64,000 nt of DNA from Arachis hypogaea (taxonomy: Eukaryota; Streptophyta; Magnoliopsida; Fabales; Fabaceae). Positions 1 through 64,000 of this stretch are shown piece by piece. Location of the stretch: NCBI RefSeq assembly GCF_003086295.3, contig NC_092044.1, positions 76,346,024 to 76,410,023 on the forward strand. The letters run 5' to 3'. Numbering within the stretch: position 1 is the stretch's first letter; every line of letters starts with the position of its first letter. Position numbers and translations under genes: made by a program. The notes under the pieces are model-generated. The model had not been told where the DNA came from and did not search any database. It saw only the letters and a list, made by a program, of their open reading frames with translations.

Positions 1-1629
1 TCCCTGTTGGAACCTCAACTTGCCCATTTGTCTGCAGATGGTAGGGAGTTGCTACTCTATGGCGAACACCATAACAGTGCAGAATTAAGTCAAGTTGCCT
101 GTTACAGAAGTGAATGCCTACATCACTAATCAGTGACCTTGGGACACCGAATCTGCTAAAAATGTATTTCTAGAGGAATTTCATCACCACTCTTATGTCA
201 TTAGTAGGTGATGCGATTGCTTCAATCCATTCAGATACATAATCTACTGCCATAAGGATGTATGTGTTCGAATATAAGGAAGGGAAAGGGCCCATAAAAT
301 CTATCTCCCATACATCAAACAGCTCAATTTCCAAAATTCCTTGTTGAGGCATTTTGTGATTATGAGGGAGATTGCCAGCTCGTTGACAACTGTCACAGTT
401 GCAGACAAATTCCTAGGAGTCCTTGAAGAACGTTGGCCAGTAGATTCCACTCTGAAGGACTTTGGTGGCTATGCGCTCACCTCTAAAATGGCCTCCATAA
501 TCTGAGTCATGGCAATCCAATAGGATTTGCTATGTTTTTTCCTCAGATACACAACGACGGATTATACCGTTCGAACACCTTTTGAAAAGGTATGGTCATC
601 TCATAAGTAGTATTTAGTTTCATGAATAAGTTTTCGAACTTGTTGTCTATTATATTCCTCGGGGATGAACCTTATCACCTTGTAATTTGCAATGTCTACA
701 AACCAAGGTGCCTTGCATATTGCAAAGAGGTGTTCGTCAAAGAATGTCTCAAATATCTCAGTAGTGAGAGCGGACGTCCCTGCTATAGGTTTGATCCGAG
801 ACAAGTGGTCCACCACCTGGTTTTCTAACCCCTTCTTGTCCCTGATTTCTATGTCAAATTCTTGCATGAGCAATACCTGTCTTATCAATCCGGGTTTAGA
901 GTCCTGCTTGGACAGTAGGTACTTGAGAGCAACATGGTCAGTACAGATATGACCTTAGATCCTATTAAATAGGATCTGAACTTGTCAATGGCATAAAGTA
1001 CTGCAAGTAACTCCATCTAAGTGGTGGTGTAGTTTCTTTGTGCGTCATTTGAAACACGACTGGCATAGTAAATAATGAGTAATAGCTTATCATGTCTCTG
1101 TCCTAGGATGACACCAATTGTATGATCACTAGCATCACACATTAGTTCAAACGGGAGGTCCTAATTAGGTGCAGAACTGACAGGTGCAGAGATAAGCTTT
1201 GCTTTCAGAAGTACGAAGGCATGTCTGCACTCTTTGTTAAAGATAAAAGGAGTGTCAGTGGTTAAGAGATTGCATAGGGGTATTACAATTTTGGAGAAAT
1301 CTTTTATAAACCTCCTGTAGAACTCAGCATGTCCTAAGAAGCTTTTGATTGCTTTGACATTAGTAGGTGGTGGTAATCATTCAATTACCTCCACCTTGGC
1401 TTGATCGACCTCTATCCCTTTGTTGAAAATTCAGTGTCCAAGAACAATACCTTCAGTCACCATGGAATGACATTTTTCCCAGTTTAAAACTAAATTAGTT
1501 TATTGACATTGTTTCAAAACTAGGGCCAGGTGGTTAAGGTAGGAATCAAAGGAATCCTCTAAGATAGAGAAATCATCCATGAATACTTCAATAAATTTCT
1601 CAACCATGTTTGAGAAAATGGAGAGCATA
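1..1629 (-). pseudogene. Element H: degenerate Ty3/gypsy pol (RT, RNase H, integrase fragments)
   Basis: Reading leftwards on the minus strand, conceptual translation gives the FMDD part of reverse transcriptase (about 1500-1629), the RNase H and connection region (about 600-1400), the integrase zinc-binding region (about 360-560) and the integrase core start with the DFMGPF motif (170-352). The HLQTNGQ-type catalytic Glu region lies at the very left edge, so the element continues outside the window. The frame is broken many times by stops and indels, so no functional product is expected. It resembles the pol of elements A and D but is clearly more decayed. Element A is inserted exactly between residues of its RT, and the rest of that RT resumes at 12850. 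Confidence 0.9.
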
Positions 1630-3590
1630 TGATGTGTGGAAAACGATCCAACACAAAACTCACCGGCAAGTGTACCGGGTCGCATCAAGTAATAATAACT
1701 CACATGAGTGAGGTCGATCCCACAGGGATTGAAGGATTGAGCAATTTTAGTTTAGTGGTTGATTTAGTCAAACGAATCAAGTTTTGGTTGAGTGGGTTGT
1801 ATTTAACAGAAGCTAAATTGCTTGGAATGTAAAGGGAGAAGGGGAAATTGCAGTAAATTAAAGAGCAGGAAAGCAAACTTGCTGAATTGTAAAGAACAAG
1901 AATGTAAATGACTGAAACTTAAAGTGCAAGAAATGTAAATTGTAGTAACTTAAAGTGCAAGAAATGTAAATTGCTTGAATATAAAAGGGGAATTAAGGAT
2001 TGGGAATTCAGAATTCCAGCAAGAGAAAGTAGATTGCAACAATTAATAAAGTAGAAGATGAATTAGAAGCAATTAGAACTCAAACAGTAAAGAAATTAAA
2101 TGCAGCAGAGGTTCACAGAAGAACCAAGAGTAAATTGGGATCTCAGGACTTCAGAGACTAGGTAGCAAAGCCTAGATCTCAATTGCCCTCCCAGATCCAA
2201 GTTCTCAAAGCAATTGACAAGAATTTGAAGAAGAAGCAGTAAAGGGAATGTAAATTGAACTCAATTATGCAGAAAAATGTTTAAAGAGATTTTGAATGGA
2301 GATTGAGACAGAATTTCCTCAATTCTTCACACCCAAAACTCAAAACAAGGAAATGAAAAATGCCCAAGCAAGAACAAGGAAGAAGAGAGATCAATTCTCC
2401 TCCCCAATTCTCTGAAATCTCGGTTCAGTCTCTCAAAGAAAGGTTGCAAAAATTCAAAGCTCAAAGAAAGTGCAAAATTCAAAAGTCAAGTAAAAAGTCC
2501 TAATTACATCAAACTAGCTCCTATTTATACACTTTCTATTCTTGGATTTTGGGATTTGGATGGGCTTTTGATTTGGTGAAGAAATGAATTAAATTGGATT
2601 TTTAATTCAATTTTTGGCCCAAAAACAATAGCTTCCAGGAGGCTGCCCTGCCCTTGTGGAGGGCAGGGCAGGATTTGGTGCTTGGTGCATGCGTGGTGCG
2701 GCGTGGTGCAGGCTTGGTGTGCAGGATGCTGCCCTGCCCTCCGCGAGGGCAGGGCAGAGAAAGTTGGTGCGCCAGAATTGTGCTGTGGTGCGCTGCTGGT
2801 GCTGCCAGATGATGCTGTGGTGCGCCAGAATGGTGCCTTGGTGCGCCAGAATTGTGCCACAACAAAATGCTGCCCTGCCCCGGGCAGGGCAGGGCAGTGT
2901 TTCCACTTTGACGTCTCGAGTTCGAAACTTGGATGCTACAAACGCTACCCTTTTTCCTTGGCTTTCTTGGTACCAAAGTGAAGCTTAATTCCTTGCTTCC
3001 TCATGGTCCCGTGTTCAACTCTTGTGGCAAGCATTGTAGACATTTTCCTTTGATTTTCTTCCCTTGGTGAGCCCGATACTGCCCTTGTGGAGGGCAGGGC
3101 AAAGTTTTGTTCTTCTTGATTCCAAGGCACAAATTTGTGCTCTGCCCTTGTAGTGGGCAGGGCAGAGTTGCCTTTCATGCTTTGTTCCCTTATGTTGCCC
3201 TCCTAGAGGGCAGTGTGCCCTTGTGGAGGGCAATGCTTGCCTCCCCTCTTTACATGCGGCACACTTCTCCTTCCTTTGACCACGTTTTCTTCTCCTTTGG
3301 TCATGCTTTCTTAGGCCACGCTTTTCTCTTTTATTCTTTTCTTCACCTACATTAAACCAAAACAACCACTCCAAGTATCACTAAATTCACAAGGCTTATA
3401 AATCAATTAAAATTCAATTAAAATTAGCTTAAACCTCATGAGTTAACATCAATTTCATGGTGGTTGTTTGATTTAAAGAAGTTATGCATTTTCACTCCAA
3501 ATCACTTACTTAGGATGCAAGAAAGTGCATAAAGACTAATAAAACAAGTGAAATTAGCTTGAAAAATGGGTATATGATGACTTGTCATCA
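1630..3590 (-). repeat. Element A 3' LTR
   Basis: This 1961-bp LTR matches 10910-12849 almost base for base. It carries a 21-bp tandem unit near 2822-2842 that the other LTR lacks. In minus-strand sense it holds a TATA box (2522-2529), a set of GGGCAGGGC palindromes (2640-3240) and a three-hairpin module near its 3' end (1663-1729). Open frames across the palindromes on both strands are by-products of the repeat and not genes. Confidence 0.96.
2522..2529 (-). promoter_or_regulatory. Probable LTR TATA box of element A (3' LTR)
   Basis: The minus strand reads GTATAAATAG. The same box is at the equivalent place in the other LTR and in both LTRs of B, which fits the U3 promoter of the family. 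Confidence 0.6.
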
Positions 3591-5185
3591 CAACACCAAA
3601 CTTAAATCTTGCTTGTCCCCAAGCAAGCATCAAAATTAAGAGCAATTGAAATGAATTAAGAAAAGAACACATATCCTTATTAGGCATATAGCAGAACTTG
3701 ATTTATGGGATCTTTATGCAGACAATGATAACTCAATTATTGTTGCTGTTACATAATATACATCTTTCTTCAAAGGCTTGCTAAACTTGCTGTTATAAGA
3801 CTCACTTTTTAATTATTCCCTTGCTAACTTTTCTTGGCTTATAATGCTTAACAAGCTTATTATTCTTTTAGAGGTTTGGTGTCTAATGTTGCAGTAATAG
3901 CCTTTGGCTTTATTTTTTTCTTTTACTCAACATCTTTCCACCACAGACACATGGCTCACTAATTCTTCCTAGGATCATTGATGCCCAGCCTCTCTTTGGA
4001 TAACTAAATGTTCTGTATCTAAGTTGCTCTTTATTGTGGACTTTCAATTGGCCATCCCAAATCAGTTGATCTAAGTGACCGGGTTTTAAAATACCCCTTA
4101 GAATTTACTCATCCAAGCATATCTTAGTACAAGAACACCACAGGCATATGTCCTAGGGTCCAAGCTATTGGTGTCCAACCTTTATTCTTTGTTTTTCTTG
4201 CCACTTTGGCTTTTTCTTCTTCCTTTTCTTTCTGTTTTTGTTCTCAAGGGCTTTTTTCTTTATTGATGAGAGTCTTTATATCAGCAAGCTAACTCACACT
4301 TTAATGAAAATGATGTTATGCAACAATTATTTCATGAGTTATGCATTTAATCAAACACATATACCACCATTAACTTTCATTCTTACTTATGCAACATTGG
4401 ATATTTCACTTTTCAATTCAAACAATTCTCTTTTATTTAAGCATGTGGGAAACAAAACAAAATTTCAAGCTAAGTGATGGATAACAAGCATTATGCAGAT
4501 TTAGCATTTTTAACAAACAATTTCACTTGCAACTAGATAAACACTTTAGCAAGACATACAATGGTTTCCAGATTCAAAACATTTCACAGCAGCAAGGATT
4601 AAGTTTAGATACAACCTTTGAAGTTGCAGCCCTTTGATTCTTCCTTCTGTTGTGTTCTCTTTGAGTTAAGATGCATAATGTCTTCAATTGTTGACTCATG
4701 TCCTGCATAATTCTCAAAGTTGCTTGCTTCTCAAGCCCTTAATTATATGGTTAGTATGCATAAACTGAGTGTGGTTCCTGGATTGATTTTGGTGTGGGAA
4801 CACCAAACTTAATTGTTTGCCACTGCCTCTTATGCAACAATTTTAACCATATGTGAAACCTTGTGTCCTTGCTAAAGTTTAATGAAATTAAAGCTAGAAA
4901 GCAATTAAACAGTCGAATAATGTGTTTGGTTGCTTGGAGCTAGCATCATGCAAGAGGTGAGAATGTGTTTTTAAATGATATTTTTGGTGGAACACCAAAC
5001 TTAGAATCTTTCATTCTCCCTTAAATTGTTTTGGTGTGCAACACCAAACTTAGCTCCTTGCAATGCATACCAATTATTCAATATTTTTATTGAAAAAGCT
5101 ATAAAAAGAAAGCTACCTCAGGTTGGGTTGCCTCCCAACAAGCGCTCTTTTATTGTCACTAGCTTGACATTCCTCCATTTTTACT
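3591..5185 (-). other. Element A 3' untranslated region with hairpins
   Basis: This is non-coding sequence between the integrase stop and the 3' LTR. Just after the stop is a hairpin (5122-5139) shared with B, C, D and F. Further along are three hairpins built from TTTGGTGT and ACACCAAA (about 4784-4810, 4983-5002, 5030-5052). The half-site motif TAAGTTTGGTGTT lies directly beside the LTR (3591-3604), in the place of the polypurine tract. The region aligns by eye with 24930-26501 of element B. Small ORFs here, such as at 4238, show no family resemblance and are ignored. Confidence 0.8.
5122..5139 (-). promoter_or_regulatory. Conserved post-pol hairpin (element A)
   Basis: In sense orientation it reads GTTGGGAGGCAACCCAAC, a 6-bp stem with the 6-nt loop AGGCAA, 46 nt after the pol stop. 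It is preceded by AGCGCTT. The same structure occurs in B, C, D and F. Confidence 0.75.
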
Positions 5186-6107
5186 TCAAGGAGGATTTAG
5201 GTTCTGGACCTCTTTTTCTTTGTTCCATTGTCCCCCTAGGTACAGTTTTGCTCTATGACCATTTGCTGTAAACTGACTCTTTGTTGCTTCATCTAGCAAT
5301 TCAATACTCCCATAAGGAAAGACCTTAGTTACCAAGTATGGACCAGTCCACTTAGACTTAAGCTTGCCAGGGAATATCTTGAGTCGTGAGTTGTACAAGA
5401 GTACTTGTTGTCCAGGTTTGAATTCTTTCTTCAAAATCTTCCTGTCATGCCATCTCTTGGATTTTTCCTTGTATATCTTGGTATTTTCATAGGCTTCTAG
5501 CCTAAACTCATCTAGTTCATTCAGCTGCAACAACCTTTTCTCTCCTGCTGCCTCAGAATCCAGGTTTAGAAGTTTAGTAGCCCAAAAGGCTTTGTGCTCA
5601 AGCTCTACAGGGAGATGACAAGATTTGCCATATAACAGCTGAAATGGGGACTTCCCAATAGGAGTTTTGAAAGCTGTTCTGTACGCCCAAAGTGCATCTT
5701 CCAACTTCCTAGCCCAATCCTTTCTTATGCTACCTACTGTTTTTTCTAGGATTTTCTTCAGTTCCCTGTTTGCTAATTCCGCCTGCCCATTAGTCTGAGG
5801 GTGATATGGTGTGGCTACCTTATGAATAACTCCATATTTGTGGAGAAGTTTCTCCATTTGTTTGTTACAAAAATGACCACCACCATCACTGATGAGACCC
5901 TTGGGTACTCCATATCTAGTAAAGATGTGCTTCTTTAGGAATTGAAGGACAATTTGTGCATCACAGGTAGTTGTGGCTATGGCTTCCACCCATTTTGAAA
6001 CATACTCCACTGCTACCAAAATATATCTGAACGAATAAGAAGGGGGAAAGGGTCCCATGAAATCAATGCCCCATAGATCAAACAATTCTACTCCAAAATG
6101 AAGTTCT
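5186..6107 (-). pseudogene. Element A integrase core and C-terminus (frameshifted from upstream pol)
   Basis: This encodes about 300 residues of integrase: the first catalytic Asp in GIDFMGPF, the second Asp in LISDGGGHF, and the Glu in the HPQTNGQAE segment. A GPY/F-like C-terminal module ends in a basic tail. It acts in insertion of the cDNA into chromosomal DNA. Upstream pol reads in another frame, because a single-base shift between about 6085 and 6108 makes the long upstream frame end at 6088. The shift separates the HHCC zinc-binding region from the core. All three catalytic residues remain. There is no chromodomain, as expected for an Athila-type element. Confidence 0.92.
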
Positions 6108-9100
6108 GTGGCATCTCATTCCTTCTTGTTGATCCTCCTGCTCTCTGGCATTCATTACATTGGTGGACAAACTCCCTGGCATCTTTGAAGATGGTTGGCC
6201 AATAGAAACCACTTTGTAATATTTTTGCTGCTGTTCTTTCTGGACCAAAGTGTCCACCATAAGCTGAGCCATGGCAATGCCATAATATATCTCTTATTTC
6301 ACTCTCTGGAATACATCTCCTGATTATTCCATCAGAGCACCTTTTGAACAGATAGGGTTCATCCCACAAGAACTTCCTTGCTTCATTCATTAGTTTCTTC
6401 ACTTGTTGCTTGGTGAATTCTTGAGGTGTCTTCCTCCCTACTTTGTAGTTTGCTATATCAGCGAACCATGGTGTTTGTTGGATCAGCATAAGATGTTCAT
6501 CTGGGAAGCTTTCATTCACAGGTACTGAGGCCTTTTGAATTGTTTCTTGTGGTAGCCTTGACAAATGATCAGCAACTAGGTTTTCAGTGCCTTTCCTGTC
6601 CCTTACCTCAATGTCAAATTCTTGTAGGAGTAGAATCCACCTGATAAGTCTTGGTTTAGCATCCTGCTTTGACATCAAATACTTGAGAGCGGCATGATCA
6701 GTATAAACCACAATTTTAGATCCTATCAAGTACGATCTAAACTTATCAAATGCATAGACTAGAGCTAACAATTCCTTCTCTGTTGTAGTGTAATTTTTTT
6801 GAGCCTCATTCAATACTTTACTTGCGTAATATATGACATGATGCAAGTTTCCCTTCTTCTGTCCAAGTACACCACCAATTGCAATATCACTTGCATCACA
6901 CATGAGTTCAAACGGTAAGTTCCAATCCGGGGGTGTGATAATTGGTGCTGTTGTGAGTTTATGTTTTAAAGTTTCAAAAGCATGCTGGCAATTTTCATAA
7001 AAAACAAAAGGTTTATCAATCATTAAAAGGTTACTCAAAGGTTTGGCTATTTTAGAAAAATCTTTGATAAACCTTCTATAAAATCCTGCATGCCCCAAGA
7101 AACTTCTAACAGATTTCACATTAGTTGGTGGAGGGAGTTTTTCTATTATTTCCACTTTTGCCTTGTCAACCTCTATCCCTTTTCTTGAAACTTTATGACC
7201 AAGAACAATCCCCTCAGGCACCATGAAATGGCATTTCTCCCAGTTCAAAACCAAATTAGTTTCTTGGCACCGTTTCAAGACAAGAGTTAGATGGTTTAGG
7301 CAAGTATTGAAATTATCACCAAAAACAGAGAAGTCATCCATGAAAACCTCTAAAAATTTTTCAACCATATCTGAGAAAATGGAGAGCATACACCTTTGAA
7401 AAGTGGCTGGGGCATTGCATAATCCGAATGGCATTCTTCTATAGGCAAAAACTCCAACTGGGCATGTGAATGAAGTCTTTTCTTGGTCCTTTGGATCTAC
7501 CACTATCTGATTATACCCAGAATAGCCATCCAAGAAGCAATAATAAGCATGGCCAGTCAACCTTTCAAGCATTTGATCAATGAAAGGAAGTGGGAAGTGA
7601 TCTTTGCGTGTGGCATCATTCAACCTTCTATAGTCAATACACATCCTCCACCCTGTCACAGTTCTGGTGGGAATGAGTTCACTCCTCTCATTGATAATGA
7701 CTATCATCCCACCTTTCTTTGGTACCACTTGGACTGGGCTTATCCATGAGCTATCGGAAATAGGATATATGATTCCTGCATTCCATAATTTCATTACTTC
7801 CTTCTGGACGACTTCCTTCATTGCAGGATTTAGTCTTCTCTGAGGTTGAATTACTGCTTTGGAATTGTCCTCCAAAAGAATCTTATGCATGCATACTGTA
7901 GGGCTGATGCCTTTCAAGTCATCAATGGTCCATCCTAAGGCATCCTTGTGAGCTCTGAGAACATCAAGAAGCTCTCCTTCTTCTTTCTTTGTCAAGGACG
8001 AATTAATGATCACTGGGAAGCTCTCTGAAGTGCCAAGAAATGCATATTTGAGATGAGAAGGTAATGGCTTCAGTTCTTTCTTTTGCACCTCTTCTTTCTT
8101 GCTTGGTTCCACCTCTTTGTCTATGGAAGCCTCAGCTACATGTTCCTCTATTGTTTCTTGATTGTCTTTTTCTTGCTCATGCTGATTTATGTCTAACATT
8201 TCTTCCACCAGGCTCTCTATCATATCCACCCTCAAATGATCTTCCTGCTCAGGAGGGTGTTGCATTGACTTAAAAACATTTATGATCATTTGCTCATTGT
8301 ATACTCTGAAAATCATTTCTCCTTTTTTCACATCTATAATGGCTCTTGCAGTTGCTAGAAATGGTCTGCCCAAGATGATTGAATTGTTGCCTTCCTCGTC
8401 GGTATCTAGGATTACAAAGTCCGCAGGGAAGATAAACTCTCCAACCTTTACTAACAGATTTTCCACAATTCCATTTGGTGTCTTGATTGATCTGTCGGCC
8501 ATGACTAGTGACATCCTGGTGGGTTTGAGTTCTTCTATGGCAAGCTTCTTCATCATGGACAAGGGCATTAAGTTGATACTAGCTCCAAGATCACAGAGAG
8601 CTTTGTCCAAGGATAGTTTGCCTATGGTGCATGACACTACAAAACTTCCTGGATCCTTAAGCTTTGGTGGGATTCCTTTTTGGAGCACGGCGCTACATTC
8701 CTCACTAAGCATCACCGTTTCCTTCTCATTCCAATCTCTTTTCTTATTGATGAGCTCCTTCAAGAACTTGGCATACAGAGGCATTTGCTCCAATGCCTCA
8801 GCTAAAGGTATGTTGATTTCCAGCTTCTTGAAAGTCTCAAGAAATTTGTGGAAATGCTGATCCTTTGTCTCTTTGTGAAATCTCTGTGGATAAGGCAGTG
8901 GTGGTGTTGAGCTCTTCTCCACTTGATGTTGTTTTGGATTTGGTTCTTCCCTGATCTGCTTTCCTTTCTTTAGATTCTGTGGTTCGTTGTTTTCCTCTAT
9001 GAGTTTTTTTGGGACATTCTTGCTTAACATGTCCTTGTTGATGGCTTCATCATTCTTTGTTGGCTCATTGTCATTATTCTTGGTTGCTCCTTGGTTACCA

Positions 9101-9495
9101 TCCACTAACATTTTTCCACTTCGTAGTTGCACGACCTTGCATTCTTCCTTTGGGTTGGGAATGGTGTCACTTGGTAGTGAGCTTGATGGTTTTTCAACAG
9201 AAATCTGTTTGGAGATTTGCCCAATTTGACTTTCTAAGTTCTTCATGGAAGCTTCTTGGTTCTTTGTTGTCAATTCTTGGTTCTTCATCATTTTCTCCAT
9301 GAGCAGCTCTAGATTAGTGATCCTCTGGAATTCTTGTGAAATTGGTTGGTTTTGGGTTGTTGATGGATGATGATAGGTGTTTTGATTTGTTGGGTGGTTA
9401 TTAGGTGGATAATGATTAGAGTTGGAGTAATTATTTTGTGGTTTTCTGTATGTATTTTGGTTAGTGTTTGGCTGGGGGTTGTGGTTTGTGCTTTT
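6088..9495 (-). pseudogene. Element A protease, reverse transcriptase, RNase H and integrase N-terminus
   Basis: The long frame starts with a gag tail, and counting from the Met at 9300 it has 1070 residues. A VQLRSGK motif lies near residue 57 and the retropepsin CDLGAS near 236-241. GRPFLATARA lies near 311. RT has its FMDD catalytic box at 653-656. RNase H has acidic residues in CDAS (802), TEKE, YTDH (868) and VADH (911). The integrase zinc-binding His/Cys region is at about 1008-1051. It is in the same frame as gag (9496-10695), so gag-pol was one polyprotein broken by a TAG at 9496-9498. The 3' end runs into the frameshift before the integrase core. Confidence 0.95.
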
Positions 9496-10695
9496 CTAAT
9501 TGTTCTGACTTGAGTTTCTTTGCCATGGTTGTTGGTTTTGATTATGGTTGTCTCCCCATCTGAGGTTGGGATGGTTCTTCCAAGATGGATTGTAAGTATC
9601 ACCATAGACTTCATTTGTTCCAGAATTTTGGTTGTGCATGTACTGGACTTGCTCTTGCTGTTGCTCCTCTTGAGTTTCTTCACTTTGCACCCAAGTAGTT
9701 GGTGGTTGGCTTGTGGCACTCACTGATGCAACTTGCAAGCCATCAATCTTTTTGGCCATTTGGTCAAACTGTTGTTGAATCTGCTGCTGCATTATCTTGT
9801 TCTGAGCTAGAATTGAATCCACTCCTTCCAACTCCATTACTCCTCTTCTTTGTGATGGTTGGCGTTGTCTTTGATGAGCAAAGAAATATTGGTTATTGGC
9901 CACCATATCAATGAGGTTTTGAGCTTCCTCTGTAGTTTTCATGAGTTGCAAAGACCCTCCAGCTGAATGATCAAGTGCTTCTTGAGCCTTAAGAGTGAGT
10001 CCCTCATAGAAGTTCTGCAACTTGTCCCACTCAGTGAACATCTCTGGTGGACATTTCCTCAATAGAGCCTTATATCTTTCCCATGCTTCATATAAGTTTT
10101 CAGCCTCCATTTGAGTGAATGTCTGCACCTCAGTCTTCAATCTTAGGATTCTTTGAGGGGGATAAAATTTGGCAAGAAACTTGCTTACCAAGTCATCCCA
10201 AGTGTTGATGCTTTCTTTTGGAAAGGTCTCTAGCCATTGAGTGGCTTTATCTCTGAGAGAAAATGGAAAGAGCAACAACTTGTAGCTATCAGGAGGCACA
10301 CCATTGGTTTTCACAGTATCACAGATTCTCAAGAAGGTGGATAAATGTTGATTTGGGTCCTCCAAAGGTCCTCCTCCAAAAGAACAGTTGTTTTGAACCA
10401 AAGTGATGAGTTGTGGCTTTAATTCAAAATTGTTTGCATTGACATTAGGCGTGAGAATGCTCCTTCCACAGTGTCTAGCATTTGCAAATGTATATGAAGC
10501 CAGGACTCTTCGTTGTTGTTGGTTATTGTTGGCCCCTTCTCCTGGTTGATTTAGATCTCCTTCCATTTCTTGGAATTCCTCCTCAGATTCTTCCTCTCCA
10601 ATAACATTCTTCCCTCTTTCGGCTCTTCTTATTCTCCGAAGAGTTCTTTGGTCAATTTCAGAGAGGACTGGGGAAGATCTTCCTATACCTGACAT
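9496..10695 (-). pseudogene. Element A gag (capsid polyprotein, premature TAG)
   Basis: This is gag of the gypsy element, which forms the particle that packages element RNA. I take the Met at 10695 (MSGIGRSSP) as the start. An upstream in-frame Met at 10746 would add a hydrophobic stretch that looks like leader. The retrotransposon gag domain covers LLLFPFSLRDKATQW through AWERYKALLRKCP, followed by the conserved LDHSAGGS segment and a Gln-rich tail. I see no CCHC zinc knuckle. The TAG at 9496-9498 replaces a TGG that is still present in B. The open frame continues beyond it into pol. Confidence 0.93.
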
Positions 10696-10885
10696 ACAAA
10701 CACACAACAATAAACACACAGATCCAGAAAACCAATGAAACTTCAATCTATAGCTAGAATGAAGTTTTAGTTAGTTTAAGCAAAAATTCAAACATTTAGT
10801 GTGTTAGTCAAAATTAAAATAACAGAAAAGAAAAATTGCTTGATCTAGATCTCCACTTCACTTAATCATTGTCAATCTATTGTAA

Positions 10886-10903
10886 TCCCCGGCAACGGCG
10901 CCA
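10886..10903 (-). promoter_or_regulatory. Primer binding site, tRNA-Asp (element A)
   Basis: The minus strand reads TGGCGCCGTTGCCGGGGA, complementary to the 3' end of plant tRNA-Asp including CCA. It starts 6 nt inside the 5' LTR. This is where minus-strand DNA synthesis begins. Confidence 0.92.
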
Positions 10904-10909
10904 AAAACT

Positions 10910-12849
10910 TGATGTGTGGAAAACGATCCAACACAAAACTCACCGGCAAGTGTACCGGGTCGCATCAAGTAATAATAACTCACATGAGTGAGGTCGATCC
11001 CACAGGAATTGAAGGATTGAGCAATTTTAGTTTAGTGGTTGATTTAGTCAAACGAATCAAGTTTTGGTTGAGTGGGTTGTATTTAACAGAAGCTAAATTG
11101 CTTGGAATGTAAAGGGAGAAGGGGAAATTGCAGTAAATTAAAGAGCAGGAAAGCAAACTTGCTGAATTGTAAAGAACAAGAATGTAAATGACTGAAACTT
11201 AAAGTGCAAGAAATGTAAATTGTAGTAACTTAAAGTGCAAGAAATGTAAATTGCTTGAATATAAAAGGGGAATTAAGGATTGGGAATTCAGAATTCCAGC
11301 AAGAGAAAGTAGATTGCAACAATTAATAAAGTAGAAGATGAATTAGAAGCAATTAGAACTCAAACAGTAAAGAAATTAAATGCAGCAGAGGTTCACAGAA
11401 GAACCAAGAGTAAATTGGGATCTCAGGACTTCAGAGACTAGGTAGCAAAGCCTAGATCTCAATTGCCCTCCCAGATCCAAGTTCTCAAAGCAATTGACAA
11501 GAATTTGAAGAAGAAGCAGTAAAGGGAATGTAAATTGAACTCAATTATGCAGAAAAATGTTTAAAGAGATTTTGAATAGAGATTGAGACAGAATTTCCTC
11601 AATTCTTCACACCCAAAACTCAAAACAAGGAAATGAAAAATGCCCAAGCAAGAACGAGGAAGAAGAGAGATCAATTCTCCTCCCCAATTCTCTGAAATCT
11701 CGGTTCAGTCTCTCAAAGAAAGGTTGCAAAAATTCAAAGCTCAAAGAAAGTGCAAAATTCAAAAGTCAAGTAAAAATTCCTAATTACATCAAACTAGCTC
11801 CTATTTATACACTTTCTATTCTTGGATTTTGGGATTTGGATGGGCTTTTGATTTGGTGAAGAAATGAATTAAATTGGATTTTTAATTCAATTTTTGGCCC
11901 AAAAACAATAGCTTCCAGGAGGCTGCCCTGCCCTTGTGGAGGGCAGGGCAGGATTTGGTGCTTGGTGCATGCGTGGTGCGGCGTGGTGCAGGCTTGGTGC
12001 GCAGGATGCTGCCCTGCCCTCCGCGAGGGCAGGGCAGAGAAAGTTGGTGCGCCAGATTTGTGCTGTGGTGCGCTGCTGGTGCTGCCAGATGATGCTGTGG
12101 TGCGCCAGAATTGTGCCACAACAAAATGCTGCCCTGCCCTCGCGGAGGGCAGGCAGTGTTTCCACTTTGACGTCCCGAGTTCGAAACTTGGATGCTACAC
12201 ACGCTACCCTTTTTCCTTGGCTTTCTTGGTACCAAAGTGAAGCTTAATTCCTTGCTTCCTCATGGTCCCGTGTTCAACTCTTGTGGCAAGCATTGTAGAC
12301 ATTTTCCTTTGATTTTCTTCCCTTGGTGAGCCCGATACTGCCCTTGTGGAGGGCAGGGCAAGGTTTTGTTCTTCTTGATTCCAAGGCACAAATTTGTGCT
12401 CTGCCCTTGTAGTGGGCAGGGCAGAGTTGCCTTTCATGCTTTGTTCCCTTATGTTGCCCTCCTAGAGGGCAGTGTGCCCTTGTGGAGGGCAATGCTTGCC
12501 TCCCCTCTTTACATGCGGCACACTTCTCCTTCCTTTGACCACGTTTTCTTCTCCTTTGGTCACGCTTTCTTAGGCCACGCTTTTCTCTTTTATTCTTTTC
12601 TTCACCTACATTAAACCAAAACAACCACTCCAAGTATCACTAAATTTACAAGGCTTATAAATCAATTAAAATTCAATTAAAATTAGCTTAAACCTCATGA
12701 GTTAACATCAATTTCATGGTGGTTGTTTGATTTAAAGAAGTTATGCATTTTCACTCCAAATCACTTACTTAGGATGCAAGAAAGTGCATAAAGACTAATA
12801 AAACAAGTGAAATTAGCTTGAAAAATGGGTATATGATGACTTGTCATCA
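10910..12849 (-). repeat. Element A 5' LTR
   Basis: This 1940-bp LTR starts TGATGTGTGG and ends CTTGTCATCA on the plus strand. It is the pair of 1630-3590 and drives the element in minus-strand sense. Its TATA box is at 11802-11809. One hairpin of the LTR-end module has a mismatch that the other copy lacks. Confidence 0.96.
11802..11809 (-). promoter_or_regulatory. Probable LTR TATA box of element A (5' LTR)
   Basis: GTATAAATAG on the minus strand at the same place as in the other A LTR and in both B LTRs. This copy would start the genomic transcript. Confidence 0.6.
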
Positions 12850-13398
12850 GCATACACCTCTGAAAGTTGGCAGATGCATTACAGAGGCCGAATGCCATTC
12901 TCTTGTAAGAAAACACTCCATATGACCATGTGAATGTTGTCTTTTCTTGATCATGAGGATCTACTGCAATCTGATTGTAGCCTAAATAGCCATCCAGAAA
13001 ATAGTAGAATGCATGCCCAGCCAGTCTCTCCAGGATCTGGTGTATGAATAGTAAAAAAAATGATCCTTTCTTATGGCGTTATTGATTCTTCTATAATCAA
13101 TGTCATTGTCCTTGTGAGAATCAGTTCATTCTTCTCATTGTGGATCACGGTTATCCCTCCTTTCTTAGGTACAACCTGGACAGGACTAACCCAGAGGCTA
13201 TCTGAGATGGGATAGATAATCACTGCTTCCAACAATTTAGTGACTTCTTTTTGCACTACTTCCTTTATAGCCAGATTCAATCGTCTTTGTGGTTGCACTA
13301 CTAGTCTGGCATCATCCTCGAGCCTGATCTTGTGCATATATCAGGTTGGACTAATTCTCCTTAAGTCACTTATGGTCCAACTGAGAGCTATTTTGTGT
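12850..13398 (-). pseudogene. Element H: N-terminal RT fragment on the far side of element A
   Basis: The interrupted RT resumes directly after the target duplication. Translation on the minus strand recovers the [17 protein letters not shown] and FYGVFSYKRM-like segments, and the region just before RT (MHK, DLRRISP) near 13340-13395. Frameshifts and stops are frequent. Similarity stops at about 13398, where unrelated sequence begins, so the 5' part of H is lost or was cut off. Confidence 0.85.
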
Positions 13399-15520
13399 AT
13401 CGGGTCTTAATTTTGGATATGCAGCATCTAACACTATGTGAAAACTTAGGTTAATTACCTCTAAGATAGGATTGGATTGAAATTGATTGTTATTGTGATT
13501 AGTTGAATGGAGGTGTGTGTGTGTGTGTGTGTGTGCATGATTAAATTGGTTGCGATATTGTGGATTGAGTGGTATGAATGTATATGATGATGATTTATGT
13601 CAAAATTGAGCCGGAGACCGTGATAGGGTGAGGAATCCTCTATATGATAAGTTTGGACAAATTTGATAGAGTGAAATAAGTGAATTTGGTGTGATTTGGG
13701 ATTGTGATAGTAATATTGAATTTGGTATTTAATATGTAAAAAGTGTTTGATTTGGATAATTGTTGAGATTAATGAGTAACGAATGAAAGGAGTAATGAAG
13801 GGATTAAATATGATTGAGTGTTAGCATGGTTGGTTGTGATATTGGATGTATTGGTGCCGTGTGAATTGTTGTGGAATTGATAGTTTGATTTTGTCCAATG
13901 ATGGATTAAATGTTGAAATTGAGTTAATTAAGTCTTGAATTGTTATGAGAGATAGAAAATTGAGAATTATGTGTTGAGGATGCCTATGTACTATTTTGGG
14001 TTGGTTTTGAGTTGAATTGAATTGAGAATTAATGAATTTGGCACTTAAATAAAATTTGGTAAAAACCAGTTTTTGACCAACTTTGACGGGTCATAACTTG
14101 GCGCTCAGAGTTCGGAATCGAATGAGAGTTATCTTAGAACAAAGTTGATGAAAATATCCTTAAAATGGTTTATGAATAGAAGAAAATGGAACTTTGTAGA
14201 AAAAGTTATGAACGATTGAAAACTGGTATAAAAATCTGAAAACTGAGATTATGCAGAAAACCAAAAATTTTGATATACATGTCCACGCGCAGTATGGTGC
14301 ATGCACACCCAATAGAGCGAGTTAAATGCTCGTGCATACGCATGAGGGGCCTGTGTACGCATGCCCATAAATTTTGCAAGTTGTGCATATGCACAAGCTA
14401 GGAAGCCTTTCTGATTTGTGCATACGCACAAGGGTGATGCCTACGCACAAGTTCTGTTTTCTCACTTAAACTCTGTTTTTGATTGTTTGGCTTTTTGGCC
14501 AAGCTTGTAACCTTTTGTAACCCTCTAATTAAGGTCTGATACCTAGGTTTTGGGCTCTGGAATGAGTGTAAGTTTATAGAATAGATTAAATTAAATTATT
14601 CTTGGATAAATGCTTGGTTAAACCGAATGATGAGGTTGCAGGGATGGTGGTTCATCCCGTCTGCAGTGAAGACAATGGTATTATCCTGCTCACGAGAGAA
14701 TGAAATGGGTAACATGACAGAGAATCGGGGTCAATGGACTTAATACTTGATGACTTGATATTGAATTGAGGTTAATGAGTTTAATAACTAACGATATTGT
14801 TGAAAGATATGGATGTAGACATTTTACGGCCTGAATGGCTGGATTAGTGAGGATGGTGGTGTTATCCCACTCACAGATTAGGCAAGTTGAGGATGAAGGA
14901 CTCCCTCTCTTGTGTCATGTTTGTGATTTGAGATTGATGTTGAGTACAATCTCGTAAGGATAGCAATATGTAACGCTCACTTGAGATAACGTGCGTGAGG
15001 CTCAATGGGAACCGCGATACGTGACGCCATCTTGATACCTGAAGGAGGGTTCCCATGAGGACGACGATACGTAACGCTCATAGAGAAAACAAATTTTATC
15101 AGTAGGGATGGCGATATGAAATACTTGAATAATTGTATCTATACGCTATTTGAATTACTTGCTTTATCTGTTCCTTCTATTTGTGTATTTTTTGTGATGT
15201 TTTGTATATGTTTGAACAACTGAGAAGTCCCTTATACTAGCGATGGTGACGCTGAAGTCTGTTCTCGATGCAATATTAATGACTGAATAACTGGATGGTG
15301 AAAATGATTATTGATTGAGATGATTCGAGCTCCCTGGGTAGATGCAAGGGTGTGGTTCACCCCCACTTACTCCAGATTGAGAAATTAAGAGTACTAGTAT
15401 AACTGATAACTTTTATTGAGATTGTTGATATTTACTAAAACTGTTGAGACTAATGACGCTAATAGATACCATTGAGACTGAATGTTGTTAATAATAATTG
15501 TTAGAGACTGATGAAACCTA
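13399..15520. other. Non-coding AT-rich DNA, probably old LTR remnant
   Basis: I see no supportable gene. A (GT)n run is at 13513-13535. Around 14280-14450 the motif GTGCATACGCAC and variants recur. Between 14640 and 15120 short phrases such as GATGGTGGT and CGATACGTAACGC repeat two or three times about 50 bp or more apart. These resemble the non-coding repeats inside plant gypsy LTRs, but I found no clear LTR ends, so this is only a guess. Confidence 0.4.
13513..13535. repeat. (GT)n microsatellite
   Basis: About eleven uninterrupted GT units. Confidence 0.9.
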
Positions 15521-16067
15521 TAACACCCTCACTATCAGAAGTCACGCTTCCGGTTACGCTACTCTGATACAAGAAGTATTACAACTACTTTACATACTAA
15601 ATACTAAAATAGGAGTATGTGACTTGACACTGTATCGTTGATTTCTTTGAAACTCCGTGGTGAGACCGTACGATTAGGTTCTCACCCCCTACAGCTTTAC
15701 CTTTTCAGGAACCGGATGAACAAGCATCAAGAAGAGTTATACTGCGTTTGGTTTATAAGTTGTTGTATTAATTAGATTATTTTCTTCCCTCGTCTTTGTT
15801 ATTACAAGTTTGTAAGAGGGATATGAATTGTATGTTTTATATGTATATTATATTATGAGTTATTAGGTAATGAGTATTGTATATGAATCTATGCCTGTTT
15901 GTATTTTTCTTAAGATAAAGTGTTTATTTCCGGTTTTCAAAGAAATCAGCGATACAGTGTCGAGTCACAGGCTCCTATTTTAGTATTTAGTATGTAAAAT
16001 AGTCGTAATACTTCTTATTATCAGAGTAGCACAACCGGAAGCGTGACTTCTGATAGTGAGGGTATTA
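15521..16067. mobile_element. Fold-back / MITE-like element with 132-bp inverted arms
   Basis: The left arm (15521-15652) and right arm (15935-16067) are inverted copies about 90 percent alike by eye, separated by about 280 bp of AT-rich sequence. The arms begin TAACACCCTCACTATCAG and its near complement. There is no ORF. The long arms and small size suggest a non-autonomous DNA transposon, but I see no clear target duplication. Two opposed LTR ends are an alternative. Confidence 0.6.
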
Positions 16068-17011
16068 CAAAATCGGAATGGCTTAATATTGAAAAATGAA
16101 GAATAATGACATTGAGAGAATTAATAGCTTAGTGTTAGAAAGAATTGGAATTGGAGATAGTTGACAAGGGTTGAGACTTAGTAACTTAACCCTGTTTGGA
16201 TTTGAAAGATCTCTAGACTTCAACCTTGAATGATTGGAGTTTAGGATTGCTTAGCGGGTTCATATCTTTTTATATTGTCTTTATTTAGAATTATTACCCT
16301 ACTTGGAACCTTCGAGTTCTCACCCGTTGTCGGATTTTGTTTTCAAATGCAGGACGTGACGCACCTCGTTCAGCATGTTGGACTTTTTTTAAAAGGCGAA
16401 GATTCCTTTGTATTTTTGTGCTTAGTGTATTTTCATTCTCCAATGTTGAATATACACTTATATATCTCTCTTAGAGGTTGAGTTATGTAGAAACAAATTG
16501 TATTTTATTATACTTTCTAGCTAGTCTTGTCTTCGTAGGTCGAGACTAGTGTTGATATATATTTTCTGTTGAATACTATATATATATATATATTGCTCTT
16601 TTTTGTATATCAACGTTTTATACCTTTAAAGTTTTCAGTGTGATGCGATTATTTGTTCTATCATCTTTTTTCACAGGATCCTAGCTATATTTTTATCTTT
16701 CAAATATACGTATGTACTTTTTTTTTAGAGACTATAATACCTCACCATCTCTGACTTACGACTATAGCGTAAGACTTTATGTAGTAGGATATTAGATATA
16801 ACACTTTTTCTAACAATAATTCTTTAAAATTATTATTAATTAAATAATAAAAAATTATTATTTTAATTTTAATAACACTTTTTAAAATATTATAACAATT
16901 AAAACCACCGTAATATAATCCTATTAAAATCATCCTAATTAAAATAGACCATATATGATATATATAAGACCCAATATCGTATCTGAGAAAATAATCAAAA
17001 GAAAAATTAGA

Positions 17012-17056
<45 letters not shown>
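17012..17056. repeat. (AAT)n microsatellite
   Basis: About fifteen uninterrupted three-base units. Confidence 0.92.
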
Positions 17057-17289
17057 TTAACTATTGGAAATAGGATTTGGTATCAATTATTATATGAGTA
17101 AATGGTTAAATTAATCACTTAAAAGATCACTATTTTTTAAATTAATTCTCAAAAAATTTTTTTAATAAAAAATTTTTAAATTAGTCATATTAGTCCTTTC
17201 GTTACTTTCTTTATTGATAATGCCAAAATTTAGTAACGTAATACTTTAAATAACATCACAATACACACCTAAAAATTTTAAAACTATTA

Positions 17290-17290
<1 letters not shown>

Positions 17291-17348
<58 letters not shown>
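17291..17348. repeat. (AT)n microsatellite
   Basis: About 29 uninterrupted AT units. Confidence 0.95.
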
Positions 17349-17351
<3 letters not shown>

Positions 17352-17822
17352 TGAGTCTTTGTCAACAGTTCTTACATCAAAGTGATCTCAAAAGATCCAC
17401 ATCTTCGATACAAGTTATGAAAATGAAATGAATATATATCTGAATAACTACAAAATTGGGCTTATATGTTGAGTAAGCACACTATACGGCATGGAAACTA
17501 TATCATCAAATTAAAGCACGGCTTGCTGAGTAAGCATCATGCACTTTCAAACGCTAAGGACGGTAGGTAACATTTGTACGAAATATTTATTCTTTTATAT
17601 CTAGAGATTTATATTATTATTTTATATTGTGTGTTTCATGAAACTTATATATATATATATATCGTTTTCTACAGAACATGACATTAATTTCCCTTCTCTC
17701 TATGGTGCATGTCCAAAACAAACCAAAAAGTATATGTTGACACTCTTTTTTACTTACATGCATTTTTTTCTTTCAAAATCTTTCTTTTCTCGCACAGAAC
17801 GCTCTTATAGGTATGTCATACA

Positions 17823-19659
17823 TGATGTTTTATTAATGGCTAAAAGAATGGGGTTGAATCTTAACCTTCTTTTTGTTTAATAACACTTGCTGTCTTTTTG
17901 GGATACTTGAAGAGATATTTCTTATTTTTGTCTCGTACTTAGTCAAGAGACTTTTTCTTTTTGTCTCGTAACCAGTCAAGAGATATTTTTCAGTTTTGTC
18001 TCCTATGCAGCAGAAACAGAAATGGAGTAGAAAAAAGAGAAAATCACACCAAGATATATCCTGGTTCAACTACTAAGTGCAATGCAGCCTACATCTAGTC
18101 CCCATCACAACAATGATGGAATTTCACTATAATCATTATTACATACACCAATTCTCCCTAGGAACTACCCTTCCTATCCGGGACAAGTCCAGAATCTGAC
18201 CCCAATCCTGAACTTGACTTGGTAACCCACCAAGCTTTCAACTACAAAGTGCTAACCCAACTTGCAAGGAAATTCTCACAGAATCATGAAACACAACACA
18301 GATGTACAAAGGACATCTAAGGACATCTATGGATTTTTCTTTTAATTTTGTGCACTCTGCCTTTTTCCACTCTGATTTTTTCTTACAAACCTCACTGTTT
18401 GTCTTTTTCCATGAGACTCAAGATAGACAAAATTAAACAGAAAAATACAAATGAAGAACATTGAAGGAGAAGAATTTCTGTTAGTTGGGGTAGTTATAGG
18501 AACACTGTGCTTTCCACTCTTTTCTTTGTTTCAAGCCCTGGCTGTTCTCCCTTATTTACAGAAGGGGAAGCCTCCAAGGTTGAAACTCTTGAACTGAGCT
18601 AAACTTCTTCTTCTTCATGCAAAATCCGGTTCGGCCAGAGAGAGAGGAGAGAAAACTGAATGTAAAACCCTACATGCAATTACCTCTGTGTCTTCCTTTG
18701 TCACCAATCTTCATCAATCCGGGCCTTCCATCTTGACTTGCACTCCAAGAAGGATTCCTAGCCCTTGATGAGTTCTTGATGATGACAGCTCCATCTGCTC
18801 TAACTTCTGCCTCTTCCTCCACGTAGCTACAGTAACTACTTCCTGTAGTGGTTGATCAAAAGCTGAGACGAGCCATGCCTCCAAGGATCTTCTTCCTCTG
18901 ATTGAAGTGGATCTCTTCCATTTTCGGGTATGGAAGGCTTGAGATTACTTCACCACATCTTTTCTTTTGTGGTAAAGATCTCAGCCACACCATACTTCAG
19001 ATTTTCTTTTTCTTGATGCCATCATCACAATGGCATTGCAACTAGCTTCTTCCACTTTCTTCTGATAGCTTATAATTTCTTCCATATTTCCTTTGAGGTG
19101 ACCGAAGCTTGAAGAAAGAAGAGAGAGAAGAGAGAAATTGAAATGCTTTTAGTGGAGCTAAGAAAGAGAATGAAATAAATTAAGTTTTCCAAAACCCATG
19201 CCTAGTAGCGTGTAATACATTAAAAGCTATCAAATCACTTTTTCACTTTCTCTTTCCTATTTCCAATGTCTGCATTAATTCCACTTAACAAAAATTTGAA
19301 TTCCACCAAATGAAAGAGGTGGTAACCGTGGAAGCATGCATGGTTCCCTCTTTCTCATTTTTTCAATTTGGACCAAGCTAATGGATCTCTTCTTAAAAAA
19401 AAGATTTGGGCTAATAATAATTAAATTTGACCCAACAAGTATAGAAACAATTTAGCCACAATATTTAACATTTTTGATAACCAAGGCTGAATATTAGCTT
19501 TCCATTGGGCTTGCTATTTTTTTACCCAAGCTAAGATCTGCACATCACAAAATTATTAAACAAATGTTAAATAAAGATCAAGTTAATAATTTTGTAATTA
19601 ATTATTTTAATCATGTTTGATCATCATCAATATAATTTGGAGTTTTTCAAACTCATCAA
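17823..19659 (-). repeat. Copia 3' LTR
   Basis: The right end CTCATCA at 19659 lies next to a polypurine tract, which fixes that boundary. The left end is placed at TGATGTTTT because it gives matching TGATG...CATCA termini, but there is no second LTR in the window to confirm it. The resulting length is 1837 bp. No gene is visible inside. Confidence 0.6.
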
Positions 19660-19670
19660 TCTCCCCCTTG
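19660..19670 (-). promoter_or_regulatory. Copia polypurine tract
   Basis: The minus strand reads AAGGGGGAGAT directly before the LTR, the usual position and composition of the primer for plus-strand DNA synthesis. Confidence 0.8.
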
Positions 19671-19806
19671 ATAACAAACATTATTAAAAATTGAAAGGAA
19701 AGGGATTAGAGTTTAGAGTACTCCCTTTGAAGATTAGAACTCCTCCCCCTTTCCAAAAGTTTCCTAGCTCCCCTCAAATATATACCTTTTTTTACTAAGG
19801 GAAGCT

Positions 19807-21835
19807 TGATGACAAGTCATCATATACCCATTTTTTCAAGCTAATTTCACTTGTTTCACTAGTTTTTATGCACTTTCTTGCATCCTATGTAAGTAATTTG
19901 GAATGAAAATGCATAACTTCTTTAAATCAAACAACCACCATTAAATTGATGCTAAATCATGAGGTTTGAGCTAAAATTAATTGATTTTTAATGATTTATA
20001 AACCTTATGAGTTTAGAGATACTTTGATTGGTTGTTTTGGTTTCTTGTAGGTGAAGAAAGGAAGAAAAGAAGAAAAACGTGGCTTAAGAAGTGTGACCAT
20101 GGGAGGAGAAGTGTGGTGCAACATAGAAGGAGGAAGCAAACACTGCCCTCCACAAGGGCACACTGCCCTCCAGGAGAGCAACATATTGAACCAAGCCTTG
20201 AAAAGCAACATTGCCCTGCCCACAACAAGGGCAGAGCACAATTTGATGCCAAGGACCAAAGGGAGCAAAAACTCTGCCTTGCCCTCCTCAAGAGCAATAT
20301 CGGGCTTCAATCAAGAATAATTCAAAGGAAATTGCTTCCTAGTACTTCCTATGGGTTTCGAACCCAAGGACAAGGAAGGAAGGAGTAGCGTTCAAACAAA
20401 AAGAAAACAAGCTTGCTTTCAAACTCCAAGAATCGAACACGGCACCATGAGGAAGTAAGGAATTAAGCATGACTTTGGTGCCAAGAAAACCAACGAAAAA
20501 GGAGCAACATGTGCCTCCACCGAGTATCAAACGTGGGATTTCACCTTTGGCACATTGCCCTGCCCCTCCACAAGGGCAGGGCAGCATTTTGTGATGCACA
20601 GCCAGCGCACAAGATTGGGCGCACCAAGGGAGTCTCGGCAGCAGCAGCATGCACGGGCAGCAGAATCTGGCGCACCAAAAAACTCTGCCCTGCCCTCCAC
20701 AAGGGCAGGGCAGCATCCTGCAGCACCACATGCACCAACACGCACGCACAAGGGCCGCACGCACAATTTCCTGCCCTGCCCTCCACAAGGGCAGGGCAGC
20801 CTATTGGAAGCCAAATTTTCATGGGCTGAAAATTGGATTAAAAATCCAATTTAATTCATTTCTTCACCAAATCAAAAGCTCATCCAAATTCTAAGATCCA
20901 AGAATAGAAAGTGTATAAATAGGAGATAGTTTGATGTAATTAGGAACCTTTTCTTTTGAGCTTTGAACTTTTACTTTACTTTTGAACTTTTGAACCTTCT
21001 TTTGATTTTTGAATTTGGAGACTTCATTGAGAGCTAGGAACTGAGATTTCAGAGAATTGGGGAGGAGAATTGATCTCTCTTCTTCCTCGTTCTTGTTTGA
21101 GCATTTTTACTTTTCTTGTTTGAGTCTTGGGTGTGAAGAATTGAGGAATTTCTGTCTCAATCTCCATTCAAGATCTCTTTAATCTCTCTACTGCATAATT
21201 GAGTTCAATTTCATTTCCTTTACTGCTTCTTCTTTAATTTCTTGTTAATTGCTTTGTGAACTTGGATCTGGGAAGGCAATTGAGATCTAGGCTTTGCTAT
21301 CTAGTCTCTGGAGCCTTGAGATCCCATTTTCCTTTTTGGTTCTTCTGTGAACCCCTGCTGCAAGTTAATTTCCATTTCTGTTTGAGATCTAGTCTATTTC
21401 AATTCATCTCTTGTTTTGATAATTGCTGCAATTTAATTTCCCTTTTCTGAAATTCTGAATTCCCAATCCTCAACTCCCCTTTCCATTCAAGCAATTTATA
21501 TTTCTTGCACTTTAAGTTACTGCAATTTACATTTCTTGCACTTTAAGTTTCAGTCATTTAATTTCTTGTTCTTTAAGATTCAGCACCTTTACTTTCAGTT
21601 CTCTTTAAACTCTGCAATTCATCCCTCTCCCTTTACATTTCCTGCTATTTACTTACTGTTGAATACAAAATCACTCAACCAATACATGATTCGCTTGACT
21701 AAATCAACCACTGAACTAAAATTGCTCAATCCTTCAATCCCTGTGGGATCGACCTCACTCCCGTGAGTTTTATTACTTGATGCGACCCGGTACACTTGCC
21801 GGTGACTTTTGTGTTGGATCGTTTTCCACACATCA
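19807..21835 (+). repeat. Element B 5' LTR
   Basis: This 2029-bp LTR has the same termini as the LTRs of A. It has GGGCAGGGC palindromes at about 20553-20583, 20690-20715 and 20771-20800, a TATA box at 20914-20921 and the LTR-end hairpin module at 21737-21802. Confidence 0.95.
20914..20921 (+). promoter_or_regulatory. Probable LTR TATA box of element B (5' LTR)
   Basis: GTATAAATAGG, also at 27608-27615 in the 3' LTR and at the matching place in A. It would start the genomic transcript. Confidence 0.6.
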
Positions 21836-21841
21836 AGTTTT

Positions 21842-21859
21842 TGGCGCTGTTGCCGGGGA
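21842..21859 (+). promoter_or_regulatory. Primer binding site, tRNA-Asp (element B)
   Basis: TGGCGCTGTTGCCGGGGA starts 6 nt after the LTR and has one mismatch to the tRNA-Asp 3' end. Confidence 0.9.
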
Positions 21860-22052
21860 TTGAAATAGATTGACAATGATTAAGTGAAGTGGAGGTCTAG
21901 ATCAAGCATTTTTTTTCTTTTCTGTTTCTTTAATTTTTGACTAACACACTAACTGTTTGAATTTTTGCTTAAACTAACTAAAACTTCATTCTAGCAGTAG
22001 ATTGAAGTTTCACTGGTTTTCTGGATCTGTGTGTTTCTTGTTGTGTATTTGT

Positions 22053-24929
22053 ATGTCAGGTATAGGAAGATCTTCCCCTATCCTCTCTGAAATTGACCAA
22101 AGAACTCTTCGAAGAATAAGAAGAGCTGAAAGAGGGAAGAACATCGTTGGAGAGGAAGAATCTGAGGAGGAATTTCAAGAGATGGAAGGAGATCCATCAA
22201 ATCCCAATCAACCAGAAGGAGTAGCTAACAATAACCCACAACAAAGAAGAGTACTGGCTTCCTACACATTTGCAAATGTTAGACACTGTGGGAGTAGCAT
22301 TCTTACTCCTAATGTCAATGCAAACAATTTTGAACTAAAGCCACAACTCATCACTTTGGTCCAAAACAACTGCTCTTTTGGAGGAGGGCCATTGGAGGAC
22401 CCAAATCAACACCTATCTACCTTCTTGAGGATTTGTGACACTGTCAAAACCAATGGTGTGCCTCCTGACAGCTACAAGTTACTGCTCTTTCCATTCTCTC
22501 TCAGGGACAAAGCCACTCAATGGCTAGAAACATTTCCAAAGGAGAGCATCAACACTTGGGATGATTTGGTGAGCAAGTTTCTTGCCAAATTTTATCCCCC
22601 TCAAAGGATCATAAGATTGAAGACTGAGGTGCAGACATTCACTCAAATGGATGCTGAAAATTTATATGAGGCATGGGAAAGATATAAGGCTCTACTAAGG
22701 AAATGTCCACCAGAGATGTTCACTGAGTGGGACAAGCTGTAGAACTTCTATGAAGGACTTACTCTGAAGGCTCAAGAGGCACTTGATCACTCAGCCGGAG
22801 GATCATTGCAATTGATGAAAACTGTAGAGGAAGCTCAGAACCTCATTGATATGGTGGCTAACAACCAATATTTCTTTGCTCACCAAAGGCAACGCCAACC
22901 ATCACAAAGGAGAGGAATAATAGAGTTGGAAGGAGTGGATTCAATCCTAGCTCGTAACAAAATGATGCAGCAGCAAATTCAACAACAGTTTGAGCAAATG
23001 GCCAGAAGGATTGATAGCCTTCAAGTTGCATCAGTGAGTGCCACAAGCCAACCATCAACCACTTGGGGGCAAAATGAAGAAATTCAAGAGGAGCAACAGC
23101 AAGAGCAAGTCCAATACATGCACAACCAAAATCCTGGAACAAATGAAGTCTATGGTGATACTTACAATCCCTCTTGGAAAAACCATCCCAACCTCAGATG
23201 GGGAGACAACCACAATCAAACTCAGTAGCCATGGCAAAGGAACTCAACTCAAAACAATTGGAAAAACACAAACCACAACAACCAGCCAAACACTAACCAA
23301 AACACATACAGAAAACCACAAAACACTTATCCCAACTCTAACCATTATCCACCCAATAACCACCCAACTAACCAAAATACTTACCATCATCCATCAACAC
23401 CCCAAAACCAACCAATCTCACAAGACTCTCAGAGGATTACTAATCTAGAGATGCTCATGGAGAAGATGATGAAGAACCAAGAATTGACAACAAAGAACCA
23501 AGAAGCCTCTATGAAGAACCTAGAGAGGCAGATTGGGCAAATCTCCAAGCAGATTTCTGTTAAAAAACCATCAAGCTCACTACCAAGTGACACCATTCCT
23601 AATCCAAAAGAGGAGTGCAAGGCAATACAGTTAAGGAGTGGAAAAATCCTACTGAAAGATAAAGAAGCCACTAAGAAACCCAAGGAAAGTGACAAAAAAC
23701 AAGTTGAAAAAGAGGAAGCCAATGATGAAGATGCAACAGCAAGCAATCACCCTCAGAATCAACCTCAAGAAAAAGAAGATAGACCACAAAATCTGAAGAA
23801 GGGAAAGCAGATCATGGAAGAACCAAATCCAAGACAACATCAAGTGGAGAAAAACTTGACATCTCCACTGCCTTATCCCCAAAGATTCCACAAAGAGGTT
23901 AAGGACCAACACTTTTCTAAATTCCTTGAGATTTTCAAGAAGCTAGAGATCAACATACCCTTGGCTGAAGCATTGGAGCAAATGCCTCTATATGCCAAGT
24001 TCTTAAAAGAGCTTATCAACAAGAAAAGGAGTTGGATTGAAAAAGAGATTGTGCTGCTCACTGAAGAATGCAGTGCATTAATCAGAAAAGGGCTCCCTCC
24101 CAAGCTTGAAGATCCTGGAGGTTTCTCCTTGCCTTGCACTATTGGAAGCCTATGTATCAACAAGGGGATGTGTGACTTAGGAGCAAGTATAAATCTAATT
24201 CCATCTTCTTTAGTGAAAAAGCTTGGCATAGGAGAAGTGAAACCAATACAGATGTCCTTGGAATTGGTGGACCAATCAGTGGTGTATCCTAAAGGGTTGA
24301 TTGAAAACCTTTTAGTTAAGGTCGACAAGTTCATTTTTCCTACAGACTTTGTGATCCTAGATTCATTAGAGAATGAGAATGACTCCATAATACTTGGTCG
24401 ACCATTTTTGGCCACTGCTAGAGCCATTGTAGATATAGAGCAGGGAGAGCTAACCCTCAGGATGCATGAAGAAAGCATCACCCTGAAAGTATTTCCAGAA
24501 TCACAGAGTAATGAAGGAACAAGCAAGACAAGTAGTGACTCTCTTCCAAAGCAAGCAACCAACAATACAGTAGAACAGAAAAATGAGCAGGTACAAGGAG
24601 GAGAAGGAATTCAAAAAGAAGCTAGGATAATAAACAATAAGGGAAATGTCACAACTAAAGCCACTGTTAAGGAAGAAAGACTGACAAGAAAAAGGAAGAA
24701 AAACAAGAAGAAAGTTTCCAAAGGGTGGAAGAACAAAAAAATCCCAACTGAAGGATTTTCCTAAGGTGACAAGGTACAATTAGTATATCAACAGTTGGGA
24801 GCAGAAGACCACTACACTGTTAACCAAGTACTCTCTCTCGAGCACATTGAAATAGAGCATCAAGGCACACAGAGAAAGCTTACACTGAGAGGGGACAAGT
24901 TGAGACATCACCAGCATCAACCAACCTAA
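22053..24929 (+). pseudogene. Element B gag-protease fused to integrase C-terminus
   Basis: A single frame starts at MSGIGRSSP. It contains the gag domain (FPFSLRDKATQW to AWERYKALL), LDHSAGGS, a Gln-rich region, the RSGK motif, and the retropepsin CDLGAS box with GRPFLATARA downstream. It then enters a Lys/Arg-rich stretch that resembles the integrase C-terminus of A (the [15 protein letters not shown] and GPYLV region). There is no RT, RNase H or catalytic integrase core. In-frame stops lie at 22740-22742 (TAG), 23226-23228 (TAG) and 24762-24764 (TAA). Sense reading resumes in the same frame after each, and the last ORF stop is 24927-24929. The precise fusion suggests an ancestral internal deletion that was then propagated. 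Confidence 0.88.
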
Positions 24930-26501
24930 AGGGAGATCAATGTCAAGCTAGTGACAATAAAAGAGCGCTTGTTGGGAGGCAACCCAACCTGAGGTAGTTT
25001 TCTTTTCATAGCTCTTTCAATAAAAATGTTGAATAATTGGTATGCATTGCAAGGAGCTAAGTTTGGTGTTACACACCAAAACAATTTAAGGGAGAATGAA
25101 AGATTCTAAGTTTGGTGTTCCACCAAAATCTCACTTAAAAGAACATTCTCACCTCCTGCATAATGCCAGCTCCAAGCAATCAAACAACTTATCTAACTAT
25201 TTAACTGCTTTCTAGTTTTAATTCCATAACCTTTAGCAAAGACACAAGATTTCACATATGGTTAAGTTGATGCATGAAAAATAGTGGCAAGGAACTAAGT
25301 TTGGTGTTCACACACCAAAGTAAGTTCAAAAAGCCATAATCATTTTTAGACTAACCATGCGCTTAAGGGCTTGAGAAGCAAGCAACTGTTGAGAATAATG
25401 CAGGAAATTAGCCAACAATTGAAGACAGTTTGCATTGTGACTCAAAAGGGGATACAACAAAAGGAAGAATCAAAGGGCTGCAACTTCAAAGGTTATATCT
25501 AAACTTGATCCTTGCTACTATAAATTGTTTTGAATCTGGGAGCCCTTATATGTCCTGCTAAGGTTTTTATCTGGTTGCAAGTGGAATTGTTTGTTAAGTA
25601 TGCTTATCTGCATGATACTTGTCATTCATTACTCAGCTTAAATTTTGTTTTGTTCCCCATATGCTTGAATAAAAGAGAATTGGTTGAACTAGAAAGTAAA
25701 CATCTAATGTTGCATAAGTTAGAATAGAAGTTAGTGGTGGTAGGTGTTTGACTCAATTGTTAGCTCATAGAATAATTGCTGCATAATGACATGTTACTTG
25801 AAGCTTAAGCTGGTTTGCTGCTATAACCCTTCAATCAATGAAAATCCCTTGGAAATAAAGCAAAATCAAAAGAAAAGGAAACAGAAAAAGCCAAAAGCTG
25901 GCAAAGAAACAAAGAATAAGGCTAGGCACCAATAGCTTGGACCCTAGGACACATGCCTGTGGTGTTCTTGTACTAGGATATGCTTGGACAAGTAAATTCT
26001 AAGGGGTATTTCAAAACCTGACCACTTAGATCAACTGATTTGGGATGGCCAATTGAAAATCCACAATAAAGAGCAACCTAGTTACAAAGCATTTAGTTAT
26101 CCAAAGAGATGCTGGGCATCAATGATCCTAGGAGGAAATGGTGAGCCATGTGTCTGTGGTGAAGAAATGTTGAGCCAAAAATAAAGCCAAAGGCTGCTGC
26201 AACATTTGCCACCAAGCCTTCAACAAATAATAAGCTCTCTAATGCAAAAGAAAGAAGAAAAAGCTAACAAGGGAAATTATTAAAAAGTAATGTGTTATAG
26301 CAGCAACCTTGGTGAACCCTTTAGAAGACATTGTTTGTTATGACAGCAAGTAATAAATGAACTACTATTAATCTGCATGAAACTCCATGAACCAAGTTCT
26401 ACTATATGCCTAATAAGGAAATGTTTGCTCTTCTTTTTCATTTCATTTCCTCTTAATTTTGATGCTTGCTTGGGGACAAGCAAGATTTAAGTTTGGTGTT
26501 G
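24930..26501 (+). other. Element B 3' untranslated region with hairpins
   Basis: This matches the 3' UTR of A. It has the post-ORF hairpin at 24971-24988 and three TTTGGTGT/ACACCAAA hairpins starting at about 25060, 25109 and 25298. A final unpaired TAAGTTTGGTGTT is at 26488-26500, one base from the LTR. No gene is seen; a 65-codon ORF at 25530 has no support. Confidence 0.8.
24971..24988 (+). promoter_or_regulatory. Conserved post-ORF hairpin (element B)
   Basis: GTTGGGAGGCAACCCAAC, 41 nt after the true ORF end. Stem and loop are identical to those of A. Confidence 0.75.
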
Positions 26502-28528
26502 TGATGACAAGTCATCATATACCCATTTTTTCAAGCTAATTTCACTTGTTTCACTAGTTTTTATGCACTTTCTTGCATCCTAAGTAAGTAATTTGGAATG
26601 AAAATGCATAACTTCTTTAAATCAAACAACCACCATTAAATTGATGCTAAATCATGAGGTTTGAGCTAAAATTAATTGATTTTTAATGATTTATAAACCT
26701 TATGAGTTTAGAGATACTTTGATTGGTTGTTTTGGTTTCTTGTAGGTGAAGAAAGGAAGAAAAGAAGAAAAACGTGGCTTAAGAAGTGTGACCATGGGAG
26801 GAGAAGTGTGGTGCAACATAGAAGGAGGAAGCAAACACTGCCCTCCACAAGGGCACACTGCCCTCCAGGAGAGCAACATATTGAACCAAGCCTTGAAAAG
26901 CAACATTGCCCTGCCCACAACAAGGGCGGAGCACAATTTGATGCCAAGGACCAAAGGGAGCAAAAACTCTTCCCTGCCCTCCTCAAGAGCAATATCGGGC
27001 TTCAATCAAGAATAATTCAAAGGAAATTGCTTCCTAGTACTTCCTATGGGTTTCGAACCCAAGGACAAGGAAGGAAGGAGTAGCGTTCAAACAAAAAGAA
27101 AACAAGCTTGCTTTCAAACTCCAAGAATCGAACACGGCACCATGAGGAAGTAAGGAATTAAGCATGACTTTGGTGCCAAGAAAACCAACGAAAAAGGAGC
27201 AACATGTGCCTCCACCGAGTATCGAACGTGGGATTTCACCTTTGGCACATTGCCCTGCCCTCCACAAGGGCAGGGCAGCATTTTGTGATGCACAGCCAGC
27301 GTACAAGATTGAGCACACCAAGGGAGTCTCGGCAGCAGCAGCATGCACGGGCAGCAGAATCTGGCGCACCAAAAAACTCTGCCCTGCCCTCCACAAGGGC
27401 AGGGCAGCATCCTGCAGCACCACACGCACCAACACGCACGCACAAGGGCCGCACGCACAATTTCCTGCCCTGCCCTCCACAAGGGCAGGGCAGCCTCCTG
27501 GAAGCCAATTTTTCATGGGCTGAAAATTGGATTAAAAATCCAATTTAATTCATTTCTTCACCAAATCAAAAGCCCATCCAAATTCCAAGATCCAAGAATA
27601 GAAAGTGTATAAATAGGAGATAGTTTGATGTAATTAGGAACCTTTTCTTTTGAGCTTTGAACTTTTACTTTACTTTTGAACTTTTGAACCTTCTTTTGAT
27701 TTTTGAATTTGGAGACTTCATTGAGAGCTAGGAACTGAGATTTCAGAGAATTGGGGAGGAGAATTGATCTCTCTTCTTCCTCGTTCTTGTTTGAGCATTT
27801 TTACTTTTCTTGTTTGAGTCTTGGGTGTGAAGAATTGAGGAATTTCTGTCTCAATCTCCATTCAAGATCTCTTTAATCTCTCTACTGCATAATTGAGTTC
27901 AATTTCATTTCCTTTACTGCTTCTTCTTTAATTTCTTGTTAATTGCTTTGTGAACTTGGATCTGGGAAGGCAATTGAGATCTAGGCTTTGCTATCTAGTC
28001 TCTGGAGCCCTGAGATCCCATTTTCCTTTTTGGTTCTTCTGTGAACCCCTGCTGCAAGTTAATTTCCATTTCTGTTTGAGATCTAGTCTATTTCAATTCA
28101 TCTCTTGTTTTGATAATTGCTGCAATTTAATTTCCCTTGCTGAAATTCTGAATTCCCAATCCTCAACTCCCTTTTCCATTCAAGCAATTTATATTTCTTG
28201 CACTTTAAGTTACTGCAATTTACATTTCTTGCACTTTAAGTTTCAGTCATTTAATTTCCTGTTCTTTAAGATTCAGCACCTTTACTTTCAGTTCTCTTTA
28301 AATTCTGCAATTCATCCCTCTCCCTTTACATTTCCTGCTATTTACTTACTGTTGAATACAAAATCACTCAACCAATACATGATTCGCTTGACTAAATCAA
28401 CCACTGAACTAAAATTGCTCAATCCTTCAATCCCTGTGGGATCGACCTCACTCCCGTGAGTTTTATTACTTGATGCGACACGGTACACTTGCCGGTGAGT
28501 TTTGTGTTGGATCGTTTTTCACACATCA
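26502..28528 (+). repeat. Element B 3' LTR
   Basis: This 2027-bp LTR pairs with 19807-21835. It has a TATA box at 27608-27615. A 169-codon ORF at 27950-28459 is an accident of LTR sequence; it is broken in the other LTR. Confidence 0.95.
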
Positions 28529-28533
28529 AAGCT

Positions 28534-29214
28534 CTTACCAGTAACTTTTAGAGTCAAGCTTAAGGCAACTATGTATTCAATATATGAAATTTTAAAATGT
28601 TGAATGACTTGATTTATGCACAGAGGTAGAGTGATAAACAAAACTAATTTGTTATCATATAAATGATTTTCTGCTAAAAACAAACAGAGTTTTTTAGTAC
28701 AGAGTACATGGCAACCAAAACATAATTGATAAACAATTTTCTGCCAAAAAAATGATTAAATGAACAACATTTTTCAGCTATCATATCAGAGCAAAAAATC
28801 AGTTTATGGCAAGGAAAAACATTTTCAATTTAAACAGAATAATATCTGAGTACAAAAAAAGTATTCAACACACATCAGAGCACAAGATAACTATCATAAC
28901 ATAACTAAGTTCTAAATACAGCAAACAAAGCATATCATAATCATTGGAACATGGAGTTTTATGCACATGGGTGATCATGAATCAAAAAATGATTTCAGCC
29001 CCTGTTTTCTTGTTTTCTTCAATTTTTCAACCTTTTCTCTCCCTTTTGTCATGAAAGGGGAACCTGCAATACAAAAGATAGTGGTATAAAAACAAAAATA
29101 ACCAGAACAAATTTTTTAACAGTTTAACAAAATAATAGTGGTCCAGAGTATCCAACAGCATACAGTATACCAAAATAGAAAAACATAACCAGAGTTCAAC
29201 AAGTGATAACTGGA
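28534..29214 (-). other. Copia 3' untranslated sequence
   Basis: This lies between the accessory ORF stop and the B insertion and continues on the other side of B at 19671-19806. It is AT-rich, with no supportable gene. Confidence 0.6.
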
Positions 29215-30660
29215 TCAATCATCCGAAAGATTATATTCAGAGCCAGAAGTAGCATCCTCATCTGCAGCTCCCATTTCTTGTTCAAGTTTTTCAAGCATCA
29301 GATTCACTCTTTCTTCACATTTGGTCCAGGCTTTTTCACTTTCATGCGCCTTTTTTCGAGCAGCCTTGTAGGATTGCACCATCAATTTTGACATATTGGA
29401 GAATTCAGTGAGGACCTCTTTGATGGATTCTCCAACCTTTGTTGGCTCGGTAGGGCGGCTTTCTAGATCACTATCAGAATATGTAGTTGGCTCAGAGCAT
29501 TTTCCTTTGCCTTTCATAGAGCCCGGAACTCCTCCTCCCTTAATTGTGAAAACTTTATTCTCTACATCTTCATTAGTTAGATCAACATTAAAATATTAAA
29601 AAATGCATATAAGAAAGATTCCATAGGGAAGATTAGCCTTTTTGTTACTTCTAACACACTTCTACATGTGGCTTACCATGAGGTATGCAAAAGAGATAGG
29701 AGATGAAGTAAGAATAGCAAAAAGTACTAAGGTATCAGAAAAGGTTACTCTGTGGTATGAACCATTATAAGGCATCAGAATGTGAGTGATGATTCTGTGA
29801 AGAAGTGCTCTTTCAGGGCCAAGAGCTTTGTGGGTTAGGACTGTGCCATCCAGACCAGAGAAGTTTTCGCAGGTTTGGTGCAGAGCTATCTGATATGTGA
29901 CCCCAACTTGTAAATCTCATTTTTCTGTCATATAAGCGGTGGCTCCCTCATCAACATATCCCAAGGCCGCACTTATTGTTTCTCTCTTCAGAGACATGTG
30001 AACCCTCTTGACATAGGAATGGATTGCACCATCAATAAGTCTTATGTTCGCATAAAACTCGCAAACTAAGGCAGGATACACATGTTTCTGAATATTGAAC
30101 AAAGGAGTCCACTTCATGTTATCAAAGAGAGTGACAAAGTTGGCGCCTTTTGCAGCCAGGGATTCCAGGTTCACTATGTCGGAAGCACAGAGGTGACGCT
30201 TCTTCAGAACTTCATTATGGAACTCATATGAGGCACATGAGTTAAACCTGCCTAGATCAAAGTGTGAGTGACCCTTGTTGTATTTGTTTTAAAAATCCAG
30301 TGACTCCAAATTTGGTGGTTCCTTGGTGTTGCACAGAGTGTATCCTTTCCCTCGCTGAGAGCTTCGACCCGAGGCATGAGGAGTTGCCTTCTTTGGAGGA
30401 GAATGAGGCATTGATGATTGAGACTCCTCCTCTTCTTCTACAACTAGTTCTTTGTCCTTTCCAATCTTCCTTCGAGATGAAGTTTTCTGTGCAATAACCT
30501 TTCTTCTCATGGTTTCAGTTTGTTTGGAAAAAGGTGAAGGAGATGAGGAAGATGTAGAGTGGATATGAATGTGAGTATGAGTTTGGGGGGTAGAACTAAA
30601 TGGAGGATTTTCGGGAAGAGGGTTTCGGCTACTTCTCTTTGGTGCAACCTTCTTTTTCAT
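29215..30660 (-). pseudogene. Copia accessory 3' ORF (plant transposon protein family)
   Basis: One frame of about 481 codons starts at MKKKVAPKRSS. It has a basic, Ser/Pro-rich N-terminus of about 120 residues. A central globular part includes VYPALVCEFYANI and ALGPERALLHRIITHILMPY. A charged, probably coiled-coil C-terminus ends SEYNLSDD. It is broken by in-frame stops at 30289, 29917 and two near 29590-29680, with no frameshift. It lies about 450 nt after the pol stop, where Sirevirus elements often have an env-like ORF. The central part resembles the accessory proteins of gypsy elements C and D in spacing and key residues. I believe it is the family often labelled putative plant transposon protein. 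Its function is unknown to me. Confidence 0.75.
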
Positions 30661-31108
30661 GTTATGAAAAACGGAGAAGGGAGAGGGAAGATGAAGAGAG
30701 GCTGAAGAGAGTGGTGAGAAGAGAGAGGTTACGGGAGCATTTAATGCTGATTGGAGAGAGAGAATTGAGGGAGTTATTACCCATTAATGGGCATGGTTAT
30801 TAACCAAGGAAAGATTTTAAAATTAAAACTGAGAGGTTAGCTCCTAGAATCAAGGGATGAGGGAAGCATAAGGATTTTTTATTTGACGACAACCCCTTCC
30901 TACAAGATTTGATATGACAACTTCCCAAAGAGTATGATTAAAATATTGAGGAATTCAAAAACGGGTCAGAGTAAGGTCAAAGAAATTTTGGTGGAGCCCA
31001 AGATAATTAACATCAGTTCAGTCTCCTCCTGTATCAATGCCCGTTCATCACGTCCTAAAATTTGTGTCCTGCTTTCCTACGAGACAAAACCAAACAGAAT
31101 CAAAAATT

Positions 31109-33344
31109 TCACAAATTATCAACAGAGTTTAATTCTATCATTCCCAAACTGTTTCTTAAAGAGCAGAATATGTCTTCACACAAGGGTTTAGTAAAAATGT
31201 CCGCAAGTTATTCTTCGGATTTTACAAATTGAATATCAATAGTTCCCTTTTGCACATGTTCTCTAATAAAATGATATTTAATTTCAATGTGCTTGGTTCT
31301 TGAATGCAGAACAGGGTTTTTAGAAATGTTAATAGCACTCATATTGTCACAAAACAAGGGTATACTATTGATTTTTAATTTGTAATCCTCCAATTGAGTT
31401 TTCAACCAAATTAATTGTGAACAACATGCAGATGCAGAAATGTATTCAGTTTCGGCTGTGGATAGAGCCACTGTGGCTTGGTTTTTGCTTGATCACATGT
31501 TAAGTAAGCTTCCAAGGAAGCAACACATGCCCGATGTGCTCCTTCTATCCACCCTATCTCCCGCATAATCTGCATCACAAAATCCTATTGCACAAAAATC
31601 ATCAGATTTTGGATACCATAAGGCATAATCACACCCTTAATATATCGAATGATGCGTTTAATGGCCAAAAGATGGGATTCCTTTGGGTGAGATTGAAATC
31701 TTGAACAAACACCCACACTTCGAACAATAACCGGTCTAAAGGAGGTAAGATACATGAGTGAACCTATCATTCCTCTATACTTTGTTTCATCCACATCTTT
31801 GCCATCATCATCCTTTTCAAGTTTAGTTTTTGGATGCATGGGTGTTCCCATTGGTTTGGAATTTTCTAGGCCAAATTTCTTGATTAATTCTTTAGCATAC
31901 TTTCCTTGGTGAATAAAGGTGCCACTAGGAGTTTGTTTAATTTGGAGGCCAAGAAAGAATGTTAGCTCTCCCATTAAACTCATTTCAAACTCACTAGTCA
32001 TGAGTTTTTCAAACTCTTCACACAAGGATTCATTGGCCGATTCAAACACTACATCATCCACATAAACTTGAACTAGGAGAATATTATCAATAGATGCTTT
32101 AATAAATAAAGTAGTATCGGTGGTACCCCTTTGAAATTGATTTTCCAATAAGAAGGCATTAAGCCTTTCATACCAAGCTCTTGGAGCTTGCCTAAGACCA
32201 TAAAGGGCCTTTGAAAGTTTGATAACATGATTTGGAAATTTTTTATTTTCAAAACCGGGGGGTTGAGGCACAAACACTTCTCTATCTATAAAGCCATTAA
32301 GCAAAGCACATTTGACATCCATTTGGAACATTTTAAAACCCTTATGGGCAGCATAGGCAAGAAGCAACCGAATTGCTTCCATTCTTGCTACCGGAGCAAA
32401 AGACTCATCAAAATCTATACCCACTTAATACCCGTTACCTAATTTATTTTGAATACCCACTTAGTACCCGTTACCTTCTTAGCATCCGAATGAGGTACTA
32501 ATGTCCAAACCTCATTCTTGTCAAATTGGGCTAGCTCTTCTTGCATGGCTTTGATCCAAGAGGGATCTCCAAGAGCTTGCCTCACATTATTAGACTCCAT
32601 TTGTGACAAGAAATCAAGATTGCTTGGTTCGATTTGCCTTTTGGTTAAGGATCTTGTTGTTACACCTTGTGAGGGATCACCAATGATAAAGTCATGAGGA
32701 TAACCCTTCATTGACTTACATTCCCTTGGTTTCTGAAGTGATGTTGAGCTTTGATGAGCTTCAGCGGGTTGTTCTGTTCCAGATTCTCTTGCTGGATCAG
32801 GAGACAAAACAGAAATGTCTCTTTCATCTTGATGAGACAAAATTAGACAAACAGATTCTTCATTTTGGACAGACTTGGGATATTCTTCAGTGGCTTCCTT
32901 GTTGATAGCATCTTCACAATCTATATCATCTTCTATCACAGTACTGGGAATTGAGTTAGTATCACAAAAAGAGACATGTATGGATTTCTCTATGGTTATA
33001 TGTTCTTTGAGGTAAATTCTATAAGCCTTGCTAGTGGTGGAGTATCCAACAAACATCCCCTCATAGGATTTTGGATCAAATTTACCAAGATTTTCATTAT
33101 TGTTAAGTATAAAGCATTTACATCCAAAAACATGGAAATACTTAAGATTCGGAGGGGTTCCTTTCCATAGCTCATAAGGAGTTTTCTTTAACCCTTTTCT
33201 AATGATAGTCTTATTCAAAATGTAACAAGCTGTATTTACAGCTTCATCCCATAGAAATTTTGGAACCTCATTTTCACATAGCATAGCCGTAGTCATCTCT
33301 TGAAGACTTCTATTCCTTCTTTCAACGAACCCATTTTGTTGAGG
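31109..33344 (-). pseudogene. Copia pol: integrase end, reverse transcriptase and RNase H
   Basis: Reading leftwards from 33344 there is the integrase C-terminal part (PQQNGFVERRNRS, with the catalytic Glu). A linker with many acidic residues follows. RT has FAPVARMEAIRLLLA, LYGLRQAPRAWY and the catalytic VYVDD. RNase H has ALSTAETEYISA and HSRTKHIEIKYHF. Lesions include loss of about 30 residues before FAPVA together with a local tandem duplication near 32423-32476, a TGG-to-TGA change near 31493, and a TAA in place of Gln just before LADIFTKPL. It once made copia cDNA and now cannot be expressed as a whole. Confidence 0.92.
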
Positions 33345-33349
33345 GGTTC

Positions 33350-35098
33350 TAATGAGCGGATAATTTATATGCTTTTTGGCATTGTTTTTAGGTAGCTTTT
33401 AGTATGTTTTAGTTACTTTTTATTATATTTTTATTAGTTTTTATGCAAAAATCACATTTCTGGACTTTACTATGAGTGTGTTTGTTTTTCTGTAATTTTA
33501 GGTATTTTCTGGCTAAAGATGAGGGACCTGAGCAAAAATCTGATTTAGAGGCGGAGAAAGGATTGCAGATGCTGTTGGATTCTGAACTCCCTGCATGCAA
33601 ACACATTTTTCTGGAGCTACAGAAGTCCAATTGGCATGTTCTTAATTGGGATGGAAATCTAACATCTTGGGCTTTCCATTAATGTATAATAGTTCATACT
33701 TTTCCTGGGATTTGATGGCCCAAACTGGCGTTCAAACACTAGCCAGAGACCCTTTTTTAGTGTAAAACGCCGTAATTGGCACCAAAACTGGAGTTAAACG
33801 CCCAAACTGGCATCCAAGCTAGTGTTTAACTCTAGAAAAGGCCTATGCATGTGTAAAGCTCAATGCTCAGCCCAAGCACACACCAAGTGGGCCCCTGAAG
33901 TGGATTTCTGCACTATCTGCACTTAGTTACTTATTTTCTGTAATCCTTAGTAACTAGTTTAGTATAAATAGCACTTTTTACTATTGTATTCAGGGGATGT
34001 TATGCCATTTTTCACATTTGGAAGGCTGGCCATTCGGCCATTCCTAGACCTTTTTCTCTTATCTATTTTCCAACGGTGGAGTTTCTACACCTCATAGATT
34101 AAGGTGCGGAGCTCTGCTGTTCTTCATGAATTAATGCAAGTACTATTGTTTCTCTTTCAATTCACGCTTACTTCTTCTTCAAGATATATGTACTTAATTT
34201 AGTTAAGTAAGAATGAAGGGGTGACTCGTGACAATTACCCACTATCTTCGTTACTCGCTTAGCCAAGATCCGCGTGCCTGACAACAACAAGCGATCTACA
34301 TGATGTTCAACGTAGTCATTGGATGACAGCCGGAGTATAGTCTCTTGGGTTTCTGATCCACGGATTTGACTTTCCTCTCCTGACAACAGAGCATTCGAAT
34401 CCGTGAGATTAGAACCTTCATGGTAGAGGCTAGAACCAATTGGCAGCATTCCCGAGATCCGGAAAGTCTAAACCTTGTCTGTGGTATTCCGAGTAGGATC
34501 TGGGATGAGATGACTGAGACGAGCTTCAAACTCACGAATGTTGGGCATAGTGACAGTGTGCAAAAGGATAGAGAGATCCTATTCCGACACAAGTGAGAAC
34601 CGACAGATGATTAGCCGTGCGGTAGCTATGCCTGGTATTTTTCATCCGAGACGAGAGATCCGACAGTTGATTAGCCGTACAGAAACCGTACCTAGACTAT
34701 TTTCACTGAGAGGACAGGTGGTGGCCATTGACAACGGTGATTCACCAACATACAGCTTGCCATGGAAGGGAGCACGCATGATTGGATGAAGACAATAGGA
34801 AAGCAGAGGTTCAGAAGCAACAAAGCATCTCCAAACGCTTATCTAAAATTTCCACCAATGAATTACATAAGTATCTTTATTTTAATTTACGTTTTATTTA
34901 TCTTTCAATTATCAAAACTCATAACCAATTGAATCTACCTGACTAAGATTTACAGGATGACCATAGCTTGCTTCAAGCCAGCAATCTCCGTAGGATCGAC
35001 CCTTACTCGCGTAAGGTTTTATTACTTGGACAACCCAGTGCACTTGCTGGTTAGTTGTACCGGAGTTGTGAAAAGTGTGATCACAATTCCGTGCACCA
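33350..35098 (+). mobile_element. Element E: solo LTR of the C/D superfamily
   Basis: This 1749-bp LTR starts TAATGAGCGG, where relatives have TGATGAGCGG, and ends GTGCACCA. It is flanked by GGTTC at 33345-33349 and 35099-35103. There is no internal region, so it arose by recombination between two LTRs. It splits the copia integrase just before PQQNGF. A TATA box (33963-33970) and the LTR-end hairpin module (34984-35050) mark its plus orientation. The start dinucleotide TG has mutated to TA. Confidence 0.9.
33963..33970 (+). promoter_or_regulatory. Probable LTR TATA box of element E
   Basis: GTATAAATAGC in the U3-like part of the solo LTR, at a place equivalent to the TATA box of C. Confidence 0.55.
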
Positions 35099-35103
35099 GG
35101 TTC

Positions 35104-35763
35104 TAGGGCAGGAAAAGTTATGAGCAATTCCAAAATCATCACAGAATTTTTCAAAATCTTAGTTTTTAAATTCTTTTCCGTGATCACTTCTTAAGTGGGC
35201 TATTTTTTCAAATCTTTTTCATTTTGAATTCTTTTGCAAAGGGTTGAGAAAGCATGAAAATCATCATTCCTATGAGCAAGAAAAAATACCCAACCGAATC
35301 TTGAGTAATCATCCACCACCACCAAACCATAGTATTTACCTCCTAAACTTTGAGTTCTTGTTGGACCAAAAAGATCAATGTGTAATATTTCTAATGGCCT
35401 CTTGGTTGAAATTCCATCTTTTGGTTTAAAAGAGGATTTCACTTGTTTGCCTAGTTGAAAAGCATCACAAGTAATATCCTTATCAAATTTAATATTTGGA
35501 ATTCCTCTAACCAAATTTTTCTTAACTAGCTTAGAAATTTGGTACATACTAGCATGACCCAATTTCTTATGCCAAAGCCATTTTTCAGATTCAAGAGAGG
35601 TAAAATATGTTACATTTTGATCCTTTAAATCCTCAAGAATCAAACCATATACATTTTTACACCTTTTGGCTTCAAACAAAATATCCCCAGATTTTTCACA
35701 AATAACTAAGCACACCAATTTTCTAAAAATGACTTCATATCCAAGATCGCATAATTGGCTAAC
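35104..35763 (-). pseudogene. Copia GAG-pre-integrase and integrase core
   Basis: The frame reads through SQLCDLGYEV and LWHKKLGHAS, the zinc-binding region. It continues to the integrase core with LEILHIDLFGPT (first catalytic Asp) and VVVDDYSRFGW (second catalytic region). The CDAxQLGKQ box has Phe where the second zinc-binding Cys is expected, a missing key residue. A stop follows near 35200, and the core continues to the E insertion. On the right it is cut by F at the target duplication CTAAC, beyond which the same protein resumes at 44892. Confidence 0.9.
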
Positions 35764-37249
35764 TGATAAACCACTATTTTATGGTTTATCTTGTGCTCAA
35801 TTGAGTGGTTTTTATCAACTCTTTACCCACTTATTCATATGATTTGCATGTTTTATATTTTTCTTCCTGATTCTATGCTATGATTGAAAACATGCTTCTT
35901 TGGCTTTTATTTCCTTTTATTTAATCTTTTCTTATTACCATTAGATGCCTTGATATGTGTGTTAAGTGATTTTAGGAATTACAGGACAGGAATGACTTAG
36001 AGGATGGAAAGGAAGCATGCAAAAGTGGAAGGAATACAAGAAGTTGAAGGAACTGCAAAGCTGCCAACCTGACCCTCTCATACTAAAACGATAATAACTT
36101 GAGATACAGAGGATCAAATGATGCGGTTCCACTTGCGTTAGAAAGCTAACGTCTGGGGCTTCGATTTGATATATAATTCGCTATAGTGGCCATACAGATA
36201 GGTGATGCGAACATGCACTCTACGCAGACGCGTCGCATCTGCGAACTTCAATCCGCGCGGACGCGTGGATGACGCCTCCGCGTCACTTTGCCGCGACCTG
36301 TACGGACCGGATTTCACAATCAACGATTTCTGGACTGTTTCTGACCCAGTTTTCGGCCCAGAGAACACAGATTAGAGGCTATAAAGTGGGGGAATGCATC
36401 CATTCATGATCATGCTTTCACAACTTACAATTTTAGGTTTTAGATGTAGTTTTTAGAGAGAGAGGCTATCTCCTCTCTCTTAGGATTTAAGATTATGATT
36501 TTTAGAAATTAGGAATTTATCTCATCTTCACATCAGGTTCAATATTCCTTTATTTTGGCTTCTCTTCTACTTTGAGATATTTTAATGTTTTTATTTGTAT
36601 TTGATTTATGTTGCCCAATTGGCTTATGAATATTGTCCATGTTAGATTTATTGCTTTGAATGTATGTTATTTGAGGTATTTCAGATCTAAGATTCATATT
36701 TAGCTTTTTATATTATTGGCTTTAATTGATTAACTAGAAGCTCTTGAGTTATCAACTATTCATGATTGATTGTTATGTTGGCTAATTAACTAGAATTCCA
36801 CTAACTCTAGTCTTTCCTTAGGAGTTGGCTAGGACTTGGGAAATCTAACCAATTAGTTCACTTGACTTTCCCTTGCTTACGCAAAGGTTAACTAAGTGGG
36901 ATTAACTTTCATTCTCATAGGAGTAACTAGGATAGGACTTCCGAATTTTCATATCTTGCCAAAAGTTTATTTTATAGTTAATTATTTATTTTATTTGTCA
37001 TTGAATTTACTTGTTCCTCACTTTCAAAACCCCAATTTACAAAAACCCATAACCAATAATAAGAACATACCTCCCTGCAATTCCTTGAGAAGACGACCCA
37101 ATGTTTGAATAGTCGGTTATCAATTTTAAAAGGGTTTGTTACTTGTGACAACCAAAACGTTTGTAAGAAAGGTTGATTGCTTGGTTTAGTAACTATACTT
37201 ACAACGAGAGTTTACTATAACTTCTAAACCATCAATCTTTAGTTCTTCA
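35764..37249 (+). repeat. Element F 5' LTR
   Basis: This 1486-bp LTR has a TATA box at 36380-36386 and a CG-rich patch with ACGCGT-like motifs at about 36205-36300. Its 3' end differs from the A-E hairpin module but still has a short CAATTCCTTGAGAAGACGA segment at the equivalent place. Confidence 0.93.
36380..36386 (+). promoter_or_regulatory. Probable LTR TATA box of element F
   Basis: CTATAAAGTGGGGG, conserved at 44018-44024 in the other LTR. Confidence 0.55.
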
Positions 37250-37252
37250 AAA

Positions 37253-37270
37253 TGGCGCCGTTGCCGGGAA
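37253..37270 (+). promoter_or_regulatory. Primer binding site, tRNA-Asp (element F)
   Basis: TGGCGCCGTTGCCGGGAA starts 3 nt after the LTR; all but the last base match the tRNA-Asp 3' end. Confidence 0.88.
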
Positions 37271-37431
37271 ATTGCAAACGTGTGCCTTATTATTGGTTAT
37301 TGTAAATATTTTTCAAAAAAAAATTTCAGATTTTAAATTTTTTTTTTCTTATCTTATCCTTTTTCAAAAATTATATCTTTTTCAAAATATTTTCTTTTTG
37401 TTAGTTTTTGTTTTTATTTTCTCTCACTACT

Positions 37432-38769
37432 ATGAATTCTCACCCCTCTCGCTTTGAGTTTGGTTCTAATTTTGTTGCAAGGAATGGAAGCTATAACATG
37501 ACTATGCATCAAGGTCTAAGCAATCAAAGATGGATGGAGCCACAAGGATCTGATCACCCCTTTAGGCAACAACATCCTCCTATATATCATGGACAAAGAC
37601 CATTTTACAATGCATGCCCAACTGATAGATTTGGTGGACCTCCTTGTAACTACCAACAAGCCCCACCCTGTGCTCAGAGACCATCCTCTCGACATAACTT
37701 CGAACCACCACACTCACAAGCTTCTTTTCACCATCCGCCACCATATGATCCTTATCCACCCCAACGCCAATCCAACTATTCCCAAGAACCACCACACACC
37801 TATGCACCATGTCCATATCCATCAAGCCAAGAATCACAGGTTCGCCTCAAAGAATCAGTAAAACAATTTAATGCAACCCTTCATCAACTGGAGCAAGCAA
37901 TTAATCAATTATCTTCCAGACGTTCAGACACTCAGCAGACCCCCAAGGCTTCATGTGGAGAATCTAATGAAGAATGTATTGTGAAGAAGACACAAGAAAC
38001 TCCAGTGGACAGCATAGAGCATAACTTCGTATTGGAACAAATAGAGGAAGCTGTCATTGTAGAAGAAGAAGAGTTGGTTGAAGATTTAGGAGATGCCGAA
38101 CCGCCACCTGAATCTAGAGTTGTGGAGAATTCCGTCAAGAACGCTACAATTGATGCTAAGGATGATAGTGCACAGCCTCCAATGCAGATATCTTATGAAG
38201 AACTGGACAGAATAACCCAAGAAGCAAGTTTCCTTGATGACGATGATCACGAGTCGAGTTCTCTTCGTAACAAACTTGCATCCGCAAGTGAATTCTTTGA
38301 GATGGAAGAATCTTCCCCAAGTGAATATGAAGATGATGCAGAGGTCAACTTTTCTCAACCTCCTGTTTATGACTCAAGTGATGAGGAAGATATCAATGAC
38401 TTTGATCAAGACATGGGTGAAGTTGAAGAAATTTGCAAAGAGGTGGAGGAATTCACTGAAGACCACAAGGGAGTAGAGCTTGCAGAACCACTAAAAACAC
38501 TGATCCCAAGGCCACTACCAACCAACACAGACTTCAAGTGGGTAAAATCCTTGACTCTTATCTTTATTTTTCCACTTGAATATGGTTTACTTGAAACAGA
38601 TGGCCAGCTTAGAGTTCTCTGCGGCTTTAAGAGTAAAAGGGAAATGACTCGCACTCAGAGATGGTATGCAAGATTCAATGAAGTTCCACGCTTCAACTCA
38701 AAGTACACGGATTGGCATCATGATCAATCGAATGGATCTGGGAAAATGTTTAGTCACCATCGTGAGAAT
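37432..38769 (+). pseudogene. Element F main ORF, part 1 (unknown protein, split by solo LTR G)
   Basis: I start it at the Met of MNSHPSRFEF. The first 150 residues are rich in Pro, His, Gln and Tyr. A short helical piece (SVKQFNATLHQLEQAINQL) follows, then a long very acidic region to about residue 370, and a more ordered tail with KWVKSLTLIFIFPLEYGLLE and RTQRWYARFNEVPRF. I see no gag domain, zinc knuckle, protease or RT. It occupies the position of gag-pol behind the PBS. There is no stop or frameshift up to the G insertion, and the frame resumes at 40407. Family unknown; a diverged structural protein or a captured host sequence are both possible. Confidence 0.8.
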
Positions 38770-40401
38770 TGGTGGACGAAATTGTGATCATCAATAATGG
38801 CTCTTTGGTATGTGCATCTATTAACTCAGCACTTTCTTTTCACAACTTCGCTCAACTAACCAGCAAGTGTACTGGGTCATCCAAGTAATAAACCTTATGT
38901 GAGTAAGGGTCGATCCCATAGAGATTGTTGGTATGAAGCAAGCTATGGTCACCTTGTAAATCTCAATCAGGCGGATAGTAATTGATTAAGGATTTTCGAA
39001 AATTAATAATAAATAATAAACATAAAATAAAGATAAAATTACTCATGTAATCCAATGATGGGGATTTCAGATAGGTGTATGGAGGTGCTGTGTTCCTTCT
39101 GAATCTCTGCTTTCCTACTTCTTCCTTCTAGTTTTTCATCACTCCTTTCCATGGCAAGCTGTATGTAGGGCATCACCGTTGTCAATGGCTACATCCCATC
39201 CTCTCAGTGAAAATGGTCCAAATGCTCTGTCACAGCATGGCTAATCATCTGTCGGTTCTCAATCAGGTTGGAATAGAATCTAGTGATTCTTTTGCATCTG
39301 TCACTAACGCCCAGCCTTCAGGAGTTTGAAGCTCGTCACAGTCATTCAATCCCGGAATACCACAGACAAGGTTAGACTTTCTTGATTCCCATGAATGCCG
39401 CCATCAATTCTAACTTATACCACGAAGATTCTGATTAAGGAATCCAAGAGATATGCGCCCGGCCTAAGGTAGAACGGAAGTAGTTGTCAGTCAGGCGTGT
39501 TCATAGGTGAGAATGATGATGAGTGTCACGGATCATCACATTCGTCAAGTTGAAGTGCAACGAATATCTTATAACAGGAATAAATCGAATTGGATGAAAA
39601 ATAGTAGTAATTGCATTAAAACTCGAGGTACAGCAGAGCTCCACACCCTTAATCTTTGGTGTGTAGAAACTCCACCGTTGAAAATACATAAGTGATCAAG
39701 GTTCAGGCATGGCTGAATGGCCAGCCCCTAAAACGAAAACCAGGATGTCAAAATCCAAATATGGAACCAAGATGTCTAATAAACTAGTAAAAAGTTCTAT
39801 GTATACTAAACTAGCTACTAGGGTTTACAGAGGTAAGTAATTGATGCATAAATCCACTTCCAGGGCCCACTTGGTGTGTGCTTGGGCTGAGCTTGATCTA
39901 TCTATGAGCTGAGGCTTCTCTTGGAGTTGAACGCCATATTGTAACGTGTTTTGGGCGTTCAACTCTGGTTCGTGACGTGTTTCTGGCGTTTGACTCCAGA
40001 ATGCAGTATGGAACTGGCGTTGAGCGCCAGTTTACGTCGTCAAATTCCAAATATAGTATGGGCTATTATATATTGTTGGAAAGCTCTGGATGTCTACTTT
40101 CCAACGCCGTTGAGAGCGCGTCATTTGGAGTTTTGTAGCTCCAGAAAATCCATTTCGAGTGCAGGGAGGTCAGATTCCAACAGCATCAGTAGTCCTTTGT
40201 CAGCCTTCTTTCAGAGTTTTGCTCAGGTCCCTCAATTTCAGCCAGAAAATACCTGAAATTACAGAAAAACACACAAACTCATAGTAAAGTCCAGAGCTTT
40301 AAGTAACTAGATCATACTAAAAACTATTGTTTAAGTAACTAGATCATACTAAAAACTACCTAAAAACAATGCCAAAAAGCGTATAAATTATCTGCTCATC
40401 A
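38770..40401 (-). mobile_element. Element G: solo LTR of the C family
   Basis: This 1632-bp LTR starts TGGTGGACG and ends GCTCATCA on the plus strand. It is flanked by AGAAT at 38765-38769 and 40402-40406. It matches the LTR of C but lacks C's internal duplication. It interrupts the F ORF, so it arrived after F. A 29-bp tandem duplication lies at about 40302-40360. Confidence 0.93.
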
Positions 40402-40406
40402 AGAAT

Positions 40407-40634
40407 CTACTTTCTAAACCGCCCGGCTGGAGAAATGCAGATCAAGATAAAAATGGGTCTACAGGTAGAATATGGGATCCTGGAATCTATTCTACCATTC
40501 AACACTCCGGGAGCCTGCAAGCCTGTTTGAACTCACCTAAGGGCTTTACGTACCTTGTTTGGGATCCCAGAGGATGTTGGCATTCCAAACACTGGTGGAG
40601 ATTTCTGGATGAATTTAAGCATAAGCCACCATAA
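40407..40634 (+). pseudogene. Element F main ORF, part 2
   Basis: After the second AGAAT the frame continues for 75 codons and a stop (TAA at 40632-40634). The end is rich in Trp, with WDPG, WDPRGCW and HWWRFLDEF. With part 1 it gives 521 codons and no other lesion, so the ORF was open when G landed. The post-ORF hairpin follows 49 nt later. Confidence 0.8.
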
Positions 40635-41806
40635 CAGGAAGCTCATCCAATTTCCAACTTAAGGACTTTAACTAAAAGTGCTGGGTGGGAGACAACCCAC
40701 CATGGTATAATCGTCCCTTTTTTCAATTTTAATTCTAGTCTATTTTGTTTGTTTTTGAGTTTTGACTGAACCTGGAATCATGCATAGCATTCATATTAAA
40801 CATTGCATTCTGCATACTGCATTAAAAAAAAACTCACGCGACGCGTAAGCGTCGCTGACGCGTCCGCGTCATATGTGCGTTGGGAAGAAAATAATATGAA
40901 CAGAGAGTCACGCGAAAGCGCGGCTGGAGGCGTGCCTTTGACACAAGTTGACCCACGCGACCGCGTCGCCTACGCGTCCGCGTCATGTGGGAAGAACGCC
41001 TCCCACGCGTCCGCGTCACCCACGCGAACGCGTGCCCTGAAATCGACGTAAACAGGGTGTATGGCCGAAAGTTGAGCTAGAATTGGGCTGGACTCGTGCT
41101 AGAAGCGCAAGCCCTGCCACGCGTACGTGTGCCTCACGCGGTCGCGCCGTCTTCATAACTTGGCCATCCACGCGATCGCGTCAACCAAGTGAACGCGTCA
41201 CCCTCAAAAGTGGCAATATAATTTTTGAACAGAGAGTTGTGCGAGCGCGAGGCTGCCCTCGCGCCACTAGCACAAACAATGTCACGCGTCCACGTGGCCG
41301 ACGCTCCCACGTCACCTCACTTATGTGTTACCCGCGCGAACGCGTGCCCCACGCGTCCACGTCCCCTGCGCCGCACTGCCTATCTATCCCAGCGCCAACT
41401 ATCTTATCTTTTCTTAATCTTTTTCTTTCCCCTTTCTTAATTCTTTCTTCTTCGTTCTTTACTTTCTTCTCTTATCTCTATTCTTCATCTTATTCTTTCC
41501 TTTTCTTCTTCTCTCTTTACTCTCTTCTTTCTCTTCTTCTCCCTTTCTTTTCTATATTTGCTATTTTACATTGGTGTTACAATTTTTTTACTCATCTGTT
41601 GCATATCTCCTGCATTATTTTAGGTGCTTCTTAACTTGTTTGCTATTTAGTTAACATGCCATGTGCTTCTATTGTTTTCTCACTTGCATGTTGTAGCTAC
41701 CATGTATTTGAGACCCTCATTATTTGGCATTAACACACCCAGACTTTATTTATATTTATATTTTTATTTCTGGGTCACTTTTTCTTTTTTTTCTTCTTCT
41801 TTCAGG
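40635..41806 (+). other. Element F spacer: ACGCGT-rich array and pyrimidine tract
   Basis: From about 40835 to 41370 the motifs ACGCGT, CGCGTCC and CGCGTCA recur many times in imperfect palindromes, in an otherwise AT-rich element. From about 41395 to 41560 the plus strand is almost pure pyrimidine. It ends in a T/C run and TTTCAGG, a good plant 3' splice site, directly before an ATG. Open frames across the array (such as 41083-41634) look like by-products of low stop density. Confidence 0.7.
40684..40701 (+). promoter_or_regulatory. Conserved post-ORF hairpin (element F)
   Basis: GGTGGGAGACAACCCACC has a 6-bp stem with different pairs from those of A, B and D, and loop AGACAA. Confidence 0.72.
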
Positions 41807-41878
41807 ATGGCCACCGAGGAAGGGAAAGGGAAAGCTTCTAAATGGGGAGACAAACAGGTCAATCTGCACAATCTATAG
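41807..41878 (+). pseudogene. Element F short second ORF (23 codons)
   Basis: MATEEGKGKASKWGDKQ and six more residues, then a stop. The start resembles those of the accessory proteins in C and D, which begin MAPK and soon have GKGK or basic runs, and it occupies the same place after the main ORF. It may be the remnant of that accessory gene, truncated early. A splice-acceptor-like sequence precedes it. Confidence 0.4.
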
Positions 41879-43384
41879 CGCAAGGCATTAGTTGGAGCAG
41901 CCCGTCCACTTATACATCTTAGCATGCACCGAGGACGGTACAATCTTTAAGTGTGGGGAGGTCGATACCGATCTCCATGGGTTAGTTATTTTCTGACTCA
42001 ACATCAATGTTTAAACTTTTCTGTAGTTAGTTCTTGCAATTGCATGTTTGATTGCATTATAGTTAAATTTTGTGCATATTTTACCACCACTTGGTTGAAG
42101 TAATGAATTTTTTTCAAGACCTTATTTTATAATATTTCACTAATTTAAATCAAAATTTAAATGTTAAATTTGTTTGGAAGTTGTATTTGGAACATAGTTA
42201 AAAGCTAGAACATACAACCTGTGAGATTTGAGCTTATTTACATGGTTACATTATTTAACAACAAATATTTTATTCTTGTGTGTTTTCTTCTCTATGATTG
42301 CAATCTTTGCTTTGTTCCATTCTATATGTCCATTATTTAGTATATTTACATACTTGCATATGATTGAGGCTATTGTTTGATTCTAGCTCACCATTCCCAA
42401 ATTAGCCTACCTTTTACATCACCCTTGTTAGCCCCCTTGAGCCTTTAAATACCTCTTGTTTTATAACCACATTACTAGCCTTAAGCAAAAAAACAAAATA
42501 AAAATCCCAAGTTGAATCCTTGGTTAGCTTAAGATAAATATTGTGCAAAATTTAAGTGTGGAGAATTTTATGGGAACATGGGATGATAGAAAAAAAAGTA
42601 GGGAATTAATTTGAATAAGTTATTTGAAAATTTGGGAAGCATGCTTATATGAAATCAAAATAATTAAATTACCATGTGCATTGAAAAAAAATTATTAAGT
42701 AATTAAATAAGGGGATACAAAAAAATAATAATAATAAAAAAATTACCCCAAATAAAAAAAAAAGAATCAATGCACACGGGACAAAATTCAAAAATAAGTT
42801 TGATACATGAGCATGTAATACAAAAGTGGGAAAAATTTGGGTAGCTAGGTAAAGCATTTTAAATTGTATAAAGTATGTATATGTTAGGTGAGATCTTAGA
42901 CTAATCAAGGATTCAATTATTTAGCTCACTTAGCCTTATATATATACCCTTACCCTTACCTTAGCCCCATTACAACCTTGAAAAAGACCTTATGATGTTT
43001 GTATGTATACATTAAATATTTGTTGATTGATGAGATGAAGAACAAAGTTTAGAAAGTATGACTAGGGAAGAGTAGAGTGGATTACCTTATACACTTGAGA
43101 GACTAGAGTGATATACACTATCAGTGAGGGTTTAATGCTTGATTCTATGTTCCCTGCTTTCATGAGCTATCTTCTTACAAGCTTACTTGCTTTTTATTGT
43201 ACGATTTGAATTAGTGGAATTTGGTTCATATTTGTCTTGGAGAACTTATTTGCTTTTAACCAAGTAGGTAGAAACATTTTGCATGTAGTTGCATTCATAT
43301 AGATAAGTTGCATTTCATACATTTTACCATTCCTCTTCACTCCCTTAAAGCTTCTCTTGAGCTTAGCAAGAGGACATGCTAATG
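41879..43384 (+). other. Element F 3' untranslated region
   Basis: AT-rich with no gene seen. An extra copy of the 17-nt polypurine tract lies at 41946-41962 and a partial one near 42554. Confidence 0.6.
41946..41962 (+). promoter_or_regulatory. Internal copy of the F polypurine tract
   Basis: TTTAAGTGTGGGGAGGT is identical over 17 nt to the tract beside the LTR, 1.44 kb upstream of it. It may act as a second plus-strand primer. Confidence 0.55.
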
Positions 43385-43401
43385 TTTAAGTGTGGGGAGG
43401 T
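43385..43401 (+). promoter_or_regulatory. Polypurine tract of element F
   Basis: TTTAAGTGTGGGGAGGT directly before the 3' LTR. Confidence 0.8.
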
Positions 43402-44891
43402 TGATAAACCACTATTTTATGGTTTATCTTGTACTCAATTGAGTGGTTTTTATCAACTCTTTACCCACTTATTCATATGATTTGCATGTTTTATATTTTC
43501 CTTCCTGATTCTGTGCTATGATTGAAAACATGCTTCTTTGGTTTTTATTTCCTTTTATTTAATCCTCTCTTATTACCATTAGATGCCTTGATATGTGTGT
43601 TAAGTGATTTCAGGAATTACAGGGCAGGAATGGCTTAGAGGATGGAAAGGAAGCATGGAAAAGTGGAGGGAATACAAGAAGTTGAAGGAACTGCAAAGCT
43701 GTCAGCCTGACCCTCTCGCACTAAAACAATCATAACATGAGCTATAGAGGTCCAAATGATGCGGTTCCACTTGCGTTGGAAAGCTAACGTTCGGGGCTTC
43801 GATTTGATATATAATTTGCTATAGTAGCTGTACAGATAGGCGACGCGAACGCGCACTCCACGCGGACGCGTCGCATTTGAGAACTTCAATCCGCGCGAAC
43901 GCGTGGATGACGCCTCCGCGTCACTTTGCCGCGACCTGTATGGACCAGATTTCACAATCAGCGATTTCTGGGCGGTTTCTGACCCAATTTTCGGCCCAGA
44001 GAACACAGATTAGAAGCTATAAAGTGGGGGAATGCATCCATTCATGATCATGCTTTCACAACTCACAATTTTAGGTTTTAGATGTAGTTTTTAGAGAGAA
44101 AAGCTCTCTCCTCTCTCTTAGGATTAAGGATTAGGATTTTTAGAAATTAGGAATTTATCTCATCTTCACATTAGGTTCAATATTCCTTTATTTTGACTTC
44201 TCTTCTACTTTGAGATACTTTAATGCTTTTATTTGTATTTGATTTATGTTGCCCAATTTGCTTATGAATATTGTCCATATTAGATTTTCTTGCTTTGAAT
44301 GTATGTTATTTGAGGTATTTCAGATCTAAGATTCATATTTAGCTTTTTATATTATTGGCTTTAATTGATTAACTGGAAGCTCTTGAGTTATCAACTATTC
44401 ATGATTGATTGTTATGTTGGCTAATTAACTGGAATTCCACTAACTCTAGTCTTTCCTTAGGAGTTGGCTAGGACTTAGAAAATCTAACCAATTAGTTCAC
44501 TTGACTTTCTCTTGCTTACGCAAAGGTTAACTAAGTGGGATTAACTTTCATTCTCATAGGAATAACTAGGATAGGACTTCCGAATTTTCATATCTTGCCA
44601 AAAGTTTATTTTATAGTTAATTATTTATTTTATTTGTCATTGAATTATTTACTTGTTTCTCACTTTCAAAACCCCAATTTACAAAAATCCATAACCAATA
44701 ATAAGAACATACCTCCCTGCAATTCCTTGAGAAGACGACCCGAGGTTTGAATACTCGGTTATCAATTTTAAAAGGGTTTGTTACTTGTGACAACCAAAAC
44801 GTTTGTAAGAAAGGTTGATTGCTTGGTTTAGTAACTATACTTACAACGAGAGTTTACTATAACTTCTAAACTATCAATCTTCAGTTCTTCA
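43402..44891 (+). repeat. Element F 3' LTR
   Basis: This 1490-bp LTR is the pair of 35764-37249, with the same ends and TATA box. Confidence 0.93.
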
Positions 44892-45024
44892 CTAACACTT
44901 AGTAAATTGTGTTTCAAACCATCAACAAGAAGAACATCATTTATAAAAGATGAGAAGCTTTTACCAACTTTTCCAATGGCCACTATTTTCTCTTTACCAT
45001 CATCACCGAAAGTGACGAACCCTC
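44892..45024 (-). pseudogene. Copia protease/integrase linker fragment
   Basis: The minus strand reads GFVTFGDDGKEKIV, then VGKSFSSFINDVLLVDGLKHNLLSVS, typical copia sequence between the protease active site and GAG-pre-integrase. It joins in sense to SQLCDLGYEV at 35763 once F is removed. It is cut on the right by C. Residues outside these limits in the open frame come from the neighbouring LTRs. Confidence 0.88.
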
Positions 45025-46813
45025 TGGTGGACGAAATTGTGATCAACAATAATGGCTCTTTGGCATGTGCATAAAAACATTAACTCAGCACTTTCTTTCC
45101 ACAATCTCGTTCAACTAACCATCAAGTGTACTGGGTCGTCCAAGTAATAAACCTTACGTGAGTAAGGGTCGATCCCACAGAGATTGTTGGTATGAAGCAA
45201 GCTATGGTCACCTTGAAAATCTCAGTTAGGTAGATTAAATGGTTATGGATTTCGAAAATTAATAATAAACAGAAAATAAAATAGGATAGAAATACTCATG
45301 TAAATCAATAGTGGGAATTTCAGATAGGCGTATGGAGATGCTGTGCTCCCCTCGAATCTCTACTTTCTTATTACATTCATCCAATCCTTCCTACTCCTTT
45401 CCATGGCAAGCTGTATGTAGGGCATCACCATCGTCAATGGCTACTTTTCATCCTCTCGGGAAAATGGTCCTATGCGCTGTCACTGCATGGCTAATCGTCT
45501 GGAGGCATCACCCTTGACAATGGCTACATCCCATCCTCTCAGTGAAAATGGTCCAAATGCTCTGTCACAGCACGGCTAATCATCTGTCGGTTCTCAATCA
45601 GGTTAGAATAGAATCCATTGATTCTTTTGCGTCTGTTACTAACGCCCAGCTTTCAGGAGTTTGAAGCTCGTCACAGTCATTCAATACCGGAATCTTACTC
45701 GGAATACCACAGACAAGGTTAGACTTTCCAGATTCCTGGAATCCTACTCGGAATACCACAGACAAGGTTAGACTTTTTGGATTTTCATGAATGCCGCCAT
45801 CTATCTAGCTTATACCACGAAGATTCTGTTGGGGAATCTAAGAGATATGCGCCCGGCCTAAGGTAGAACGGAAGTGGTTGTCAGTCATGTGCGTTCATAG
45901 GTGAGAATGATGATGAGTGTCACGGATCATCACATTCATCAAGTTGGAGTGCAACGTATATCTTGGAATAAGAATAAAAGAGAATTGAATAGAAAATAAT
46001 AGTAATTGTATTGAAACTTGAGGTACAGCAGAGCTCCACACCCTTAATCTATGGTGTGTAGAAACTCCACCGTTGAAAATACATAAGTGAAAGGTTCAGG
46101 CATGGCCAAATGGCCAGCCCCCCCTAAAACGTGATCAATAGCCTCCTAAGATAAAGAATAAAACAAAACTGAGACCAAAGATGTCTAATACAATAGTAAA
46201 TTATCCTATTTATACTAGACTAGCTACCAGGGTTTACATGAGTAAGTAATTGATGCATAAATCCACTTCCGGGGCCCACTTGTTGTATGTTTGGGCCGAG
46301 CTTGATCTATCCACGAGCTGAGGCTTCTCTTGGAGTTGAACGCCAAGTTATAACGTGTTTTGGGCGTTCAACTCCGGGTTGTGACGTGTTTCTGGCGTTT
46401 AACTCCAGACAGCAGCATGTACTTGGCGTTGAGCGCCACTTTACGTCGTCAATTCCCAAATAAAGTATGGACTATTATATATTTCTGGAAAGCTCTGAAT
46501 GTCTACTTTACAACGCCATTGAGAGCGAGCCATTTAGAGTTCTGTAGCTCCAGAAAATCTATTTCGAGTGTAGGGAGGTCAGATTCCAACAGCATCAGCA
46601 GTCCTTTTGTCAGCCTTTTTCAGAGTTTTGCTCAAGTCCCTCAATTTCAGCCAGAAATTACCAGAAATCACAGAAAAATACACAAACTCATAGTAAAATC
46701 CAGAAATGTGAATTTAACATAAAAACTAATGAAAACATCCCTAAAAGTAGCTTGAACTTACTAAAAACTACCTAAAAACAATGCCAAAAAGCGTATAAAT
46801 TATCCGCTCATCA
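45025..46813 (-). repeat. Element C 3' LTR
   Basis: This 1789-bp LTR holds a diverged tandem duplication of about 85 bp at about 45420-45590, also in the other LTR but not in G. A TATA box is at 46207-46214. The H1 stem of the LTR-end module is damaged here. Confidence 0.93.
46207..46214 (-). promoter_or_regulatory. Probable LTR TATA box of element C
   Basis: GTATAAATAGG on the minus strand, at the place used in solo LTR E. Confidence 0.55.
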
Positions 46814-47916
46814 CAACACCAAACTTAAATTGTTGCTTGTCCCCAAGCAACTGAAAATCAAATAGGATAAAAAGAAGAGAATATACTATAAATTCCAAAA
46901 TATCAATGAATATTAATTCTAATTAGATGAGCGGAACTTGTAGCTTTTTGCTTCTGAACAGTTTTGGCATCTCACTTTTTCCCTTGAAGTTTAGAATGAT
47001 TGGCTTCTCTAGGAACTTAGAATTTCGGATAGTGTTATTGATTCTCCTAGTTAAGTATGTTGATTCTTGAACACAGCTACTTATGAGTCTTGGCCGTGGC
47101 CCTAAGCACTTTGTTTTCCAGTATTACCACCGGATACATAAATGCCACAGACACATGACTGGGTGAACCTTTTCAGATTGTGACTCAGCTTTGCTAGAGT
47201 CCCCAGTTAGAGGTATCCAGAGCTCTTAAGCACACTCTTTTTGCTTTGGATCACGACTTTAACCACTCAGTCTCAAGCTTTTCACTTGGACCTTCATGAC
47301 ACAAGCACATGGTTAGGGACAGCTTGATTTAGCCGCATAGGCCTGGATTTTATTTCCTTGGGCCCTCCTATCCATTGATGCTCAAAGCCTTGGATCCTTT
47401 TTACCCTTGCCTTTTGGTTTTAAGGGCTATTGGCTTTTTCTGCTTGCTTTTTCTTTTTCTTTTTATTATTTTTTTCGCCAATATTATTTTTTTTGCAAGC
47501 TGTTGCTTTTTCACTGCTTTTTCTTGCTTCAAGAATCAATTTTATGATTTTTCAGTTCATCAATAACATTTCTCTTTGTTCATCATTCTTTCAAGAGCCA
47601 ACAGTTTTAACATTCATAAACAACAAGATAAAAAATATGCACTGTTTAAGCATTCATTCAGAAATCAAAAAGTATTGTCACCACATCAATATAATTAAAC
47701 TAAATTCAAGGATAAATTCGAAATTCATGTACTTCTTGTTCTTTTGAATTAAAACATTTTTCATTCAAGAGAGGTGAAGGATTAATGGAATTTATTCATA
47801 GCTTTAAGACATAGTTACTAAACACTAATGATCATGAAGTAGAGACATAAAACATAGATAAACACAACATAAAAATCGAAAAACAGAATGAAATAAGAAC
47901 AAGGAATGAATCCACC
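46814..47916 (-). other. Element C 3' untranslated region
   Basis: It begins with the PPT-adjacent motif (AACACCAAACTTAAA on the plus strand). It resembles 56189-57112 of D. No gene is seen; ORFs near 47375 are T-rich chance frames. Confidence 0.7.
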
Positions 47917-49065
47917 TTAGTGGCGTCTTCTTCTTGAAGGACCAACAATGTCCTTAAGCTCTTCTATGTCCCTTCCTTGCCTTTGTTGCTCCTCCCTCAT
48001 TGCTCTTTGATCTTCTCTTATTTCATGGAGAATGATGGAGTGCTCATGATGTTCCACCCTTAATTGTTCCACATTGTAGCTCAAATCTTCTAAGGAAGTG
48101 TTGAGTTGTTCCCAATAGTTGTTGGGAGGAAAGTGCATCCCTTGAGGCATCTCAGGGATTTCTTGATGATGAGATTCCTCATGCATCTCTTGAGATCCGT
48201 GGAGGGTCTCTCTTGCTTGCTCCATCCTCTTCTTGGTGATGGGCTTATCCTCTTTAATGGGGATGTCTCCTTCTATGATAACTCCAGCTGAGTAACATAG
48301 ATGGCAAATAAGGTGAGGAAAAGCTAGCCTAGCCATGGTGGAGGGCTTTTCGGCTATTTTGTAAAATTCATTGGAGATGACTTCATGAACTTCTACTTCC
48401 TCTCCAATCATGATGCTATGAATCATGATGGCCCGATCCACAGTAACTTCAGATCGGTTGCTAGTGGGAATAATGGAGAGTTGAATAAACTCCAACCATC
48501 CTCTAGCCACAGGCTTGAGGTCCAGTCTTCTTAGTTGAACTGGCTTGCCTTTGGAATCTCTTTTCCATTGAGCTCCTTCCACACATATGTCCATTAGGAC
48601 TTGGTCCAGCCTTTGATTAAAGTTGACCCTTCTAGTGTAGGGGCGTACATCTCCTTGCATCATGGGCAAGTGGAACGCCAACCTCACATTCTCCGGACTA
48701 AAATCTAAGTATTTCCCCCGAACCATTATGAGATAATTCTTTGGATTCGGGTTCATACTTTGATCATGGTTCCTAGTGATCCATGCATTGGCATAGAACT
48801 CTTTAACCATTAAGATTCCGACTTGTTGCATGGGGTTGGTTAGGACTTCCCAACCTCTTCTTCAGATCTCATGTCGGATCTCCGGATACTCATTTTTCTT
48901 GAGCTTGAAAGGGACCTCAGGGATCACCTTCTTCTTCGCCACAACTTCATAGAAGTGGTCTTGATGGCTTTTGGAGATGAATCTTTCCATCTTCCATGAC
49001 TCGGAGGTGGAAGCTTTTGTCTTCCCTTTTCCTTTTCTAGAGGATTCTTCGGCCTTAGGTGCCAT
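47917..49065 (-). pseudogene. Element C accessory ORF (plant transposon protein family)
   Basis: Start taken at MAPKAEESSRKGKGK (49065). The frame of about 382 residues is broken only by a TGA at 48862-48864, where D has an Arg codon. Order: a basic N-terminus; KKVIPEVPFKLKKNEYPEI; GWEVLTNP with VKEFYANAWI; MVRGKYLDFSPENVRLAF; LKPVARGWLEF with SIIPTSNRSEVTVDRAIMIH; and a charged coiled-coil C-terminus. It aligns along its length with the intact protein of D and shares core residues with the copia accessory ORF. Function unknown. The position fits the env-like slot of Athila-type elements, but I see no signal peptide or membrane segment. Confidence 0.82.
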
Positions 49066-50042
49066 TGATGGTAATGGAAAACAAAAAAGATTATGCTTTG
49101 ACCACACCAAACTTAAAATATTGCTCGCCCTCGAGCAATAGAAGAAAGAAAAGAAGAAGAAGAAGAAGAAAATATGGAGGAGAAGGGGGAGTGTAGGTTT
49201 CGGCCAAGGTATAGAAGAGGGGATTTGTGTTGTGTGAAAATGAAGTAGAATGGAAAGGTATATATAGGGAAAGGGGAGAGGGTAGGTTCGGCCATTTAGG
49301 GTGGGTTTGGGTGGGAAAGTGTTTTTGAATTTTGAAGGTAGGTGGGGTTTTTGGAGAAGAGTGGATGGATGTGAGTGGTGAAGGGGGTAATTGGGAAGAG
49401 AGATTGAAGTTGATGGGAAGTGTGACATGGGGAAGAGTGAAATAGGATTAGAAGATAAGGTGGGAATATGTTAGGTGGGGATCCTGTGGGGTCCACAGAT
49501 CCTGAGGTGATCCTGTGGGGTCCACAAATCCTGAGATGATCCTGTGGGGTCCACAGATCCTGAGGTGTCAAGGAATTACATCCCTGCACCAAATAGGCAT
49601 GTAAAATGCCTTTGCATACCATTCTGGCATTTAAACGCCGAGGTGATGCACGTTCTAGGCGTTCAACGCCCATGTAAAGCATGTTCTGGGCGTTCAACGC
49701 CCATATGTAGCATGTTTCTAGCGTTGAACGCCAGTTTCATGCTTGTTACTGGCGTTCAGCGCCAGTTTTCCTTAAGGCACATTCCTGGCGTTCAAACGCC
49801 AGAATGTTGCTTGTTTCTGGCGTTCAGCGCCAGATTCATGCTCTGTTCTGGCGTTGAACGCCAGCCAGATGCTCCGTACTGGCGTTGAACGCCAGTCTGT
49901 CCTTCCTCCAAGGTGCAAATTTTTTTCTGCTGTTTTTGATTCTGTTTTTAATTTTTATGATTTTTTTCGTGACTCCTCATGATCATGTACCTAATAAAAC
50001 ACAAAATAACAATAAAATAAAATAAAAATTAGATAAATAAAA
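49066..50042 (-). other. Element C spacer with GGCGTT/AACGCC palindrome array
   Basis: About ten copies of a palindrome like TGGCGTTGAACGCCA lie at about 49622-49895, spaced by roughly 30 bp. Before them is a threefold repeat of GATCCTGTGGGGTCCACA with short spacers (49482-49562). No gene is supportable in this stretch. Confidence 0.75.
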
Positions 50043-50058
50043 TTGGGTTGCCTCCCAA
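50043..50058 (-). promoter_or_regulatory. Conserved post-ORF hairpin (element C)
   Basis: Sense sequence TTGGGAGGCAACCCAA, 5-bp stem and loop AGGCAA, 64 nt after the gag-protease stop. Confidence 0.72.
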
Positions 50059-50122
50059 CAAGCGCTTCTTTAATGTCAATAGCTTGACATTGTGCTCTCA
50101 TGGAGTCACAAAGGTGATCAGG

Positions 50123-52441
50123 TCAATGTTGTATAGTCCCAACACCAAACTTAGAGTTTGGATATGGGGTCTTAACACCAAACTTAGAGTTTGGTTGTGG
50201 CCTCCCAACACAAAACTTAGAGTTTGACTGTGGGGGCTCTTCTTGACTCTGAACTGAGAGAAGCTCTTCATGCTTACTCTCTTGTATCACAGAGGGATGG
50301 CCATGTGCCTTAAACACAAGGTAGTCCCCATTCAATTGAAGGACTAATTCACCTCTGTTGACATCTATCACAGCTCCTGCTGTGGCTAGGAAAGGTCTTC
50401 CAAGGATAATACACTCATCCTCTTCCTTCCTAGTGTTTTAGATTATGAAATTAGCAGGGATGTAAAGGCCTTCAACCTTTACTAACACGTCCTCTACTAT
50501 TCCATAAGCTTGTCTCAGTGACTTGTCTGCCAATTGTAATGAGAACAAGGCAGGTTGTACCTCAATGATTCCCAGCTTCTCCATTACAGAGAGTGGCATA
50601 AGATTTATCCCTGACCCCAGATCACATAGAGCTTTTTCAAAGGTCAATGTGCCTATGGTACAAGGTATTAAGAATTTGCCAGGATCTTGTTTCTTTTGAG
50701 ATAAAATTTGCTGAATCCAGGTATCTAGTTCACTAATGAGCAAGGGAGGTTCACTTTCCCAAGTCTCATTACCAAACAACTTGGCATTCAGCTTCATGAT
50801 AGCTCCTAAATATTGAGCAACTTGCTCTCCAGTCACATCTTCATCCTCTTCAGAGGAAGAATAGTCTTTAGAGCTCATGAATGGCAGAAGGAGATTTAAT
50901 GGAATCTCTATGGTCTCTATTTGAGCCTCAGATTCCTTTGGATCCTTAATAGGAAACTCCCTCTTGCTTCAGAGACGTCCCAAGAGGTCCTCCTCACTAG
51001 GATTTTCGTCCTCCTCCTCCCTTGTGCATTTGGCCATATTGATCACATCAATGGCCTTGCACTCTCCTTTTGGATTCTCTTCTGTATTGCTTGGGAAAAT
51101 ACTGGGAGGAGTTTCAATGACTTTCTTACTCAGCTGGCCCACTTGTGCCTCCAAATTTCTGATGGAGGATCTTGTTTCACTCATGAAACTGAAAGTGGCT
51201 TTTGACAGATCAGAGACTAGATTGGCTAAATTAGAAGTATTTTGGTCAGAATTCTCTGTCTATTGCTGAGAAGATGATGGAAAAGGCTTGCTATTGCTCA
51301 GCCTATTGCGTCCACCATTGTTAAAGCCTTGTTGAGGCTTTTGTTGATCCTTCCATGAGAAATTTGGATGATTTCTCCATGATGAATTATAGGTGTTTCC
51401 ATAAGGTTCACCCATGTAATTAACCTCTGCCATTGCAGGGTTCTCAGGATCATAAGCTTCTTCAGAAGCTGCCTCTTTAGTACTGTTGGATGCATTTTGC
51501 CATCCATTCAGACTTTGAGAGATCATGTTGACTTGCTGAGTCAACACTTTGTTCTGAGCCAATATGGCATTCAGAGCATCAATCTCAAGAACTCCCTTCC
51601 TTTGAGGCGTCCCATTATTAATGGAACTCCTCTCAGAGGTGTACATGAATTGGTTATTTGCAACCATGTCAATAAGCTCTTGAGCTTCTGCAGGTGTTTT
51701 CTTTAGGTGAATGGATCCACCTGCAGAATGGTCCAATGACATTTTCGAAAATTCAGATAGACCATAATAGAATATATCTAGTATGGTCCATTCTGAAAAC
51801 ATGTCAGATGGACACCTTTTGGTCAGCTGCTTGTATCTTTCCCAAGCTTCATAGAGGAATTCACCTTCTTTTTGTTTGAAGGTCCGAACATCCACCCTAA
51901 GCTTGCTCAGCTTTTGAGGAGGAAAGAATTTATCCAAGAAGGCCGTGACCAGCTTATCCCAAGAGTCCAGGCTATCCTTAGGTTGTGAATCCAACCATAT
52001 TCTAGCTCTGTCTCTTACAGCAAAAGGGAAAAGCATGAGCATGTAGACTTCAGGATCTACTCCATTCATCTTAACAGTCTCACAGATCTGCAAGAATTCA
52101 GTTAAAAACTGATAAGGATCTTCAGATAGAAGCCCATAAAACTTGCAGTTTTGTTGCATTAAAGCAACTAGCTGAGGCTTCAGCTCAAAATTGTTTGCTC
52201 CAATGGCAGGAATGGAGATGCTTCTTCCATCAAATTTGGACGTTGGTTTGGTAAAGTCACCAAGCATCCTTCTTGCATTATCATTATTGGGTTCAGCTGC
52301 CATCTCCTTCTCTTGTTCGAAAATTTCTGAAAGGTTACTTCTGGATTGTTGTAATTTGGCTTCTCTTAGCTTTCTCTTCAAAGTCCTTTCAGGTTCAGGA
52401 TCAGCTTCAACAAGAGTGCTTTTGTCCTTGTTCCTGCTCAT
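50123..52441 (-). pseudogene. Element C gag-protease (three in-frame stops)
   Basis: One frame runs from MSRNKDKSTLV. The gag domain covers LMLFPFAVRDRARIW to AWERYKQLTKRCP, followed by LDHSAGGS. The retropepsin box is CDLGSGINLMP (Gly where relatives have Ala), and the GRPFLATAGA segment follows. In-frame stops at 51260-51262 (TAG), 50969-50971 (TGA) and 50438-50440 (TAA) break it, without frameshift. After protease the tail has three repeats of PNSKFGV, encoded by the TAAGTTTGGTGTT motif. No RT or integrase follows. The protein would build particles but depend on another element for cDNA and integration. Confidence 0.9.
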
Positions 52442-54005
52442 ATGAAAGAGGAGAAAACAAGGAAAGAAAAGGAATCCTCTATGTCACAGTATAGAGATTC
52501 CTTTATGTCAGTAGAAAAAGAAGGGGGTAGAAGAAAGAAAAGTGAAGAATCCAAACACAAGGGATAGATTGAGTTCGGATTTTAGATGAAGAGAGGTGAA
52601 GAGAAGTGTTAGTAATTAAATAAATAAATAAAAGAAGAGAAGAGAGGGAGAAATTCGAAAATAATTTTGAAAAACTAGTTAATGATTTTCGAAAATTAGA
52701 GATAAGATAAGATTAAAATTAAAATTTAAAACAAAAAAGAATTTTTGAAAAAGGGATGAGATATTTTTCGAAATTAGAGAGGGAGAAGTAGTTAGTTGGT
52801 TTTGAAAAAGATTTGAAGTTTTTAATTTTTAAAAAGATAAGAAGATAGGAAGATAGAAAAGATATTTTAAAATCAAATTTTGAAAGAGATAAAATTTTGA
52901 AAAAGATAAGATAAAAAGATAAGATTTTTAAGAAAAAGGCATTTTGAAAAAGATAAAAAGATAAGGTAAAAAGATAAGATAAAAAGAAAAAAAGATTTTA
53001 ATTTTTAAATTTAAAATTACTTACTTCACTAACAAGAAACTACAAGATGAGATTCTAGAACTTAAAGATTGAACCTTTCTTAACAAGAAAGTAACAAACT
53101 TCAAATTTTTGAATTAATCACATTAATTGTTAGTGAATTTTCGAAAATATGATATAAAGATAAGAAAAAGATTTTGAAAATATTTTGAAAAAGATTTTTG
53201 AAATTTTTCGAAAATAAAGAGAAAAATGGAAAAGACATGATTTTTGAAAAAGATTTTAAAAAGATAAGATTTTCAAAATTGAAAATTTGACTTGACTTGT
53301 TAGAAACAACTAATTTTAAGAATTTTTTGACCAAGTCAACCCAAAATTTCGAAAATTTGGAGAGAAAAAAGGAAAAGATATTTTTTTTATTTTTGAAATT
53401 TTTATTGATGAGAGAGAAAAACATCAAAAATACTCAATGCATGAAATTTTTAGATCAAAACAATGAATGCATGCAAGAATGCTATGAATGTCAAGATGAA
53501 CACCAAGAACTCTTTGAAGATCATCATGAACATCAAGAACATAATTTTGAAAAATTTTTTATGCAAAGAAAACATGCAAGACACCAAACTTAGAAATCTT
53601 TAATGCATGGACTCTAACAAACGAAAAATGCATATGAAAAACAACAAACAACACAAAACAAGAAATAATCAAGATCAAACAAGAGAATTTACCAAGAACA
53701 TCTTGAAGATCATGAAGAACACTATGAATGCATGAATTTTCAAAAAATGCAAGAAAATTTTTTTTAAAGCATGCAATTGACACCAAACTTAAAAATTAAC
53801 TCAAGACTCAAACAAGAAATACAAAATATTTTTGGTTTTTATGATTTTCTAATAATTTTTTTGTATTTTTATTAATTTTTTTCTTTCGAAAATATTTTTT
53901 TTGGAAAAACAAAAAAGAAAAGAAAAATTCTGAAAAAGATTTTTGAAAAGAAAATTACCTACTCTAAGCAACAAGATGAACCGTCAGTTGTCCATACTCG
54001 AACAA
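52442..54005 (-). other. Element C 5' leader
   Basis: About 1.56 kb lie between PBS and gag. The plus strand is very rich in A and G, so the sense RNA is rich in U and C. The palindrome TTTTCGAAAA and variants recur at least seven times between 52650 and 53890. The AACACCAAACTT-like motif occurs near 53580 and 53780. ORFs here are low-complexity and unsupported. Confidence 0.65.
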
Positions 54006-54023
54006 TCCCCGACAACGGCGCCA
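54006..54023 (-). promoter_or_regulatory. Primer binding site, tRNA-Asp (element C)
   Basis: Sense TGGCGCCGTTGTCGGGGA has one mismatch to the tRNA-Asp 3' end and lies 6 nt inside the 5' LTR. Confidence 0.9.
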
Positions 54024-54029
54024 AAAACT

Positions 54030-54599
54030 TGGTGGACGAAATTGTGATCAACAATAATGGCTCTTTGGTATGTGCATAAAAACATTAACTCAGCACTTTC
54101 TTTCCACAATCTCGTTCAACTAACCAGCAAGTGTACTGGGTCGTCCAAGTAATAAACCTTACGTGAGTAAGGGTCGATCCCACAGAGATTGTTGGTATGA
54201 AGCAAGCTATGGTCACCTTGTAAATCTCAGTTAGGCAGATTAAATGGTTATGGATTTCAAAAATTAATAATAAACAGAAAATAAAATAGGATAGAAATAC
54301 TCATGTAAATCAATAGTGGGAATTTCAGATAGGCGTATGGAGATGCTGTGCTCCCCTCGAATCTCTACTTTCTTATTACATTCATCCAATCCTTCCTACT
54401 CCTTTCCATGGCAAGCTGTATGTAGGGCATCACCATCGTCAATGGCTACTTTTCATCCTCTCGGGAAAATGGTCCTATGCGCTGTCACTGCATGGCTAAT
54501 CGTCTGGAAGCATCACCCTTGACAATGGCTACATCCCATCCTCTCAGTGAAAATGGTCCAAATGCTCTGTCACAGCACGGCTAATCATCTGTCGGTTCT
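54030..54599 (-). repeat. Element C 5' LTR, 570-bp segment left of the D insertion
   Basis: It matches 45025-45599 of the 3' LTR closely. It stops at GTTCT, where D begins. The rest should follow D beyond the window and start with a second GTTCT. Confidence 0.9.
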
Positions 54600-56188
54600 T
54601 GGTGCACGAAATTGCAATCACATTTTTGCAACCCTGCACAACTAACCAGCAAGTGCACTGGGTCGTTGGTGCACGAAATTGCAATCACACTTTTGCAACC
54701 CCGCACAACTAACCAGCAAGTGCACTGGGTCGTCCAAGTAATACCTTACGTGAGTAAGGGTCGATCCCACGGAGATTGTTGGCTTGAAGCAAGCTATGGT
54801 TATCTTGTAAATCTTAGTCAGGATATCAGAAATTATCAGGATTGATTGTGAAAAGTAAAAGAACATGAAATAAGTACTTGTTTTGCAGTGATGGAGAACA
54901 GGTTGAGGTTTTGGAGATGCTCCATCTTCTGAATCTCTGCTTTCCTACTGTCTTCTTCTTCAAGCACGCAAGGCTCCTTCCATGACAAGCTGTATGCAAG
55001 GGTTTCACCGTTGTCAGTGGCTACCTCCCGTCCTCTCAGTGGAAATGTTCAACGCACCCTGTCACGGCACGGCTATCCATCTGTCGGTTCTCAATCAGGC
55101 CGGAATAGAATCCAGTGATTCTTTTGCGTTTGTCACTAACGCCCCGCCTTCAGGAGTTTGAAGCTCGTCACAGTCATTCAATCATTGAATCCTACTCAGA
55201 ATACCACAGACAAGGTTTAGACCTTCTGGATTCTCTTGAATGCCGCCATCAGTTCTAGCTTGTACCACGAAGATTCCGGTTAAAGAATCCAAGAGATATC
55301 TACTTAATCTAAGGTAGAACGGAGGTGGTTGTCAGGCACACGTTCATAATTGAGAATGATGATGAGTGTCACGGATCATCACATTCATCCGGTTTAAGAA
55401 CAAGTAATATCTTAGAATGGAAGCAAGCATGATTGAATGAAAAACAGTAGTAATTGCATTAATCCATCAAGACACAGCAGAGCTCCTCACCCCCAACCAT
55501 GGGGTTTAGAGACTCATGCCGTGGAAGGTACACAAAGAAACGTGTAAAGTGTCATGAGGTTCAGATACAATGTCAAAAGATCCTATTAATAGTGAACTAG
55601 TAACCTAGGGTATACAGAAATGAGTAAATGACATAAAAATCCACTTCCGGGCCCACTTGGTGTGTGCTTGGGCTGAGCATTGAAGCATTTTCGTGTAGAG
55701 ACTCTTTCTGGAGTTAAACGCCAGTTTTCATGCCAGTTTGGGCGTTTAACTCCAATTTCAATGCCAGTTCCAGCGTTAAACGCTGGAAATTCTGAGGTTG
55801 ATTTGCAACGCCGGTTTGGGCCATCAAATCTTGGGCAAAGTATGGACTATTATACATTGCTGGAAAGCCCAGGATGTCTACTTTCCAATTCCTTTGAGAG
55901 CGCGCCAATTGGGCTTCTGTAGCTCCAGAAAATCCACTTCGAGTGCAGGGAGGTCAGAATCCAACAGCATCTGCAGTCCTTTTCAGTCTCAGAATCAGAT
56001 TTTTGCTCAGGACCCTCAATTTCAGCCAGAAAATACCTGAAATCACAGAAAAACACACAAAATCATAGTGAAGTCCAGAAAAGTGAATTTTAACTAAAAA
56101 CTAATAAAAATATACAAAAAATTAACTAGATCATACCAAAAACACACTAAAAACAATGCCAAAAAGCGTATAAATTATCCGCTCATCA
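54600..56188 (-). repeat. Element D 3' LTR, with a doubled 67-bp end
   Basis: It starts TGGTGCACG and ends GCTCATCA. The LTR proper may begin at 54667 (1522 bp), with 54600-54666 a stub of a second LTR of the same family. The hairpin module is at 54713-54775. Palindromic GGCGTTTAACTCC motifs lie at about 55711-55790. Confidence 0.88.
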
Positions 56189-57112
56189 CAACACCAAACT
56201 TAAATTGTTGCTTGTCCCCAAGCAACTGAAAATCAAAATAAGATAAAAAGAAGAGAATATACTATAGACTCCAAAATATCAAGGAAACTTAGTTTCAATT
56301 AGATGAGCGGGACTAGTAGCTTTTTGCTTCCGAACAGTTTTGGCATCTCACTCTATCCTTTGAAGTTCAGAATGATTGGCATCTATAAGAACTCAGAACT
56401 CAGATAGTGTTATTGATTCTCCTAGTTAAGTATAATGATTCTTGAACATAGCCAGTGTATGAGTCTTGGCTGTGGCCCAAAGCACTCTGTCTTCCAGTAT
56501 TACCACCGGATACATACATGCCACAGACACATAATTGGGTGAACCTTTTCAGATTGTGACCCAGCTTTGCTAGAGTCCCCAATTAGAGGTGTCCAGGGTT
56601 CTTAAGCACACTCTTTTCTCCTTGGATCACAACTTTATTTCTTTCTTTTTCTCTTTTTTTTGAATTTTTTTTGTATCCACTGCTTTTTCTTGCTTCAAGA
56701 ATCAATTAGATGATTTTTTTAGATCCTCAATAACAGTTCTCTTTTTCCTCATTCTTTCAAGAGCCAACAATTTTTAACATTCTCAAAACAACAAATTCAA
56801 GAGACATATGCACTGTTCAAGCATTCATTCGGAAAACAAAAATTATTGTCACCACATCAAACTAATTCAACTAGTTTCAAGGATAAATTTCGAAATCCTG
56901 TACTTCTTGTTCTTTTGTGATTAAAGCATTTTTCATTTAAGAGAGGTGATGGATTCATAGGACATTCATACCTTTAAGACACGAATTTTAAATTTTATTA
57001 GTTATGAATTAAGAACAAGACTCAAAGATAGATATAAGATGAGACTAAAAAAAATAGAAAACAAAAATTTAAACTAGGCTCCTAATGATAGAGGTTTTCA
57101 CAGAGTTAGGAC
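56189..57112 (-). other. Element D 3' untranslated region
   Basis: It begins with AACACCAAACTTAAA next to the LTR and resembles the 3' UTR of C. No gene is seen. Confidence 0.7.
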
Positions 57113-58225
57113 TCAACAACCTTGATTTTGAGAAGTGGATGCTCCTTCAAATTGAGGGGAGAATTTCTGGCGTTTCAGCTCTTGGAGTTCACGCCCCTGC
57201 TTCTCTTGTTCCTTCAGTAATTTGCAGAGCATGCAGTTCTGATTCTGCTGTTTTTCCTTAAGTTGCTCCATAGTCTCTTGTAACTTGATGATAGATGCTT
57301 CTAGGCTGGTCCAGTAGTCAATTTTAGGAAATTCAGGGAGGAACTCCTGCGCCCTCCTTTTGATAGAGTTGTCTTGCATTTGTCCTTCCATTGACTTCTT
57401 GGTGATTGGATGTTCAATGGGTATAAATTCATCTACTCCCATCTTTACCCCAGCCTCTTTACAGAGCAAGGAGATCAAGCTTGGGTAAGCCAATTTGGCT
57501 TCAGTGGAATTTTTATTTGCAATTGTGTAGATCTCACAAGCAATCACATGATGAACCTCCACTTCTTTTCCAAGCATAATGCAATGAATCATCACTACTC
57601 TCTTGATAGTGACCTCAGAACGGTTGCTAGTGGGCAATATGGAACGCCCAATAAAGTCTAGCCAACCTCTTGCAATTGGTTTGAGGTCTCCCCTCTTGAG
57701 TTGGTTTGGGACACCCTTTGAATTGGTTATCCACTTAGTTCCAGGGAGGCATATGTCCTCTAGAACTTGATCCAACCCTTTATCTGCTCTCACCATTCTC
57801 CTATTGAAGGATTCAGGATCATCCTGCAGTTGAGGCAATTTGAAGATTTCTCTTATTTTGTCCAGATGGAAGTACATAACTTTTCCTCTGACCATGGTTC
57901 TGTAGGTATAGTAAGCAGTTCCAGTCATTCTCTGCTTATCTGTTAGCCACAGATTTGAGTAGAATTCCTGAACCATATTCCTTCCAACCTTTATCTCAGG
58001 ATTGGTTAGAACTTCCCATCCTCTGTTTCGAATTTGCTCTTGGATCCCCGGATATTCATCTTCTTTCAGATCAAATTTAACTTCCGGGATCACTGACCTT
58101 AGACCCATTATCTTGTGATAATGGTCTTCATGTTCTTTGGTTAAGAACTTCTCTTGATTCCAAAGATTCTTTGGATTATTCTCTTTCTTTCCTCTTAAAT
58201 TGGTTTGTTTTCCCTTTGGAGCCAT
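57113..58225 (-). CDS. Element D accessory ORF (plant transposon protein family), intact
   Basis: The start is taken at MAPKGKQTNLRGKK, 370 residues. An earlier in-frame Met at 58375 would add a hydrophobic Phe/Leu-rich stretch that is probably leader, but a signal-like N-terminus cannot be ruled out. The order is a basic N-terminus; PEVKFDLKEDEYPGI; GWEVLTNP and MVQEFYSNLWL; TMVRGKVMYFHLDKI; LKPIARGWLDFIGRSILPTSNRSEV; then a C-terminal coiled coil rich in Gln, Glu and Lys. It lies 868 nt after the pol stop. The core resembles the accessory protein of the unrelated copia element here. Its role in the element is unknown to me. Confidence 0.82.
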   Translation of the reverse strand: MAPKGKQTNLRGKKENNPKNLWNQEKFLTKEHEDHYHKIMGLRSVIPEVKFDLKEDEYPGIQEQIRNRGWEVLTNPEIKVGRNMVQEFYSNLWLTDKQRMTGTAYYTYRTMVRGKVMYFHLDKIREIFKLPQLQDDPESFNRRMVRADKGLDQVLEDICLPGTKWITNSKGVPNQLKRGDLKPIARGWLDFIGRSILPTSNRSEVTIKRVVMIHCIMLGKEVEVHHVIACEIYTIANKNSTEAKLAYPSLISLLCKEAGVKMGVDEFIPIEHPITKKSMEGQMQDNSIKRRAQEFLPEFPKIDYWTSLEASIIKLQETMEQLKEKQQNQNCMLCKLLKEQEKQGRELQELKRQKFSPQFEGASTSQNQGC

Positions 58226-59035
58226 GATCTTGATGAATCTTGGCTTAGTGATCACGGAAAAGCACACCAAACTTAGAGGTTTGCTTGTCCTCAAGCAAAA
58301 GAAAGGAAAGAAGAGAGAGAGGAGAAGAGCAAATTCGAATGGTGTGGGGAATGGTGAGGCCGAACAAGCTTTCATAAGGGGGGGAAGAAGAGATTTCGAA
58401 AAATTGAAAGGGGATTTGAGAAGATATGGAGAGAATTTGAGAGAAGGGTGAGTTTTTTGAACAAGATTTGGGATTGATTTGAGAGATTTGAAGAATGATT
58501 TTTTATTTTTGAAGATTTGAAAGTGAATGATGAAAGGTTGAGATGTATTTATGTAGAAAAGTATGGGTAAGAAAAGAGAAATTTGAAAAAAATTGATTGG
58601 AAATCAAAATCTTGGTCCCCCCACCTTTCTGGCGTTAAACGCCCAGAATGGCATTCATTCTGGCGTTTAACGCCCATTTGTTGCCCATTATGGGCGTTTA
58701 ACGCCCAGCCAGGTGCCCTGGCTGGCGTTAAACGCCAGAATTCCTTTATCACTGGGTGTTTTTCTAAAACGCCCAGGATGCTGCACACCTGGCGTTAAAC
58801 GCCCAGAATGGTGCCCATTCTGGCGTTTAACGCCCAAAATGGTACCTTTACTGGCGTTAAACGCCCAGAATGGTGCCCATTCTGGCGTTTAACGCCCAAA
58901 ATGCCCCTTACTGGCGTTTTTTCGCCAGTAAGCTCTTTTTCTCTGCTTTTTGCGCTGAATCCTTCTGTAACTCTGTGAATTCCTTCATTTTTGATACTTG
59001 CCTTTGTAAAAACAAAACATATAACCTGCTAATGA
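58226..59035 (-). other. Element D spacer with GGCGTT/AACGCC palindrome array
   Basis: About ten palindromes such as TGGCGTTAAACGCCA or GGGCGTTTAACGCCC lie at about 58628-58930, with spacers that themselves repeat (CAGAATGGTGCCCATTC). No gene is supportable. Confidence 0.8.
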
Positions 59036-59051
59036 CTGGGTTGCCTCCCAG
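59036..59051 (-). promoter_or_regulatory. Conserved post-pol hairpin (element D)
   Basis: Sense CTGGGAGGCAACCCAG, 42 nt after the pol stop. The outer pair is C-G where A, B and C have T-A. Confidence 0.75.
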
Positions 59052-59093
59052 CAAGCACTTCTTTATTGTCTTTAGCTGGACCTTTACTGAGAA

Positions 59094-61751
59094 TCACTCA
59101 AGTATCAATTTTGAGCACTCCTGCTCAAAATTGCTCTCAAGATAAAGCTTGATTCTCTGTCCATTAACAATGAACTTTTTGTCAGAATCAATATCCTGAA
59201 GCTCAACATATCCATATGGTGACACTCCTGTAATCACATACGGACCCCTCCACCGGGATTTGAGTTTTCCTGGAAACAATCTGAGCCTAGAGTTGAAGAG
59301 CAGGACTTTTTGTCCCGGCTCAAAGACTCTGGATGACAGCTTCTTGTCATGCCACTTCTTTGCCTTTTCCTTATAAATTTTTGCATTTTCAAAGGCATTG
59401 AGTCTGAACTCTTCTACCTCATTTAGCTGGAGCAATCTTTTTTCATCAGCTAACTGAGCATCCATGTTTAGGAATCTGGTTGCCCAGTAGGCTTTATGTT
59501 CCAGTTCCACGGGCAGATGACAGGCCTTCCCATACACCAGTTGGTATGGAGAGGTTCCTATAGGAGTCTTGAATGCTGTTCTGTATGCCCACAGAGCATC
59601 ATCCAAGCTCTTTGCCCAATCCTTTCTTCGGGTTATCACAGTCCGTTCCAGGATTCTTTTTAGCTCTCTGTTAGAGACTTCAGCTTGCCCATTTGTCTGT
59701 GGATGATACGGAGTTACCACTTTGTGGCTAATCCCATATCTAACCATAGCAGAGTATAGCTGTCTATTGCAGAAATGAGTGCCCCCGTCACTGATTAGTA
59801 CTCTGGGAACACCAAATCTGCTGAAGATGTGTTTCTGGAGGAATTTTAGCACGGTCTTGGTATCATTAGTGGGTGTAGCAATTGCTTCTACCCACTTAGA
59901 TACATAGTCCACTGCCACCAGAATGTAAGTGTTTGAGTATGATGGTGGGAATGGACCCATGAAGTCAATTCCCCATACATCAAACAATTCTATCTCTAAT
60001 ATCCCTTGTTGAGGCATGGCATATCCGTGAGGCAAGTTACCAGCTCTTTGGCAACTGTCACAGTTACGCACAAACTCTCGGGCATCTTTATAGAGAGTAG
60101 GCCAGTAGAAGTCACATTGGAGGACTTTAGTGGCTGTTCGCTCACTTCCAAAATGTCCTCCATACTGTGATCCATGGCAGTGCCATAGGATCCTTTGTGC
60201 TTCTTCTCTGGGTACACATCTGCGGATCATTCCGTCTGCACATCTCTTAAAGAGATATGGTTCATCCCAGAGGTAGTACTTGGCATCTGAAATTAATTTC
60301 TTTCTTTGCACTCTGCTGTACTCCTGGGGTATGAACCTCACAGCTTTATAATTTGCAATATCTGCAAACCATGGAGCTTCCTGAATGGCAAAGAGTTGCT
60401 CATCTGGGAAAGTCTCTGAGATCTCAGTAGAAGGGAGGGACGCCCCAGCTACTGGTTCTATTCGGGACAGATGATCAGCTACTTGGTTCTCTGTCCCTTT
60501 TCTGTCTCTTATTTTTATATCAAACTCTTGCAGAAGCAACACCCATCTGATAAGCCTGGGTTTTGAATCCTGCTTTGTGAGTAAGTATTTAAGAGCAGCA
60601 TGGTCAGTGTACACAACCACTTTGGACCCCACTAGATAGGATCTAAACTTGTCAATGGCATAGACCACTGCAAGTAACTCTTTTTCTGTGGTTGTGTAAT
60701 TCTTCTGTGCGTCATTTAGAACACGGCTGGCATAATAAATGATGTGCAGAAGCTTGTTATGCCTCTGTCCCAATACTGCACCAATGGCATGGTCACTGGC
60801 ATCACACATTAGTTCAAATGGCAATGTCCAATCTGGTGCAGAGATGACTGGTGCTGTGACCAGCTTAGCTTTCAGGGTCTCAAATGCCTGCAGACACTGT
60901 GTGTCAAACACAAATGGTGTGTCAGCAGCTAGCAGGTTACTCAAAGGCTTTGCAATTTTCGAAAAATCCTTTATAAACCTTCTGTAGAATCCTGCATGCC
61001 CCAGAAAGCTTCTGATTGCCTTAACATTGGCAGGTGGTGGTAATTTTTCAATTACCTCTACCTTTGCCTTATCCACCTCTATTCCCCTGCTTGAAATTTT
61101 GTGCCCAAGGACAATTCCTTCAGTCACCATAAAGTGACATTTCTCCCAGTTTAAAACCAGGTTAGTCTCTTGGCACCTTTTCAGGACAAGTGATAGGTGG
61201 TTAAGACAGGAGTTGAATGAGTCTCCATATACTGAGAAGTCATCCATGAAGACTTCAAGAAATTTCTCCACCATATCAGAGAAGATGGATAGCATGCATC
61301 TCTGAAAGGTTGTAGGAGCATTACACAGACCAAAAGGCATCCTTCTGTAGGCAAACACACCAGAAGGGCAAGTAAATGCTGTTTTCTCTTGGTCCTGAGG
61401 ATCTACTGCAATTTGGTTGTAACCTGAATAGCCATCCAAAAAGCAGTAATAATCATGACCAGCTAGTCTTTCTAGCATTTGGTCTATGAATGGTAAAGGA
61501 AAATGATCCTTTCTGGTGGCTGTATTGAGCCTTCTGTAGTCAATACACATACGCCACCCTGTGACTGTTCTTGTAGGAACCAGTTTATTTTTTTCATTAT
61601 GAACCACTGTCATGCCTCCCTTTTTGGGGACAACTTGGACAGGGCTCACCCAGGGGCTATCAGAAATAGGATAAATAATCCCAGCCTCTAGTAATTTAGT
61701 GACCTCTTTCTGCACCACTTCCTTCATGGCTGGATTTAGCCTCCTTTGTGG
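59094..61751 (-). CDS. Element D reverse transcriptase, RNase H and integrase
   Basis: This open frame of 877 residues from MKEVVQKEV is in frame with protease and separated from it only by the TAA at 61752-61754. RT has its FMDD box at about 160-163. RNase H acidic residues are in CDASD (about 309), TEKE, YTDH (about 375) and VADH (about 417). The integrase zinc-binding HHCC region is at about 515-560. The core has [17 protein letters not shown] and HPQTNGQAE with the catalytic Asp, Asp and Glu, and the GPYVI module closes the protein. All catalytic residues are present. This is the most complete enzyme set in the window and a plausible helper type for C. Confidence 0.95.
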
Positions 61752-64000
61752 TTAGACCACTAGTTTGGCATTATCCTCCAACAGGATCTTGTGCATGCAT
61801 CTAGCTGGGCTAATGCCCTTAAGATCACTTATGGACCACCCAAGAGCTGTCTTGTGTGTCCTTAGCACTTGAATCAGTGCTTCCTCTTCCTGTGGATTTA
61901 AAGCAGAGCTTATAATCACTGGAAAAGTTTCACCCACTCCCAGAAATGCATATTTCAAGGATGGTGGTAATGGTTTGAGTTCAGGTTTGGGAGGCTTATC
62001 CTCCTCCTGAGGAATTTTCGAAAATTCCTTTGTTTCCTCTGGTTCTTCTTGATCAGGTTGAGCATCTTTGAAGATGTCCTCAAGCTCTGATTCTAGGCCT
62101 TCATTCATATTAATCTCTTCTACCAGAGAGTCAATAATGTCAGTGCCCATGCAGTCATTTGGTGTGTCTGGATGCTGCATAGCTTTTACAGCATTCAACT
62201 TGAACTCATCTTCATTGACTCTTAGGGTTACTTCCCCTTTTTGTACATCAATGAGAGTTCGTCCAGTTGCTAGGAAAGGTCTTCCTAGAATGAGAGTTGC
62301 ACTCTTGTGCTCCTCCATTTCCAGCACCACAAAGTCAGTTGGAAAGGCGAATGGCCCAACCTTGACAATCATATCCTCTATTATGCCTGATGGATATTTA
62401 ATGGAGCCATCAGCAAGTTGGAGGCATATCCGGGTTGGTTTGACTTCTCCAGTCAACCCAAGCCTTCTGATAGTGGATGCAGGTATTAGATTGATGCTTG
62501 CTCCAAGATCACATAGGGCCGTCTTGGTGCAAGCACCTTCTAATGTGCATGGTATCATAAAGCTTCCTGGATCCTGAAGCTTTTCTGGTAAGCTTTTCAG
62601 AATGACTGCACTGCATTCTTCAGTGAAAAATACTTTTTCAGTTTTTCTCCAATCCTTCTTATGACTTAAGATTTCTTTCATGAACTTAGCATAAGAAGGT
62701 ATTTGCTCAAGTGCCTCTGCAAACGGAATCTTTATTTCAAGAGTCCTTAGATAGTCTGCAAAGCGGGCAAATTGCTTATCCTGTTCCACTTGGCGGAGTT
62801 TTTGAGGATAAGGCATCTTGGCTTTATAGTCTTCAACCTTAGATGCTGCAGGTTTATTCCTTACAGAAGTGGTTGAAGAAGCCTTGTTAGAGGAATTACT
62901 GTCAGCACTCTCAGGTGTCTGATCCTCCCTTGGCGTCTGAACGCCAGGATTGGGTGGAAAATGGGCGTTTAACGCCAACTTTTCCCCCTTTTCTGGCGTT
63001 TGAACGCCAGAACTGGGCAGGGAATGGGCGTTTAACGCCAGCTTTCCTTCCTTCTCTGGCGTTTGAACGCCAATAACATTCCTCTCTGGGCTCTTACTGT
63101 CCTCAGAGGGATTTTGAACAGTGGTTTGGTTATCCCCTGTCAATTGTTCCTTGTTTGGCTTTTTGCTACTTTGAGCAGTGTTATTCAATGTTTTCCCACT
63201 CCTCAGTTGAACTGCTTGGCATTCCTCTGTTATCTGTTTAGATATCTGCTGTTTTGCTTGATTCAACTGTAGTTCTATGTTCTTGTTAGCAACTTTAGTT
63301 TCATGGAGCATCTCTTTAAATTCTGCTAACTGTTCTGTCATCAGGAGCAATTGTTGATTAAGCTCAATCATCTGTTCTTGAGGATTAGGATCAGTGGCTA
63401 GTGCCATGACTTCCTCCTTAGGAGAGAACTCATTGCTAGAGTACAAACATTGGTTTCTAGCAACAGTGTCTATAAGCTCTTGAGCTTCTTCAATTGTCTT
63501 CCTCATGTGTATAGATCCACCAGCTGAGTGGTCTAAAGACATCTGAGCTTTTTCTATAAGCCCATAGTAGAAGATGTCTAATTGTACCCACTCTGAAAAC
63601 ATTTCAGAAGGGCATTTTCTTAGCATACCGCTATACCTCTCCCAGGCATTGTAAAAGGATTCATTATCCTCTTGTTTAAAGCCTTGGATGTCTAGCCTTA
63701 GCTGTGTCATCCTTTTTGGGGGGGTAAAAGTGATTCAGGAATTTGTCTGATAACTGTTTCCATGTCTTTATGCTTGCTGTAGGTTGGTTATTCAACCACC
63801 TTTTAGCTTGATCTTTTACAGCAAATGGAAACAGTAATAGTCTGTAGACATCCTGATCCACCTCTTTATCATGTACTATGTCAGCAATTTGTAAGAACTG
63901 TGCCAGAAACTCAGTAGGCTCTTCTTGTGGAAGACCGGAATACTGGCAATTTTGCTGCACTATGATAATGAGTTGAGGGTTTAGCTCAAAGATGATTGCT
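61752..64000 (-). pseudogene. Element D gag-protease, 5' end off the window, one frameshift
   Basis: From the right edge the frame reads FELNPQL, the gag domain (LLLFPFAVKDQAKRW to FYPPKK), then shifts frame at a run of seven G at about 63718-63724. It continues through LDHSAGGS, a coiled-coil region (about residues 110-160 of the second frame), QLRSGK, and a linker with two copies of GVQTPEK and LALNAH encoded by GGCGTT/AACGCC palindromes. The retropepsin CDLGAS box (400-405) and TLILGRPFLATGRT follow. The frame ends in a TAA at 61752-61754, where A has CAA (Gln). The gag start is not in the window. Confidence 0.92.

Follow-up and report, generated by a model that had tools for sequence, protein, structure and literature searches.

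The 64,000 nucleotides of peanut (Arachis hypogaea) DNA analysed here (the window) contain five elements (A, B, C, D, and F), each with a small hairpin shortly after coding sequence, which raises the question whether this hairpin is a selected RNA structure and what its role might be. Many plant genomes contain Athila-type elements in very large numbers, and Athila6 is active in Arabidopsis ddm1 or met1 (PMC3276544). We know of no account of how genomic RNA of these elements is distinguished from messages, or of how non-autonomous copies are mobilised. A short and strongly conserved RNA element would provide a handle for deletion, probing, and bait experiments.

A preliminary description of the window had placed five hairpins 41–64 nt after the end of an open reading frame. 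We recovered all five at these places, each in sense orientation, with stop-to-hairpin gaps of 46 (A), 41 (B), 64 (C), 42 (D), and 49 nt (F). When the window was searched for the pattern GGGAGRCAACCC with at most one mismatch, seven matches were obtained versus 0.38 expected by shuffling, and the five exact ones among them are the five hairpin sites. A covariance model of 56 positions, which was built from other genome copies without the window rows, retrieved exactly these five sites (57–75 bits) and no further window site at E ≤ 1. In the following list, H2 denotes this hairpin and H1 a second one preceding it:

5118..5173, minus strand: whole block of element A, with H1 at 5154–5169, AGCGCT at 5140–5145, and H2 at 5122–5139 (67.9 bits)
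24937..24992, plus strand: whole block of element B, with H1 at 24941–24956, the palindrome at 24965–24970, and H2 at 24971–24988 (71.1 bits)
50038..50093, minus strand: whole block of element C, with H1 at 50074–50089, the palindrome at 50060–50065, and H2 at 50042–50059 (74 bits)
59031..59086, minus strand: whole block of element D, with an H1 core of 3 bp only, AGTGCT at 59053–59058, and H2 at 59035–59052 (75.2 bits)
40648..40705, plus strand: whole block of element F, with an H1 of 3 bp at 40653–40665, AGTGCT at 40677–40682, and H2 at 40684–40701 with the loop AGACAA (57.1 bits)

Conservation extends beyond the hairpin itself. The conserved unit is an RNA block of Athila-type elements of about 45 nt (−29 to +15, part of the core being demanded by the sampling pattern), and H2 is its strongest part. 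The weak hairpin H1 (GUC.../...GAC) is followed by a linker with the self-complementary palindrome AGYGCU (AGYGCT in the DNA) and then by the strong hairpin H2, which consists of a variable outer stem, a GGG/CCC inner stem, and the loop AGRCAA. In the alignment of genome copies, the flanks of the block vary freely and a U-rich stretch is seen 3′ of the hairpin. The block is located after the gag/pol stop and, where an env-like ORF is present, before this ORF.

The stop of the main ORF had been described as lying just upstream of the hairpin in all five elements. This needs correction for B and F, where only short open stretches end there (41 and 49 nt before the hairpin, respectively). The long ORF of B (23229–24764) ends about 206 nt before the hairpin and the 460-aa ORF of F (37405–38787) ends 1.9 kb upstream. 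Between the F ORF and its hairpin lies sequence related to the C and D LTRs; it looks like a solo LTR because AGAAT flanks it on both sides. Elements A and B are not independent observations since they are 97% alike over the hairpin stretch. The window also holds a D-like pol fragment (1–1628), the pol match of which ends before the end of the gene.

The genes around the blocks were as follows:

5186..6115, minus strand: integrase frame of element A (Pfam), ending 46 nt before the hairpin
59094..61751, minus strand: pol frame of element D with reverse transcriptase, RNase H, and integrase (Pfam), its stop 42 nt before the hairpin
57113..58603, minus strand: env-like ORF of element D (PF20167, "putative plant transposon protein"), downstream of the block
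47917..48861, minus strand: env-like ORF of element C (PF20167), downstream of the block

In elements A and D the domains PF03732, PF00078, PF17917, PF17921, and PF00665 follow each other in the order of a Ty3-type polyprotein with the gag-like domain upstream. Elements B, C, and F lack parts of the gag, reverse transcriptase, RNase H, and integrase set; in C a gag domain is present and pol was not recognised. The leaders of A and D carry the primer binding site TGGCGCCGTTGCCGGGGA, which presumably pairs with tRNA-Asp, and those of B, C, and F a version one letter off. A tRNA-Asp primer site is stated for Diaspora and for the Calypso group (PMC1142308). PF20167, probably the Athila env-like protein, ranked first among downstream matches in 59 of 79 rows (72 places), and in A and B no env-like ORF was seen between pol and the 3′ LTR. 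An A-like pol copy elsewhere (L162) has an env-like match downstream. Judged from pol order, tRNA-Asp primer site, and env-like ORF, these elements appear to belong to the Athila group of Ty3/gypsy; the name is otherwise that of the preliminary description and our own.

Quantification of the H2 core in the peanut genome (2.56 Gb) yielded 70,957 copies compared with 11 for the backward control. A chance origin of the hairpin was ruled out by the shuffling expectation, this control, and the covariance-model search. When A-lineage pol ends were sampled without requiring the hairpin, 20 of 20 carried the block. Of 110 rows, 79 had a stop-to-hairpin gap of 40, 41, 42, or 48 nt, and at these usual gaps the block starts about 11–19 nt after the stop. 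Retention of the hairpin by non-autonomous elements, as proposed before, was confirmed: the block is kept in a gag/env-like element without recognised pol and in pol-less copies of a further lineage. Through the 56-position covariance model, the block may also serve as a compact non-coding marker for finding Athila-type elements, pol-less ones included.

The stem pairs had been reported to change together. At H2 pair 5 all four Watson–Crick pairs occur (alignment A1). Genome-wide, this pair was unchanged in 34,170 copies, changed on both sides in 13,355, on the left only in 352, and on the right only in 669; among the matches listed, we counted 94 Watson–Crick pairs, one G-T, and five mispaired in 100 both-changed copies. 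At pair 4, T-A is replaced by C-G with both partners changing together (both sides changed in 791 copies; 100 of 100 among the matches listed were C-G). A member of the A/B lineage (L219, 83% in the protease region) carries CATGGG/CCCATG versus GTTGGG/CCCAAC in A and B, which amounts to four changes, all paired, and its 30 letters upstream are almost the same as in A/B. The genome counts are the less biased figures for pair 5, with the limit that their copies are related. A1 comprises 31 of 52 distinct rows, six of which (L208–L210, L219, L221, L222) were hand-picked for variety from the list of copies with both sides of pair 5 changed. The 21 rows left out came from samples chosen for an odd pair 5 (L181–L200, L213–L218), and this position pairs in 1 of these 21, in 31 of 52 rows with them, and in 46 of 68 when 16 pair-4 loci are added. 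The invariance of inner pairs 1–3 and of the loop in the rows is in part a product of the sampling patterns, which required these letters.

In A1 and A3, percentage paired, double-change cells, and covariation score each beat 500 of 500 shuffles and the slid controls, which lay far below the real structure. Two further measures did not exceed shuffling: pairs changed on both sides were reached by 366/500 (A1) and 164/500 (A3) shuffles and further pair types by 326/500 and 500/500, respectively. These two of five measures fail because only two or three pairs vary. A3 excludes F-type rows, the H1 of which is one letter longer, and the contig locus L207. The outer pair of H1 in A3 was C-G in 12, U-A in 9, U-G in 6, and unpaired in 12 of 39 rows, and since H1 is only 83.6% paired there, its covariation is the lesser claim; H1 is reduced to 3 bp in D and absent in L004. 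For the palindrome, no covariation of its own was observed.

The commonest sixth pair in A3 was G-U (21/39), and as G-U pairs in the sense strand only, this points to the sense RNA. A signal at the DNA level, such as a cruciform or a protein site, would also be compatible with covarying inverted repeats, and the linker is a DNA palindrome. However, the G-U at pair 6 and the U-G at the outer H1 pair read A-C on the other strand and the block position follows the stop codon, so that we consider a DNA signal extremely improbable. Nor is the hairpin a coding by-product, in agreement with the preliminary description, as no frame is open across the block in most rows and the usual gaps (40, 41, 42, 48) differ in phase. 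A hidden ORF was rejected: the three sense frames are open across the hairpin in 38, 9, and 7 of 110 rows and the antisense frames in 21, 7, and 8 of 110.

The tree of pol ends separates four lineages with four different paired stems. It includes four rows chosen for mismatches (L187, L189, L213, L217), which account for four of the seven pair-5 changes, and L226, which sits on a very long branch and contributes one more pair-5 change and one of the two pair-4 changes. By our count, independent paired events are few, about five at the lineage level. One might therefore argue that the block has no RNA function and was spread by inter-family recombination, the stem states being copied accidents of the founders. 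Copies within a family do share one origin, shuffles are not exceeded by the two pair-count measures on which relatedness has the least influence, and Athila families are known to recombine (PMC2410132). Against this, the four tree-separated lineages have four different paired stems, the slid controls fall far short, the flanks vary freely, and the block recurs in the plant-like contig L207. Such a scenario is very unlikely. Taken together, paired changes at three stem positions across lineages separated by the pol tree make selection on RNA structure in this post-stop block a well-supported conclusion, albeit from few independent events.

When genome contigs were searched, seven matches were obtained and only L207, a plant-like contig in a symbiont assembly, had the full block, in which pair 5 is a T-T mismatch. 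When 58 genomes from the same genus as this assembly were searched with the pattern, this was again the only site. Among viral contigs the bare 14-mer gave at least 120 stretches, which is of the order that chance gives; 60 of these (L031–L090) were scanned with the model and scored 24.9 bits at best. The longer block was not found in viral contigs, an Athila pol query detected no relative, and plasmids gave no match. In Rfam 15 there were no matches at the gathering score (window, L207) and none at E ≤ 0.1 (L225, L221, L001, L219). The preliminary description knew of no earlier account of the hairpin, and we found none in Rfam or in the literature searched.

What could the block be good for? 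Paired stem changes together with retention in gene-poor copies suggest that it is probably a tag for correct handling of the element RNA. Downstream of H2 we observed tracts resembling 3′ splice sites:

5099..5121, minus strand: pyrimidine tract ending TAG in element A, directly after H2
24989..25011, plus strand: similar tract in element B
49991..50041, minus strand: U-rich tract ending TTATTAG/GT in element C
40702..40738, plus strand: pyrimidine-rich tract ending TTCTAG in element F

Most of the 20 A-lineage pol ends likewise show a tract of this kind after H2. Since the block lies upstream of such a tract, a spliced env-type message would lose it. We tentatively favour the reading that Gag selects unspliced genomic RNA by means of this block. 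The block would act in cis in the sense full-length RNA, between the gag/pol stop and the putative splice site; Gag might recognise the letters of loop and linker, whereas the stem need only pair, and the palindrome may join two RNAs. Such selection would account for the retention of the block in elements that borrow proteins, namely gag-only and other non-autonomous ones. RNAcofold predicted pairing of the palindrome between two copies in four of five cases tested, with H2 intact, and L207 paired differently. What the sequences show is the position of the block, its conservation, the paired changes, the sense-strand bias, and its presence in non-autonomous copies; splicing, Gag binding, and dimerisation are putative.

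Alternatively, the block may restrain the env 3′ splice site that follows it or bind an export factor; in either case, a sufficient amount of unspliced RNA would be exported from the nucleus. A best splice-site score of at least 9 was reached after the block in 51% of 79 rows (72 places, seven loci being present twice) compared with 14% of same-stretch shuffles and 0–5% in four control stretches, and several D-type copies have TACTAAT, a T-run, and ACAG/GT. Two reports provide precedents: splicing of barley Bagy2 (PMC7264820) and an own protein needed by the C. elegans LTR retrotransposon Cer1 for export of its unspliced RNA (PMC10309623). However, A and B keep the block without a sense ORF of at least 100 aa between it and the 3′ LTR, the leaders of the five elements yielded no conserved candidate for a 5′ donor, the distance to the best candidate acceptor varies (23–79 nt in the rows listed), L219 has no acceptor, and D has lost the AG. 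This alternative appears rather unlikely but is a close rival.

The second close rival, which we also regard as improbable though serious, is that the post-stop block shields an RNA with a long 3′ UTR from nonsense-mediated decay (NMD). It begins shortly after the stop at a gap that is nearly fixed across lineages, and the U-rich stretch follows the hairpin. In Turnip crinkle virus, a readthrough structure just after the stop and an unstructured 3′ UTR start protect RNAs from NMD (PMC6277124), and the 400-nt stability element of RSV directly follows the gag stop (PMC5580461). The Athila block resembles the RSV element in its place directly 3′ of gag/pol and in belonging to unspliced retroelement RNA whose 3′ UTR is long; decay protection was shown by test for the RSV element, whereas about 45 nt with putative protection are involved here. 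With the Turnip crinkle virus regions the block shares a plant host and the immediate post-stop position, and one of them is a structure. On the other hand, the carmovirus 3′ UTR region acts via lack of structure rather than sequence (PMC6277124), so that an invariant loop would not be expected, and the Athila block conserves both letters and a hairpin. Moreover, the gap in pol-less copies may be inherited with the pol tail, and the long ORF of B ends well upstream. As a separate observation, a nearly fixed gap is unneeded for packaging and fits a termination-linked role better.

Packaging, transport, translation end, and dimerisation had all been proposed before. A cis signal of the unspliced RNA is what we infer, with packaging/dimerisation as its most likely function, but the list could not be narrowed to a single role. 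On a wider reading, which we hold to be possible but doubtful, a legume and, provided that L207 is indeed the plant contig it resembles, a distant flowering plant would share an undescribed RNA element that defines Athila genomic RNA. This element would be a signal for packaging and dimerisation, located within the env intron and 3′ of the gag/pol stop. Its recognition in trans would allow gene-poor copies, in their tens of thousands, to ride on complete ones.

Retroviral packaging and dimer signals (psi, DIS) reside in the 5′ leader. They are confined to unspliced RNA and are built from short hairpins, the loops of which are rich in purines, together with a self-complementary stretch. The Athila block likewise combines a short hairpin, a purine-rich loop, and a self-complementary stretch, and it would also be present in unspliced RNA only. 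However, all five blocks follow an ORF end, that of A about 5.8 kb from the 5′ LTR, and because of this location outside the leader we do not file the block as a psi element, although it may work alike. In the text on soybean Diaspora, on which our comparison was based, neither hairpin nor stem appears as a word; this env-less element is of the same Athila group, has the tRNA-Asp primer site, and leaves 128 bp between pol stop and polypurine tract (PPT) (PMC1142308). Sireviruses differ in that they are Ty1/copia elements whose described signals comprise copies of the PPT, CGG-CCG boxes, and an inverted repeat at the junction of PPT and LTR rather than a post-stop hairpin, but they too carry conserved non-coding motifs in diverse plant retrotransposons, some of them near an env-like gene (PMC2829016).

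The preliminary description placed a hairpin behind the gag/pol stop of five Athila-type LTR retrotransposons (A, B, C, D and F), and all five hairpins were verified at the positions named there on the sense strand. The window holds seven matches to the core pattern, five of them exact, whereas shuffling predicts 0.38. Measured from the nearest upstream open-frame stop, the hairpin lies 46 nt downstream in A, 41 nt in B, 64 nt in C, 42 nt in D and 49 nt in F, so that the proposed interval of 41-64 nt holds for this stop. It does not hold throughout for the end of the main ORF, since the long ORF of B ends about 206 nt upstream of the hairpin and in F a stretch akin to the C and D LTRs (38770-40401) separates ORF and hairpin. 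It opens with TG, closes with CA and has AGAAT on either side, and so looks like a solo LTR.

The hairpin (H2) belongs to a larger block of about 45 nt. From 5' to 3' this block consists of a first hairpin (H1; GUCA or GUCC paired with UGAC or GGAC), then UUAAA, a linker containing the palindrome AGCGCU or AGUGCU, and finally H2. Across 85 rows, the sampling of which itself required part of the core, the conserved positions were -29 to +15, counted from the hairpin, with far lower conservation beyond. H1 can fold in many but not all rows, and that of D has three pairs only.

The elements sharing this block differ in coding content. In Pfam searches A and D showed gag-like, RT, RNase H and integrase domains. 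B matched a gag-like domain and, weakly, a protease; in C a gag domain is accompanied by a PF20167 ORF, but no pol was recognised, and the long ORF of F gave no Pfam match. The leaders of A and D contain the primer site TGGCGCCGTTGCCGGGGA, and those of B, C and F have it with a single mismatch. For the env-like protein of D, the best named matches came from Arachis hypogaea and other Arachis, followed by Stylosanthes. A Ty1/copia fragment (31585-33398; RVT_2, SH3_retrovirus) lies amid the Athila elements, and the covariance model of the block (R1) detected no block in it. The post-block spacers of D and C (58631-58884, 49658-49881) are rich in near-palindromic 13-mers, among them GGCGTTTAACGCC and GGCGTTCAACGCC, and two copies fall within the gag/protease frame of D (62964-63027). 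The window also has 16 copies of another motif, AAGTTTGGTGT, one of which adjoins the 3' LTR of A at 3593 and one that of B at 26489.

1630-3590 and 10910-12849: LTRs of element A
3593, 4800, 4992, 5041, 25059, 25108, 25297, 26489, 46816, 49104, 50142, 50175, 53581, 53780, 56191, 58264: motif AAGTTTGGTGT, sense relative to the host element as far as element bounds are known

Genome-wide (2.56 Gb), the pattern KGGGAGRCAACCCM was found 35,583 + 35,374 times, compared with 2 + 9 for the backward-read control. The larger block was present in 29 of the first 30 loci taken, including one (L004) without a proper H1; the remaining locus (L009) was rejected as a chance match. For 79 block rows representing 72 distinct places we surveyed 1.5 kb on each side. 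An ORF of a window element lay upstream in 77 rows, and the env-like protein of D or C was the best downstream match in 59. In the reverse direction, the genome was searched with the last 119 residues of the A integrase, and 20 of the 150 listed matches were chosen with their downstream sequence unseen. All 20 pol ends were followed by the block (exact core in 19, one stem change in 1), but with 96-99% protein identity to A they have little bearing on other lineages.

The stem pairs of H2 were said to change together, and this was borne out. Numbered from the loop outwards, pairs 1-3 are GGG/CCC and pairs 4-6 vary. With GCTKN as anchor, pair 5 was T-A in 34,170 copies genome-wide, changed on both sides in 13,355, on the left only in 352 and on the right only in 669; many of the right-only copies listed were T-G, which still pairs in RNA. 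Among 100 listed copies with both sides changed, 94 were Watson-Crick, 1 was G-T and 5 were mismatches. Pair 4 was changed on both sides in 391 + 400 copies, with C-G in 100 of 100 listed; in some of the pair-4 loci fetched an integrase match ran up to the block, in others there was none. Alignment A1 (31 rows) had 98.4% of cells paired and 24 double-change cells, compared with 6.4 in shuffles and 0-4 in slid controls; its pair 5 was C-G in 11 rows, U-A in 10, G-C in 7 and A-U in 2. In alignment A3 (39 rows, F type left out), 97.9% of H2 cells were paired; 16 double changes fell on pair 4, 13 on pair 5 and 2 on pair 6, and H1 and H2 jointly gave 40 double-change cells (13.6 shuffled, 2-8 slid). 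Rows drawn from samples selected for an abnormal pair 5 were excluded; when they are counted, this pair is paired in 46 of 68 rows. Two other measures, how many pairs show a double change and how many pair types occur, were no higher than in the shuffles in either A1 or A3, since only two or three pairs vary.

Because shuffles ignore relatedness, a tree was built from the end of pol of 25 rows, the block being left out. It separates lineages D, A, F and G, and the usual stem is GCTGGG/CCCAG(T or C) in D, GTTGGG/CCCAAC in A, GGTGGG/CCCACC in F and GTCGGG/CCCGAT in G. For a further copy, L219, the protease region (83%) indicates a place near A and B, yet its stem is CATGGG/CCCATG. The fewest changes on the tree were 2 at pair 4, 7 at pair 5 and 6 at pair 6; four of the seven at pair 5 concern single copies picked for mispairing, which look like decay at the tips. 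By our count, this amounts to about five paired changes at the level of lineages.

In A3, pair 6 was most commonly G-U (21 of 39) and the outer H1 pair was U-G in 6 of 39. Such combinations pair in the sense strand only and, together with the fixed place behind the stop, this points to a block acting as sense RNA.

In many copies a U-rich tract that ends like a 3' splice site follows the hairpin, mostly within about 20-65 nt. The score cut-off for such sites was reached in 51% of 79 rows, compared with 14% of same-stretch shuffles and 0-5% of four control stretches. Several D-type copies carry a textbook-looking TACTAAT, a T-run and ACAG/GT; window element D has lost the AG, L219 has no candidate 3' splice site after the hairpin, and the leaders of A, B, C, D and F showed no conserved splice donor. 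The leaders of A and B (10300-10960, 21786-22400) contain a likewise 3'-splice-site-like TTTGTATGTCAG/GT before gag. Judging from the tract, the block is probably situated in the 3'-terminal part of a putative env intron; for barley Bagy2, splicing has been reported (PMC7264820). A putative control of splicing or export by the block would fit this tract, but splicing alone would not readily explain why A and B keep the block, since no sense ORF of at least 100 aa lies between it and their 3' LTR.

In genome_contigs, the block pattern occurred at seven places, six of which lacked the rest of the block. The complete copy (L207; LFMX01000071.1, record titled Candidatus Burkholderia humilis) reads TGTCA.GCT..TGAC.TTAAA...AGCGCTT.TTGGGAGGCAACCCA. 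It scored 45.9 bits with a model blind to it, whereas the other 66 loci scanned reached at most 24.9; its pair 5 is a T-T mismatch and its outer pair C-G. Positions 251-6479 resemble plant transposon DNA in a symbiont assembly, with a transposase-like ORF, a CCHC gag-like ORF and the Athila block; comparison with the window proteins gave no matches. Because of its 44% GC, the CCHC gag-like ORF and the long ORF, which we take to be a CACTA-type transposase, we consider L207 plant DNA, likely contamination from the host, presumably Psychotria (Rubiaceae).

As to function, the block may select genomic RNA for packaging and dimer formation, and we place this first, by a modest margin, among three putative mechanisms that fit. 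As the preliminary description had it, non-autonomous elements keep the hairpin, and gene-poor families retain the entire block. Moreover, loop and linker are near-invariant in our rows while the stem letters are free, and the linker is self-complementary, with RNAcofold joining two copies through it in four of five tests. The third mechanism, a putative protection from NMD, would fit the nearly fixed gap between stop and block; post-stop elements are reported to protect a plant virus (PMC6277124) and RSV (PMC5580461). Rfam gave no match to the block, and the open-access literature, as covered by titles, abstract starts and some passages, yielded no description of it; the sole paper matching the core letters concerns an E. 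coli prophage. We rate the block as a new representative of an already known kind, the cis-acting RNA elements of LTR retroelements.
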